A DNA stretch of 64,000 bases. Source: Pythium myriotylum. Lineage: Eukaryota; Oomycota; Peronosporomycetes; Pythiales; Pythiaceae. This document shows positions 1 to 64,000 of the stretch, one piece after another. The notes below the pieces were generated by a model. That model had not been told where the DNA came from and did no database searches. It saw nothing but the letters and a program-made list of their open reading frames with translations. Each line of letters starts with the position of its first letter. The first letter of the stretch is position 1. The DNA lies in NCBI GenBank assembly GCA_023091665.1, contig JALJCQ010000003.1:1674001-1738000 (forward strand), given 5' to 3'. Made by a program: the position numbers and the translations under genes.

Positions 1-249
1 TGCCGCGTGAGAAAGACGCGCGGCGGCGCCGTTTCTCGCGGCGCTCGGTCGCTTGTGGGGCGCCGCGACCGGGAGAAACGGGTGCCGCGTCGCCGCGGCG
101 GTCGGCTGCTTGGCGGCGCGGCACTTGTCGCAGTCGTCGTCGCTGCTGAAGTTGATGCAGCCGCAGGTGCGGCAGAGGAAGGACGAGGCGTCGCCGCCGG
201 GCACGGAGCTGCTGGCGAGAGACGGAGGAGGCTCGCCCGCCGTGGACAT
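1..249 (-). CDS. RanBP2-type zinc-finger protein, N-terminal part (runs off left edge)
   Basis: An ATG at 249 opens 83 codons that stay open to position 1, so only the N terminus is present. About 25 residues in is the pattern C-x2-C-x3-N-x6-C-x2-C (FLCRTCGCINF...CDKC), which matches the RanBP2-type zinc finger including its internal Asn. These fingers bind RNA or ubiquitin in other proteins; which applies here cannot be told. The following residues are Ala/Arg/Pro rich. The START-like gene at 411-1903 lies upstream on the same strand, with about 160 bp between. Confidence 0.6.
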   Translation of the reverse strand, partial: MSTAGEPPPSLASSSVPGGDASSFLCRTCGCINFSSDDDCDKCRAAKQPTAAATRHPFLPVAAPHKRPSAARNGAAARLSHAA

Positions 250-410
250 GGCCGCATCCACGCTTCCCTCCTTCTCGACCACTCTGCCGTTTGCTTGGCT
301 GGACGGGAACTTAGGTTTAAGTACGTGGTAGGTACGCATGAGATTGGAGAGGGAGTATTACCAAAAAAATAATTGAGATTTCGCCAATTTACAATTCGAA
401 AGGAGGAGAC

Positions 411-1903
411 TCAGGAGCGGGCTTGCAGCGCTTGGCAGAGCATGGCCATGGTGAGGTCGCCGTTGAGGTACGAGAAGGACGCGTTCACTTCACTGTGCAG
501 ACGAGAGGAGTTGGGCGGCAGGTTGTAGCGGTGGACCAGCAGCCGCCGCAGGAGGATGCAGTTGTTGCCGGTGGCCTGGTCGACGACTGGGGTCAACATG
601 AGTCTGCAGAAGACGGAGGGTGAGTCTCGGCGAGCCGCCTGCCTCAGAACATGGCTACTCACATGCTGAGGGCTTCTTTGCGGAGAGGATTCTCCGTCTT
701 TCCGACGGGATACAGATCGTCCTCGTCGACAAAGTCGAGCACAAGAACGGCGAGGTCATCGTCAAGCAACTCGGCCTGGAAGGTCACGTTCGAGCGAGCG
801 CCTGCAAAGTCCCCACTGTCGTACTCGACCTGTGAATAATGCCGTGATTCTCCTAGAGAGCAGATCGGCTGGTAGAAGAGAAACAAGTTGTCAGTTGTTG
901 AAGGTCGGTAGCGAAATCAACAGCGAAAGATCAACGCGTACCGTTGGGGTAGCCTTGATCCCGAGATGGCGCTCAAGTTGCTGAGGTAGATTTGAAAAGT
1001 GGTCGACTGCAGCCCGGAAAACATCACTGAGCTTGGCATTCGGGATTTTGCAAACAAATATGTTGGACAGAAACGTGAAAGACTCGGTCGCGGAGGTGGC
1101 GGTGTGAGAGAACGGAATCGCAGGCGTCGTTGTGTGGATGTGGTCTCGCGTATACCGCTCGATCGTGGTCGGGGCATCTCGTCGTGCGCGGTCGAAACGA
1201 GTCTGCAGAGCGTCCCGTCGTGCAGTGTCATCGCCTTCTGTGAGCCTTAACTCTTGGTGGATATCGTGGAAGATAGCTCTGCACACTGCGTTGCTGTGCC
1301 ACAACGGCGACTCACTAAGATTGCTCTGCAAGGAGGCAAAGAAGAGCTGCTGCTGCAGGAGCTGCTGCTTGAGCTCGGCGTTGATCCTCTCGACTTGCAT
1401 TGTGATGGTCTTTTCCTTGGCAGCTTCACATGCGCGCAGTAGGACTCGCTCGTCCGGCAGATGAGCCTTCCACTTGGCGCAGAGCTGGCGGAACTGGCGC
1501 TCTAGAGACGCCGCCTCTTGACGCAGGTACTTGATCTCGTGCTGCATTGCATCAACTGAATCAGAACCAGAACGACCTCGTGCCTCGCTGTCCAACTCAC
1601 TGCTGCCGGGAGGGGCGTCTTCCTCGTCGCGTTGTTTCTTGCCGCGATGAACGCGTCGGCGTCCATTTCTCCGTCGTCGACGTCCTCCTCACCGGCGCTG
1701 CTCGAGCCGCTGAGGGCGTTGCCGCCGACGACACTACGAGGGGAGACCTTGCGGATCTTCCGCCGGTGGAGGACGTCGGGCGAGTGCTCGTGCTCGTGGC
1801 GAGGCCACGTCGCCGCGTGATTGCTGTCGCGCTCGGCCGTCATGACCGCGGCAGCGAGTCGCAGAGTGCAGTCGAATTCCACTGACGCTGAGTCGCTCCG
1901 CAT
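411..1903 (-). CDS. START-like (M96-type) coiled-coil protein, four exons
   Basis: Model: complement of exons 411-603, 663-868, 942-1541 and 1601-1903, 433 aa. Introns have good sites: GTGAGT..CAG (59 nt), GTACGC..CAG (73 nt, phase 0) and GTGAGT..CAG (59 nt, phase 2). The two downstream introns match the positions and phases of the paralog at 3093-4617, which supports the model. The protein has an acidic N terminus, a coiled coil starting HEIKYLRQEAASLE, and a C-terminal START-like domain with the signature DFVDEDDLYP. The start is the ATG at 1903; an in-frame ATG at 1843 is an alternative. The role is unknown; the family is expanded in oomycetes and a regulatory or lipid-binding function is only inferred. 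Confidence 0.7.
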
Positions 1904-3092
1904 GCGAGCCAGCTGGACGTACGGCGAGTGGGGCCGTCAATCAGAGCCTCGTGGGCTGGACGATGATGACGGGGCTTCCGGCGGAGCGAATCACGCAATG
2001 GTTGTCACCCACGGTACTGGCTGCGAGTCCCACGGCCCGTCATCGCGGTGATTGTGTAGCCGACAAAGTCGCACGCAAACTGCCGTCTCAGCAGCCACCA
2101 TGGCCGCAGAGCCGGGGCGTCGCACTCGGTCTCGTGTTCCTGTAAACTGGAACTTGTTGACGCAATGGGTCGACTGCTCGCGCCGTCAACGCCGGAGAAG
2201 AACACAATCGACGAGCAAAGAACGTGATGATCGGCACCACGTTTACGACGCCGACGTCGAATAGAAGAAGTAGGAGGCTTCGATTAGGGTTGGTGCTTTC
2301 GCTCGCCGCCATAATCATCTTCGTAGGACGGTACCAGTAAAGAGGCGAAGCGAGGATACCCGTCTAATCTGCACATTATTTAGTAGTGCTCGACGAGAGA
2401 CCTTCATTAACACTACAGATACTACTACGCGACGACTGGGAAGGTCCTCAGACGTCTTGAGGAGACAAGGGCTCGTCGGGGAGAAGGCGAGCGAGCTCTG
2501 TTGGTCGCGTGGATGACAAGCATCAGCTGTGTGAACGGCCTGGATGAGTTTGAAAGGGAACAAGTTCCAGAGGTTGCGAAGTGCGCCCCGGCTGTGGTCG
2601 TGATGACAGATCGAGAAGAACGTCCAGAACGCGGCCATACAAAAGACAAGATGATCAGATGGAGGTGTCGCAAATCGCGGATCAGGAATCTCGCGCTTGC
2701 GGTGCTTGGTTCGGTTGAAGTCAGCGAGGGCTGGCATGGTCGGACTGGGCGATTCGGGTTGCCTCGGGCTCCTACTGAATCCACGGGGAGCTGGACCCGA
2801 GCCGTGGGCACGCAAGGATGCGCACCAGAATGCACGGAAGGCTTCCTGGATTTTAAATCTCCCCAGAGTCTCAGAATGGGGTCGAGCCGTGAGCAGCGCC
2901 GGCGTCATGTCATCGCGGTGCTCCCCATCATCACGCACGGTCGACCCGGTCATCATCGTAAACACCGATGATCTTCCTAATCATCAAGCATTCACCTGTC
3001 GTCCTTGTTCAAGTGTGTGCTCTAATCATACCTCTATAACATTATTACTTGTCTGCCAGCAGCTCATAAACACGTCGGGTAATCCACGGGGG
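1904..3092. other. Intergenic, no supported gene
   Basis: A 216-codon open frame exists on the minus strand (2315-2965), but it has no recognisable domain, no paralog in the window and Ser/Arg/Pro-rich shadow-like composition. I do not call it. The region holds the upstream sequence of the 411-1903 gene and the downstream sequence of the 3093-4617 gene. Confidence 0.4.
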
Positions 3093-4617
3093 TCACATGC
3101 AGTACGTCCCTGCGCCTGCCTGCTCAATGATATCAGGCCGCTGGTGCTGTAGATTCTGGCAGATCATCGCCGTCATGAGGTCTCCGTTAAGAAGGCACTG
3201 CTTGATCTTCATGTCTTTCTGCACGAGCGGGTCGTGCGGCAGTAGGTTGTATCGATAGACCAAAACCCGACGGACGACAATCTTGCAGATCTTTCCCGTT
3301 GCGACGTCCGTCACAGGCGTGATCGTGAGGCTGTTTGAAACACGCGTGTTCCGGTTAGACTGTTTGCCGTTCACATCGTGGAAATTGGATCGATCGGACT
3401 TACGCAGTAACGCCGATGCGCGTGATGGCCTCGTCCTCGGGAGTCGGGTGGAGGGGGTCGGCGACGATGGCATCCGAGTAGATGCACGCAATCCCGTCGA
3501 TAATCTCCGCGGCAAAGATCGTGTTGATTGTCGTTGAGAAAAGTTCATTCATGAACTTGACTTTGGCGTACTGTCGCAATTTACCGAGTAGGTTCAGCGG
3601 CTGCACACAGACCGATCAGTTGGAATAGTCAGATTCGGTTCCAAGGAAGATACCGTAGGATTCGCAACGCACCGTGACCTCCATCTTGGTAGCGAGGCAT
3701 CGTGGCATCTCCTTAGGGAGCTGGGCATAGTACCCCAGCGTAGCCTGGAAGACCTCAGCTAATGAGGTATGCGGAAGCTCCATCACGAAGACATTTGAGA
3801 TGAAAGTGTTGGCTGCACCGCCTGTGATGTTGGTTTGGGAATAAGGAGTCGGGTTGCTGGCGATGTGGTTCGTGAACTGCCGGATAATCTCCGGGGTGCA
3901 TGACAGACCCGCCTCACAGTGGGCATGAAGCTGTTTGATTCGCTCGTCTGGGTCTGTCGCGAGTCTTGTCTTCATGTGGATCCCGTCAAACATTTCGCGG
4001 CACTGAGCTTGCAACGGGGACTGCAGGATGGAACTCTGCAGAGACGCGAAGATGAATTGCTGCTGCGTGAGCTGGTCTCGCAGCTCTTCGTTCGCCTTCT
4101 CCACCAACGATGTTGTCCACTTCTCCTTGGCGGCTTGGCACGCGCTGGCCAACACCCGCTCGTCGGGAATGGCCTCGACCCACTTGCTTTCCAGTTGAAG
4201 TAGATGTTGCTCCATGTCCGCAACTTCCTTGCGGAGGAAGCGGATCTCGTGGGTCGCTGTAAGGGGCGCGCCAGCGCGGGAGGATCCTGCCTTCGGGTGC
4301 TGCAGCAGCTTGAGCTGTGCGTACTCCTCTTCTCGACGGCGTTTCTTCTGAGGGCTGCTCTCTCCCGAGACCGACACAGAAGAAAGGATGGCGCGGACGC
4401 TCGCCGTGGAGGCCTCGCCGTCAATGATGAGTGGGGACGATGTGCAGGAGCGCGCCGAGTTGGAAGAAACCGAGGGCGAAGCGGTAGAGTTGTAGGTGTC
4501 GAAGGAAGCATCTTCGTTATTGTGGGAAGTTTTGTACGAGGGAGACGCATGAGGGTCCCGCTGTGGAGACCTCATGCTGTGGTCGGCGGGAAAAGGCGAG
4601 GGCGGCGTCGTGTGCAT
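3093..4617 (-). CDS. START-like (M96-type) coiled-coil protein, three exons
   Basis: Model: complement of exons 3093-3330, 3404-3600 and 3673-4617, 459 aa. Intron 1 is GTGCGT..CAG (72 nt, phase 0) and removes an in-frame TGA. Intron 2 is GTAAGT..CAG (73 nt, phase 2). Both sit where the 411-1903 paralog has its introns. The start is the ATG at 4617 (MHTTPPSPFPAD). Order: Ser-rich N terminus, basic patch QKKRRREEEYAQ, coiled coil from about residue 148, START-like C-terminal domain. The family signature D-x-D-D-x-x-P is degraded here (DAIVADPLHP), so the C-terminal domain may have diverged in function. It is a close relative and tandem neighbour of the 411-1903 gene. Confidence 0.7.
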
Positions 4618-6983
4618 CACGCGAACAAAGCAAAACTGCCGGAAAATCTGGAGGTTGCCTGGATTTGCAGTACTAGGCTTACGCGTACGTGGCTGTCAAC
4701 GGCGATGGGTGATCTGCGTCGAGTCAGTACTGGAGTCTGGTCTGCCGAAAGCGTCGCGTGTGCGTGCAGAGGATGCAACGGGAGTCGCTTGCTCCACTGG
4801 GTGCAGAATCTCTAGTAATCACGTGGTGAACGCGACCCCACTGTCGCGGTCAGCGATGGTGGGCGCAGGTACGACACCTCACAGAGTTGCGGTCGAGAGG
4901 ATGATGAGAAGCATTGAGAGCGAGCGAACACTTGCAGAGAAGGGGAGGCACTCTGGACGAGGACGGGCCGGGGTCACTTGGCCAGCTGTCGACTGGACCT
5001 GAGACTGTCGAGTTGCAGCTGGGAGTGGGATAGGCAAGGAAGAAATCCTACGGACAAGGCTCGGTCGTTCGATTGGCTTGCTTCGGAAAGGAGCAACGTA
5101 AAGTGAGATGACAGACGTGGTGGCTCAAAAACCTTGAGGCGGCTCGCTCTGGCTGGATTCTCACGAGAGGGACAGTGGGCTTCTCAGCATTGATACCAGG
5201 TACAGCACTTCACGCCGACTCCAACGACGTCGTCTCACCGGTTCATTGTTGAGACTCGGGATCAGATGCCTCGTAAGATACGAGTCTGGTCGTCCCACAT
5301 CGCATCTCGGTGCTCACGGGCAGCGCCACCGTATCCGCAGCCCAGCTGGCCTAAGAAATCCTCTGCCACTGACCTCCAGGAGGAGGAGTTCAGTCAGCCA
5401 CTGGTCTTCCATCGAGATCATGTGTTGGAGACGCTGTGACTGGAAGCAAAGGGATCGTGGGATGCCTCTGCACGACTGTTGGGTGGCTCCACGCGACGTG
5501 TGTATGGCAGCATCGGCCGGAGGCCTGTATCAGTTGGATGCCCACAGAGTGATCACGTCCGCAAATGCTACATCGTTGGAATCTCCACTAATTCAGGATG
5601 ATGGATTCTCACGATTCTAGGCGCTCCCGATCCGACGATTTGCCAGTCCAGTCGTTTTGGACCAGCACGACGCTGTACTATCCTAATGTTGCAAGCAACG
5701 GACGTATCTCAGCATGCCGTCGTCGTTGCAGCCTGTGGATAATGTTGCGGTCGTCTCGAATGGGATTCTCACCCACCAGCCTGTCGGGCTTGTCCAGTTG
5801 TGATCCAACTCGCGCAACGAGAGGATTCGCTTTCTACAAATTGTAGCCTTCGGGGCTGTCTGCTTTATCTTTGAGTTGGAAGCTCCATCAGTCGGCGCCG
5901 TGCAGCACTGTACGGAGCGGGATAGCCTTTGCCCAGACCTTGTTGAGTGTACTGGCAGTTGTTTGCGCGGCGAAGGGAATCGCCTGTAGCAAACAGATCC
6001 CCATCTTTTTCCGACCAGTCGTTTGACGAGTCACCTTTCTCCTCCGTGATCAACAATCGGCCGACAAGGTTCTTCCTCTTTTGGACGATAATCGTATCAG
6101 CAATACAAAGGTTGCAGCCGGACTGGCTACGCGATTACGCGTGAGATCACAGTGGGCTTGGGAAATCTCCCCACTTCGCCAACACGCAATTTGAAAGGTT
6201 GCACACCAGGATTCGGAATCAGCGCCAGGAGGACTGATGGAAGGAGAGCCATGGCTAACGCGGTGGACAAAAACACGCTAGAGTAGAACTCACACCCGTT
6301 GTTCAACGTGGAAGATTGTTACTGTCACCAAAAGTAGTTGCAAGAAGTAGGCACGTCACGGGCGACGACTTAGACCCGAACCACCCACAGGAAAACTGAG
6401 ACTCCCCACCGTGTCGCAAATTCTACTGTTAAAACTGGTGCTGGAGGAGACACAGAGCCAGGCGGGGGACGGGGTGGTGTTGATGTGATGTGGCAGAGTC
6501 GGGCCGAGCGGCAACAATTCTTCGAGGCAGGATTTGCAAGCCTGCGTGTCGCTACAGTGGGCTGCCGGTCATCAAGACTGATGTGTGTACACCAAGGACA
6601 TGTATCTCTGTGACTGGCTCTGGTCCGACCAAGGTCAGCGCTGGCAATCAGTGAGTGCTCATCAAGAGAACACCGTCAGTTCTGAGCTACTAAACAATCG
6701 TCGTCGATCAGACGGTCATCTGGGTGAGTTTGGCCAGCAGTTCCCACTCCTCTTCGTACTGTAGGTTCATTTACATTTCTGCCAAGGAAAACCGGATGAT
6801 TTGGCCCAACTTGAAGTTTTCATCCCTTCTTCTGTTTCGACGAGCGAGTCAGTCGCAGATGATTTGCGGAGGACGAGTGTCTTTCGAAACCGTCTCTGCC
6901 CCGACGCTGAGGCGCCTATCCAACTCTGGGCCGAGACTGAGTCTGGTCCGTGCCTTCCGGTACCATCACGTGTCGTGCTGGCA
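4618..6983. other. 2.4 kb gap, no supported gene
   Basis: Open frames here are short (at most about 140 codons), overlap in several frames and show no domain. A short plus-strand stretch near 5510-5545 (AGGLYQLDAHR) faintly recalls Ty1/copia polyproteins but is too short to call. A possible extra 3' exon of the next gene lies near 6720-6765. No RNA gene was recognised. Confidence 0.4.
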
Positions 6984-9900
6984 CTATGCTGGAAGGTGTC
7001 TACCATTCAGAATCGTCGCCAAGTCGGAAGCCTGAACGAGATCTTCCGGGGCTGGGCTTCGTCGGGGGTGGTCCTTAAGGATGTTGTGAAGCAACGCTAG
7101 ATTGGAGAAGACGCCCGGCACAGCGTCTCGCTGCCATGCACCGTCGCGGCTGACTCCAACCTGGCCAAACAACTCGATTATCGCTCCGTCTGGGGACTTG
7201 AGGAAGTGGCGGTAGAGATCACGGTTCCCGTTTTCTTCCAGACCAACTGTGTAGATTGCGATATGAGTTGACTTCTCCTGGTAGGACGAATCGAGGGGGT
7301 CCTCCAAGACGTAGTCGTGGACGAAAATCTTCCGCTGAGTGCCTCCTGGTCCTTTCCATCTAGTTGCTTCTTCACAAATCGCTTTGAGCTCTTGAATGGG
7401 AACCTCACAGTCATGGGGAATAAAGAGTTCCGTTTCCTGGGCGTGGATACGGCGATAGACATCGAGCATCCGGCCGTTCATGTGGACGTGAAGCAAGTAC
7501 ATGTAAAACGCCACCATCGAGAGGCTTGTGAGTGCAGCGTAGATAATCGCCGTAATCGCTATGCCAACCAAACCGCTTCCCTCCTGTGAGAGGAACCTTG
7601 TATACAGCTTGAACGCATCTCCTTCGACGCATCTGCACGTTTGCGCTGTCAGTGACGCAAGACAGTCATTGCGCGTGCCACAGTTGTACTGGTGGTTCAC
7701 GATATCAACGACAAGCACAAGAAACGGATCCAAGAGCGTCGCGAGCCCAACACAAATGAGGAACTTTGAGCCAAACGCCGGGAGTTCACCGACGTACATT
7801 TGACTCACGGCTGCTGTGAGCGTGAGAAATGCAAAGAACCCCCAATTACCCAACACACCGGCAACGATCAAGCCGATTTCAGTGAGGGTTGCCACCGAGC
7901 GCCAAGTGTACTTGACAACGCACGTCGTCCACTGCGGTCGGAAGTAGAATACTGCAACACCCTGCGCCTTGAGGAAGACCCACTGTGCAACGTAGTGCAC
8001 GTAGACTCGAAGCCAGAGCGCGAACCAAAACATGGCCACCAGCAACCAGAACTCCATTTTGTGTACATCGTGGCGTCTCAGTCCCATGTCGACAAACAAC
8101 TCGTGGCGCATATACTTCAGTTTACGTGAGGCGTGAAATCGAACGTGGTGAGCGGATTCCCGTACAAAAGACGAATTGACGGAGAAGCGGTAGTTCTCGG
8201 TGTCAATCACGCCGGCGGTCTCATCGTCTTCATCCTCGCCAATATCGGATTGTCTTGGGGAGTTGGATTTAAAGAGACTTCGCTGGCTTGGAGGTGGTGT
8301 GGCCGACAACAGAGAAAGTTTCCTTTGGCTTGACGTCGGCTCCAGAGTTGCTACGTTTTCACCGACTGCTGGTAAAGGAACATTGTCATTTAGCTGAGGC
8401 GCGACGACACTTCCTGCCTACAAATACCACGCCGTCAGCATTCAACTCCATCATGTCCTGGGCGTAACCAAAACCTCACATAAATCCGATTCTTCTTCGT
8501 TCTCCTCGAACCTGCAGCCCAGAATCCCCAAACACGGCGTCGGTTTTTCTCGGTAGTTCCATTTCGACCATTTTGATCTGAGTCGTCAAGTAGAAGTGTC
8601 GAAGAACCCGAGGTCGATTCAGCAACCGTAGGAGGATGCGGCTTGTTTTCATTCGTATCATCCGAAAAAACATGACTTTTCTTTCGTATTCGCAGGTTCT
8701 CGCTGCGATCGTCCCTCTCCTCTGCATATCCCGGTGGTAGTCGGAGTACGGCGTTGCGTTCGTCAACCTCCACATCAAAGCTCACCTTCGCCTGCTCTCG
8801 TCGGTCCAGAATGACTCGTTCTATCTCGTCCTTCATCGGCGTCATGCGGAAATAGAAGTTACAGAGCCAGGCAGACAAATCTTTCGTGTACATGTCTTCG
8901 ATATCGCGGTATTTGTCCATTGTTGCGTCCATCTCGCCCTTCAAGAAAGGGACCTTAAAGCTGCCTTCAACGTATGAAAACTCTGGTGTCATCAATGGCA
9001 CGGCCCCCCATGCGACGATCTGGTCGTAAATATGATGGTTTCTGCTTCGTACCGTCGATGTCTCTAGCAGGAAGAGCTCAAAGACCAGCACATTTCCAGG
9101 TCTTAGCTGCGATTGCGGTGGACACACGACGTAAAGATCCTGGTTGATGACAACATCGGTGCTGAAGTATCGACCCCGATGCCGGAATGGCTGAGTTAGG
9201 TGTGGGCGGTCTACACGGTCACCCAAGATGCTTGACTTCAAGTCAGCCCCCTGCTGATCAGAGGTCTGTGCTACAGACAGTGTTCTCTTCCTCCTTCGGG
9301 TGAAGTTCGAACCTGACTTCGTGTCTTGGTCCCAGGCTGTCCAATGAAGAGCGTGCCCACCCAAGCGGTCATACAGTGTCGCAAGTAAAACGTATTGGCC
9401 ACGCGGTAGCTTGTCTTTCAACGCGCGTAGCATCTTCGCTCGTACTTTCATCGTGACGGGGATGTGATCCCATTCGACACGATACTGTCTCCTCTCGGCA
9501 GGTAGATTTGAATGTTCTAGATGGCCGAAAACTTGACTCACACGTGCTTGTTGTCGGCGCAACACCGACTTCAAATGAGATTCGGCCTGTTGGAAGACGT
9601 AGCCAAGCCTTCGCTTTTGGAGGTGCATCGTCTGCGCGAACTGTCGCTTCTCGAGAAGAAGTTGCTTGTGTTTGCGATCAGCTTCTCGTTTGAGCTCTTC
9701 CCGCGCCAGTGCTTCTCGTTGTGCCATACGGAATTCTCGCTGCTGATACAACTGAACATCCATTTGTCGGTGGCGAATGTTTGCCTCTTCGATCTCACGT
9801 TCTCGCTGCTGGACATCCTCGAGTGGCACAGCACCAATGACAAGCTCAGCCTCCGGGATTGTAACTTCGAACTGCTCAAGATACGATGGTATCGTCTGCT

Positions 9901-10234
9901 GCTTCAGCTCAGCTGCAAGCACTTCAATAAGCGAGAGTTCACCACCGATGCGAGGTGTTCTTTCGTCTTCATCGCTCCAGAATGAATCCTCTAGACCGCC
10001 AATATCAATATGATGCTCTTGAAAAGCGTTGGAGGTCTCCAAGTTGTCAGGTAATTCACCGGTGACACTGACACTACTATATCCTTCGCTGTCATTAACA
10101 CCGCGATCCATCTCATCACTACTCTCCCCCAGGTTCACGCCCTCCGAGCTCACTTCACTCTCTTGTTTTTCCTCGTCATCACCGTTATCTTCGTCGTTCT
10201 CAACTTGCGGCAGTTGATGCCAACCCGTTGCCAT
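6984..10234 (-). CDS. Large multi-spanning membrane protein with coiled coil, conserved but unnamed
   Basis: Two exons, 8480-10234 and 6984-8417, joined by a 62-nt intron (GTGAGG..TAG, phase 0), giving 1,062 aa. The join is required because the second frame stays open upstream to the acceptor and has no ATG near its start. Order: acidic N terminus; Glu/Arg/Gln-rich coiled coil (about residues 135-225); a globular part (about 250-500) of beta-rich look, possibly C2-like (weak); a linker; then about five hydrophobic segments (first FWLLVAMFWFALWL) and a cytosolic C-terminal part. There are 10 Cys-poor turns but a small Cys cluster near NCGTRNDCL. The function is not recognised. The C terminus is uncertain: a GT at 7001 could splice to a further exon near 6720-6765. 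Confidence 0.65.
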
Positions 10235-10427
10235 TGGAGCTCAAACGAGCAGCCTCACAGATCGGCTGGACCTCATCCTTTATCCTGGATAGTTCTGTTC
10301 CATTGTTAGACGCGACTTCACCAAATGCATTCCATGGCTTGAATGGGATCCCAACTCGCCACGGTGGCGCTTTTATTAGAGTGGAAAGGTTGAGAGGGCG
10401 TACGCTTAGACTACAAGCACTGCGAAG

Positions 10428-11857
10428 TCAGTTGCCAGGGCCACGCGCCCCGATTTGCCACACGGTCTCCACGACACCGTTGCGGAACCCAACGACGTAG
10501 TCATACAGGTTTGCGGTCGGATCGCAGTGACCAGGCGTGAGTAGCAGTTTCTGTCCAAGTGAAGGCATCGGGATTTCAGTCGCGTTGCTCTTGGAAGGAT
10601 CCGGCACGAGAATTCCATGCTCATCACCGCCGCCCTGGTACACAAGCGGAGGCAGTGCTCTCATATCGATCGAAGAATACACGAGAGGCGCGCCGGAGTC
10701 AAGTGACACTGCCTTGGTGCCTGCATCCACGACAGCGCGCGGCGCCTTTTCATTCACACTCATGACCGTCGTGAGCACGAAGAGGCTTTGCTCCCAGTCG
10801 CGCGCGAACACGCCCTGCTCGTTCAAGTTGCGCGAGTAGTCGGCATCGTTGAACAAGTATGACCCTGGTTGGACCTCCGTAAAGACACCACTACTGGCCT
10901 CCAGTAGATATGTTCCTGTACCGCCGCCTGTGACGACGTCGCAGTTGAGACCCTGCGCAAGGAACGCATCGCGCACTTGCTTGGCCTTCTCGCAGACCTG
11001 TTGAAGGATAAGGTTGGACTTTTCTGCGTAGCTACGGATGTGCTGCGCACCACCGTGGTACGCCTGGATGCCTTTGAGTTTGAGGTGGCTTGCCGCTTCA
11101 ATTTGCTTGGCTAGCATGAGTGCCTCGTCGATCGAGTCCACTCCGCATCGGTTCTGGCCCACGTTGACGTCCACCAGAGCCTGGAACTCGACGCCGAACT
11201 GCTCAGCGACCGCCTCCGCCTGCGCGATGGTCTCTGCGTGGTCAAAAATGAGCGTAACGGTCGCGCCCTGTTGAGCGAGCGCCGCCATGCGTGCGTAGCG
11301 CTCGGTGCCATAGATCTCGTTGCTGAGCAGCAAGTCTGTAATGCCGCCGGCGAACATGGCCTCGGCCTCGGCGATCTTCTGGCAGCAGAGCCCGACCGCC
11401 TAGAGCACCGGTATCACCAGTGAGTCACAAGCTGTTTGCAGCATGCTTGCATCGACAACAAACCTCCGAGTGCGTCAGCTGAAGGCGTCCGATATCCGCC
11501 GACTTGTGAGCTTTGGCGTGCGGGCGGATCGCGACGTGCGGGAACTTGCGCAGCGAGCGCGGCAGCGCCACGAGATTCGTCTCCATCTACTTAATAGCAG
11601 AGAGCCCGCGTGAGTCATGAGTCTCCACTGCGCGCCCTTTCCACGAGGAGACGAACCGCCTCCAAGTCGACGACGAGACAGGGCGTCTCAACGGCCGCGA
11701 GCGCATCGCCGACGTTCGCCGGGCGGCGCCGCGCCAGCGCCTCGACGCGCGAGGCGACTGAGGGCGACGACGAGAGCAGTCGCCTCGAGAGCGCGAGCCC
11801 CGCGGCCACGGCGACGGCTGTCGTCGCGAGCGTCGTCGTCGCGCTGCTCGTCCACAT
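10428..11857 (-). CDS. D-threonine aldolase / D-serine dehydratase-like PLP enzyme
   Basis: Three exons (11645-11857, 11464-11586, 10428-11399), 435 aa. Introns are 58 nt (GTGGAA..TAG) and 64 nt (GTTTGT..TAG), both phase 0. Exon 2 supplies the PLP-lysine segment RPHAKAHKS and exon 3 continues VGLCCQK...AEAMFAGGI, the fold-type III (alanine-racemase N-domain) pattern of this family. The metal-binding motif PGHCDPTANLYD is near the C terminus, as in D-threonine aldolases and D-serine dehydratases. The enzyme should act on D-3-hydroxy amino acids; aldolase versus dehydratase cannot be decided. The N terminus has a hydrophobic stretch (TTLATTAVAVAAGLAL) that could anchor it in a membrane or target an organelle. 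The first donor is inferred from frame and is weaker than the others. Confidence 0.8.
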
Positions 11858-12063
11858 GCGCGCGGATCTGGTGAGGAGCTCTCACGAGGACTGTGGGGTC
11901 AGGAAGAGAGCAGTTGGACCGTAATGTGGTCAACATTATCCAAGGCAGGCATGAGCTCCTCCAAGGATGAGATGGCTACATTGGGATCGCCTCATCCTGC
12001 GAGTGCAACTGATCGCACCGAAACACCCGCCCAGATCCCGACGCGTGGGCTAAAAACAGTCGA
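11858..12063. promoter_or_regulatory. Shared 5' region of two divergent genes
   Basis: The aldolase-like gene (minus strand, ATG 11857) and the 989-aa membrane protein gene (plus strand, ATG 12064) are head to head with 206 bp between start codons. Both promoters must lie here or overlap the coding ends. No clear core motif was identified. Confidence 0.35.
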
Positions 12064-15033
12064 ATGGGACTCGCACATCTCAGACCAGCAAGCCTCACTT
12101 TCCAAACATTCGACTACTTGCAAGCGAGCGACCAAAGGCCTTCTGTCCTCCCAGCTCGGTCCATGGAGCCTCCAGCGGCAGTGCACCCAGCCAGACCTGG
12201 TGGCACTGCATCGAGCGACCGCGCCGAGCCGCCCAAAGCCAGCTCCTCCCTGTCGCTGCTGAACCGCGAGATCTCGTACCGCGCGTGCATCTCGGTCTTC
12301 CTGTTCGTCATCGCCTGTGCAGTGCTCACGCCATTCAAAGAGTACTACCTGGGTAGCTACGTGACCAAGCCGTTCGACGAGGTGCGCGACGATGTAGTGG
12401 CGCGGAAGCTCCACCACTTGGGCGTCATCACGAGTGGCGTGCACTACTTTGATACGTTCGATCGAAAGCACTTGCCACTGATTGACTCGACGTCACAAGC
12501 GCGACTCACCCAAGTCAAGGCTGCGTCTCTCGGCATCATTGAGTTCCTCGTGCGAGCCAACGTCCGTCGCAGCGATTTGCTCGCTGGCCTTCCACCTGAG
12601 CTCCTCACCCGCCCCGTGAACCTGATGGAAGACGTGTACGGCCCCATTTGTGGGCCCTCGTCGAAGACCGCGCCGCAGCTTCTCTTCGGCAACTGGTTCC
12701 CGGCGATCCGACACGAATTCTGTCGGGACTACAAGAACCAGTTCCCGCGAGACCGCTTCTTCAATAGTGATGGCCAAGCACCCGTGGATCGGAACCTCTC
12801 ATCGGTCGGCCAAGTCACTCTCGGACTCATTGCCGTCGTGAACATGTCGGAGATCTATCTGCGCCATTTTGACGACGCCTTGGTGGTGCGCAAGATCATG
12901 AAGAACGTGCAGGAAGGCTATGTTGGTCTTGAGCTACCAGGCTATACGGACGATGTCGCCAACGCCATAGTAGATCACTACGCAAAGGGGATGCCACTGT
13001 CCAAACTGATTGAACTGCTGCCTCGCTCGTTGGACGACAACCACATCGCGCTCGTGGATGTTCTTGGGGTGAGCCATATTCTTGCGTATTATCTCACATC
13101 GCAGCAGCTCACTATGGGCATCAACGTGAACGGGGAGGCAGCTATCATGGCCGAGGTCACCCATGCGACTGCCACGTACTTCTCGGCCGACTTCCTCATC
13201 AACACCGTCGGGATGCATCTGATCTCGACCATGCATCTGGCGCCTTTCTGGGACTGCGCAATTCACCACACAACCATGGAGAAAACCATTACGGTCGCTG
13301 ACGTAGATGCCGCTGCGATCTTGCAGTGCGGACGCGACCGAGCGTCCATCATTCCCATCTTCGCCGTCAACCTCATGTTCCTCTTCCAGAAGAACGACCG
13401 AGACTACGCGAAACTTGACAATACGACGACGTACACGTTGGGCCCCCATCGCGAGGCCGACGCGGAATACGTTCCATTGGTCGTCCCAGAAAAGCTCGCC
13501 GACTCCCAGATCCTCTCCCTAGACGGGACTGCGTGGACAAAGGCTCGAGTTCCGACATCACAGGCACTGCCTCCGACGACTCCGTACGGCTACCTTTATA
13601 CCCCGGATTGCCGTGCGTTGGTTGAAACGGTCATGCTGCAAAGCGGACGGAATGTTCAAAAGTATCAGGCATATCTTGGCGACGGGCTCGGGAACTGCGC
13701 CTTCCGCGACTCGCAAGAGACTCCTCCCCAGACGCTTTGTCGACTGTTCATGAATCAAAGCGAGCTACTTTTTAAAGCTCTTAATGGAAGCCTCATCCCC
13801 ATCCCGAGGTGCGACTCGCTTACCAGCGGTCTGTCAGCCGACCTGGCTACCTTGCAGCAATCGAATTTTCGCCAGATCGAGTGGTTCATGATCGATACGG
13901 ATTTGCTCTCGCGACGGATCCGCATCCAAGACAACACGAGCAGGCAGATCCGCACGTTCTTGCTCATTCTAAACTTGATCGGAGCGACATACTATGTGAT
14001 CGAGTACCTTGGGATCCTCCGGAGCGTCTGGGTTTTTATACGAAACAGTATTTACCGAGCACCAGCCTCCTCAGCGTCGCGCGCGAAGAAGTACACGACG
14101 ACAGAGTCACGAGGTATTCGCCTGGCTGAACTATTGCAATGCGACCCCTCCGTCGGCGCGCTTCATCACCCAGGGACCATGGTGCTCCTCTATCTTGGTG
14201 CGGTCGGTGCGCTAAGCAACATTTTCTCGCTCGGTTGCACCGCCCAGCTTTCAACCGCGCAAGGTGGAGTAGTCATCTTTTGCAAGCCATCTATCTCAGC
14301 ATCCAGTCCTGGGTTGGTGTTCATGACCCTGAGTAGCAGCTACTGGGTTATACGTGTCACGTTGCAAACGAAATCGTTCTCTGACCGCCTTGCCCACGCG
14401 TTGCGTGAGGACTTTGTTCGCTTCTGGGTCGTAAACGCGATCGCGGTGCTGGTGATTCACTTTACTTGCAAGCTCAGCGCCGATTTCGTCTTCGAGAATG
14501 TTGAACTCCACTCAGATCCACATATCTACGCTATCTTCGGCGGTCTTGCCGTGACGTGGATCATCGCCACGGGTTTCTTGCTTGCTCAAACCATCTCAAC
14601 CGACGCGTCTAAGTTAAAGAGGATGCTGCGACGTCGGTCAGTTGAACTCGCGCGCCGAGCGAGTTATGCTCGAAGTGCCAAGGAACGCGCCTTCCTTGCC
14701 AAGTGGAGCACCAGCCAGCTCGACTCAGTGCTGCACAATTGCTCGTCGCCACAGATCGCTCACGAATTAGAATCGCTGAGCCACAGCCTCAAGCAGAAGC
14801 TGACCAAGAGCGGCCGCATGCCGAGTCAGACGCAGTTGAAGACCTCTACAGGCTCTGAAATCCTGATCCACGAGTTTGTTGCTGTACATTGCGCGGCTGG
14901 AGCGCATGCCCATTTGCAGGCTGTCGTCTGGGAACTACAACAGGATGGGAGTGGGGTGTGTCGATCGCTATTCGAGCCCAAAGCGACTGTAACCGCCTCC
15001 GCAACTGGAGTCGAGCCGACTAGTTCACTTTGA
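12064..15033 (+). CDS. Multi-span membrane protein with large extracellular loop, unknown function
   Basis: Single open frame of 989 aa. An in-frame stop at 12010 precedes the first ATG at 12064; a second ATG at 12163 (MEPPAAVHPARP) could be the true start. A hydrophobic span lies near residues 75-93 (ACISVFLFVIACAVL). A roughly 540-residue Cys-containing loop follows, then about five spans (for example LLILNLIGATYYVIEYLGI and AIFGGLAVTWIIATGFLL) and a basic cytosolic tail. The arrangement, one span then a large luminal domain then a membrane bundle, fits a cell-surface or vacuolar protein. No domain was recognised. It is divergent from the aldolase-like gene. Confidence 0.75.
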   Translation: MGLAHLRPASLTFQTFDYLQASDQRPSVLPARSMEPPAAVHPARPGGTASSDRAEPPKASSSLSLLNREISYRACISVFLFVIACAVLTPFKEYYLGSYVTKPFDEVRDDVVARKLHHLGVITSGVHYFDTFDRKHLPLIDSTSQARLTQVKAASLGIIEFLVRANVRRSDLLAGLPPELLTRPVNLMEDVYGPICGPSSKTAPQLLFGNWFPAIRHEFCRDYKNQFPRDRFFNSDGQAPVDRNLSSVGQVTLGLIAVVNMSEIYLRHFDDALVVRKIMKNVQEGYVGLELPGYTDDVANAIVDHYAKGMPLSKLIELLPRSLDDNHIALVDVLGVSHILAYYLTSQQLTMGINVNGEAAIMAEVTHATATYFSADFLINTVGMHLISTMHLAPFWDCAIHHTTMEKTITVADVDAAAILQCGRDRASIIPIFAVNLMFLFQKNDRDYAKLDNTTTYTLGPHREADAEYVPLVVPEKLADSQILSLDGTAWTKARVPTSQALPPTTPYGYLYTPDCRALVETVMLQSGRNVQKYQAYLGDGLGNCAFRDSQETPPQTLCRLFMNQSELLFKALNGSLIPIPRCDSLTSGLSADLATLQQSNFRQIEWFMIDTDLLSRRIRIQDNTSRQIRTFLLILNLIGATYYVIEYLGILRSVWVFIRNSIYRAPASSASRAKKYTTTESRGIRLAELLQCDPSVGALHHPGTMVLLYLGAVGALSNIFSLGCTAQLSTAQGGVVIFCKPSISASSPGLVFMTLSSSYWVIRVTLQTKSFSDRLAHALREDFVRFWVVNAIAVLVIHFTCKLSADFVFENVELHSDPHIYAIFGGLAVTWIIATGFLLAQTISTDASKLKRMLRRRSVELARRASYARSAKERAFLAKWSTSQLDSVLHNCSSPQIAHELESLSHSLKQKLTKSGRMPSQTQLKTSTGSEILIHEFVAVHCAAGAHAHLQAVVWELQQDGSGVCRSLFEPKATVTASATGVEPTSSL

Positions 15034-15173
15034 TGTACCCAACTACATGAATACACTGGTCTGTTCAATTCATAACGCTCAATCAGTCTGATAGAGCGAT
15101 CGCGAACAGTTTCAGTCGCACAGAGACACCGCAAACAGAGTGTCCAAACACACCAGCCGTTGCCAAGTTGGGG

Positions 15174-17152
15174 TTACCGACTCAAATATTGCTCGCAAAT
15201 CACCAGCTTACTGACTTCGGGAGCCAACTTGGCTTTTCCAGTGCACACAGGGGTATCAATTGCTGTCAACATGAAATCAGGACCTGCGATGCCAGCGAGC
15301 CAGTCGGGGACGACTGAGAGATTTGTCCAGCTCATGGAAAAGATACCGCACGTTGCTGCCTGTTTCCATAGTGAGTCTGGGAGTTCTGATAGTAGTAAGT
15401 TGTAGTCAAACCAGATCGTCTGCAGCTGTACGTGGGAGCGTGGGACCCAGTTTTCCGAAACGGAATCGATGTTGTTCAACGCCAGAGAGAGCACCGTGAG
15501 CCGTGGCATGCGATAGACAGCCTCAGGGATCGCATCAAGCCCGCAAGTCATGCAGTCGAAATATAGTAGCCCTTTCCAGTGATCGCCGACTAGCTAAAGT
15601 ATTCGAGTGCCGTCGAGGTTTTCCAGGTGGATCCACTCCATTGAAGCCGCGATTGGCTTCGAGCCTGTCAGACCCATTGGGTCGTGGACAAAGCCTACAG
15701 ACCATAGCTGGACCGTGCGCAGCTCGAGGAACACGTTATTGTCGATTAGGGCGGCCTCACTCCATTGCACTAATGTGGACTCCTTCACAACGATCATCAG
15801 CTTGTTGAATTTCTGGAGTGTGCTCAGCATCTCTAAAGCTGGACAGCTAAAGAGGAAAAGGTCAGCGAGAGAAGATCGATCGAATTCATCCAGAATTGAC
15901 CGGATCTCCGCGGACGCACCCTCAAAACCCAGCAATGTGCAGTTGATTTGGCGACCGAGGCATGCCTCTTTAGTTGAAAACCAAGGATACACTCGGTGTA
16001 AGCAGACAACCTCGCTTTGCTGTGGTGACGATCCAAAGGCGCCGTTGGCAACCAGAGACACGATTAAGACCGCGACTCCATAGAGAGGAAGGAGCGCGTG
16101 GGCAAAGCGAGCGAATCGATTGTGAGGGCGTTGGGCGACGGGGTAGCGTATCTGCAAGCATGTTGCGCCTTGGGAGATCTCTCGTAGGATGGTTTGTAAC
16201 TCCAGAAAATTCACAAGCGAGTTGACGAATGGCACCACGCTGAGGACGTACAGCTTCCATGAAATAATGAGCACACGTTCAATCTCACGCGTGGAGTTTG
16301 TGAATGTCGCAATGTAGTCGAGGACGTGGGAGCGATTCAAGTAAATTCTCACGATTGGCACGTACATCCAGATTGGCAGCAGCGAGCCCCACACAAAGTC
16401 TAGCACGAGATCTGTCAACAAACACGCAAGGCGTTCCTTGATGAGGCTCCCTTTGAAGAGACGACGGAATGTGAATGCGGACACGCTGTTCAGGAATATT
16501 ACTGCTGCGTAAACGACATTGAGAGGCACGCTGCTGATGCTCTCGCTCGCGGAAACGGCCGCGATGGTTTGCCCTCCGATCTCAAATACCTCTTCAACCA
16601 AGAGCCGAATGTCGAAATGAGGCCCTCGGACACCAATTGCTCGGTGCCACTGCCCATACCAATGCTTCAGACGTCGGATAATTGATGTAGAAAGTGAGAT
16701 CGCATTTTGTACGAGTACAAAGTGTGCTCGCCTGGAAGGTGCCCCCCCCCCCCACTGATTTCTTTAATCCGCGAGCGTCCCTTTGAGTACGAGATCCAAA
16801 TGAGGCGAATACCGACTAACGCAAACACACCGCAGAGAATGGCGTAGCCAAGGGCGATACGCTGACTGTTCTGCATGAGGAACGCGTTGCCATTGGAATA
16901 GAGGAAGTAGATGCGACATAGCCACAAGAGTGAGTCGTTCGTCTCGTTCTGGAGATAGCAATACGCGAGGATGCCGAGAAGAGCGGCATTAAAGGCCACG
17001 AGTAGCAGAATCATGAGCCATATGACTCGGCGGAGCAATGGGCGAAACTCCAGCACTTCATCGACGTACTCTATCGGCGCCGCTGCCTTGGCGGGAGGAG
17101 ACATACTCGTGGTCTTCATAGTCACCTGACTACTCACGGGCACGACGCGCAT
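15174..17152 (-). pseudogene. Membrane-anchored leucine-rich-repeat protein, two lesions
   Basis: One gene is split by two breaks. The N-terminal frame (to about 16754) has three hydrophobic spans. It ends at a 12-C run on the plus strand (16742-16753), after which coding resumes in another frame (RLKHWYGQWHRAIGVRGPHF...). That frame continues through several more spans into leucine-rich repeats and meets an in-frame TAG at 15594-15596. The same frame continues beyond the stop with clear repeats (MPRLTVLSLALNNI, ELPDSLW) to a TAA at 15174. No GT-AG intron removes either lesion cleanly. The layout, spans followed by a C-terminal LRR, is a known oomycete type. Either lesion could be a sequencing or assembly error, the homopolymer especially. 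Confidence 0.6.
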
Positions 17153-17416
17153 GTTCGCCACGCCGTGAAAAGACCAGGAAGTGAGCACACCAAGCTCAAG
17201 CAACGGCAAGAGCAGACATGTTCCAAGAATAGCCAAGAATCAATCAACAACAGGAGCAGACTCGTTCCGAGAATAGCTCGTAGTAGGGTTCGAGCAGAAG
17301 TGGTCCAACGACAAGCTATCTTTCGTTTTTACTCAATCAAACACAATTCGTGGAACTTGGCGCAGTGGTAATGATCTACGCGCTCTCAAACACTGCATTC
17401 CCCATGGCAGAGAACC

Positions 17417-19446
17417 TCAACGGCCTTCGCACGTTGAGACGAAGTTGGACTGAACGTAGCCATCACGGATCATTGTCAAGGTACACAAAATGGCCTGAGA
17501 CGTGGGTCGTTGGTGGGATGCGAACGAGAGGCATCGCTTCGCGAGTTGTGAAATCGCAGCCGGACATGACGTGGACAATGTTGGCTGAAGCCCGTCCATG
17601 GCGACTTTACTCATGATCGTGATCTCCGGGAACGCAGAACGGCCGGCGTCAACCATATCCGAAAAAGGGAGGCGATGCGTGTCGAGCTCTGTGAGGATGA
17701 CACCGAAAGAGTAGACGTCACAGGCGGCAGTATAATTGCCCCCGCCGGTAATGACCTCCGGCGCGAGCCAGAGACTGGTGCCCACGCCAGTACTCATCGA
17801 GCAGTTATGAGAGAGATGCCTCGCAACCCCGAAGTCGCTGAGTTTAGCTTGGATCGGAGGCTTGGTCATTAAGACGTTCCGTGATTTGAGATCTCGATGT
17901 ATAACAGAAACCGGCTCAATCGAGTGGGCATAGGCGAGAGCCTCTGCAATATTGATGGCGACAGAGAGCTTTACGAGATCCCATGGTCTGACGGGAGTCT
18001 TGTCCAAATAGGACCGCAGGTCTCCACCATCCATATACTCAAACAGTGCTTGTACGTTTCTACGATGTGTCCATGTAGCACCGACGAATGAAACGATGCA
18101 CGGGTGACTCAACGTTGCGACGAGCTCGATCTCCTCGATGAAAGATGAGATCATCGCGTCAGACACTTGAGGATTCGCGAGGCGTTTAGACGCTAGAAGG
18201 CGATCATGCTGTGTGTCACGGACGAGAAAAACGCTGGCGTGACCTCCGGCGCCTAGGAGCCGGATGTCTAGGACACACTCAACCGTAGTCACCTTTTCAA
18301 ACGGTAAAATTCCGTTCTCAGTGCAGTCCACAGCAGACGATGGATCGGGATAAACTGAATAGGAAATCACTTCGACTTCTTTCGTTGGCCTCCCGCCCCG
18401 CCGCTTGTTGATCAATACGAGCACGATGCAGAGCACTACAGCAGAAGCCACAAGGAGCACAATGAGTAAGGTAGAGCTCTGTTTCGGTGCACTGGCACTT
18501 GAGCTAGATGGCGGAGTTGATGCACTGGGCGGTGATGTAGACGACACTGCACCCGCAACTACAGAAATTTGGGACTCCACGGACTCGTTTGAGCCGACAG
18601 CAGACCTTGAAGCCGAGGAAGATGCCTCCACGTCATGACCAGACGATGAGGTTGTTGGTGCAATACTAGACTTGGTTGGTGCGTATTTGGTCGGAGATGG
18701 CGTCGTTGCTGAAGGTAATGAGCTGTTCTCCGCATTTGCCGAGGTAACATCTGGAATTGGCGGGACGGCCCAGCCAGACTGGTAGTTGTACAGAGGAACA
18801 GAACGCATCAGATCGTCTGTGCATTAGGAAAATAGCAGCCCAACCGCAGTGCGAAAGTCACCTAGACCCTCAGAGGCGGGAAGTGGGCACAACATGCGAT
18901 CGATCAAGATGTAGAGGCGGTCCGAAAGAACAGCGCATTCGCTCGAGCAAGTTTGGAGACTCGTCATGATCTTGACAGCTTTCAACTCAGCGAGGCTGTA
19001 TCTAAGTCTAGGAACGACAGGTTCATCGCCTTTTCGCATTCCACAGCCTCGCTAGGATAGTGGGAGATGAAATCTTCGACGAGATTCGGTGGACATGCCG
19101 CTCCTGGCAGGCGATAGTACCAACAGAAGTCAAGCATCGGCGCCGCGAAAGCCTGGAATGCTGAGTCGATGGCCTTTTTCTCGGTTGCTGTTGTGGACTT
19201 CAGCTTCGAGAGCGCGAGCAACTGGCTCGCCACAGCGCTGCAGTCCGAGTCACTACACATCTTCGAAGCCTGCACAGCGGTCATAACACTGTCGGCTCCA
19301 AAAGCAAACCCCGAACCTGATGAACATTTTGAGACCTCGCTCGAGAGGTTCCCCAAGACGACTGAGTACGGTATGTCGAGTCCTTGAATCGCTTGTGTCC
19401 ACACGAGCATCAGTAGCAAAGGAGCAAAGCACATCGCTCGAGGCAT
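17417..19446 (-). CDS. Class A elicitin-like receptor kinase (TKL), ectodomain frameshift
   Basis: ATG at 19446 opens a signal peptide (MPRAMCFAPLLLMLVW). The ectodomain begins C-x23-C-x4-C (SGFAF..., CSDSDC), like the other class A genes. Around 18990-19020 the reading frame shifts by one base (LDLDTASL to AELKAVKI), with length and cysteine positions of the paralogs kept across the shift. A 45-nt intron (18817-18861) removes an in-frame TAA just before YNYQSGWAVPP. Then come a Ser/Thr-rich stalk, a membrane span (LLIVLLVASAVVLCIVLVLI) and an intact RD kinase: GAGGHASV loop, Lys in ASKRL, HRDLKSRN, DFGVA, APEV. It would be a surface receptor if the shift is an artefact; otherwise it is a young pseudogene. 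It is head to head with the class B pseudogene at 19761. Confidence 0.6.
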
Positions 19447-19760
19447 CACAGTCTCGTTGAGCACTTCGTGGAGATAGGTAAATGACCCGGCGTGCCCCCT
19501 GCTAGGTTGCGGTGCACTATTCTATAAAAGGATAACCTTTGATAATATTATGCTGTCGATGGTGATCAGCCGGTCCACGTTGCATTCATCCAAACAAAAC
19601 GATGTGGCGATATCACATCGTTAGCATCTAAAGAACTGTATAATTACATAGCGTTGAGGAGGTTCAGCTGACGCTCGAGGTCGAAGCCCATCGCGCATGG
19701 TCCGTGGGATTGTCGACTGGATTCATTTCGCTGTCACGCCAGAGGAAGACGTGCCAAGCC
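19447..19760. promoter_or_regulatory. Divergent intergenic region of kinase pair 1
   Basis: 314 bp separate the ATG of the class A gene (19446) from the first plausible ATG of class B (19761). It holds a TATA-like TCTATAAAAG at 19521-19530 and an Inr-like ATTCATTTCGC near 19723-19733, which recalls the oomycete initiator. A shared promoter is inferred, not shown. Confidence 0.35.
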
Positions 19761-21372
19761 ATGCGGATTTTAACGGAGACCGTTACCTGCAACATCAGCG
19801 AGAGTGCGTGGCCCGCGGGCGCCGTCACCCAATGCCTCGCGCAGTCTACAGCGTCGTTGCACTATGAGCTGAGCTACTCGTCGTCGCAGCTGGCCAAGAT
19901 GTGCACGAGCGACGCGTGTCAGAGCATTGTTGCGGTGATCAAGTCGCAAAATCCACGCGAGTGCAACACGGGAGCCAACTGGCTCTATGCCGACTTCCTC
20001 ACGCCTCTCGATGAGATCTGCCACAGAACTAGCGCGCCACCAGCAGCGACTGCGACGGCTATTCCGTCGTCGGCACCGACAACATCTGCGTCGCTGTCCC
20101 CGCCCACAACGGCAACCGCAACACCTGCAGTGTCGAAATCACTACCGACGCCTTCATTGAATGACGACAGCATCAAGTCAGTGACTCCTTCAGCGGACCA
20201 AGGGAGAGCTACTAGTCACCCCAGCAGTGCGCCAAGTCACTCGTCCTCTGGATCATCAGTGAATGAAATGATACACTCGTCGCAGCCGCAGGCTGACACC
20301 ATAACCACTGAACCTCCTCTGCCAACTTCAGCCCCTGCGCGATCAACAGCAAAACCCTCGGCAGGATCGATTGCAATGATCGTGATTGCCTTCGCAGTGT
20401 TCGTTGTGGGTTTAGCTGTGTCAATCAACAAGAAGCGCAGGAACGATCGGCGCTCAAGTAAATCAATTTCCACAAATACTGTGACGAAATCAGCAGTGGT
20501 ATCGCTCGCAAGTACATCTACTGGATCCACCGAGACTCGAACAGGTCCCGATGGCTCTGAAAACAACTCGCTCCATCGAATGCTCGAGCCACTGCGCAAC
20601 TGGCGAGTAGACTCGAGAGACATCAGCGACGTTTCGCCTCTTGATGGCTCATTCTTCCTAGTCAACCTCAACAACGCTCGCGTCGTTGCCTCCAAAAGGA
20701 TGCTGCATGGCCAATCTGACCCTCGAAAACTTAGATCACTTATCGCGGAGATCATGCTCGTCTCCACGCTGAAGCACCCAAGTATTGTTGAGTTTGTAGG
20801 CGTTGCATGGACCCAGCCTTGGGATCTCCAGGCTCTATTCGAGTTCATGCCGCTCCGAGACTTGTGTTCTGTGTTGGCTCAAAGGTGTCCAGCTCCAGGG
20901 TCCCATTGGGACCAACTAAAAGCTGAAGTTGGCGCTTCAAATCGCTGAGGGGCTCGTGTACTTACACTCTTTCAATCCGCCAATCATCCATCGCAACCTG
21001 CAAGCCAAAAAGATTCTTCTGAACGAAAACATGCAGGCTAAAATAAGCGACTTCAGCAGTTCGTTCCATCTGGAAACGACTTCAACGATGGGTGATCACT
21101 CCGTCAAATGGATTGGACCTGAGCTAGCATCTGCGAAGCAGGTTTCGGAGCGCTGTGATGTGTACGCGTTCGGGATACTCCTCATCGAGATGGATACAAC
21201 TCAACCTCTTGACACACACTCCACCAAGCGGTCCACTCTGACTCAACGCCTATCGGCGGTCAGCGACAAGAGAATACACAGGATTGCGCGGCGTAGCTTG
21301 TCTGAGAATCCGACTTATCGGCCGAGTGCACTCGAGCTTGCTTTTGAGTTTCGCCAGATTCTAAAACAATAG
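19761..21372 (+). pseudogene. Class B elicitin-like receptor kinase, decayed
   Basis: The ectodomain has CTSDAC followed by 14 residues and Cys (C-x4-C-x14-C), the elicitin spacing, then a Pro/Ser/Thr stalk and a membrane span (AMIVIAFAVFVVGLAV). One extra A in the run at 20918-20924 shifts the frame in the kinase (QLKAEVG... instead of LKLALQIAEGL). The rest follows in the frame ending at 21372. Kinase motifs are also lost: the glycine loop is absent, HRD is HRN, DFG is DFS, and APE is GPE. The lysine of ASKR remains. The gene is therefore both frameshifted and catalytically dead. It is head to head with the class A gene at 17417-19446, which also carries a frameshift. Confidence 0.75.
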
Positions 21373-21424
21373 AACATGGATACCCGGCCGAAGGCAGAGG
21401 ACGGATCCAGCAAACCGCTAGATG

Positions 21425-23233
21425 CTAAAATGCTTTGACAATTTTTCGAAGAATGAAAGCAACCTCTAGGGCGTTGGGGCGGTCGGTAGGACTAGTTGTC
21501 ACACATTTCTCGACGAGAGGCGCGATTTGTGGATGGCACGACGATGATACGCTCGGCTGAAGCTCGCCGCGTGCGACCCGTTGGAGCATGTTAAACTCGG
21601 ATGTTGATTCGCCGAGTTCTGCGAATGGTAGCGCGTGAGTGTCCATCTCAACAAGCAAAATACCGAAGGAGTAGATGTCGCACAGCTCATTGTACTTCCC
21701 ACCCCCGGTAATCACTTCCGGAGCGAGCCACCGACTTGTCCCGATACCAGTCGACATGGTTGCATTCTCAGATTGAAAGCGAGAAACGCCAAAATCGCTT
21801 ATTTTTGCTCGCATCTTGGCGTCGAGAAGAATATTTCGTGCCTTCAGATCTCGGTGAACGACCGGTGGGCTGAATGAGTGGACGTATGCGAGGCCTTCCG
21901 CAACCGCCAGAGCAATTTGGACCTTCATGCGTGTCCACGAAAGGGGTGTGCGATCGAGATGCGATCGTAGATCTCCCTTTGACATGTACTCGAGGAGAAC
22001 TTGCAAGTCTCTAGGGGATGTCCACGCTACTCCGACGAACGTGACGATACTGGGGTGATGCAATGTAGATATGATGCTGACTTCTGCAATTAATGCTCTC
22101 AGCCTCTTGTCGCTGAACTGGTCATGGATGAGCCTCTTGGACGCTAACACGCGATTATCGTTGAACTTGACCAGCATCACGGCTCCTTGAGCGCCACTGC
22201 CGATCAGCGAGATGTCTCGCAGCTCTCGAGCGTCAACACGCCAATTCGCCAACGGTGTAAGCAAAACGGAGAGTTCGTCTGGAGCGCCAGCATGTCGTGG
22301 TAGAGATTGTCCACTCGATCCCGTTCCGGTTGTCGTCAGCTCTGTGTAGATGTCCTGTTCGTTCAATAATTTATTGGCCTTCTTCTTCCTCAAATGTCTG
22401 TACACGAACCACAATCCAAGCAAAACAACAAGGGCGGCAGCGATGACTACACCAATCATCACTGTATGGGATGACGAAGTTGCCACCGATGCCTCATTGG
22501 CGATTTGCCCCGAATCAGATGAGCTCGGCAGGCGCCCCGACTTCTTTCCTGTAAAGGAAGTGCTGCTGTCAGTCGAAGACGACGCTGAGGACGACGATGT
22601 TGGCGACAGGGAAGGTGGGGAAGTGGAATCTCCGGAAGTGGGCGACGGTGTCGTTGGCTCGGAGGTGGACTCGGTCTTCGATGGACTCGGAATCTCCGAC
22701 TTGCCAGATCCAGCAGACGATATCCCGGGTGAAGAAGCAGCAGTTGTCGATGGTGGCTCGGAGGTCTCACCACGTGTTGCTGTCACCGTGGGCTTTGCGG
22801 GCGTTGGGGCAATGCTCGGTGCGGTTGATGGCGTATGTGTGGTCGGTGTCGCAGGAGTAGGTGTGGGAGCAGGAGCAGGCACAGGGGCTGGTGCGGGGGT
22901 TGGAGGCGATTGACTGGGAGATGGCGCAGGCGTTGTCGCTTGAGAGCGACACACAGCCTCCAGTGGCGTGATCATATCCGCGTATAGCTGCACGTGGGCA
23001 GCAGAGCACTCTCGCGGGTTCGCTGCTTTCATGGCGTCGATGATCTCGAGACACGTTTTGACTCGGCAAATTTGTATCATTGTCTTGTAATCGAGCCGGT
23101 ACATGAAGTCATAGTCCACAACCGTCCCCGAGTTCATCAAACAGGAGTCCTGTGTGCTCTGGGGCCAGCGCACGGTCGTATCGCACGGGGCAGCGGCTTC
23201 CGTACGCCGCCGCGCACGGAAGGCCCGTGCCAT
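21425..23233 (-). CDS. Class B elicitin-like receptor kinase (TKL), intact
   Basis: Continuous 602-aa frame from the ATG at 23233. The ectodomain shows CRVKTC, 14 residues, Cys, with further cysteines before and after, matching the elicitin fold. A Thr/Pro/Ser-rich stalk follows, then a membrane span (about residues 255-278, VMIGVVIAAALVVLLGLW), a basic stop-transfer and the kinase. Kinase motifs are complete: GSGAQGAV, ASKRL, HRDLKARN (about 455), DFGVS, APEV, GTSRW. It should be an active membrane Ser/Thr kinase. The N terminus (MARAFRARRRTEAA) is not a convincing signal peptide, so a 5' exon may be missing. It is head to head with class A at 23511, and is most like the class B gene at 37353. 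Confidence 0.8.
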   Translation of the reverse strand: MARAFRARRRTEAAAPCDTTVRWPQSTQDSCLMNSGTVVDYDFMYRLDYKTMIQICRVKTCLEIIDAMKAANPRECSAAHVQLYADMITPLEAVCRSQATTPAPSPSQSPPTPAPAPVPAPAPTPTPATPTTHTPSTAPSIAPTPAKPTVTATRGETSEPPSTTAASSPGISSAGSGKSEIPSPSKTESTSEPTTPSPTSGDSTSPPSLSPTSSSSASSSTDSSTSFTGKKSGRLPSSSDSGQIANEASVATSSSHTVMIGVVIAAALVVLLGLWFVYRHLRKKKANKLLNEQDIYTELTTTGTGSSGQSLPRHAGAPDELSVLLTPLANWRVDARELRDISLIGSGAQGAVMLVKFNDNRVLASKRLIHDQFSDKRLRALIAEVSIISTLHHPSIVTFVGVAWTSPRDLQVLLEYMSKGDLRSHLDRTPLSWTRMKVQIALAVAEGLAYVHSFSPPVVHRDLKARNILLDAKMRAKISDFGVSRFQSENATMSTGIGTSRWLAPEVITGGGKYNELCDIYSFGILLVEMDTHALPFAELGESTSEFNMLQRVARGELQPSVSSSCHPQIAPLVEKCVTTSPTDRPNALEVAFILRKIVKAF

Positions 23234-23510
23234 TGAAGCTGGTTGGTGTCACGAAGGCAATTGAGTTCTGAGGTGATGGCGTGAAGATAGTGGACTGTTT
23301 CCGACGCATACATCCAGTTTCAGAGTGTGGTGCCAAGGCCAGAGGTATGATATCCTGGCGTCTGCTTTGAATCAAGGATCGGAGAATACCACGTGAGAAA
23401 GGCGAATCTGGCCGGCCTGCTGGGGGGTTCCATATCACAGTCCAGTGTTCGAGTGGACGTCGCGGCTGGCTCATGTGGGAATCACAGCGCCTCGTTCCTC
23501 GGCGGCAAGA
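23234..23510. promoter_or_regulatory. Divergent intergenic region of kinase pair 2
   Basis: 277 bp lie between the ATG of class B (23233, minus) and the ATG of class A (23511, plus). Both transcripts must start in or near this gap. No strong TATA or Inr match was seen. A GGCCAGAGG/CCTCTGGCC element lies near 23377-23385. Confidence 0.3.
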
Positions 23511-25658
23511 ATGGCGTGGTGGCTCTTGCTGGTCCATTGGACTGTCCTCGTGGACGTAGCGTCGTCGCTCGAATGGCCGTACTCGGAGGTCGTACCTCAG
23601 CTCGCGGATCAAGTCGCGCAGTGCGCCAAGGTCTCGGGCTTCGAGTTCACCAACGGCACGCTCATCACTGCAGCGCAAGCAGCAGCAACGTGCCCGGATC
23701 CCAGTTGCATCGCTGTCGTCTCGACAATTATCGAGCAGTACGTTGAAAACCTTGACGCCGTTAGCCAAGCGTTGGCGTATAGTCGCTTCGCCATGCCAGT
23801 AGTTTACTTCTGCTGGTTCTTCCGAATGCCCGACGATTTGTGCTCAACCGACCCGTACAATGATTTGGACAACCACTTCCGCACAAAGGACGAAGCATGC
23901 GCGCGAGTGACCGGCATGTCCATCTTCGATACTGAGAAAGACATCGGTAATCACTGGCTCGACTTTTATGAGAAAGGAGAGCTGTGCCCTCAGGAGTGCA
24001 TTGACATCGCGAGGCGATTGACGTTTTTCGGGGCGATAGCGACGTGTGTCGTTAGTAATTACCTGAGGCACAACGCTCACATGTACTACAGCTTCCTCGT
24101 AAATGCAGGATGTATCGACATGTCTGCCGGGGGAACTGATTGGGGATACGCGTATCAACCAGGATGGCCCCTTTTACCAACGGGGCAGTCAGCAACAAGC
24201 GAGCCTCCGGCGCTGCCAGCATTACCCACACTGCCGCCTCCCTTAACGACAGCCCCATCTTCGCCCAACGTTACGAGTTTTGCGCCCGGCGGCGGGTCAA
24301 GTCTTCAAGGTGATGACGAAGATTCAGTTGTGGGGGATAGTAAGACTGCGTCGATTCCGAGGCCACGAACCAGCAGAGTGGAGACACCATCACCGTCGAA
24401 AGCGACCAAAATGACAGCCTACACCAATTCTACTCTCACGCAGTCGATGAACGCCACGAAACGCCACCAATCGTCATATTCCCCAGCCTCTAATGTATCC
24501 ACTGGAACCGCTCGTGCATCGCCGCATTCATCAAGGGATCATGACGACACCGACAGCGGCCCGTCGCCACCGACTATCACTCAAAATGCGAATACACGAA
24601 GCAAGAGCATAATGATCAAGCTCGCACTCACCGCTCCTTCCATCGCGATCGCCACTTTGTGTATCTTGTTCGTCTGGATCAAGAGGCGCCGAAATCGAGC
24701 ATCGAGCAAAGAGCACGACGCCCACGAATCGTACTCGGAGATGACAGGTGAAGCTAGTGATGAGGGAAGCCAGTTTGTTGCGTATCCCGATGGGATAGCA
24801 CTCGAGAAGGCTCTCCCTGTCGACTCAATACGTGATATCCGGATCATTGGGTCAGGTGGCCACGGAATCGTCTACCTCGTCAAAGACAACACTCAAGATC
24901 GTCTGCTGGCGTCGAAGCGTCTGGCGAAGAATCATCAAACGAACGATCAAATTGCTAGCTTTCTACGCGAGATTCAGCTCGTATCAACGCTCAGTCACCC
25001 GTGTATTGTTGCTTTTGTCGGTGCTACGTGGATGCACCGCACGGATATTCAGGCCCTCTTTGAATACATGGATGGTGGAGATTTACGACAGTATCTTGAC
25101 CAAACACCCATCGAGCCATGGAATGCTGGCAAGATCTCTATCGCCCTAAACATCGCCCAAGCCCTAGCCTACGTTCACGCAGCGACGCCAGCTCCGATTG
25201 TCCATCGCGACCTCAAGTCCCGAAACGTTCTGCTTTCCAAATTTCCGATACGAGCCAAAATCAGCGACTTTGGTGTTGCTCGTCGGCTCTCCCAGAACTG
25301 CTCTATGACTTCTGGCGTCGGCACAAGCCGCTGGCTCGCACCAGAAGTCATCACTGGCGGTGGTGACTACACAACATCTTGCGATATCTACTCATTTGGA
25401 GTGGTTTTATCCGAGCTTGACACTCACTCGCTACCATTTGAAGACCTCCGAGGCAATGATGGCACAGCGCTTCCAGAAATTACCATTCTGAGTATGGTTG
25501 CTATCCAAGGTATGCGTCCGACATTGTCTGAATCGTGTCCCCCAGAGATCGCAAATCTCGCTCTTGCGTGTATGTCCACCGATCCCAAGATGCGTCCAGG
25601 TGCTGCTGAGGCCACTGAGGCTCTCGAATTATACCTGCAAGAGACACGCCAGACATGA
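23511..25658 (+). CDS. Class A elicitin-like receptor kinase (TKL), intact
   Basis: The ATG at 23511 gives a signal peptide (MAWWLLLVHWTVLVDVASS) and 715 aa. The ectodomain starts EWPYSEVV and contains C-x22-C-x4-C (CPDPSC), like the first half of an elicitin. A second Cys-rich part has CPQEC, then the conserved YQPGWPL and a long Ser/Thr/Pro stalk. The membrane span is near residues 370-392. The kinase has GSGGHGIV, ASKRLAKN, HRDLKSRN (about 564), DFGVA and APEV, all intact. It is paired head to head with class B at 21425-23233 and tail to tail (67 bp) with the PAN-like gene at 25726. Its closest relative in the window is 34828-37020. Confidence 0.85.
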   Translation: MAWWLLLVHWTVLVDVASSLEWPYSEVVPQLADQVAQCAKVSGFEFTNGTLITAAQAAATCPDPSCIAVVSTIIEQYVENLDAVSQALAYSRFAMPVVYFCWFFRMPDDLCSTDPYNDLDNHFRTKDEACARVTGMSIFDTEKDIGNHWLDFYEKGELCPQECIDIARRLTFFGAIATCVVSNYLRHNAHMYYSFLVNAGCIDMSAGGTDWGYAYQPGWPLLPTGQSATSEPPALPALPTLPPPLTTAPSSPNVTSFAPGGGSSLQGDDEDSVVGDSKTASIPRPRTSRVETPSPSKATKMTAYTNSTLTQSMNATKRHQSSYSPASNVSTGTARASPHSSRDHDDTDSGPSPPTITQNANTRSKSIMIKLALTAPSIAIATLCILFVWIKRRRNRASSKEHDAHESYSEMTGEASDEGSQFVAYPDGIALEKALPVDSIRDIRIIGSGGHGIVYLVKDNTQDRLLASKRLAKNHQTNDQIASFLREIQLVSTLSHPCIVAFVGATWMHRTDIQALFEYMDGGDLRQYLDQTPIEPWNAGKISIALNIAQALAYVHAATPAPIVHRDLKSRNVLLSKFPIRAKISDFGVARRLSQNCSMTSGVGTSRWLAPEVITGGGDYTTSCDIYSFGVVLSELDTHSLPFEDLRGNDGTALPEITILSMVAIQGMRPTLSESCPPEIANLALACMSTDPKMRPGAAEATEALELYLQETRQT

Positions 25659-25725
25659 TCATGGCGAAAGTGATTCGTACGTTATCCGACAATATGAGAA
25701 TATTCTCATGCATAGATAGCATGGT

Positions 25726-26541
25726 TTACCACCCTAACGGATATGCATAAGCCCCTCGTGAGGGGTTGGCTGAGTTCGTGACCGCGCCTTTCCTAAGGGC
25801 TTTATTTGCGTAGGTTTTCTTGAGCCAACATGTTCCACCGTTTTCCTTTGACCAAGTCGACGCCATGCATCCTGACATCCTTCTGCATTCCCCCCAGCAA
25901 GCTCGCCAGTCTGGACGAAACTTCACTTGTGCCAAATCAGCTCCGATAATTTCGACGTCGAACTGGGTCCTACAATCTAATATCTCCCCCGACATCGCAG
26001 ATCCGTTGAAGGGACCGAATACTGATGGCGTACGGGCGACCATATAATAGCACATTCCTCCACCCTCCTCTGTCCACGTGTACGCTTGGCAGCCCAGATC
26101 ACGATAGTTCTCGCACGAGTAGCTGCAGAGCTCAGCTGACGAGACTTGCTCGCTCATGAAGCTCTCGTTGAGATACCCGAACGCTCCCGTGATTTGTGGG
26201 CCCTGGACACCGCATCGTCCACCGATCGGTCGGTCGAGGGGAACAGCGTTTGCTGGATCCGTGTTTAAATAGATAAGCGTGAACTTGAGGTCGATGAACA
26301 CGTAGGTCGTACACGACCCGGCGGTGGTCGACGGCACCCATCGGAAGGCGACGCAGGAGGAGCTCTTCACGCACGCGTCAATGCACTGCTGCAGAGTCTG
26401 GCCAAGAGTGGTGGCTTCGTGTTTCCCCGTCAAAAGCCGAGGCGATCCGCCCCAACCGAGCGTGCAAGTCTTCGCGGCTTGGGCTGACCACGCAGTCGTC
26501 AGAAGCAATGCGAGGAGTGCGAACACACGGCGCGACGGCAT
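25726..26541 (-). CDS. Secreted PAN/Apple-like cysteine-rich protein
   Basis: 271 aa from the ATG at 26541, single exon, with a clear signal peptide (VFALLALLLTTAWSAQA). Three Cys-rich modules follow, with motifs such as CIDACVKSSSCVAFRW, CSYSCENY..CQAYTW and CWGECRRMSGCMASTW. The pattern C-x3-C-x5-C-x-x-x-x-W and the EN/EGGxC turn resemble PAN/Apple modules of oomycete secreted and cell-wall-associated proteins, which bind carbohydrate or protein. No membrane span or kinase is present, so it should be extracellular. The paralog at 33890-34678 has the same layout. Both lie tail to tail with a class A kinase. Confidence 0.8.
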   Translation of the reverse strand: MPSRRVFALLALLLTTAWSAQAAKTCTLGWGGSPRLLTGKHEATTLGQTLQQCIDACVKSSSCVAFRWVPSTTAGSCTTYVFIDLKFTLIYLNTDPANAVPLDRPIGGRCGVQGPQITGAFGYLNESFMSEQVSSAELCSYSCENYRDLGCQAYTWTEEGGGMCYYMVARTPSVFGPFNGSAMSGEILDCRTQFDVEIIGADLAQVKFRPDWRACWGECRRMSGCMASTWSKENGGTCWLKKTYANKALRKGAVTNSANPSRGAYAYPLGW

Positions 26542-27100
26542 TCTCTGCTAGGGCGTGGGCTTTGGGACTGGCGTGGAGCTCCTCACGAGCTCCCAGGCAT
26601 CTGGACACTTCGGCGGGAAGCTGAGAGCTGGGTGGAAAACTCGAACGATTGAAATGGTTAACCATTTCAATCTTAAGAACAACATACAAAAAGTTTGTGT
26701 CGCCGAGCAACAGTACATGTAGACTATCAATTTTAAGATTTCTATTTCTATTTGGTCGCTTGGCATTTCGTCGTGTCCCAATCTCGCGCCGACGAGATGG
26801 AGCTTCTGGATGCCGAGATTGAGCGAGCATACATGACTGCTATGAAGCAAGGCTAACGGCGGCAGTACGAGGGATCAATCGCGAAAACTCTGCCGTGGCT
26901 TGCTGAGAACGCAGCAGGGATGCTACATGTCGACTACCTGACCACAGGAAGATCCCGAGGTTTTACAGTGGGATTTCTTTGCACTGGGCGGCAGTGAAGC
27001 TGCACATCAAACCATTGGAGCTAGGCCACCTTCAGGCTCCCGACAGCGCTACTTCGTGTCAATGAATCGCCCGGTCGGTAAACTGCAGAGCAGTTTGCTC

Positions 27101-27418
27101 GGACCACCACAGTATGATGGTCCAAACAATACTTCACTTGAATTCGTTGGACCTGTGAGGACCAGCGGAAGGTCACTTTGTTGGTCATTTGGATCATAAT
27201 AGTAGCTATTAGGAATCACACAGTTGATCTCAATAGACTTCACTTCCAATCCAATCAATCATTTGGATCATAATAATATATCATGGTGGTCCAGAATAAT
27301 GTGTCGGTATTTGGACCATATTCATTTTTTATGGTGGTCCAAATGACCAACAAAGCAACCTTTCGCTGGTCCTCACAGGTCGAACGAATTCAAGGGAAGT
27401 ATTGTTTGACATTTGTCC
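27101..27418. repeat. Fold-back (MITE-like) element with ~90-bp inverted arms
   Basis: The left arm (about 27101-27195, starting GGACCACCAC) and the right arm (about 27330-27418, ending ATTTGTCC) are imperfect reverse complements. Shared blocks include AACAATACTTC, TTGAATTCGTT, ACCTGTGAGGACCAGCG and TTTGTTGGTCATTTGG. The centre is AT-rich. The element is flanked on both sides by GCTC (27097-27100 and 27419-27422), a possible 4-bp target duplication. It has no coding capacity, so it would be non-autonomous. Confidence 0.6.
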
Positions 27419-27835
27419 GCTCGAACGACGAGACAAATAATCATTGCAATATCGCAATCTTTCAGAACATCATTGACACCAAAATATGATGAAGCACAAT
27501 ACACTGCCTCACCCCCACAATTCGTTCAATAGACTGGAATTCCGGCGCAATCAATTATTGTGGTTGACAATTGTAACAATCTTTCAATCACAATTTTTGC
27601 GGAGCCGACCAACCAAGTTCAGCCGAAAACAGGTCATTTCCGACAAGGCCACTTCAAGCTGTTAGATGTCACTGGTTCCGAGCAAGCTGTCTGCGCGTCC
27701 TTCAAACTTTCACCAGGTGCTTCGAGAGTGCGGAATCGCCTACCTACTATACCGATCTCGCATGGGAATTATGAGGTCTCTTCCAGCGACCTGGGAGATA
27801 GATGCATGCGCTAAGCGCATGCATTTATATACTCT

Positions 27836-28240
27836 TCTTTGAGGGCAGATCGCGAGGTAATCCAGGCCCTGCAGGTGCAGGAGCTGTCACCGTTCGCATC
27901 AGCCCACTCGATCGGGATGCCGAGATTTTGTGGAGTGCGGCCATGAGCCATGCATCACGAAGCACCACCAACAATCAAGCCGAGTACCACGGCCTTCTTG
28001 TTGGGTTGGGAGCTGCGACATCACTGAAGCTCACAAGGCTCGCAGTGCAACCATCATTCGCCAACTACAGGATTGTCAGCCTCCTCGGAACAAAATCCTG
28101 CGTAACCTCTACACGCACGCGCGGAGACTAGCGGGCCAACATGTCATCTGTCGCTGGACTCATCAAGTCCGCGCGATCAAACAAGATGGATGATCTACTC
28201 GCCAAATTTGCGATGGACTCGCGATCTAGCTCGCAAGTCC
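27836..28240 (+). pseudogene. Retroelement RNase H domain relic
   Basis: The plus strand encodes RSRGNPGPAGAGAV and, about 40 residues on, TNNQAEYHGLLVGL. These are hallmark motifs of the type I RNase H domain of retrotransposons. The first catalytic Asp is Glu (FFEG instead of FFDG). The frame then breaks, and the C-terminal part (IRQLQDCQPPRNKILRNLY..., WTHQVRAI) continues in another frame with stops. No reverse transcriptase was found next to it. Confidence 0.7.
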
Positions 28241-28659
28241 TTCACTCAACTACTCGGGAAGATCTCGGTGATGCTGCCCAACGACCAACTTCCGTGGATC
28301 GCGGCTTCCACCGCGAGTAGCGTTGAGCTTTAAAAGTTGAAACCCAGCGGAGCTAGCAAGATTCACTAGTTGAACTCAATGGACGTTTTACCATCATCAA
28401 ATGTCACTGGTTGAACTATATGGACTTCACTTGCATCGGTTGTAGTGATAAATCACTGCAACCGGATGCACATAAAACCGACCCATATCCCATACTAATA
28501 CAGTACATTTAGTTTCCCGCTCTGACTTGTTTCATGGGTTTACTCTGCTGGGTTTCCTCTTTTATCATCACACCTGCACCAACTGGCTTCTGAAGGTCTG
28601 CAGCAACCCCGACTTCATCTTTCAGTGTTGGCAAAATCGAAGTCCTTTGGCTCAGCATC

Positions 28660-29363
28660 TTTAATGGGAATCGCCGTAGGGACCATCGACAGTGTCACGG
28701 TGGTTGTTAGAGCCCTATCTTGGCTCTTCAAGAGAAAGCAATCCAAATCCCGAGTTATTGTCTGAACTGCGGATCAAGTCCATGGTTGTTGAGGTTCAAA
28801 TCGTGTCAAGTTTACATCTTCACACCACCCAAGTATCGTGTCGTATGTTGCCGTTGCTTGGACAACCCCGTCGATTTACGAGCGGCAACCTTCGCTTCCA
28901 ATTTTACAGAACGAATCATGCAAACACAGCCATGGGATATCGTCGAGAAACTGCAGATCGCGGTGGGAATGGCGGAGGGGCTCGCACAATCGCCAACTGT
29001 TCTTCGTGATCTCAAGGCGCCGGAGATATAACTCGATGATGGGATGAAGCCAAAGGTCAGCGACCTCGGCGTCTCTCGTTCTCAATCAGAGAACAAGACG
29101 ACGCACACACACTGGCGTGAGCTGGTGACTGGTCCCGGAAGTCACTGTTGGTGGTATATTTTACACATAGCACTGCGAAATCTTCGAGTTCGGTGTTCTG
29201 CTAGTGACATGACGGCGCGCGTTCTGCCTTACGACTATGTGAACAATGCTTTCTCCGAAGTGATGCTTCTTCGTCTGGTATCTCGAGGAGAATCGCGACC
29301 GCACATTTCTGCAACATCTGATTATGCGGTCGCTAGACTCGCGATGCAGTGTCTCCAACAGTA
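28660..29363 (+). pseudogene. Class B receptor-kinase relic
   Basis: Pieces in several frames match class B kinases in order: a membrane span with basic tail (WLFKRKQSK), VVEVQIVSSLH and SYVAVAWTTPS (N-lobe), then LQIAVGMAEGLA, DLKAPEI followed by a stop, KVSDLGVSRSQSEN (DFG is DLG), and LRLVSRGESRPHISATSD...LAMQCLQQ. Frameshifts and in-frame stops separate them and the glycine loop is gone. It is clearly dead and older than the 19761 pseudogene. Confidence 0.7.
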
Positions 29364-29433
29364 ACCTCGTGGCCGGCCAAATGCGTTAAAACTGTCGTCG
29401 ATTCTCAAATCAGCATGCCAACAGGGTAGTCCA

Positions 29434-30661
29434 TTATGCTGACCTTCTCCACTCGAGCTGTTCCCGGATGGTCTCTACCATTACGTCAAAGAAGAACCCT
29501 TCTCGTGCGATCGATTCGAGTTCTTCATCTGTCCCAAGCGAGCTCTTGTGTGTTCGGACGTGAGACCATCGGACCAGTGCCACCGCTTGGGAGCTCTCAG
29601 ATGAGATCCGGGGGCACTCGACAACCATGGTGCATGAGGATACGTCCTTACGTATTCGCGATGACCATTGGTAGGGATACGAGTCATCTTGGTCCACAGA
29701 TTCGAACACCACTATTCCATGAGGCTGGGCAAGCAAGTCGGAACGCTCAGCATAGTGCGAGAAGACTACTAGGTTCTTCTCCACCAACAACTTGGAGGAA
29801 GGATGACTCGAGAGCATTCGAACCTGCGTCGAGTCAGGAGTGTCCGAATCGATATCACTCTCCCGGATCGAGAGCACGCCAACTTTATCGGCTAGCGCCA
29901 TCTCATGAGTGCGAGCAAACTCCGTCATTTCATCAAACACCCTCCGGACGGTCGCATTGTGCTGTGTGAACTGGTACACTTCCCATTGAAGGCAGACGCG
30001 ATCCCCGTCGTCAGTCACGAAATTCTCAAACTGCCGCGCTTGACGGCGCAAATCCTGGAATTGACACCTTGCGAGCATGAAAGCGACTGACTCGCGGATT
30101 TTCTTTGGCTTGAGCGTGTCGAGAATGTGCTGCCGTTGGAGCGGATCCTGTGGGAGGTGGATGAAGGTAGCCAGGGGTGACATGTGATACTGAGCCTAAA
30201 GCACAACAAAATGCTCAGAACCAAACCGTAAATAGCATTAACTGCGTAGCAAAGCTCACGCCGTAGCTGGACACGAGCGACTGCATGCCGGCGATCGCAT
30301 GCCGCTGCTCCTCGAGCCGACTCTTCATGGCGGAGTTGTCCGTCAGCGCTGCGTGGAGACCGCGCTTCTCTTCGTGCGGCTTTGCACGGAACTCTTCCAA
30401 CTGGGCTTTGAGCGTCGCGACCTGCTCTCGTAGCTGAGCCATCGCCTCCTACACGCCGTTCGTCAGCTCCCTCGAACGAACAACCTCAGACCCACCGACC
30501 TTCTGGGCATGGTAGGACGACTTGCGCTTCTTCGACGGCCTCTTCCGCTGGTCGTCGCTCGCGTCTTCGTCCGCGCTGCTCGTCGCGGGGCTCGCGACGG
30601 CCGTGGCGCTCGGCTCGGCCGCGCGCGGCGGCAGACGAACGACGACTCGCAGCGACGCCAT
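29434..30661 (-). CDS. START-like (M96-type) coiled-coil protein, three exons
   Basis: Exons 30500-30661, 30260-30448 and 29434-30195, 370 aa, with two phase-0 introns (51 nt GTCGGT..TAG and 64 nt GTGAGC..TAG). Exon 1 encodes the family opening MASLRVVVRLPP and ends exactly after the basic motif KKRKSSYHAQK. Exon 2 (189 nt) is the coiled coil ending AGMQSLVSSYG. Exon 3 is the START-like domain (TFIHLPQDPLQRQ..., ESVDQDDSYPYQW). The ATG at 30661 is supported by paralogs. Cellular role unknown. The next gene (30821-32058) is a same-strand paralog 160 bp upstream. Confidence 0.8.
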
Positions 30662-30820
30662 ACCGAGACAAGGGATTCTTGGTATGGGAGGCTTCGGTCT
30701 CCGATAAAAACGCGTTTACGCTGGAATTCAGCCAATCATCAGCAGGGATGGGCGCCGTAAACATGATCAACGTGGGGCAAACATGGGTCTGAATGCATGT
30801 CTGCTATTGCGTGATGTTGG

Positions 30821-32058
30821 TCATCGGGATGAGCCAGCAGGCCGCCGCCTCCAGGCGAGTCTCTCTCGGATCTTCTTGACGAGCAGATCGAAATATCCAC
30901 GGACGCTGTGGCGGCAGATCGTATCGAGTTCTTCGCTCGTCGCGAGCGGACTCTTGTGGATACGAATGAAGGAATATTCGAGAATCGCGACGGCGTCGGA
31001 AGCTGGATTCGACACGAGCATCGTCGCCGACGAAATGTCCTTGCGGATGCGAGTCTCGCTTTGGTAAGGAAATGCGTCGTCCTGGTCCACGCAGTCGACG
31101 ACTACGACGGCGTGTGGCCGATCCAGTGCGTCGGACTTCGGGAAATAATGGGAAAAATGGACGTAGTTGTTCTCAACCGAGTGACCGCTTTCGTGGGTGT
31201 ACACTCCGCGCACTTGCACCTCTGTCCCGTCACTGGAGCTGTCGCTCTCGCGAACTCCCAGAACCCCAAGTTCTTCCGCAAGGGTCATCTCGAGTGTCGA
31301 CTTGAAGTAAATCAGTTCTTGAAAAACGTCTTCGACAACAGCGGCCTTGATGAGAGCAACTTCCCAGTGGACGAGGACATGATCTCCATTCGAGGCCACA
31401 AACTTGTCGAGTTGGAAGCACTCGCGACTGAGATCAGTGAATCGACTTCGCGCGAGCATGAATGCCACGCCCTCTCGGATCTTGTGTGGCTTCAGCCCGT
31501 CGAGGATCTGTTGCCGGACCGCTGGGTCGACTGGGAGCCGCACATACGATCCGATCGGCAGCGTTCCGTGCTTTAACTGGCAAGCAAGGTGTACATGTTA
31601 ATCATCTCAGAATGCAGACATATCCGAACCGCTTACGCTGGAGTTGGAGACAAGCGACTGCGCCGTCGCGATGTTCAGTTGGTTCTGCGTGATGAGATTT
31701 TGCATCAGTGCATTCGCGCTGACGGTGGTCGCCAGCGCTGCGTGCGGCTGCAGTTGCGCAGCCTTAAGCTCAGCGAGCTCCTCTCGCAGCGCCTTCACTT
31801 CATCCTGCAGCTCCGAGATCTCTCGCTACGTTGAACATAGAGGACCGAGATCAGAGCTGCTTGTCATAAGTGACTGGACCTCTCGAGCAGCTCTGGCACC
31901 CGTCGCGCCTCGTACGTGGGCCGCCGTTTCTTGGATTCCTCGCTGGGCTCTTCGTTCCGCTTTGCTTCGCCGGCGCTGCTCGCGCGCGGGCTCGCAGCCT
32001 CGTTGCGGCGGCGCTCGGACGGCAGTCGAACGACGACGACGAGAGGGGACGTCGCCAT
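30821..32058 (-). CDS. START-like (M96-type) coiled-coil protein, three exons
   Basis: Exons 31900-32058, 31637-31825 and 30821-31576, 367 aa. Introns of 74 nt (GTGCCA..TAG) and 60 nt (GTAAGC..CAG) are both phase 0. Exon 1 is MATSPLVVVVRLP... ending KKRRPTYEARR; exon 2 (189 nt) is the coiled coil (REISELQDEVKALREE...TAQSLVSNSS). Exon 3 is the START-like domain with DCVDQDDAFPYQS and the C terminus RERLAWRR. The intron between basic motif and coil is placed identically to the paralogs. It is probably a tandem copy of 29434-30661. Confidence 0.8.
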
Positions 32059-32239
32059 CGCGGTCACACAATGTGACTGCGCAATTGAGACCGTCGTCAC
32101 AGAGTGAAGGTGCAAGAAGATCACTCTCACCTGTCATGCCGGAGACTTGTCGTGATGCACATAGCCAGGCGCTGCGTTCATGGCACGGCTCGAGGGAGGA
32201 CATTTTTGTTGTTTTTGCCATGGAGGCGCTGCGCGTGTA

Positions 32240-33580
32240 GGCTGCTGCGGTGGCTCGTCACGAGCGTTTGCCCTCGACTGCTGTACAGCGAAGAGCTCCC
32301 GGGCTTCGAGCTCTAGCTCGCGCAGTGCGCCAACGCAACGAGCTTCCTGTTCCGCCAACGACTCACGGCCCAGTAGCAAGCAGCTCTTAAGATGTGCACG
32401 GAGAGCAGTTGTGGCCAGGTGGCCGTGGAGCTCCTGAGTGGAACGATTCATTTATAACCAACGCTTTCTCATTTGAAAGCTCTAGGTCAGGTGCACCGAT
32501 GGTGAAGTCGAACTGAATTGAACATTTTGCCGAGCCAGCCAGCCGACTCGACTCTATCAACATCACCAGCTCAGGCTAGCCAGAAAGTGAACTACGGGGC
32601 TCTCGTCGGGATTCCACTTGGAAGCATTGGGATTTTCAGTTTCTTCATTGTTTACGTTGCATGCGGAAGCACCCGACTGGAACTGCGTCGGTCCCGATGC
32701 CAAGCCAAGGTTAGTGACTCTGGCGTGGTTCGTCAGCTCTCCGACAGTTTGATGGCGGCAGGTGCTAGAACTAGTCGCTGGTTGGCGCTGGATGTGATCA
32801 TCGGATATGGTACGACGAGGCTTGGGACATCTATTCGTTCGTTGTGGTGCTGTGAGAGTGGACAGCCACTGCGTACCGTTCTGGGACTGTAGGACCGGAG
32901 GCTCCGAGTCGACGCTGCGTGAGATAAAGATGCTAAGTATGGCTGGTCTCGATGGCCTGTAGCCGTCATTCTCAAACTCTTGTCCACCTCAGTTGTCTCG
33001 GGCCCAGCGATGTCTCTCGCACGATCCAGAACAGCGACCAACTACTCTGATGGCGCTAGAGATTGCTGAAGGACTCGTATTCGTCCACTCCTTCAGCCCA
33101 CCAATCGTCCATCGCGACCTCAAGGCGAGGAATATCCTGCTGGACAGCGGAATGCACACCAAAATCAGTGATTTTGGCGTCTCTCGATTGCAATCCGAGA
33201 ACGGAACCATGTCCACGGGAGTCGGTACTAGTCGGTGGCTCGCACCAGAGGTCATCACCGGCGGCGGCGCGTACACGGAGCAGTGCGACATCTACTCGTT
33301 CGGCGTGGTGCTTGTGGAGATCGACACGCATGCTGTGCCTTTTGCTGAGCTCGACGGATCGCTGTCCGATTTTAAGTTGCTGCTGCAAGTGGCTCGAGGA
33401 GAAGTTCGCCCTCAGGTATCGTCGACTTGTGATCCACAGATCGCGAGACTGGTTGAGAGATGTCTGCCCACGTCCGCTCTTGATCGGTCCAATGCTTTGG
33501 AAGTCTCACTCCAACCCCAAAAAGTTCTCAGGACGTTATTCGTCATCCACTTTCGTTATTCGCCATACACTTTCGTGTGA
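32240..33580 (+). pseudogene. Chimeric receptor-kinase pseudogene (class A remains joined to class B kinase half)
   Basis: The 5' part is class A: a signal-peptide-like stretch (RLLRWLVTSVCPRLLYS), then LAQCANATSFLF...CTESSCGQVAVELL with in-frame stops. A membrane span follows (LVGIPLGSIGIFSFFIVYV), then a jump over most of the kinase to QAKVSDSGVVRQLS, and a class A kinase end (CLSHDPEQRPTTLM). At 33050 this fuses to a class B kinase half (ALEIAEGLVFVHSF..HRDLKARN..DFGVS..APEV), which is 395 bp and nearly identical to 38673-39067. After 33444 the similarity drops and the frame ends at 33580. No intact receptor can be made from it. Confidence 0.75.
33050..33444 (+). repeat. Copy of 38673-39067 (395 bp, about 5 differences)
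   Basis: By direct comparison the two stretches differ at about five positions, mostly silent (for example GGC/GGT, GAC/GAT). Sequence on both sides of the block is unrelated (left) or clearly diverged (right). This fits a recent duplication or gene conversion of the class B kinase half. Confidence 0.8.
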
Positions 33581-33889
33581 GAGGGTCGACATGGTCGTGA
33601 ACGTGTGAACGTGACGCGGAGCGGCTGGCTCTTTGGGAGCGGAAATTTGGCGTCCTTGGGATTTCCCATTTGCAACGCAACAGTTGCACTGGCGATGGAT
33701 CGGTCTCGCATCCTGAGTGAAGCCAATTGCCAATCACTTCGTGCGATTTGATTGGTGACTCAAACTCACAACTTGCGAAGGCCACTATTCAAGCCACAAG
33801 CGTCACGTCTCCACTTGACAACCTCCGGTTCGTCTGGACGAGTGTCTGCCTGACAACCCCAATCGATCTGATCACCAGCGTATTACCAG

Positions 33890-34678
33890 ATGCAGCTCGC
33901 ACGCGTGGTTAGCGTCGTGGCCTTGGCGGTCACGTCGGTCTGCGCGGCCGAGACAACGAAAGCGTGCATCGCCCACAAGGCCAATAGTTATTCCACGCGT
34001 CCAATCGTCGGTCTCCCGGAAGCGGCAGCGTCGGGCCTGACGGCGACCGAGTGCATCGACAAGTGCGGCAAGAGCCCGACGTGCCTCGCGTTCCACTGGA
34101 CGCCTCAGGGCGCGTGCACGACGTACGCGACCGTATATTTCCGGTACTCCTCAGTCGGGTCAAGCAACGAGCCGTTGCCAGCGAGCGGGGCAGTTGTCGG
34201 ACGTTGCCATGTGAACGGGCCAGCTCAAGTCAAAGGAGTGGTCGGGTCCACCAAGTACTATATGTCGGACGCAGCGACCCCCGATATATGCAGCTATGCA
34301 TGCGATTCGTCCATAAACTACTGTGATGAGTACACGTGGACCGACGAGAATGGCGGGACCTGCTACTCCTTAGCCTACCAGTCGCCTGTGGTGCCGGCAC
34401 CTACCGGGGTGACTGCAATCTCTGGCGAAGTCTTGAGGTGCAGGACACAAGCAGATGTGGAGGTGGTGGGGTCAGACATCACCAAAATTGCTCCTCGACC
34501 CGACTGGCGGTCCTGCTGGGGTGAGTGCCGAAGGACTGAAGGCTGCAAGGCATCGACATGGACGAATGAGAATGGAGGCACATGCTCGCTCAAGAAGAAT
34601 TTCACGAAGAGAGCAACGCGCAAAGGTTCGATTACCAACACCCCTCTTCCAGGTCGATGGACGTACGGGTACTACTAG
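33890..34678 (+). CDS. Secreted PAN/Apple-like cysteine-rich protein
   Basis: 262 aa from the ATG at 33890, single exon, with signal peptide (MQLARVVSVVALAVTSVCAA). Three Cys-rich modules have the same motifs as 25726-26541: CIDKCGKSPTCLAFHW, CSYACDSS..CDEYTW and CWGECRRTEGCKASTW, with NGGTC turns. It has no membrane span, so it is probably extracellular or wall-bound. It lies 149 bp tail to tail from the class A kinase at 34828-37020, mirroring the 23511/25726 arrangement. Sequence upstream (33589-33889) holds no other gene. Confidence 0.8.
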   Translation: MQLARVVSVVALAVTSVCAAETTKACIAHKANSYSTRPIVGLPEAAASGLTATECIDKCGKSPTCLAFHWTPQGACTTYATVYFRYSSVGSSNEPLPASGAVVGRCHVNGPAQVKGVVGSTKYYMSDAATPDICSYACDSSINYCDEYTWTDENGGTCYSLAYQSPVVPAPTGVTAISGEVLRCRTQADVEVVGSDITKIAPRPDWRSCWGECRRTEGCKASTWTNENGGTCSLKKNFTKRATRKGSITNTPLPGRWTYGYY

Positions 34679-34827
34679 ATTTCAACGAGCACAATCTATT
34701 GTAATGGAGTGGATTTGATTGCTACTCAAGTCTTTTCGCGGGCCTGCTTATTGTAGTCAGGCTAGATGCATGATGCAAAGACCAGTTGCAAAACCATCTT
34801 CGATATAACAGGCTTCGACTAGACGCA

Positions 34828-37020
34828 CTATTCCAGTCCGAGTTTGGTTCGGACCTCTCGTAACATTACAGCGACTTCCTCTGCCTTAGGGCGCTGCAGC
34901 GGATCAAACGCCAAGCACGCCTTCACGATCTGGGCGATTGCTGAAGGACATGATTCTGAAATCGAAGGCTGGAGACATTGGAGAGCGACCATGGTGAGAA
35001 TTGTGATTTCCGGGAGGGCAGTCTCATCTTTGCTGACGAGGCTTCCGAATGGCACTTCGTGTGTATCGATTTCGGAGAGAACTACACCAAACGAGTATAT
35101 GTCGCACGCTGTGGTGTAATCGCCTCCACCAGTGATCACTTCCGGGGCGAGCCAGCGGCCAGTACCAACTCCGGTTGTCATCGAGCAGTTCTGTGACAAC
35201 GTCCGCGCGACGCCAAAGTCAGTGAGCTTGGCTCGAATCGGGGATCTTGTGAGAAGCACATTCCGAGACTTGAGATCACGGTGGACAATGGGCACTGGCT
35301 CCATCGAATGAACGTACGTTAAAGCATCGGCAATATCAATCGCGATGGTCAGCTTGAGTGAATCCCACGGCCCGACTGGCGTCTGGTCTAGGTATTGACG
35401 GAGGTCGCCGCCATCCATGTACTCAAATAGAGCCTGCATGTTGTTGTGGTTCATCGACAACGTACCGACGAAAGCCACGATATTTGGGTGGTCCAATGTT
35501 GAGACAAGCTGAATTTCCGCCAGAAATTCGGTGATTCGGTCATTTGTTTGGTGGTTCTTGGCCAGCCGTTTGGACGCAAGAAGACGGTCGTTGGTTGTGT
35601 CGCGCACTAGATACACCACGCCATGGCCACCGGAGCCAATAATCCGGATATCCTGGATCGACTCGATTGGCATGGGCTTTGGGAGGAGCACTTCTCCAAC
35701 CTCGTTCGCTGAAAGCGCATCAACACGGCTCGCTGGGGCTTCTGTTTCCGTGTCTGTAAGTGCAGAGTAAGTGTCCTCGTTGACGATTTGGCTTGGCTGT
35801 GATTTGCGATCGTGGCGCCTCTTGGCCGCGACAAACAGGGCACAGAACGCGACGGCGATCAAGACCGGTAAGACTAGTAGTTTGAACTGGTTTTTTGCCG
35901 TGGTGTCGGGAATCTGGAGATTGCCGGGAGGTGCCGAGGTGGTTTCAGTGGGGAACAAATTGTTTTCTTGAGAAACGTTGTTTTTCGTCCGAGCGGCACC
36001 ACCACTTGATGTGATAACCGAGGAGGTTGATGGGGTCGTTTGAGCGTCGAAGCTTGTGGACTCAGTTGATATCGAAGACGTAGGCTGAGGCGTTTGGGAG
36101 TCTTGCGGCCGCCGAGTTGGTGACTTTGGCAAGCCACTTGCGGTTTCCACAATCGAACCGTCTTCTTCTGGGATGCTGTCACCTGCCAAGCTACTTCCGT
36201 CCTCCAATGTTGGCTGAACGGTGGAGACATTACGACGCCACGTTGCAGTCGGTGTTGGAGCGGCCGTTGGAGGCGCTGATGTTGGGGTGGCCGTTGGAGG
36301 CGCTGGTGTTGGCGGCAATGTCCACCCAGGTTGGTACCGGAAGTCTGACGGCTCTGTGTCGATGTCGACACAGGCTTTGGTAATGAAGTCCGTGTACTTT
36401 GCGTGTGCTAATCCTTTCGCGTACACATCCGGGTCGCTACGATTGTAAATACCGGGGCAGACTTGCTGGTTTTCCGTGAACAATTGATATCGATGTGCGA
36501 GGTCGATGCACTCTTGCTGACACGGCGTGCCGGCCACATAAAAATCGTACCATCGGTCTAACGCATCGTCTTGTGCGATGTCGAAGATCGAGAGTTTTGT
36601 TTGACGTGCGCACGCTGCGTCCTTCTCTCGGAAGTACTCGTGGAGCCTGGAGTAGGGATCACTGGGGCATGGAGTGTTTGGTGGAACACCGAACCAGCAG
36701 TAGTTGAGAGTAGGCAACGCAAACTGGGTGAACACGATCGAAACACCGACAATGTCATCGTCCATGTTGGGGTTCAGGGTCACAGCACTGTATCGATACA
36801 AGATTGCATTCACAACCGCGATGCAGCTGGCGTCGGCGCATGCGGGGGCGGCCTGTCCTTCTGTGATCAGCGTGTTATTGGCGAACCCAAAGCCTGAAAC
36901 CTTGGCACATCGGATGACGTCGTCGGTGTTGTTGCGCAGCACGGTCGAGTACGGCCAGTCAATCGCAGTGCACTCAGTAGCCAAGAAGGCGAGCACGAGA
37001 AGCCTCAGGAGACGTGCCAT
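34828..37020 (-). CDS. Class A elicitin-like receptor kinase (TKL), intact
   Basis: 730 aa from the ATG at 37020, no introns. Signal peptide (MARLLRLLVLAFLATECTA); ectodomain opening IDWPYSTVL with C-x22-C-x4-C (CADASC), and a second part with CQQEC and YQPGWTL. A Thr/Pro/Ser stalk follows, then a membrane span at about 377-399 (LLVLPVLIAVAFCALFV) and an RD kinase: GSGGHGVV (about 460), ASKRLAKN, HRDLKSRN (about 578), DFGVA, APEV. All catalytic residues are present. The 5' side is unusual: a perfect 32-bp inverted repeat starts 3 bp upstream of the ATG. It is paired head to head with class B at 37353. Confidence 0.85.
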   Translation of the reverse strand: MARLLRLLVLAFLATECTAIDWPYSTVLRNNTDDVIRCAKVSGFGFANNTLITEGQAAPACADASCIAVVNAILYRYSAVTLNPNMDDDIVGVSIVFTQFALPTLNYCWFGVPPNTPCPSDPYSRLHEYFREKDAACARQTKLSIFDIAQDDALDRWYDFYVAGTPCQQECIDLAHRYQLFTENQQVCPGIYNRSDPDVYAKGLAHAKYTDFITKACVDIDTEPSDFRYQPGWTLPPTPAPPTATPTSAPPTAAPTPTATWRRNVSTVQPTLEDGSSLAGDSIPEEDGSIVETASGLPKSPTRRPQDSQTPQPTSSISTESTSFDAQTTPSTSSVITSSGGAARTKNNVSQENNLFPTETTSAPPGNLQIPDTTAKNQFKLLVLPVLIAVAFCALFVAAKRRHDRKSQPSQIVNEDTYSALTDTETEAPASRVDALSANEVGEVLLPKPMPIESIQDIRIIGSGGHGVVYLVRDTTNDRLLASKRLAKNHQTNDRITEFLAEIQLVSTLDHPNIVAFVGTLSMNHNNMQALFEYMDGGDLRQYLDQTPVGPWDSLKLTIAIDIADALTYVHSMEPVPIVHRDLKSRNVLLTRSPIRAKLTDFGVARTLSQNCSMTTGVGTGRWLAPEVITGGGDYTTACDIYSFGVVLSEIDTHEVPFGSLVSKDETALPEITILTMVALQCLQPSISESCPSAIAQIVKACLAFDPLQRPKAEEVAVMLREVRTKLGLE

Positions 37021-37352
37021 GGCCAGGCAGAATCGGGAAGTGAGCCGGCCTCTGCCAGAGGCCGGCTCACTTCCCGATTCTGCCTGGATCTCTACCCCTA
37101 GAAATCAAAACAATCTGGGTGCAAGTCAAGACCTGCGGCAACGAATACTGATTTCTACTACGCTCATCTCCCCACAAGAGTCACTTTGTCCATTCAGTTT
37201 AGAGAGACCTACGTCGACAGCTGCGCGCATTCGAGTGGTCTCAACGTGACCTCCTGGATCAGTTTCCAGAGTCCTCCCACCTGCACAACCAGATTCATCG
37301 TCGTCGGATTGTTGCCGAATTTTTCTTTGCAGCGCATCCCCGTTGATGGTGA
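37021..37352. promoter_or_regulatory. Divergent intergenic region of kinase pair 3
   Basis: 332 bp lie between the ATGs of the class A (37020) and class B (37353) genes. It contains the 65-bp palindrome at its class A end and a splice-acceptor-like TTTTTCTTTGCAG (37320-37332) near the class B end, which hints at an untranslated or signal-peptide 5' exon for class B. A shared promoter is inferred. Confidence 0.4.
37023..37087. repeat. Perfect 32-bp inverted repeat with 1-nt spacer next to a start codon
   Basis: Arms 37023-37054 and 37056-37087 are exact reverse complements (outer end CCAGGCAGAATCGGG, inner end GGCCTCTG) with a single C between. It lies 2 bp from the ATG triplet of the class A kinase (37018-37020). 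If transcribed, it would form a very stable hairpin in the 5' leader. A fold-back assembly artefact is the main alternative. Confidence 0.9.
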
Positions 37353-39170
37353 ATGAACGGCCGAGGGAACGTCTCGAGGTCCACGAGACGAGCCGCATCG
37401 TCGTCCAGGTCAGTTCTTTCGCTAATCCCGCGAGGCGCCATGCACCGCACGCTGGCGAAGGCTTGCAACACGACCGAGACGTGGTCGTACGAAACCTTTG
37501 CCGCATGCACACAGGGTGTCGACTACTCCCACAAGCCATCTCCCGGGATGCTGACAGCCTTTTGTCGCACGGGTCCGTGCATGTCGATCGCCGCGGCGAT
37601 GAAGGCCACCAACCCGGAGGAGTGCTTCACAGGGGTTTACGACCTCTACGCGGGCTTCATCACGCCCCTGGAGACCGTCTGCCGCATGCAGACGCCATCA
37701 ACGACGCCAACGCCGCCAGCACCGACTCCGGCGCCACCACCTCCGAGCCCGGTGGTCCCAGACACGCCAAGCACAGTCGACACCCCAGCTCCCGCGAGGA
37801 CTACAGCGAAGCCAGCACCAACACCGTCCAAGGAGTCCAGTGGATCGACTCGCACACCCGTTTCATCCTCCGCTGGGTCTGCCAGTGAAGATACGTCTGC
37901 TCCAACAACGACTAGCTCACTCAGTCCCACTCCATCCGAGTCGTCTGCCACAGCGGAGACACCAAAAACAACATTAGCCACGCCATCACCATTGTTGTCC
38001 TCATCGTCTCAATCAGCCGAAAGCGATGGTCTTGTCAGCGAGAAACGCACTGGTCGACCGCCGAGCGCTACTGAGGCAGTCGAAGCAGGGACAACTAGTG
38101 CCGCTTCGTCGTCGAACACCACCACAACAGTCGTCGTAGTCGCCGTCGTTGTGTTCGGGTGTGTTCTGCTCTGGATCGCAAAACGATGGTGGCAGAAAAA
38201 GAACTCAAAGAAAAAGCACGACGAGGACGACGCGACCTACTCGCAGATGCAGACAGCTGAAACGAAATCCAGTACAGACTCCCGGTTACTTGGAGGTTCA
38301 ACGAACGAGTTGGTAGCTTTGCTTACCCCGTGGACCCACTGGCGAGTCAACGCCTCAGATCTGCGCGATGTGTCCTTGATTGGAAGTGGCTCACAGGGTA
38401 CAGTATTCCTCGTCGAATTTAGTGGCAGCAAATTTCTGGCATCCAAGCGAATAATTCACGACCAATTCTCCGAGAAGAAACTCAGGGCGCTGATTACGGA
38501 AGTTTCCCTAGTATCGTCCCTGGAGCACCCAAGCATCGTCGCGTTCGCTGGCGTGGCGTGGTCGACACCGCTCGACTTTCAAGTACTCTTCGATTACATG
38601 CCGAACGGAGACCTTCGGTCACATCTCGAGCGAACTCCTCGCGCAGGTGTTTGGAGTCGCGATAAACTGAGGATGGCGCTAGAGATTGCTGAAGGACTCG
38701 TATTCGTCCACTCCTTCAGCCCACCAATCGTCCATCGCGACCTCAAGGCGAGGAATATCCTGCTGGACAGCGGAATGCACACCAAAATCAGTGATTTTGG
38801 CGTCTCTCGATTGCAATCCGAGAACGGAACCATGTCCACGGGAGTCGGTACTAGTCGGTGGCTCGCACCAGAGGTCATCACCGGCGGTGGCGCGTACACG
38901 GAGCAGTGCGACATCTACTCGTTCGGCGTGGTGCTTGTGGAGATCGATACGCATGCTGTGCCTTTTGCTGAGCTCGACGGATCGCTGTCCGATTTTAAGC
39001 TGCTGCAGCAAGTGGCTCGAGGAGAAGTTCGCCCTCAGGTATCGTCGACTTGTGACCCACAGATCGCCTCGTTGGTTCAGAATTGTCTATCCTCAAGTCC
39101 ACGCAACCGTCCGAATGCTTTGGAAGTTGCGTTTCAACTGCGTAAACTCGTGAAAGAGTTGAAAGAATAA
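37353..39170 (+). CDS. Class B elicitin-like receptor kinase (TKL), intact
   Basis: 605 aa from the ATG at 37353; an ATG at 37440 lies close to the first ectodomain Cys and may be the real or post-splice start, since no signal peptide is visible. The ectodomain has CRTGPC, 14 residues (ending NPEE), then Cys, as in elicitins. A Thr/Pro/Ser stalk follows, then a membrane span at about 256-277 (VVVVAVVVFGCVLLWIA) and a complete kinase: GSGSQGTV, ASKRI, HRDLKARN (about 461), DFGVS, APEV. The kinase half (38673-39067) is the partner of the copy in the chimeric pseudogene. It is head to head with class A at 34828-37020. Confidence 0.8.
   Translation: MNGRGNVSRSTRRAASSSRSVLSLIPRGAMHRTLAKACNTTETWSYETFAACTQGVDYSHKPSPGMLTAFCRTGPCMSIAAAMKATNPEECFTGVYDLYAGFITPLETVCRMQTPSTTPTPPAPTPAPPPPSPVVPDTPSTVDTPAPARTTAKPAPTPSKESSGSTRTPVSSSAGSASEDTSAPTTTSSLSPTPSESSATAETPKTTLATPSPLLSSSSQSAESDGLVSEKRTGRPPSATEAVEAGTTSAASSSNTTTTVVVVAVVVFGCVLLWIAKRWWQKKNSKKKHDEDDATYSQMQTAETKSSTDSRLLGGSTNELVALLTPWTHWRVNASDLRDVSLIGSGSQGTVFLVEFSGSKFLASKRIIHDQFSEKKLRALITEVSLVSSLEHPSIVAFAGVAWSTPLDFQVLFDYMPNGDLRSHLERTPRAGVWSRDKLRMALEIAEGLVFVHSFSPPIVHRDLKARNILLDSGMHTKISDFGVSRLQSENGTMSTGVGTSRWLAPEVITGGGAYTEQCDIYSFGVVLVEIDTHAVPFAELDGSLSDFKLLQQVARGEVRPQVSSTCDPQIASLVQNCLSSSPRNRPNALEVAFQLRKLVKELKE
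38673..39067 (+). repeat. Partner copy of 33050-33444
   Basis: This stretch encodes the C-lobe core of the class B kinase at 37353-39170. Its context is a full-length gene, so it is probably the donor. Confidence 0.75.
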
Positions 39171-40436
39171 CTTTTAAATTATGGTCAGTGTTTCATGCAC
39201 ATTAAGATGGCTTCATGGGATGAAGCCAAGCACGAGAGATTTCTCTCAAGCAACTATCGATTTTATTGTGGTTGCTTGGGGAAGTTGCAATGATGAAATA
39301 AGATTTCTAGCTGTGATTTCCTTGAGAGCGTGGCATGCTCAACATCGTCAAAAGAAAATAACGGCATTCGAGGAAATGCAACAGCCACCAAAAGCATCGA
39401 GAAACGGAACCCGATACAAACCTCTTGATTCCAATTCACAACACCTGTCCTTTCAACAAAAGTCACACTCATTCCTCTTGATGCCACCGGAGCCGCTCGC
39501 GCATATAGGTGAATCATCAAGCAAAAATATGATTGCACACTATCCCGAGAAATGTACTAAAACCGCATGTGCTCTTCACAGCCATCATGCCTGAAGAAAC
39601 ATCCTGTGGATGCGAGACTAAGGCTGGTACTGCTGCGAGTCGTCATGATCCACGTAGCCCGTCAAGAGAAGAGCATGTGGCGAACTGAGGGCATCCGACT
39701 GTGAATTGTACTGCGAATACAGGATGATATTTTCCTAGACGAGCAGTCCTTCGTGCCGTGAGACCACCCGTACTTGCGTTGCAGCGATAAAGTCACCGCA
39801 GTTGTCACCCTCTCGAGTAGCCATGGCACCCAGCTCATTCCCATCGTATAAATGAAGCACGCCATCTCGTCCCACACAATTGGTCTTCCCCGGGATTTCA
39901 AGTCGCTTCGAGTCAAGATATCAAGCAACGGTGGGTCGAACTCCCACTCGCTCACGTCGACTTCTTCGCTAAAACAACTCGTTCACTTCGTGCGGACTTC
40001 GCACTTTGCTCCATCACATGCGGTGTCACTCGCATCATGATCAAAAGTGAATCGGGCTTGGCCAACTGACGGAGAAATGGGCGCTCACGATGGGAAGCTC
40101 CTTTGTGCAGCTTCTGGATATCGTCACTTCAAATGAGGGTGTTGGCCGCGGGTGCTGCAGAGTGCTGGCAGTTGGAAGGCCACTTGCCACCGTGATTACG
40201 TGGCATGTGGCGCCAATGAACAACCCAAACGAATGAGAAATTGTGTCCTTCGCCGTCTGAGAAGGATATAGGTGCCTCGTCAACGCAGCAATACTGAGAT
40301 GGCCATCGTGACTCGAACGATGGATACAAAAGCAGTCAATGCGTTGGCAGAGTGAGCGAGGTCATGACTATTTATCTACGAAATCGAATCCACGATACCA
40401 ACAACTACGCAATCCATCTCCATGAAAATTGCCATG
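39171..40436. other. Gap with one START-like relic, otherwise no gene
   Basis: Only the relic at 39605-39900 is recognisable. The 137-codon plus-strand frame at 39181-39594 has no domain and no paralog and is not called. Confidence 0.45.
39605..39900 (-). pseudogene. START-like gene relic
   Basis: The minus strand reads ATQVRVVSRHEGLLV, stop, ENIILYSQYNSQSDALSS..., GYVDHDDSQQYQP, stop. This aligns residue for residue with exon 3 of the genes at 40437 and 43940 (QVRMVSQ, VEKN, YVDHDDLYPYQ). Two codons are now TAG, and the upstream part (DEMACFIYTMGM) is in another frame. Exons 1 and 2 were not found. Confidence 0.75.
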
Positions 40437-41673
40437 CTACTGGCGCCATATAAGTCGCTCACGAATGGAGCGGATCATCAGATTGAAGAAAGACCGCCCG
40501 CTGTCGTGCGCGATCGTGTCCATCTCGTCAATTGTCGCCAAGGGACTCTGGTGGATCCGTCCATACGCCCACTTAAGCAGAGCGACAGTCGGTGATTCCG
40601 ATATGTCGGATATCTGGACTGCCATTGTAACCGAAGACACGTCCTTGCGGATACGAGACTGCGGCTGGTACGGGTACAAGTCGTCATGGTCGACGTAGTC
40701 ACTTACCATGAGGGCGTGAGGTGCATTGAGTAAGTCTGACTTCGGGTAGTACTGAGAGTACATGACCGCGTTCTTCTCCACTAGTACTCCTCTCTCGTGT
40801 TGCGAGACCATTCGAACTTGCGTCGAGTCGATGCCATCATCACAACTGTCGCTCTCTCGAATCGCAACGACTCCGAGCTTCTCAGCAAGAGTCATCTCCT
40901 TCGTCTTCATAAAGTACGCCATCTCGTCAAACACGGCCTCGACCGTCGCATTCGCGCCAGTGACTTGAGCCACTTCCCAGTGGACGGAGATATGATCTCC
41001 GTTCGTCGCCTCAAAAGCGTCGAGCTGGCGAGATTGTCTGCTCAGGTCGGTGTGCTGAACACGCGCAAGCATAAAAGCGAGAGCCTCCTGCATTTTCTGG
41101 GGCTTTAGCGACTCGACGATACGCTGGCGCAGCGTTGTGTCCGCCGGAAGATGCACGTAGCAACTGGTTGGTGGCGTGCCGAAGCAAGTCTGGATACCAA
41201 ATTTGCGTGAGCTGCTAAATCTCCCCATGCGAAACCCTTGCAGACACCCACCCGATAGCTGGAGATCAGCGACTGCGCGCTGGCCATCGTGAGATGGTTC
41301 TGAGCGATGACGGCCTGCATGGCTGCGTTGGCGTGGAGCTTGTGGACGAGAGGCTCTCGCTCCTGCAGCTGCTCTGTCTTCAGTCGGTGGAGCTCCTCGC
41401 GAAGCGCCACGATCTCTCGCTTCTTGCTCGCAATCTCTTCCTACCCACCACGCCACAGTCAGCGCACGCGCCCGCGATCGTCTCGGACGCCCAAGTCGCT
41501 CGTACCCGCCTCGCTTCGTACGTCGGCTTGCGCTTCCTGCTCGCTTCTTCTTCTCTCCGCCGGAGCTCCGCATCACTCGCGTCGCACTCGTCGGCGCTGC
41601 TCGTCTGTGGCGTCGCTCGTGGTGGACTCTCGCGCTCTGGGAGACGCACGACGACGAGCAGCGCGTCGCCCAT
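40437..41673 (-). CDS. START-like (M96-type) coiled-coil protein, three exons
   Basis: Exons 41506-41673, 41252-41440 and 40437-41189, 369 aa. Introns of 65 nt (GTACGA..TAG) and 62 nt (GTGGGT..CAG) are both phase 0. Exon 1 starts MGDALLVVVRLP and ends SRKRKPTYEARR; exon 2 (189 nt) is the coil (EEIASKKREIVALREE...SAQSLISSYR). Exon 3 begins TCFGTPPTSCYVHLPAD and carries DYVDHDDLYPYQP. The closest paralog is 43940-45218. It is head to head with 42298-43592, the two having been duplicated together (see findings). Confidence 0.8.
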
Positions 41674-42170
41674 GACGAAGCAAACGTAGAAATGGCAGGA
41701 AGACATTCACGAGTTCCCACCAACACTCCAGAGCGTAAACATGTCTCGGCCAAGAGGATCTCATCACGACGATTGTTGAAGAACAATGCTGGAAGGGGAA
41801 AGGTCCGATGAGACGCTGTGCAAATCCACGACGAGAGAGAAGCCACGAGTCTTGGTCGATGGCAGCAGTTGCGCTGCGTGGCTCATGGGTCTCCGCAGTG
41901 GCGATGGAGGAGCAGTAAGTGACGCAAAATGCAATTCACGGAGGGCGAGTCAGTGCTAACACTAGTGTAGTAGATGTAGATTGGCAGGAAGAGTCCTTCG
42001 CGCTTCACGACGGAAGTCAATGAAGTGGCGAGCACCGGACGAGTCCATTGCACAGCCAGTCGGTGGCCGATAATCGAGACTCATCATTGGCAGTCCCCGT
42101 CTCATTGAGCCAGTGAAGCCTCGACATTCTCACTTGACGAGTGTTTCGTGTCGGCTTTGGTGGAGCAGGA

Positions 42171-42183
42171 TGCCACGCTGGCA
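42171..42183. promoter_or_regulatory. Palindromic site TGCCACGCTGGCA
   Basis: TGCCA-CGC-TGGCA is a perfect inverted repeat 115 bp upstream of the ATG at 42298. The same site occurs upstream of the paralog at 45402-46801. A transcription-factor site is inferred. Confidence 0.45.
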
Positions 42184-42228
42184 AGCAAGAAGCCTCCTGA
42201 GTCGGATGAACCCATAATGCGTCAGATT

Positions 42229-42241
42229 TGCCACGCTGGAG
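42229..42241. promoter_or_regulatory. Second, imperfect copy of the palindromic site
   Basis: TGCCACGCTGGAG, 58 bp downstream of the first copy. The paralog also has two copies at similar spacing (54 bp). Confidence 0.4.
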
Positions 42242-42297
42242 GCCGAGGAAGGAAGTCCGGGACCCACACACTGAAAATCCCCCGACCGCCAACAGCG

Positions 42298-43592
42298 ATG
42301 GACTCGCTCATGGTCGTAGTTCGCGTACCGCCTGCGTCGCTGGCTTCCGATATGCGCGCGATCTCCATGTCTGGCGGTGAGACCACGGCGGAGGAGTCGG
42401 AGAAGCCGCAGGTGGCAACTGGCAAGCGCAAGTCCAGTTATCACCTCCAGCGAGTGAGTTTCAGCGTCGTGATGAGGACTTCGTTTGGTTTTGATGAACG
42501 TCGCGACGTAGGAGGAGATTGCGAGGCTTCGAAGGGAAGCTGAGGAGCTCGATGCGAAGCTGCGAGAGGCGCAGTTACGACAGTCAGATGCGATTATACA
42601 TGAGCACGTCGCGCTAGACCGCCAAGTAGCCATGAACAAGCTTGTGATCGCTGGCGCCCAGTCTCTGGTAGCGAATGTGGGGGTGGGTTTTATCCGGATC
42701 CCTATGCGATGCGATGCATGTGGTTCTGAAAGTCTCGGTGCGCTTGATGTATCTGTAGTCCATGGGCGAGAAAGCGCCTATTGGAAGCTACACGCACCTT
42801 CCCGTGGACCAGCTCGACCGCGAGCGTATCATCAAAGCCATCAAACCGAAGCAAATCGAAGACGCGACCTTGTACATGCTCGCGAGATGCAAGTATGCCA
42901 ATCTCAGTCGGCCGTCTCGCCATGTAGAACACTTTACCACAGTTGATGGTGACCAAATCGCCGTGCTATGGGAGATTGCTCATATCACGGAGGGCAAACC
43001 GACAGCGCGCGTGGTCTTCGACGAGATACTACAGTTCACGCGAACACGCAAAATGGCGCTCGCCGATCGACTGAGTAAGCTCGACATACAAGAGAGCGGT
43101 CCCACCGCAGATACGGCAGATCTCGTTCAGTTACGAGTACTATCAACTCATTCGACAGGGCTGCCTGTTGAGAAGAACGTTCTAAGCCACTCGCAGTTTT
43201 TTGCCAAGTCAGCCGTACTGGAAAAGCCGTACGGCATCTTCGTGGCCGACCCAGTTGATGAAGACGACGCGTTTCCATACGATCCTTGTGATCGTATCCG
43301 TCAAGACTCGACCTCGGCGTTACTGGTGATGGATCTGCCGGAAGGCGCTCGACAGTATCAACCAACAGTTGTTCTCGCCATGTTTTCGTTTGCACGGACA
43401 CATTGGAGCCATCTCGCGTCGGCTGAGCAACTCGCGCAGATCGCGGATGACGGACTCCGTGCCTGCTTTGACGTGACGGTTCAGAGGTTGCGCCAACAAC
43501 TCTGTTCTCGAGAAGCTGCGACTACAGTCGAGGATGAGGATCCGACAGCTTTCATCGATAAACTGTTGCGTGACGCCCAATATGTCGTTTGA
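42298..43592 (+). CDS. START-like (M96-type) coiled-coil protein, three exons
   Basis: Exons 42298-42453, 42512-42682 and 42759-43592, 386 aa. Introns are GTGAGT..TAG (58 nt) and GTGGGT..TAG (76 nt), both phase 0. Exon 1 starts MDSLMVVVRVPP and ends GKRKSSYHLQR; exon 2 (171 nt) is the coil (EEIARLRREAEELDAKL...AGAQSLVANVG). Exon 3 has EKAPIGSYTHLPVDQ and DPVDEDDAFPYDP. An acidic C-terminal tail (EDEDPTAFIDKLL) distinguishes it and 45402-46801 from the other paralogs. Two palindromic sites lie upstream. Confidence 0.8.
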
Positions 43593-43939
43593 TGTGATAG
43601 CCTTAGTTCCATGGCCCACATGAGTTCGACATTAACACCGTAAATGAAAAAATTAAGTTGGTTGTGTTGGGTTTAGTGAGCGAGCATGCTGTACTGCACA
43701 CTCTCAAATGGAGTGATATGGCTACAGAGGCATTACTTGGCGTCTGATGACTTTTTTAGAGATATCATGATGAGAGCCCGAGTACGCATTACAAAGCAAT
43801 AGAGATTTTCAGTGTGATGCAGGACATTTGAAACCGAGGAACGTCATGCATAGAGTCTGTTCAACTACTAGTGAGGAATCGTCGGCCCGCACTTCCACAT
43901 TTCACGAATAGTGTACGCTATCTATCTAGCAAAGCAGTC

Positions 43940-45218
43940 TTAGTGGCACAGAAGTCGTTCTCGAATGGTCTGGACCATAACGTCGAAGAAAGATCGCACG
44001 CCTTCCCGAGAAATGTCGTCCAACTGTTCCGCCGTCGCCAATGAACTCTGATGGATTCGCATAAACGACCACTTGATCAGCGCCACGGTTGGAGCCGCGG
44101 ACGTGCTTGGACACTCGACAACCATTGTAACCGACGAGACATCTTTCCGGACGCGAGACTTCGACTGGTACGGATACAAGTCGTCGTGATCGACGTAATC
44201 GGTTACCATGAGACCATGAGGTGCATCGAGTGCAGCAGATTTGGGATAGTACTGCGCGTACATAATGACATTTTTTTCCACCGGGATCCCCTGCCCATAC
44301 TGTGAGACCATTCGTACTTGAGTCGCATCAGTGCCATCGTCACAGCTATCGCTCTCTCGAATGGATACCACGCCAAGTTTTTCTGCAAGGGTCATCTCCA
44401 TCGTTCGTTTGAAGTATCCCATGTGATCAAATACGGTCATCACCGAGGCATTGGGGCTACTGATCCGAGACACTTCCCAGTGCACCATGATGTGATCGCC
44501 ATTAATTGCTTCGAAGGCTTCCATTTGACGAGATTGTCTGCGAAGATCAGTGTGTTGCATCCGTGCGAACATGAACGCGAGCGCTTCCTGCATCTTCTGT
44601 GGTTTGAGTGACTCCAAAATACGTTGGCGAAGTGATATATCTGTGGGAAGATGTATATAGGTACTGGTTGGCGGAGTGCCGTACAATGACTGCGAGAACC
44701 AAAGCAGTCAGTCCAAGTTTGTCTGAGAGAACCCATCCACTAGTTTCCAGCTTTTACCTGGTAACTGGAGACCAACGACTGGGCGCTCGCAACTATCAGG
44801 TGATTGCGCGCGATGGCAGCCTGCATCGCAGCGTTATCATGCAGTTTGTCGGCCAGTGTTTGTCGCGCTTGGAGCTGCTCGGCTTTGAGTTGGTGGAGCT
44901 CTTCACGGAGTGCGACGATCTCTTGTTTCTTGTTTGCGATCTCATCCTATAGTTTCCATTACGAGCATAAGAAACTCCGACGTCGCGAGAAGCGCACATA
45001 CTTGCACGTACTTTTCGAACTTCGTACGTTGGTTTGCGCTTCTTCGTTGTGCGATCACGCCCTGCAGTCGCCGGGACGGTCGACGTCTGTTCGCCCTCGC
45101 TCGCGTCGCCCTCGTCAGCGCTGCTTGTCTGCGGCGTCGTGCCACGCACGAGAGCGAGTCCTTCGCGCTCCGTCTCATGCGTCGGAAGACGCACGACGAC
45201 CAGCAGCGACTCGGTCAT
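43940..45218 (-). CDS. START-like (M96-type) coiled-coil protein, three exons
   Basis: Exons 45012-45218, 44758-44946 and 43940-44689, 381 aa. Introns are 65 nt (GTACGT..TAG) and 68 nt (GTAAAA..CAG), both phase 0. Exon 1 starts MTESLLVVVRLP and ends TTKKRKPTYEVRK; exon 2 (189 nt) is the coil (DEIANKKQEIVALREE...SAQSLVSSYQ). Exon 3 starts SLYGTPPTSTYIHLPTD and has DYVDHDDLYPYQS. It is the closest paralog of 40437-41673 and is head to head (183 bp) with 45402-46801. The stretch 43593-43939 downstream holds no gene. Confidence 0.8.
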
Positions 45219-45359
45219 GGCAGCAAGTGTTTGTCTGAAGCGAGGAAGGTCTCTGCTCAGGAGCTCCGACCAGCACTCTCGGAAGCGGTCGCGTAATCAT
45301 GTCCCAGCAGCCGCAAGTCCCGTCGCACGGGCTCTGTTGGAAGGCTTCCAACGTCAGCT

Positions 45360-45372
45360 TGCCACGCTGGCA
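45360..45372. promoter_or_regulatory. Palindromic site TGCCACGCTGGCA
   Basis: Identical 13-bp inverted repeat to that at 42171, here 138 bp upstream of the codon homologous to the paralog's ATG and 42 bp upstream of the alternative ATG at 45402. Confidence 0.45.
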
Positions 45373-45401
45373 GGTAAGAAAACCGAGTTGACCTCTGGTG
45401 G

Positions 45402-46801
45402 ATGGATACCTGTCGCCACGCTGGCAACGTGAAGAACTGTTCTGTCGAGTGCGAGACGAAGATCGAGACATCACGATTTGGACGACCTCGAACCGCGATT
45501 GAGTCGCTGGTGGTTGTCGTTCGACTGCAACAGGCTTCGCCAGCCCAAGACACTAGCTCGAGCTCTGCATCTAGCGGTGAGACCACGAGCGATGAAGCTG
45601 AGAGAACGGTGGCAGCATCCGGCAAGCGCAAGTCCAGCTACCACATGCAGCGGGTTGGTTTCTCTGTTGTGACACGGACCGTCTTGGGCGTGGAATGACA
45701 GATAAGGGGTGTCCTTGTTGCTACTACATAGGAAGAGATCGCGCGACTCCAGAGAGAAGCAGAGGAACTCGAGTCCAAGCTGCAAGAAGTGCGGTCTCGA
45801 CAGCCGGAATCGCTGGCTCGACAAGACATCGCTCTGCGGCATCAAGTGGCGACAAACAGACTCGTAATTGCTGGTGCGCAGTCGCTTGTTGGGAACGCGG
45901 GCGTACGTTTTTTATCAGGTAATAGCATCCATCCTAGATTCCAAAGTATGACTGCGATCGTTAGTCTATCGGGGAGAAGTCACCGATTGGAAGCTACACG
46001 CACCTTCCGATTGACCAGCTCGACCGCGAGCGTATCATCAAAGCCATCAAACCGAAGCAAATTGAAGACGCGACCTTGTACATGCTCGCGAGATGCGAAT
46101 ATGCGAACCTCGATCGCCCGAGTCGCCAAGTGGAGCATTTTAGCACGAATGAGGGCGATCAGGTCGCCGTGTTGTGGGAGATCGCCCACGTTACGGAGGG
46201 TAAACCGACAGCGCGCGAGGTCTTCGACGAGATGCTTCAGTTTACACGAATTCGTGAATTGGCGCTCGCCGAACGCATGGGGAGGCTCGAAATACGAGAA
46301 AGCGACAGCACCGCTGACGTAACGGACGTTGCCCAGTCACGAATACTATCAACTCACTCAAGCGGGCTGCTCGTCGAGAAGAACGTCCTCATCCACTCGC
46401 AGTTTTTTGCCAAGTCGGCTACTCTGGAAAGACCATACGGCATCTTTGTCATCAACTCGGTTCACCAAGACGACGCGTTTCCATACGACCCTCAAGAGCG
46501 GATTCGCCAAGACTCGAGCTCTGCTTTGCTCATAACAGAGCATCCAGGAGTAGGTCCGCAGCGACAACGCACTGTCGTTCTCGCCAAGTACTCGTTTGCT
46601 CGGACCCATCGGAGCCACCTTGCGACGGATGAGCAGCTCGCTCAGATCGCCGAGGACGGGCTGCGTGTCTGCTTCGATGTGATGGTCCACACCGTGCGAC
46701 AGCAACTCCGTCTCCGCGAGACTCTTCTCGCGGTCGATGATGAGGACCCCACAGCTTTCTTGGACGAGCTGCTTCAGGAAGCTGAGCTCCATGTGACGTG
46801 A
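45402..46801 (+). CDS. START-like (M96-type) coiled-coil protein, three exons, altered start
   Basis: Exons 45402-45653, 45732-45902 and 45965-46801, 419 aa if the ATG at 45402 is used. Introns are 78 nt (GTTGGT..TAG) and 62 nt (GTACGT..TAG), both phase 0. The codon matching the paralog start is ATT (45498-45500, before ESLVVVVRLQQ). Either translation now starts 32 codons earlier or a near-cognate codon is used. Exon 1 ends GKRKSSYHMQR; exon 2 (171 nt) is the coil ending AGAQSLVGNAG. Exon 3 has EKSPIGSYTHLPIDQ, NSVHQDDAFPYDP and the acidic tail DDEDPTAFLDELL. It is the closest paralog of 42298-43592. Confidence 0.75.
45414..45426. promoter_or_regulatory. Second, imperfect copy of the palindromic site
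   Basis: CGCCACGCTGGCA, 54 bp from the first copy. It falls inside the frame opened by the ATG at 45402, which argues that the ancestral start was further downstream. Confidence 0.4.
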
Positions 46802-46940
46802 TACCGAGCGTATGAGACATAAATACGGTAAAATGCCAAGATGACCATCACTCCACCCAGCGTAATCCGTGAGCTGACTGTGTGAGGAGCTCCCATGTCA
46901 ATCAACCAAACCGTCTCAGCGTCATTTCGCGACGAGCGCG

Positions 46941-48093
46941 ATGCCGACGACGTCCGTGTCGAGCGAAGAGCAGCCGCGCAGCAGCGACGAAGACGCGCAG
47001 GCGCCGGCGGCCGGCGCGAAGAAGCGCCGCTCGTCCTACCACGTGCGCAAGGTGCGGACATCTGGAGTATGAGATGGGGGAAGATAAGAGGGAACACGAG
47101 CTGACCCTGTGCGACAGACTGAGATGCAGGAGTTGAGGAAGCAGATCGCAGTGCTCGAACGCCGGCTCAGCAGGCTGTCTACTGGCACGAGCGAAGAAGA
47201 GTGCGAGCTCCAGGAGCAGGAACAGCTGAGGTCAAGCATCCAACTCAACCACATTAGGCTCGCCGGCGCGCAGTCGTTACTGTCTTCCTTCACGGTAAGA
47301 GCAGGCACGAATGGGTAAACAGCGAGCGGTTGCTGATAACCAGACCTGTTCATCGAAGAAATCGGCGTGGCAAAGCCCTTTCTACAGTTTCATCCATCTG
47401 ACGGCTGATCGCCAGCAGCGCCATGACCGTTTGCAATCGCTGCACGGTCAAACTATCGAGACCTCGACAAGGATCCTACAGGAGCGCACTCGCTTCCTAG
47501 ATCTGAGGCACGATCACGCACACACTGAGCGCTTTCAGTTACCAAACGGCGACTTTATCATCGCAAGGCTCGAGGTGACCCCTTTAGGTCGCGAGATTCC
47601 AGCGCGACTTGTGTTTGACGAAGCCATTCGTTCGCTACATCACGCTGACATGACTGTTACCGACCATACCGGAATTATTACAGTCATGGAAGAGGACGTG
47701 ATCTCGGACTCAGTTCGGCAGCAGTGCATGGTGCAGGAATCCGCCGACGGAGTGGAGGTGCAGTCGAATATGGTGGTATTCTCCCATTTCGACGAGCTGA
47801 GACGAGTCGGGACGCTGACAGCCAATGCTGTGGATAAGGACGATCTCCACCCTTTCCTCGATTCTTTGCCGCGCGTGCGGAGAGACGTGTACGGTAGCAT
47901 CGTCATCAGCGAATGCACACCGGAGCAAGACGGCCTCGCCCCCATCGTGTCCATGTCGCGATGGATGGCCGTGCGACTGAGTGCGCCGCCATTCCCACTG
48001 ACGAGAGCCCAAGAGATCCAGCTGCGCGAGAACACTCGTGTGGTCGGCGACGTGCTCTTCAAAGTCCTTCAGGAAAAGCTAGGATTACGATAA
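46941..48093 (+). CDS. START-like (M96-type) coiled-coil protein, three exons
   Basis: Exons 46941-47051, 47118-47294 and 47344-48093, 345 aa. Introns are 66 nt (GTGCGG..CAG) and 49 nt (GTAAGA..CAG), both phase 0. Exon 1 is short and starts MPTTSVSSEEQPRSS, ending AKKRRSSYHVRK. Exon 2 (177 nt) is the coil (TEMQELRKQIAVLERRL...AGAQSLLSSFT). Exon 3 has SPFYSFIHLTADRQQ, NGDFIIARLEV and NAVDKDDLHPF. The closest paralog is 48211-49419, with the same 177-nt exon 2, so they form a tandem pair. Confidence 0.8.
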
Positions 48094-48210
48094 AAGAGAT
48101 ATAAACGAGACTTTGATGACTGCCCAATGGACTTTCGTGAGGGTAACTTGTCGTAATCAGAGGCGCAATCTATCTTGGCGTCTGCTGAGCTGGCTGAGAA
48201 GGGCACAAAG

Positions 48211-49419
48211 ATGGCCGAGTCAGAGCCTCCTCGACGGTCGTGCAGCGCCCGAAATGAGGAGCTACGAGTCGTCATCTCCTGGCGGAAAGGCTCCTCACAC
48301 CCTCCGCTCGAGTTACGGAAGGGGGCGGACAAGAGGAAGAAGCGGCGCTCGTCTTACCACGTGCGGAAGGTGAAGGTCTCCGCAAACTTGGTTCTTAGAT
48401 GTTCGAATGCTCACGCCCCACGCACGCGTCTGTAGGATGAGAAACTGGAGCTCGAGGCCCAGCTTGAACAACTGCAGCTTGAGCTCAAGCGTCTCACGAC
48501 CATGCAGGACGTCGAGCCGCGTATAATGTACACCCCCGAGCAGCTCCGAGCGCAAGTCGAGGCCAACCACATGGCGCTGGCGGGAGCCGCGTCGATCGCC
48601 GCAGCTTTTCGCGTACGTGGAATCCCTTAGGCGTCTTCGTCGCTGTCTGAGCTCAACACGAGACTTTCGACTGCATAGGCGACGGTCGGTTCATCGTGGG
48701 AAAGCCCATTTTCCACGCACATTCATCTCACTGTAGATCGAAAGCAACGCTTCGACACGCTGGTAGGACTGCGCGAGAAGAAGCTGGACGTGGCGAGTAA
48801 GCTGCTGCTCGAACGCGCTCGTTTCCTCGATTTACGACACGAATACTGCGTCGTGGACCGATTCCAGCTACCGAACGGCGATTACATCTTAAGTCGCTTT
48901 GAAGTCGTGCCATTCGGCCGAGGGTTCACAGTCGAGCGCATATTCGACGAGCTTGTTTTGTTCATGCGGCAGGCCGACATGAGCATCACAGACCACGCCA
49001 ACGTCGTCACAATCCTTGAGAACGAGGAAGCGCTGACTCCTTCGGTCCAACAGACCCGGCTCGTCTACGCTCTGGGGGAAGGCATCGAAGTCGAGGCGAA
49101 TGCCGTTCTCTTCTCCCGTTTCTCTGAGAGCGACAACTGTGGCGTCTTCGCTGTCGACTTCGTGAACCAGGACGATCTTTATCCAAATGCAACAACTCGT
49201 CGCATTCAGAAGGATCTAACTGGCGGGGGCTTCGTTGCCGAGTGTCCAGCCGACGACGACGGCCCGCCCGTCGTGTGCATGACGCGATGGATGTCTGTGC
49301 GTCTCCACAAGGCACCATTCCCACTCACACGCGCCCACGAACGCGTCGTGCGTGAGAAATGCCGGGCGATCGGCGACGTGATGGCCAAGGCCATGCTGGA
49401 GAAGCTCGGGCTCCGGTGA
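48211..49419 (+). CDS. START-like (M96-type) coiled-coil protein, three exons
   Basis: Exons 48211-48369, 48436-48612 and 48679-49419, 358 aa; both introns are 66 nt (GTGAAG..TAG and GTACGT..TAG), phase 0. Exon 1 ends KRKKRRSSYHVRK; exon 2 (177 nt) is a Leu/Gln/Glu coil (DEKLELEAQLEQLQLELK). Exon 3 starts ATVGSSWESPFSTHIHL, aligning with SAWQSPFYSFIHL of 46941-48093, and has DFVNQDDLYPN. The START-like part keeps the FLDLRHE and NGDYILSRFEV motifs. Confidence 0.8.
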
Positions 49420-49653
49420 CTCACACATAGAGCGAGTAGAAGCCCGTTTTGAAGAGAAGGAAGGATACTGTATCCACGTTCCGTATCCGTGGGAAAACGT
49501 TCAATTGATGCAAGAAGTTCTCATGTGCCTGACCCCGAGTCCCCTTTTTTTGTTCGTCAGTTGATGGGTTGGTGGGTGACTTCGCGGCGCATCTTCAAGC
49601 GAGTTGACGAGTCGCACGTTTCGTTCAGTTTCCTTTTTCTCGTCGACAGAGAA

Positions 49654-50937
49654 ATGAGCAAAGAGGACGAATCTCAGCGTAGCGCGTGGCTCTCCCCGCG
49701 TGCAAGTCTCGACAGTGCGTCGTGCGTGGCCAACAAGAAGAAGCGCCGGACTTACCTCGCGCGCAAGGTATCTGATCTCGTGAATAATCCACACTCGATA
49801 AAATTCTCAGCGTGTTGTTCGTAGGAAGAAAAGGCCCAGCTCCTCGACGAGATGGAAATTCTCCACGGTCGGTTGGCGTTGCTCAAGACGACGCCACCCG
49901 AGCAACATGCGATGCTCGCGCAAAACTGGAGAGAGATCGAGCAGCAGCGGCGAGCGCAGAGGGCGTTGATGGAGAGCGCGACGCTCAATTACACGATGCA
50001 GTCTGCTATCCGCGCGCAGCAACTACACCTAGCCGGATCACAGTCCCTCATGACCAGTTTGATCATGGACCGGACAAGCAAGCACCCGGAAGTGCCATTC
50101 GCGCGAGAGATCCAGCTGCCAGTGGACCAAAGTCGACGGCAGCAACTGCTGCGAGGCATGAAGGAGCACACGATCCGCGAAGCGACGCAATTCATGCTGT
50201 CGCGCCGCCAGTTTCTGGATCTTCGCCGCGCGAGTCATCAGGCTGAAGAGTTCGACCTCGCGAATGGCGATTTCAAGTCAATCCACTGGGATGTCGTACC
50301 GTTCTTTGGTCAGCACACGGTCGGCGACGTGTACGACGAGCTGCTATTCTTCATGATGAACCAGGAGATGAGTGCGACTGAGCACTTGAATGCCGTCACG
50401 CTTCGCGAAAGCGATGATGACGACTTTTTCGATGTCGCACAGGTGCGACTGGTGACAACGATGCCCGAAGGAAGCGGAGGACGGCTACCGCTCACGATTG
50501 AGAGAAATCTCGTGATCTACATGCAAATGTTTGAACGATCCGAGATGCTGGACGCCCCGCACGCACTCATGGTCGTTCAAGCAGTGGACAGTGACGATCT
50601 CTTCCCTTACCACACGGGAGAGCGTCTTCGACAGGATATCACAGCTGTCGTCTTCATCACGGCAGCGGAAAGTGATGATGAGTCGGCTCGGTCCTGTGTG
50701 TCGATGACTCGATGGGCATCTGTACTCATGCACAATGCCGATTATGTTGCCAGCCGAAAAGGATGTGCTCGTGTGAACGACGATTGGCGGGACGATTTTG
50801 ACGAGACAGTGAAGCGAGCAGTCCATGAGTGGTGCGATCTCATGCTGACCACGATGAAAGAGCGTATGCGTATGCGGAAAGTGACGAGCCACCGGAGGCT
50901 CGGGATCTCCACCGAAGACTCCAACTTGACGCTTTGA
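49654..50937 (+). CDS. START-like (M96-type) coiled-coil protein, two exons
   Basis: Exons 49654-49767 and 49825-50937, 408 aa. The single intron (57 nt, GTATCT..TAG, phase 0) lies after KKKRRTYLARK, the position shared by the family. The second family intron is absent and the coil runs straight into the START-like domain (AGSQSLMTS...FAREIQLPVDQ). The signature is QAVDSDDLFPYHT. The gain or loss of that intron separates this copy from its neighbours. An in-frame ATG at 49489 would extend the protein, but the paralogs favour 49654. Confidence 0.8.
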
Positions 50938-52609
50938 AGGCTTCATTGCACAAAAATTATTGTGTACGGATCACAATCTTGTCACTTTTTTCACCAGCCA
51001 CATCACATTGATTATGAACTGTAGGCTGTGTCCGTCCAATCGGTAGAGCATTGCATGCTGCGACGGATATCGTTTACACGAAGATGTCGAGATCACGCTC
51101 GGTCGCACAGTGTATCTGTCTGAGCTCTCAAGCTTGCACACGATGAGGAAATAAAATATTTCGCTCCATGTCGCGCGAGGTACCCTGCGCGTGCGCAAAA
51201 CAGTAGCATCCCGGCTCCTGTCTGTGCAAGGCACTTGCCTGGCTATAGCCGTTGACATGAGCGTGCTGGAGCTTCTACACCACGGGAACATTGTCATCGA
51301 GCCACTAAAAACTTGTATTTCTGCGGATCGCATCAAGATCGTTCAAACGGACGATTGTGCTCGACGTAAAGGCCCTCAGCGAGGTGAGTTCGGTGCGCGC
51401 TTGATCCAAGGTTTCTGTAGAGCTACGCCAGTGCATTAAGCCGCAGGGCCAGAAGACCGTGCCGTCGCCAGTCGAACGCGGCGCCCGAATTCGTGGATCA
51501 ATTGTCAGTTGAGTTCGCTCCACGTTTAACTGACCAACAGCACTCAAGAACTGCATTATCCCTCACATTCGTGATCGGTTAGTGTGGTGAAACCTGTCGC
51601 CAAATATGCCAGATACACTGCCATAAGCGACCTTGTTGAGCAAGCAGCGTCAGCCGTGATCCATGTCATTTCCAACAGCTACGAAGCGCTTCCTCGTTTC
51701 GATTCTCACAATTTCAGTCGTAGTTTCTCGACCGATGTCTTGGATCTTTCAATGATTTATTCATGCGAGCGCAAATTACGGTAGACTGAAATAGCTGTAG
51801 TTTCATGGTGTAGGCACTTTGTGGGAGGTTCAGGTAAGTATATTTTGAACACACAATGCGAATCGCAATACAAACCTACGCCAACAGGATAATGTGCATA
51901 CACGCCATTCTCCCTCCTCGAAAAAAAAAACACCACGATCCGATCACACTCCCTCGCCATCTTCCATACAGTCGACCAGTCAGTTGGTGACAGAGGCCAG
52001 TCGACCTTGCACTGATAGACACCCCAGAGGCCAGCGGACTCACTCTCGGCCACTCCATTTCCGCGCCGTCCTGCCCCATTGGTTCGGGTCGGTCTCGGGT
52101 CTCCGGTGGCCAAGACGGATCTCTGCACGTGCCTCCTCTCCTTTGAGTGCTGGCAGCGCATGTGTTTCCCACGCAATGCGGGCCTGGCTCGCGAGGCCTC
52201 GCACGGTGGCCGTCGTGGACGTGTTATCCCAGCGTGTTTTGGGGTAGACTGGCGCCTCGGACCACAGGGATTGCCTCGCGAGCGTACGTCTTGGATCTTG
52301 GTGAGAGGGGATCGTGACGGGCGAGAGAGGGAGAAGGTGGCGATGGCGCGATGGCACGAGGTCTACAGCGGCACTTGAGCATGGAGAGGGTCAGTCGCGA
52401 GGAGCAGCAGGCAGCAGCGCCTACGTGGGTCGGACCGAGGCGCGAGCAGGAGGAGGATGGCTTTGATAGGAGATGACTTGCTCTGTGATTGGCTGAAATT
52501 ATATTTGTGTAGCCATATTGGGTACTTCGGGGACCACGGTAGACGATAACTTACTGGTTTAAGATATTTACAGCTGGATTTTTCGAAAATCTGCAAAACG
52601 ACATTTGAG
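50938..52609. other. 1.7 kb gap, no supported gene
   Basis: Several minus-strand frames of 80-140 codons occur (for example 51305-51556 and 51757-52176), but none has a domain, a paralog or convincing splice partners. A short A-run (51922-51931) is the only simple repeat seen. Confidence 0.4.
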
Positions 52610-53580
52610 ATGCGTCTCCTCGCGTGGGCTGTGCTCTCGGCGCTCGTGGTCGCGGCGGAGGGCGCGAGCTCCGTGGCGACAGCGCGCCGCGCATTCTTCG
52701 CCGGAGCTTCGCCCAATCCCAAGCCGACCGACCACCCGATCGTTCAGGATGCGGCTCGAGTACGTGTGTTCGAATCTCCGGAATGCCTCGCTCGTATTGA
52801 CTCGATGTCATTGCATACTGGTTACTCGTCTGTAGTTTGCAGTCGGTGAGTTGCAGAAGCTCTCGGACTCGGGCATCTACAAGACACTCCAGCTGGAGCG
52901 TATCCACAGCGCTGCAGCAGAGGTAGGCAGGCGCTTCTTGGTTTTCTGCCAAAGCATTTCCGATGGCCTTGCTTCTCTTTCGTCTGCAGGTTGGTGACTT
53001 CCATTACTGCGTGCACTTGCGAGTCGCACTCTCGTCACCGCACTTCAAAAGCGGTAATATCACAGAGGACTATGAAATGATGGTCCTCGAGTCCAAGGAT
53101 CTGCCAGGGACACCAGCCAAAGGCGAGCGCAGCATCGCAATCGACGAGTTTCCCGTCATGGATGAAGACGCGATCGAGTTGTTTTGGATCGAAATGGTAG
53201 AAGAGCGTCGGCGCAAGCGTGCGGCTCTGTTCGACAAGTGGCGAGAAGAAGCCGAACAAGGCATAGACCCTGTCGTTGCGGCAGCCGCTGAGGTCGCAAT
53301 GGCAGTTAACAGGATCCCACCTCGCCCAAAGATCATCCCCACGACCAAGGCTGGCGAGAAGACCAACGCGGACAAGGCTGATCTACCGCCAAAGAAGAAA
53401 AAGACACTATCGCTGGAAGATCTCGAGGCCATGCCCACGAAGCAGCTGCGCAAGCTTCTGACTGCTGCCTCCGGTGTCTCGGATCAATTAAGAGAAGCCA
53501 TCACCGACGTCATCGATGGCCGCTTGCGCCGTCTCGAAGAAGAAGAGCAAGCGATCGAAATGAGCAAGGACGAACTGTGA
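52610..53580 (+). CDS. ER-resident protein: signal peptide, cystatin-like segment, C-terminal KDEL
   Basis: Exons 52610-52759, 52836-52922 and 52990-53580, 275 aa; introns are 76 nt (GTACGT..TAG) and 67 nt (GTAGGC..CAG), both phase 0. The signal peptide is [18 protein letters not shown]. The splice of exons 1-2 gives [17 protein letters not shown] and of 2-3 [16 protein letters not shown], which resembles the helix and first hairpin of cystatin folds (alignment by eye). A helical Arg/Glu part, a Lys-rich linker and an SAP-like motif ([16 protein letters not shown]) follow. The last four residues are KDEL, the ER-retrieval signal. It is therefore a soluble ER-lumen protein; chaperone or inhibitor roles are guesses. 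Confidence 0.75.
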
Positions 53581-54299
53581 TGTGGGACTGTGCGGTCGTC
53601 CAATGTACGATCCCTATCAACTCGCATCACTGTGTCAACGACTATACATAATCCAGCTCACCAACATCGCACTAAAGCGCTTGGGTAATGTGCAGGGAGT
53701 GTACATCACCTATTCTTGGTCTTGGATGGAGATGCTCGAGTGGGTTAATCTAGAGATACATACGTTCTGCGTCTGTCGAGGGCACAACGACAACCTGAGA
53801 GCGTGCTCGACACGTGTCTGGTCTCCCTTCAACCCCCAGCAGTAAAAGTCGGATTCGATGATTCTGCAGCTGATCTTCCAAGCGTTTTTTATCGGCGGCT
53901 TGCAGATGATTCTTCAGTCCATCTTTCTTGGCTGCGTTGCGATTCTGAGACGACTTGTCGGCGTGTGTGAACGAACAAGGCCAACGAACGTAGAAGGGGC
54001 GAAGACGACAGAGTCCGTGGCGAGTCGCAGCAGCACGAAGATTGTCGCGCTGCCACCCACACTGGTCCACGACCAGATCCTGTTGAGGACGTGAAGCACT
54101 TGCCATCGTTGAAGTTGCCTACTGAAATAGCTTCTATCCCTCCAAAATATCTATCAAAAAAATCCAAATATCCAGCGTGAGGGGCGGAGTGACCGCACTT
54201 TCCCAGTTTGGTCATAATCATCCAAACACCCCGTCTGTCCGACTAGCGTGGGTGATTGGGTGGTGTCTCTGATCCGATCCTCTCGCTCTGGAGCTTCTC
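53581..54299. other. 0.7 kb gap, one doubtful minus-strand frame
   Basis: A minus-strand frame (53750-54106) contains a Lys/Ala/Gln-rich stretch (SSQNRNAAKKDGLKNHL) that looks coding, but its N-terminal part does not and no splice model was convincing. No other gene was seen. The START-like gene downstream must have its promoter here. Confidence 0.3.
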
Positions 54300-55727
54300 A
54301 TGGGGCCTCAGCCCAGTCGGCCAAAAGCAACGGGGTCGAGCATGGGCAAGACGTGGGACCGCATGGCCGCCAAAGTGGCCAAGGCCATGGGCAAGAAGCG
54401 CGGCTGGGGCGTCGAGGAGGCGCCCGCGGCGCTCGAGGCCCCGGCGCCGCCGCCCGCGCCCGCCAAGCTCGGCGCTGCGACCGCGACTGCGACCGCGAAC
54501 GCGTCGCCGGGGCCGCCGCAATCCGACTCGGACCTGCCAGTGGAAGGCTCGACGACGTCGGACGCCACGGAAGAGTCGGACGGCATGGACCCGCCGCCGC
54601 CGCCGGTCAAAGAGACCACGGTGCGCAAGAAGCGCAAGCCGACGTACTATGTGCGCAAGGACGAGATGACGCGGCTCAAAGAAGAGATCGAACAGCTCCA
54701 GGCGCAACTGACCGCGCGGGAGACCGAGCGCCAGCTGGCCGACGAGGCCATGAACAAGCAGCTCGTGATGAACGCGGCGATCGCCAGTGACGTCAAGCAG
54801 AACGAGATCATGGTCTCGGGTATCCGCGCAATGATTTGCGCACGCAATGTGAGTGAGTGTTTGGGTGAGAGTGGCGAGAAACGATTGGTCTAACGAGCTA
54901 TGGTTCTCTGTTGCAAGGCTGAACGCGATCGTAATCCGCTGGAGACGTTCATCCGCATGTCGGCAAACGAGGACGAGCGCCGCCAGACACTGCTGTCCAT
55001 CAAGGAGCAGAAGATCTTTGAGGGCAAGGAGTTCATCGATGAATACTGCAAGCGTATCGTGAACCCGACTCGCAGCATGCAGGACTGCCAGACGTACGAC
55101 ACTGACAAGGGCGACTTCGTGCTCGACCAGTTCGATATCACGCCGTTCGAAAAGGCCGTGAACGCGAGGCAGGCGTACGATGCGCTGCTCGGATTCTTCA
55201 GTGCCCAGGAAGTGAGCATTACCGCAATGTTCGGTGTGCTCGCTGTGCGTGAGACAGACGATTGCGGCGAGTCGACGGCTACTCAGTGTCGTTTGCTCAC
55301 GACGTTCAAAAGTGGTGTTCAGGTCGAGACCAATGCCGTCATGTATCTGCGGTTCTGCGAGAGGGACGATGACGGGGTTCTACTGGATGAGCCGTATGGG
55401 CTAGTGACGATCGACTACGTCAACCAAGACGACCTGTTTCCATACCAGCCGACTCAGCGTGTCCGAGAAGACATCACTATGGTCGGTATTATTCGCGCGT
55501 TTCCGAACCCGGCGTACGCTACTGCTCAGCCCCACGAACGTGCCGGTATCCCAGAAAAAGTTGTCGGCATGGCCCGTTGGGGCTTCACAAGGCTCGTCAA
55601 GCCGGAGATCCCAATGCCGTTTGGAGCGGCGGAGGAGCTGCGCAGCTCTATTCGAGCGTTCAGTGATTTCATGCCGATGGTGATGAACGAGATCATCAAC
55701 ACAAGGCAAGTCAGCAAGTTTTATTGA
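54300..55727 (+). CDS. START-like (M96-type) coiled-coil protein, two exons
   Basis: Exons 54300-54848 and 54918-55727, 452 aa; one 69-nt intron (GTGAGT..AAG, phase 0). Here the intron between basic motif and coil is missing: VRKKRKPTYYVRKDEMTRLKEE is continuous. The intron after the coil remains. The N terminus is long and Ala/Pro-rich (GC-rich). The START-like domain opens RNPLETFIRMSANEDERR and has DYVNQDDLFPYQP. The start is the ATG at 54300; an ATG at 54342 is also possible. Confidence 0.8.
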
Positions 55728-55992
55728 TAGGCCAGCAGACACCAGTGTGTGTATTCGTATACTACCCTGTAGTTCACAACGTTCCTAATTCCACTATTCG
55801 CTGTATCCACTATCTCTGGAATGGCTTCATATCTTATCTCCACTTCAACGTGTGCAGTGCGGTACCTGCTGTGGAAGTCTTTTGTGTTCGAATCGAGTGA
55901 AGAGACCTGTCTCTATGTGATGAGCATGGGACGCGGAACATGCTGATTACATTACCAAGAAACCGTGCAAAAATAAATCGTTTGTTGCTTAG

Positions 55993-57287
55993 CTAGATGA
56001 GATCCGCAACATTCATCGGCATCTCGTCAATCTGTGTGCTGTAGAACTGCTCAATATCACGCAGGATGCGGATATCCTCCTCTTTCACGAAGTTGATGGC
56101 CACACCCTTGCGACCGAATCGACCAGAACGACCGATGCGGTGGATGTACAACTCACGGTTGTTGGGCAAATCGTAGCAGATCACAAGCGAGACTTGCTGG
56201 ACATCGAGTCCTCGGCCCCAAACATCAGTCGTGATAAGTACGCGCGAACCACCCGATCGGAATTCTTGCATGATGGCGTCGCGCTCCTTCTGGGGCATGT
56301 CGCCGTGCATCGACGAGACTGTAAAGTTCGCGTCACGCATCTTCTGCGTGAGCCAGTCCACCTTGCGTCGCGTGTTGCAAAAGATCACGGCTTGGGTGAT
56401 CGTCAGCGTGTCGTAGAGATCACAGAGCGTGTCGAACTTCCATTCCTCCTTCTCCACGGCGACAAAGAACTGCTTGATGCCTTCGAGCGTCAACTCGTCA
56501 CGCTTGACAAGCACTTTGACCGGCTCGTTCATGAATTTCTTGGTGAGGTCAAGCACCTCTTGCGGCATGGTCGCCGAAACCAAAAGCACCTGCGTCGACG
56601 GCGGCAAGTACCTGTAGATGTCGTAGATCTGGTCCTTGAAGCCTTTGTTGAGCATCTCATCGGCTTCATCGATCACCAGCATCTTGATGTTCCGCGTGCG
56701 CAGATTGCGACGACGAATCATGTCGAAGATACGGCCGGGCGTGCCGGACACGACCTGGACACCATGGTCGAGGCGTCGCACGTCCTCGCCGATGCTTTTG
56801 CCGCCGATGCACGCGTGACACTGCACATTCATGTAGTCGCCCAGCGCGAGCAGCACCTTCTGGGTCTGTTCCGCCAGTTCGCGCGTCGGCGAAATCACAA
56901 GCGCCTGGGTCTCGTTGCTCGATGTGTCGAGCGTCTGCAGAATCGAGATCGAAAACACGGCGGTCTTGCCCGTGCCGGACTGCGACTGCGCGATCACGTC
57001 GCGGCCCTGGACGGCCGGCTTGATCGCTCGCTGCTGAATGGCCGACGGTTTCTCGAACCCGTACGCGTAGATGCCGCGCAGCAAGTCCTCTTTGAGCCCC
57101 ATGGACTCGAACGTCGGGAAGACCTTGAGGTCTTTCGTGGTCGTGAACTCGACCGTATCATCGCCTTCGTCGACCAAACGGGTACCTACAGAGAGAGAAA
57201 AGAAAGCGCTTATCGATGAGCATGCTGCGCGTGGGTGGAAGGCTCTCGTGGTGGCTACGCACGGCGTTGTGTCTCCTCGCGAGGCAT
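55993..57287 (-). CDS. EIF4A3: eIF4A-III (DEAD-box RNA helicase of the exon junction complex)
   Basis: Exons 57263-57287 (25 nt) and 55993-57185, 405 aa, intron 77 nt (GTGCGT..TAG, phase 1). Exon 1 encodes only MPREETQR plus one base. All helicase motifs are present in order: Q motif ([13 protein letters not shown]), [41 protein letters not shown] and HRIGRSGR. The tail [14 protein letters not shown] is the eIF4A/FAL1 C terminus. Internal stretches such as RNxxxRx[16 protein letters not shown] and [20 protein letters not shown] are characteristic of eIF4A-III rather than the translation factor eIF4A-I. Role: ATP-dependent clamp of the exon junction complex in the nucleus. Confidence 0.93.
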
Positions 57288-57659
57288 GGCGGTCGGGTGA
57301 TTGGCGTGGTCTTCCAGGCTTTTGGTCCCTCGACCAGCCAGCGATCCGCCAACGCACCTAGCTCCATAAGGTTTTAACAACCGTCGTGTAATTTCAACCA
57401 ATTGAAAGAAGTCTAGGTCTTCAAGTCTGTATGATTGGTTGAAATACATGTTCTGGTGTTTTCGGAGATGAGCAGAGGTGGGGCATTCTCCAGCTGGTGA
57501 CGTTCTGACCCAGAAATTATCTTCATGTGATTGGCTATAATGTTGAAATATCGTCAATCGATTGGCAGAAAAGCCATTTTGGTGATGACACCCCACATGT
57601 CCATCATCCTGAAGGTCCTCTCGTTGGACTCGCAGAGGGTTCGCGCGACGCTCGGCTTC
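57288..57659. promoter_or_regulatory. Divergent 5' region of eIF4A-III and a START-like gene
   Basis: 372 bp between start codons. It contains an inverted pair TTTCAACCAAT (57395-57405) and ATTGGTTGAAA (57432-57442), CCAAT-like on both strands, followed by GTGATTGGCTATAA near 57527-57540. These look like shared promoter elements (inference). If the START-like gene starts at an earlier ATG (57540 or 57588), the gap is shorter. Confidence 0.4.
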
Positions 57660-59698
57660 ATGAGCTTCGAGGCGTCGCACGGCGCGGGTCCTACTGACCG
57701 CCAGACGTATCTACAGCACCAGCACATGTTCCCATCGTACGCAGCTCAAGGAGCGGCGTCGAACGCGGGCTTCCCGGCCTCTGGCCGTGCCGGCATCATG
57801 AGCATGGAGATCGAGAACGCGACGGGCGAGATCGCGCACTACCACTCGTTCTACGACGTGCAGCAGACGCCAGAGGCGGCGGCGTCGCCCCCGCTGGTCT
57901 CCCGCACGCCCGAGACGAGCAGCACGGCCAGCAGCTACGGCGACACGAGCGACAACGACGCCGACGAGGACGCGATGGTCGACGCCGCCATGTACGAGAG
58001 CGGCATCCTCACGAGCGCGCTGCTGGCCGAGGACCACACGACGCTCGACGCCGCGCTGCTCAAAGAGATGGACGACCTGCTCACGAGCTCGCGAGAAGAC
58101 ACGACCCAGTGGAACCAGTTCCAGCTCGACAGCCCATCGCTCACGTTTCCGACGCCCGTGTCGCCCCCTGCGAGTGCGTGGGCATTCACGCCGACGACGC
58201 CATCGGCAGGAATGGCTGCGGTTTCTATTTCAGAGTCCGAGTCAACTCCACAGAAGTTTCTCCCGCATGGAGATGGCTGGAGTATGCCGCCGATTGAGCA
58301 AGCGGCCGAGCGTGACGATGGAGATGATGATTGTGACGTTGAGATGGATGCCGAACCCAAGCGAAGTGAGGCTGAACAGGTAGGCTGACATTGCATTGCT
58401 AGCTCTCGTAGAGCAGCTCTGATGAGTTTGTGTAGAAGGAAATGGAGTTGTTGGCTAGACAGCTCAAGTTCTTGGAGGCTCAACGTGAGTTTTTGGACTA
58501 CAAGGCCGCGCTCGCGTCGTCGTCGGCCGAAGGACTGTCGTCTACGGATCTCGTCGACCGACGCGCCGCGATCCTGGAGAAGAGAAAGCTGGTTGAGGCT
58601 CAACTCCACAAGGAAATGCTCACGAAAGTGGCCAAGCAGCAACTGGAGAACCTCAAGTACATGGAGCTGTTGCTGCTCCAGTCCCCACTCAACCATTATG
58701 TACGTTCGCCCTTTGCGTGGGTCCCTTCTCACCTTGCACTCACGTGTTCGCTCGCAGCGGATGACTCTCATGACTCCGATGGAGTCTTTTATCCATCTCT
58801 CACGCGATCCGACCGAGCGCCGCTCAAAGCTATTGTCATTGCGCGACGAGAAGATTGATGCAACGTGGCGGTTCATCGAGTACCAATCGCGTAACATTGA
58901 TCTTGAGCGCCAGTTCTTCTACCTCGATACATTCGAAAAATTTGGCAAGTATTACACAGTGGATTTCAGCATTTCCAAGCTCGACGACGCAACAGTAGAC
59001 GAGGTTGTCACTATCATTTACAACCACTTCGTCTCAACTAAGGACATGATCTCGCAAGTTCTGGGCAGCGTAGAAAACCGAGAGGTAAGTTTGTTCTTAG
59101 TGAGATCCGATTTGTGGAGTCGACTGACGTATGGTTGTAGTACTTTGACGGCGTCGACTGGGCATTCTTAAATGCTCGATTCGTCGATCGCATCAATCTC
59201 CCGAAACGGCGGAGGGGAGACCGAGGTTTTGTGGTTCAAGAGTCAAATACGGTTTATTACGTGAAGAAGATCGGCGAAACTGTTGTGATGACGTGCGATT
59301 ACATCGACAAGGACGACCTGCATCCCTACCGACCAACGGGTCGCATTCGTAAGGACAAGACTGTGGGGTACGCAACGCTCAAACTACGCATCGATGTTAA
59401 CTTGAATCTGACACCTGACTCTCCTCTTTTCGGTAGTGTGATTGTGGAGCCATATATTGACTCACAAGGCAAACAGTCAGTGGTGATGAAGCGGTTTTCC
59501 TTCATCAAGCACCACTTCAAGAATATCGAGCCCACGCCTGATCTCATCCAGGCCATCTCGACCAAAGTTATCCTTTGGGGTCAGGCTGTGCGTTTCTGCC
59601 TCGCAAGTCGAATGGGGGCAACGAAGGTCGCCCCTACGCATGTGCAGCTTCTAACGAGGTCTGCGGAAGTCAGCGAGATTTCGTCGGGTAGTAGGTAG
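57660..59698 (+). CDS. START-like (M96-type) coiled-coil protein, four exons, long N terminus
   Basis: Exons 57660-58379, 58436-58699, 58758-59084 and 59141-59698, 622 aa, the longest family member here. Introns of 56, 58 and 56 nt (GTAGGC..TAG, GTACGT..CAG, GTAAGT..TAG), all phase 0. The N terminus is acidic and Ser/Thr-rich; the coil starts KEMELLARQLKFLEAQ. The START-like part opens MESFIHLSRDPTERR and has DYIDKDDLHPYRP. The third intron is unique in the window. The start is uncertain: in-frame ATGs also exist at 57540 and 57588, but 57660 (MSFEASHGAG) begins the region of coding character. Confidence 0.75.
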
Positions 59699-60043
59699 TT
59701 ATGTGGTCTGTAGTATTTACATTGTGGTTTTGGAATGTTAGACGGTTCGTTGCTTCGACTCTAACGCTCTCTGGTCTTGTGATATACGTGGTAAAAGGAG
59801 GCAACCCAAAGGCAAACACGCAACAGTTGCGGCAGCCAAGTATCTCGTAGCACGAGTAAGTTAATCCTGTGGCCAAACTGGCCAGAGGATTAACTTGTCG
59901 TGTTGCCTCTGGTGTAATCACCTTTTCACCCTCGGAATCGAATTACGTGGGAGTGAGTTTCAACAAGACCATTCCACGTGTAAATCGGGCCAGTGGGGAG
60001 GACGCTGCTGCGGAGTATTGCACTTATTTCATCCGATTCCTAC
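59699..60043. other. Intergenic, tail-to-tail gap
   Basis: 345 bp between two convergent genes. It has a short imperfect palindrome around TGGCCAAACTGGCCA (59870-59884). No gene was seen. Confidence 0.4.
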
Positions 60044-62206
60044 TCATTTCTTCAACCACTTACTCTCGAGCTTCTTCAATTCCACTAACACTGCATGTGC
60101 GTTAGGTCGACTAGTCGATTCATACGAAAGGCATTGCTGGACAAGGACCAAAATTTCTTGAGGGCACGTCGCAGACAGCGTCGGCTGCAGTCCTTGCTGC
60201 GCCACCATGGTCAGAATCGTGATCTCTGGCACCATTGACAAGGTTCGATCTGCCCCGTAGTCCGCAAACGGGATCCGATGCGTGTCAATCTCAGACAACA
60301 CAACACCAAACGAATAGATGTCGCAGGCAGGGCCATATTTCCCACCTCCCGTGATGACCTCCGGTGCCATCCAGCGGCTTGTCCCAATTCCAGTCGTCAT
60401 CGTGAGTTGCTCAGAGAGTGGCCTGGAAATTCCGAAGTCGGTGAGTTTTGCGCGCAAGGGGGACTTTGTCAGCAGGATGTTGCGAGATTTGAGGTCACGA
60501 TGGACAACAGAATTCGGCGCCATAGAGTGTATATACACGAGGGCCTCGGCAATATCGATGGCGACGGACAGCTTCTCGCACGTCCATGGACCCACGGGCG
60601 TCTTGTCAAGGTAGGTGCGGAGATCGCCTCCACCCATGTACTCGAACAGACCCTGCAGATTATTTCGGTTTGTCCAGGTTGCTCCATAGCACGTCACGAT
60701 GCGTGGGTGGTGTAGTGCGGAGTGAAGCTCGATTTCGGCGAGAAGTGTTGCAGTGTTATATTCGGAGATCTGGTTCTTCGCAAGGCGTTTCGAAGCGAGT
60801 CGCTCGCCGGACCGTTTATCGCGAACGAGGTAGACGACCGCATGTCCGCCAGTACCGAGCAATCGAATGTCTTCTATTGATGTGGAAGGCACGGTCTTGA
60901 CTAGTTGGGAAGTCCATGAGGCTCCGTCACTATCGCTAGCGTCGTCGGGTACTGCTACGTATGCTGATGACCCAAATCCAGTATCAGCAACTGACGAATG
61001 AGAGCGCTGCTCAGCATCTCCAACCTTGTATTCGCGACCCCGCCGTCTCCGCATCAAAATTACTCCGACGGCAAGTAACAGAATCAAGGCCGCTGGTATG
61101 CTGATCAGGGTCACGTAATTTGGGCTTGAAGATGCGGTAGCCAGACTATCTGTATCACGGGAAGGTTCGGAAATTTTCGTGCTTTGCTCAGTTGTTCGTG
61201 GAGCAGAAGTTTGGTTGATAGCGTCTTTCGTGGAGATTACAACGACGCTAGGAGAAGCGGCTGGTGAGCTTGGAGTTGTGGAGCTCGGAGAGGGGGTCGC
61301 TTCCCTACCAGCATATGTACCAGGCACCTTGGTTGGCGAGGTTGTCAGCGTTGGTTCTGGTGATGGCAGCGAGGTTTGAGTGACAGACGCAGCGATATTT
61401 TCTGGTGTCTCTGTTGCTGCAGAGCTGTCGACTTCTACGATCACTGATCCAGACCCGTCTTTAGAAACGTGGTTTTCATCCACTGTTGCTTCTGGTGACG
61501 AGGTTATCGTCAATGGAGGCAGTAGCAATGTACCGCTCACTGGGGCTGGCTCAAAGCTGTAAATCCATCGCGAAGAGTTCAGTCTGCAGAATGGCTCGAG
61601 TACCCCCAAGGTCGCAACGGCGCTGTTTGGATCTCGCAATGCCGCTACCAATCCACAAGGCAGCTGGAGGTATCGAAGGCGAGCGGACAAATAGACGCAC
61701 GATGGGACGTCGCACAACTTGGCAATTGTGATGTTCAGGAGCCAATTCAAGATTAAATTCTCGCTTTCCTCGTACAAGTCGAGTCCAGTCTGTTTCGTGC
61801 GGTCAGCAGCGTCCACAGGGTAGTGCGAGATCAGATCCAGACCTGGTGCCTCGGAGCACGGCACATCGAGCTCGCGAGCATACCAGCAATAGTTGAGCAT
61901 GTGCTTGCCGAACCATAAGAAGGCGTCTCCCATGGCTGTCGTCGTAACTCCGGGATGCGAAGACCAGTATGTGCTAATCACTTTGTTCAGAACGGTCGTG
62001 CAACTGGGTTCGGGACACATTCGCCGCATCTGTTCGTTTGTTGGTTTGGAGGCATTGCGAAACGCGAAGCCGGAGGCCGCGCTACACTGCTCCACGTCCG
62101 TTGCGATCGATGAGAGGACGTCGGCGTACGGGCACTCAAGCTGGAACGCATGGCTTGAAGCGAAAGTCGCGACGCCGACGAGACTGAAGATCCATCTCGA
62201 GGGCAT
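60044..62206 (-). CDS. Class A elicitin-like receptor kinase (TKL), intact
   Basis: 720 aa from the ATG at 62206, no introns. Signal peptide (MPSRWIFSLVGVATFASSHA); ectodomain LECPYADVL with C-x22-C-x4-C (CPEPSC), then further cysteines and a Ser/Thr/Pro stalk. The membrane span is at about 360-383 (VTLISIPAALILLLAVGVI), with a strongly basic stop-transfer (MRRRRG). The kinase has GTGGHAVV, ASKRLAKN, HRDLKSRN (about 566), DFGIS and APEV, all intact. The second CxxEC part of the ectodomain is CDVPSC here. It is the most divergent class A copy in the window. It is head to head with the class B gene starting near 62546. Confidence 0.85.
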   Translation of the reverse strand: MPSRWIFSLVGVATFASSHAFQLECPYADVLSSIATDVEQCSAASGFAFRNASKPTNEQMRRMCPEPSCTTVLNKVISTYWSSHPGVTTTAMGDAFLWFGKHMLNYCWYARELDVPCSEAPGLDLISHYPVDAADRTKQTGLDLYEESENLILNWLLNITIAKLCDVPSCVYLSARLRYLQLPCGLVAALRDPNSAVATLGVLEPFCRLNSSRWIYSFEPAPVSGTLLLPPLTITSSPEATVDENHVSKDGSGSVIVEVDSSAATETPENIAASVTQTSLPSPEPTLTTSPTKVPGTYAGREATPSPSSTTPSSPAASPSVVVISTKDAINQTSAPRTTEQSTKISEPSRDTDSLATASSSPNYVTLISIPAALILLLAVGVILMRRRRGREYKVGDAEQRSHSSVADTGFGSSAYVAVPDDASDSDGASWTSQLVKTVPSTSIEDIRLLGTGGHAVVYLVRDKRSGERLASKRLAKNQISEYNTATLLAEIELHSALHHPRIVTCYGATWTNRNNLQGLFEYMGGGDLRTYLDKTPVGPWTCEKLSVAIDIAEALVYIHSMAPNSVVHRDLKSRNILLTKSPLRAKLTDFGISRPLSEQLTMTTGIGTSRWMAPEVITGGGKYGPACDIYSFGVVLSEIDTHRIPFADYGADRTLSMVPEITILTMVAQQGLQPTLSATCPQEILVLVQQCLSYESTSRPNAHAVLVELKKLESKWLKK

Positions 62207-62545
62207 CGTCTTGACTCAACTGTCAGTTGTTTCGAACTGGCTGTAGCCTGGAGCCACTTGCTGGCTTGAGGACGGAGCCGTGTCCACTTCCTCAGGGAGG
62301 GAAACTCGCGCATCTCTCAGAGTGACACACAGCAGATCAGCGACGCTGATCCGTATCACAACCTCCTTCAACTAATAATTTCGTGAAACTATGACCATCG
62401 CTTGATGCATTCAACGTCTTAATCGAGAAAGACACCCTGTCAAATCTAGTTGTCTGAAAAGAGCGAGACGTTCACTGGAACTCGCGTCACCCCTTCCAGC
62501 GACCATGCATCGATTGGGCGAGCCCAGTCTCGAGAATACCTGCAC
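62207..62545. promoter_or_regulatory. Divergent intergenic region of kinase pair 4
   Basis: 339 bp between the ATG of class A (62206) and the first in-frame ATG of class B (62546). The class B frame is open back to a TAG near 62447, and a CCTTCCAG acceptor-like site at 62493-62500 suggests a missing 5' exon. Confidence 0.35.
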
Positions 62546-64000
62546 ATGTCACTCCCAGTGTGCCCCGACGTCTCGGCCACGTGGTCCACGGCCACCGAGA
62601 CCCAATGCCGCGTGGATACTGGCTTCATCTTTTCCTTCTCGTCACCGACGAGCCAGCGGCTTGTCGAAGTGTGCGGCGACCCCGCGTGCATGGAGATCAT
62701 CAACAGCCTTCGTACCAGGAACCCGTACGAGTGCGTCGAAAAGGACGGAGCAACTGCAGGACTCTACGCGACGCTGATCACACCGCTGGATAAGACCTGT
62801 GCAGCTCTCGCGAGCGCGACGGCCCCCGCGACCACAACCGCGGCACCGCAAGCACCACAGGCATCGCCGACATCGACCACGGCGCCAAATCCAGCCACTA
62901 CAACACCACCAGCGACAACAAAAGCGCTGCCGTCGACAAACCCGCCGTCGACTCCCCAGCCGACCTCCGCTGGTAGCTCATCTGCGGCAGCAGACACAAC
63001 GTCGCCAACGCCTACGCCCACGGATACCCAATCGCATTCCAACTCGTCTACAGCATCCCAGGCTCCGTCAGTTCTAACTCCCAACGCAACGATAGCTCCA
63101 ACTCCACTGCCGCTTACCGCGTCCTCCGAATCATCAGTGTCGGTGGATGAATCGTCAAGAGAGGGCACCGCTCGACCTGGCCGAGTGAGCACCGGATCTC
63201 TCTCAGGCCCGGATGCAGTGATCAACACCCAGTCCCAGTCATCGAGCTCATCACTGACGATCCCAATCATATCGATTGTTGGCGCCGTGATTGCTTTCAT
63301 CCTTGCCGCATGGTGGTGGAAGAAGAAGCGACTGCGGCAGTCAGATCCGAAGAGTCTTCGCAATGAAGATTTAGAGTCCACACGTGAGGAAGGGTATACC
63401 GCAGTCGATGACGAGTACGATGGCGACAATGCACTGCTTCCCTTGTTGAAATCGCTTGAACCGTGGCGCATCAGTGTGACTGACATCGACGAGGTCTCAC
63501 TTATCGGAAGTGGATCGTACGGAGCTGTCTTCCTCGTCAAGCTTGAGAGAACAAGAGAACTAGCATCAAAGCGAGTAGGAGCGAGCCAGTGCACAAGCAA
63601 AAGGATCGAGTCGATGATAGAAGAAGCGAAGATCGCTGCATCGCTCCATCACAGAAGCATCATCGACTTCGTCGGCATCGCGTGGACTACTCCGTACGAC
63701 CTCCAAATACTTTTTGAGTACATGCCAAATGGAGATCTGCGGCAGTACCTCGATGATCACGCACTCAGCAACGCCCGATGGAATGCGATGAAACTCCGAA
63801 TAGCACTACAGATCGTTGAAGGATTAGCGTACGTCCACTCGTTCGATCCGCCAATCGTGCATCGTGATCTCAAGGCCCGAAATGTGTTGCTTGACGCCGA
63901 GATGAACGCAAAGATCGGAGACTTTGGAGTTTCTCGCGCTATGTCGGAGAATGCGACGATGACAACTGGCATTGGAACAAGTCGCTGGCTCGCTCCTGAG
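62546..64000 (+). CDS. Class B elicitin-like receptor kinase (TKL), runs off right edge
   Basis: From the ATG at 62546 (MSLPVCPDVSATW) 485 codons stay open to the window end. The ectodomain has CGDPAC, 14 residues (ending NPYE), Cys, the elicitin spacing. A Thr/Pro/Ala-rich stalk follows, then a membrane span at about 237-258 (IPIISIVGAVIAFILAAWWW) and the kinase with GSGSYGAV, ASKRV, HRDLKARN (about 438), DFGVS and APE at the very edge. No lesion was seen. No signal peptide is visible in this frame. It is head to head with class A at 60044-62206. Confidence 0.8.
   Translation, partial: MSLPVCPDVSATWSTATETQCRVDTGFIFSFSSPTSQRLVEVCGDPACMEIINSLRTRNPYECVEKDGATAGLYATLITPLDKTCAALASATAPATTTAAPQAPQASPTSTTAPNPATTTPPATTKALPSTNPPSTPQPTSAGSSSAAADTTSPTPTPTDTQSHSNSSTASQAPSVLTPNATIAPTPLPLTASSESSVSVDESSREGTARPGRVSTGSLSGPDAVINTQSQSSSSSLTIPIISIVGAVIAFILAAWWWKKKRLRQSDPKSLRNEDLESTREEGYTAVDDEYDGDNALLPLLKSLEPWRISVTDIDEVSLIGSGSYGAVFLVKLERTRELASKRVGASQCTSKRIESMIEEAKIAASLHHRSIIDFVGIAWTTPYDLQILFEYMPNGDLRQYLDDHALSNARWNAMKLRIALQIVEGLAYVHSFDPPIVHRDLKARNVLLDAEMNAKIGDFGVSRAMSENATMTTGIGTSRWLAPE

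What the first reader, a model, noticed from the sequence alone, without database searches (positions are those of the whole stretch)
17417..64000. Four head-to-head pairs of class A and class B elicitin-like receptor kinases
In every case where both classes are present as genes they are divergent and adjacent: 17417-19446(-)/19761-21372(+), 21425-23233(-)/23511-25658(+), 34828-37020(-)/37353-39170(+), 60044-62206(-)/62546-64000(+). Gaps between ATGs are 277-339 bp. A (long two-part ectodomain) and B (short elicitin domain) are never paired with their own class. The repeated geometry suggests shared promoters and a two-component receptor, comparable in logic to paired plant NLRs (analogy only). 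I know of no description of such a paired system, but cannot search.
Basis: partly seen in the sequence, partly recalled or inferred. Interest (0 to 1): 0.88.

Follow-up and report, generated by a model that had tools for sequence, protein, structure and literature searches.

The report
Paired elicitin-domain receptor kinases in an oomycete
This water-mould genome carries an old two-gene cassette, two different cell-surface kinases with elicitin-type outer domains placed back to back, that has been copied and kept together several times, which hints that the two receptors work as a team, although that has not been tested.

Summary
Four head-to-head A/B pairs lie in the window with ATG gaps of 277-339 bp; pair 1 is broken on both sides and B62 runs past the window end. 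Genome searches found 7 A and 6 B receptor kinases; every B adjoins an A and every A a B. A fifth divergent pair sits on contig C23. A tandem pair and a spare A break the divergent rule.

A and B are sister kinase clades, also present in Pythium insidiosum. Over five intact pairs their distances agree (r 0.87, 3 of 120 permutations; 0.54, 60 of 720, with broken pair 1). Synonymous sites are saturated while the closest kinases stay about 70% identical, so both partners are old and constrained. B has one elicitin domain, A two in this genome.

Shared promoter: not supported. No motif is shared between intergenic regions, and such gaps are ordinary in Phytophthora, where divergent neighbours are seldom co-induced. 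A heteromeric lipid or sterol receptor is plausible but untested. Up to ten of 14 other divergent TKL pairs are also mixed-class. Linkage left over from an inverted duplication remains nearly as likely.

The parts
17417..18823 (-). A17, kinase-side open frame of a broken class A gene (frame also lost in second half of ectodomain)
   Evidence: HRD/DFG/APE motifs kept
18982..19446 (-). A17, N-terminal open frame: hydrophobic start plus first elicitin-like domain, ends at an in-frame stop
19447..19760 (.). intergenic region of pair 1 (314 bp)
19761..20948 (+). B19, first open frame of a broken class B gene: elicitin domain, linker, TM, start of kinase
   Evidence: Pfam Elicitin 33.8 bits
20920..21372 (+). 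B19, second frame: degenerate kinase piece without HRD/DFG
21425..23233 (-). B21, class B receptor kinase (602 aa)
23234..23510 (.). intergenic region of pair 2 (277 bp)
23511..25658 (+). A23, class A receptor kinase (715 aa): hydrophobic start, two elicitin-like domains, TM, kinase
25726..26541 (-). PAN-domain protein at the tail of A23; mirror partner of 33890-34678
   Evidence: Pfam PAN; 42% identical to the other
28945..29424 (+). relic of a class B kinase
   Evidence: tblastn, 37% to B37
32692..33040 (+). relic of an A-like kinase (two pieces)
   Evidence: tblastn, 44-46%
33050..33538 (+). relic of a class B kinase, 89% to B37
33890..34678 (+). PAN-domain protein at the tail of A34
34828..37020 (-). 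A34, class A receptor kinase (730 aa)
37021..37352 (.). intergenic region of pair 3 (332 bp)
37353..39170 (+). B37, class B receptor kinase (605 aa)
60044..62206 (-). A60, class A receptor kinase (720 aa)
   Evidence: Pfam Elicitin 26.3 bits over cut-off
62207..62545 (.). intergenic region of pair 4 (339 bp)
62546..64000 (+). B62, class B receptor kinase; continues beyond the window (to C3:1738306, 586 aa from this ATG)
   Evidence: Pfam Elicitin 29.2 bits

Best explanation
Shown: A and B are two sister classes of single-pass receptor kinases with elicitin-type ectodomains, arranged as an old cassette, head to head in five of six pairs. Both classes predate the split from Pythium insidiosum, the cassette has been duplicated as a unit, and both partners are kept under purifying selection. 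Inferred: the cassette arose by inverted duplication of one elicitin-domain TKL kinase. It is kept because the two products work in one signalling unit. The elicitin domains (one in B, two in A) bind a lipid or sterol, or an elicitin, outside the cell. Binding brings A and B together, and their two active-looking kinase domains activate each other. Duplicated pairs then diversify their ectodomains to sense different ligands. Close adjacency, rather than one common promoter, is the conserved feature.
Against: One pair is tandem and one A is supernumerary. Adding broken pair 1 lowers the mirror-tree to r 0.54 (60 of 720). No intergenic motif is shared. No expression or interaction data were available. 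Mixed-class divergent pairs occur in other TKL families here. Clustering of TKL genes is known in P. infestans (PMC3019232 section 18). P. insidiosum A proteins with a visible elicitin-like region (P0061, P0102, P0144) show a single one, so the two-part A ectodomain is not general. The second half of A matches the class B profile only weakly (hhalign probability 12 and 0.3). A shared broken pair is a 1 in 6 event by itself.
Confidence: 0.45

Rival explanations
1. Linkage is only a birthmark. An inverted duplication made two head-to-head paralogues; further block and inverted duplications copied them. A and B signal separately and nothing selects for their adjacency.
For: A and B clades are sisters (93/80). 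Inverted duplicates of other TKLs show the process: 4 of the 14 other divergent pairs examined are closest relatives. Pairs 2 and 3 are an inverted block copy with a PAN gene. Intergenic sequence has diverged completely. Divergent small-gap genes in P. infestans are seldom co-induced (PMC3597505 passages).
Against: Linkage has survived saturation of synonymous sites, rearrangement to tandem order on C23 and the split from P. insidiosum. All 6 B genes that keep an elicitin domain adjoin an A.
Confidence: 0.42
2. Ordinary TKL gene cluster in which neighbours happen to fall in divergent order.
For: Divergent neighbours are 17 of 66 among non-A/B TKL hits, the random share. TKL clusters are common in oomycetes (PMC3019232). 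Three of the 14 other divergent pairs examined have open frames only 173-308 bp apart.
Against: 5 of 8 neighbour relations involving A or B are divergent and all 5 are A with B. First-ATG gaps are 180-339 bp in all 5, against 421-4622 bp in the 14 other divergent pairs examined. A and B distances agree.
Confidence: 0.1
3. Assembly or haplotype artefact multiplies one pair.
For: The same genome holds near-identical copies elsewhere (C23 ectodomain-only copies, identical over 819 bp; C39 and C22 kinases).
Against: Kinases of different window pairs differ at 30% or more of residues and at saturated synonymous sites, far beyond alleles.
Confidence: 0.01

Closest known systems
Oomycete-specific TKL receptor-like kinases (P. 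infestans kinome, PMC3019232: section 18 and passages seen)
   Same: Membrane TKL kinases, large family, often clustered
   Different: In the text seen, the extracellular domain named is the LRR; 'elicitin' has 0 occurrences in the search listing and 'head-to-head' 0 in the main text
SSRK1-elicitin sterol sensing in Phytophthora sojae (Pei 2024; original not held, seen through passages of PMC12662980 and PMC12223298)
   Same: Receptor kinase signalling that depends on elicitins binding a sterol outside the cell
   Different: There the elicitin is a separate secreted protein; a P. parasitica homologue of SSRK1 (PPTG_09207) is listed among LRR kinases. Here elicitin domains are fused to the kinase and two receptor classes are paired
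Elicitin-kinase fusion proteins in databases: 'elicitin-like protein' of Pythium porphyrae (P0013), P. insidiosum PINS_up023530, P43SY_004336, ATCC90586_011675
   Same: PF00964 plus kinase in one protein
   Different: P0013, P0006 and P0009 fall outside the A and B clades; ATCC90586_011675 (P0015) is class B
IRK1/IRK2 isoflavone receptor and co-receptor of P. sojae (one passage of PMC12223298)
   Same: Two oomycete receptor kinases acting as receptor and co-receptor
   Different: LRR ectodomains; no gene pairing is mentioned in the passage seen
Paired plant NLRs (PMC4246468, search listing only; otherwise recalled)
   Same: Gene pairs encoding cooperating receptors
   Different: Intracellular NLRs, unrelated proteins; analogy of layout only

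Membership tests
Elicitin / elicitin-like domain (PF00964), class B | Sequence match to the family profile | tested here: met
   B19 33.8 and B62 29.2 bits over cut-off 25; B21 23.6 and B37 19.3 below it; B1467 25.9 over, B736 22.1 below; profile of B hits sylvaticin at 6.1e-5 and cryptogein at 0.0018-0.0019
Elicitin / elicitin-like domain (PF00964), class B | Six conserved cysteines | tested here: met
   Six invariant Cys in 4 of 4 window B domains; 4 residues between the third and fourth, 14 between the fourth and fifth
Elicitin / elicitin-like domain (PF00964), class B | Elicitin fold | tested here: met
Elicitin / elicitin-like domain, class A | Elicitin-like first domain | tested here: met
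Elicitin / elicitin-like domain, class A | Second elicitin-like domain in tandem | tested here: met
   Half 1 against half 2: hhalign probability 92, P 5e-7. Second halves of A738 and A734 alone score 16.7 and 15.0 bits to PF00964, E 0.0077 and 0.025, below cut-off; second half against the B profile is weak and its model has low confidence
Elicitin / elicitin-like domain | Sterol or lipid binding | not testable with these tools
   Needs a binding assay
Oomycete TKL receptor-like kinase | Extracellular domain, one TM helix, catalytically complete TKL kinase | tested here: met
   Pfam kinase matches, TM stretch by simple hydropathy, K/HRD/DFG/APE in 11 of 11 intact A and B kinases
Oomycete TKL receptor-like kinase | Signal peptide | tested here: inconclusive
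   Hydrophobic N-terminus in A23, A34, A60, A1469, B736 and the A17 ATG frame; absent in B19, B21, B37, B62, B1467, A734, A738, with no credible upstream exon within 700 bp
SSRK1-type LRR receptor | LRR ectodomain | tested here: not met
   No LRR family in the Pfam scans of the window proteins
Head-to-head gene pair with bidirectional promoter | Divergent genes with starts within 1 kb | tested here: met
   ATG gaps 249-339 bp in 5 of 5 divergent A/B pairs (180 bp for the C23 pair if the first in-frame ATG is used)
Head-to-head gene pair with bidirectional promoter | Conserved shared regulatory sequence | tested here: not met
   No shared words clearly above shuffles in the five intergenic regions; the best case, two 8-mers shared by 3 of 5, reaches p 0.065
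Head-to-head gene pair with bidirectional promoter | Co-expression of the two genes | not testable with these tools
   No expression data held

The most novel reading that the evidence does not exclude
The A/B cassette encodes an obligate heteromeric receptor in which sterol- or lipid-binding elicitin domains have been built directly into two partner kinases. Pair duplication has produced several parallel receptors of different specificity in one genome. It would be a self-contained counterpart of the SSRK1-elicitin system.
Probability: 0.3. Interest if true: 0.75.

Novelty: new variant of a known kind. Interest (0 to 1): 0.52.

Why it matters
Oomycetes carry very large receptor-kinase families, and for most members neither ligand nor partner is known. 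A pair that stays together through duplication names the partner in advance and points to a ligand class (sterol or other lipid, through the elicitin fold). Whether A and B form one receptor can therefore be tested directly. It also gives elicitins, best known as secreted sterol carriers that plants recognise, a possible built-in sensory role in the organism's own receptors.

Tried and rejected
Shared promoter: BLAST and word counts over five intergenic regions found nothing clearly above shuffles. Missing signal-peptide exon: no credible candidate within 700 bp upstream of the seven SP-less genes; the single hit for B21 lies antisense inside A23. Relatives of the A34 ectodomain by single-sequence protein search: none at E 0.001; this proved uninformative, since a kinase-based search did find A-clade relatives. 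Foldseek against PDB gave no E-value below 0.001 for either model; 14-3-3 rows for the A model cover its low-confidence second half and were taken as chance helical matches. P. sojae original SSRK1 paper: not held. Papers on elicitin-domain kinases or on paired receptor kinases in oomycetes: none seen in the listings of ten searches; this covers only openly licensed PMC text, and most listed papers were not opened. Orientation in P. insidiosum and in metagenome contigs could not be read with the tools allowed.

Limits of the counts. One search used 140 of the 150 rows plus B19; the 10 dropped rows were second pieces of split kinases and the two relic pieces C3:1706855 and C3:1707050. One search scored 141 of 497 first-look candidates, so neighbours may be missed. 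No separate search was made with a B ectodomain; the B count rests on the kinase searches and the Pfam elicitin search. A lone single-elicitin kinase, C3:2056403, fell beside A at 92/74 but outside A plus B and was not counted. Of the 17 other divergent TKL pairs, 14 were fetched and examined; C15:688766, C19:487140 and C9:3459759 were not. Of the 10 of 14 called mixed-class, C13:501006/505694, C25:310617/315272 and C3:73309/77505 lie in an unresolved fork, and C17:1828118/1831971 is weakly placed. The cross-species tree used 47 of the 187 retrieved proteins; the two searches behind them listed 120 of 239 and 120 of 874 matches. B19's first kinase piece alone stood for pair 1 in the 6-pair test. 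dS values are saturated and only say 'old'. The two Pfam stretches in A738 and A734 were counted at a permissive E of 10.
Full report
What is there. The window is C3:1674001-1738000 of a 58.7 Mb, 55-contig genome, an oomycete by its elicitins and its closest kinase relatives. It holds four head-to-head pairs of TKL receptor kinases. Intact class A proteins (715-730 aa) have a hydrophobic start, a roughly 210-residue Cys-rich ectodomain, a Ser/Thr/Pro-rich linker, one TM stretch and a kinase. Intact class B proteins (586-605 aa from the ATG) have a roughly 85-residue elicitin domain, then the same plan. ATG gaps are 314, 277, 332 and 339 bp. Pair 1 is decayed on both sides: A17 loses frame in the second half of its ectodomain; B19 shifts frame in the kinase and lacks the catalytic motifs in its second piece.

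The whole genome. Searches with an A kinase, a B kinase, two A ectodomains and the Pfam elicitin model, and fetched DNA, give 7 A and 6 B receptor kinases, counting the broken pair and leaving out relics. A fifth divergent pair lies on C23 (B 736501-738462 minus, A 738625-740784 plus; ATG gap 249 bp, or 180 with the first in-frame ATG). Two loci break the divergent rule: B 1467604-1469487 followed in tandem by A 1469959-1472211, and an extra A at 734256-736484, tail-to-tail with the C23 B. Two ectodomain-only A frames also occur on C23 (1473695, 1519869). So every B adjoins an A and every A adjoins a B, but only five pairs are divergent.

Is it more than chance? Among 66 neighbour relations of other TKL hits, 17 are divergent, 34 tandem and 15 convergent, as random orientation predicts. 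Among 8 relations involving A or B, 5 are divergent, and all five are A with B. The A/B first-ATG gaps (180-339 bp) are shorter than those of the 14 other divergent TKL pairs examined (421-4622 bp), although three of those have open frames only 173-308 bp apart. The five pairs are copies of one cassette and not independent.

Age and co-inheritance. In a 65-kinase tree A and B are each one clade, and the C23 736/738 partners branch deepest in both. With other species added, both C23 lineages have metagenome relatives of their own (A: P0097, P0131; B: P0016, P0021, P0022, P0027). Over the five intact pairs the distance matrices agree (r 0.87, 3 of 120 permutations for kinases; r 0.71, 3 of 120 for ectodomains). 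Adding broken pair 1 gives r 0.54, 60 of 720. Pairs 2 and 3 are mirror images of one block that also carries a PAN gene (42% identity). Between A23 and A34, and between B21 and B37, dN is 0.22 and 0.20 in the kinase with dS saturated. Both partners have therefore been kept for a long time. Intact copies are paired with intact (5 pairs), and the one broken A with the one broken B; by itself that is a 1 in 6 event. Kinase relics lie between pairs 2 and 3: two of class B, one of them beside an A-like relic.

Other species. The kinase searches and a 69-row tree place P. insidiosum proteins in both clades. A: PINS_up007750, 007759, 007771; P43SY_001046, 001049, 001050. B: PINS_up007762, ATCC90586_011675. 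The four PINS proteins lie on a contig of the same length (465,076 bases) within 22 consecutive locus-tag numbers, so A and B appear linked there too; orientation was not seen. Uncultured relatives fall in both clades, including P0097, which has the two-part A ectodomain (142 bits). The P. insidiosum A proteins P0061, P0102 and P0144 show a single elicitin-like region. The best reading is that an inverted duplication of an elicitin kinase produced A and B before these species split, and that the second A domain was gained, or lost, in part of the lineage.

Mechanism. All 11 intact A and B kinases keep the catalytic residues, so neither class looks like a pseudokinase partner. The elicitin fold suggests a sterol or lipid ligand. 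In P. sojae, sterol is sensed by SSRK1 together with secreted elicitins, and assembly of that complex goes with calcium and MAPK signalling (passages of PMC12662980; original not held). The most likely mechanism is that A and B form a heteromeric lipid or sterol receptor with built-in elicitin domains. The steps from ligand binding onward are inference. I put joint function at 0.45 and birth-linkage without joint function at 0.42.

Against a shared promoter. The five intergenic regions share no motif clearly above shuffles. In P. [quoted passage not shown] A gap near 300 bp is therefore ordinary.

Other mixed-class pairs. Of 14 other divergent TKL pairs examined, 4 are closest relatives in the tree and 10 are not, 3 of the 10 being unresolved. 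Divergent pairing of unlike TKLs is thus not special to A/B.

Unexplained. In each of the six A/B pairs exactly one partner has a recognisable hydrophobic start. It is A in the window pairs and in the tandem pair, and B in the C23 divergent pair. Read by eye, P. insidiosum and metagenome relatives resemble the C23 pattern: B proteins P0015, P0016 and P0022 begin with a hydrophobic stretch, while A proteins P0061, P0097 and P0102 do not; B protein P0027 also lacks one. No upstream exon candidate was found. With two lineages this may be chance or mis-called starts, but it should be checked by 5' RACE.

Novelty. Elicitin-kinase fusions already exist as database entries, and TKL clusters are known. 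In the listings of ten literature searches I saw no description of elicitin-domain receptor kinases as a paired system. I rate it a new variant of a known kind.

Noticed in passing
window A/B pairs; C23:736501-740784; C23:1467604-1472211: In each of six A/B pairs exactly one partner has a clear hydrophobic start (signal peptide), and which partner has it differs between the window lineage (A) and the C23 divergent pair (B).
   Followed up: partly
window 37023-37087: Perfect inverted repeat with arms of about 32 bp and a one-base centre directly upstream of the A34 start codon, read by eye (my notebook says 33).
   Followed up: no
C23:1473695-1474591 and C23:1519869-1520960: Two ectodomain-only class A frames end right after the ectodomain; the two copies are identical over 819 bp. 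They could be soluble A ectodomains or truncated genes.
   Followed up: partly
C13:427893-449468 and C13:501006-507493: Four further divergent TKL pairs with a constant 4.7-5.0 kb spacing between kinases; in three the members are not closest relatives, in the fourth this is unresolved. Possibly another mixed-class pair family.
   Followed up: partly
C22:1258001-1274000: Cluster of single-elicitin receptor kinases of a different kinase clade; several ORFs begin close to the first elicitin cysteine without a signal peptide.
   Followed up: partly
C1:2480441-2556984: Cluster of 22 elicitin matches, many in equal-scoring copies on both strands.
   Followed up: no
window 40437-55727: Related ORFs of about 260-380 aa (40437, 42762, 47311, 49852, 54900) share a D-L-F-P-Y...R-x-R-x-D-like motif read by eye: an unnamed tandem family between pairs 3 and 4.
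   Followed up: no
P. insidiosum P0144 (P43SY_001050), P0109 (PINS_up007771): Gene models that join a PF16683 domain, an elicitin-like region and a class A kinase; either a true fusion or joined neighbours.
   Followed up: no
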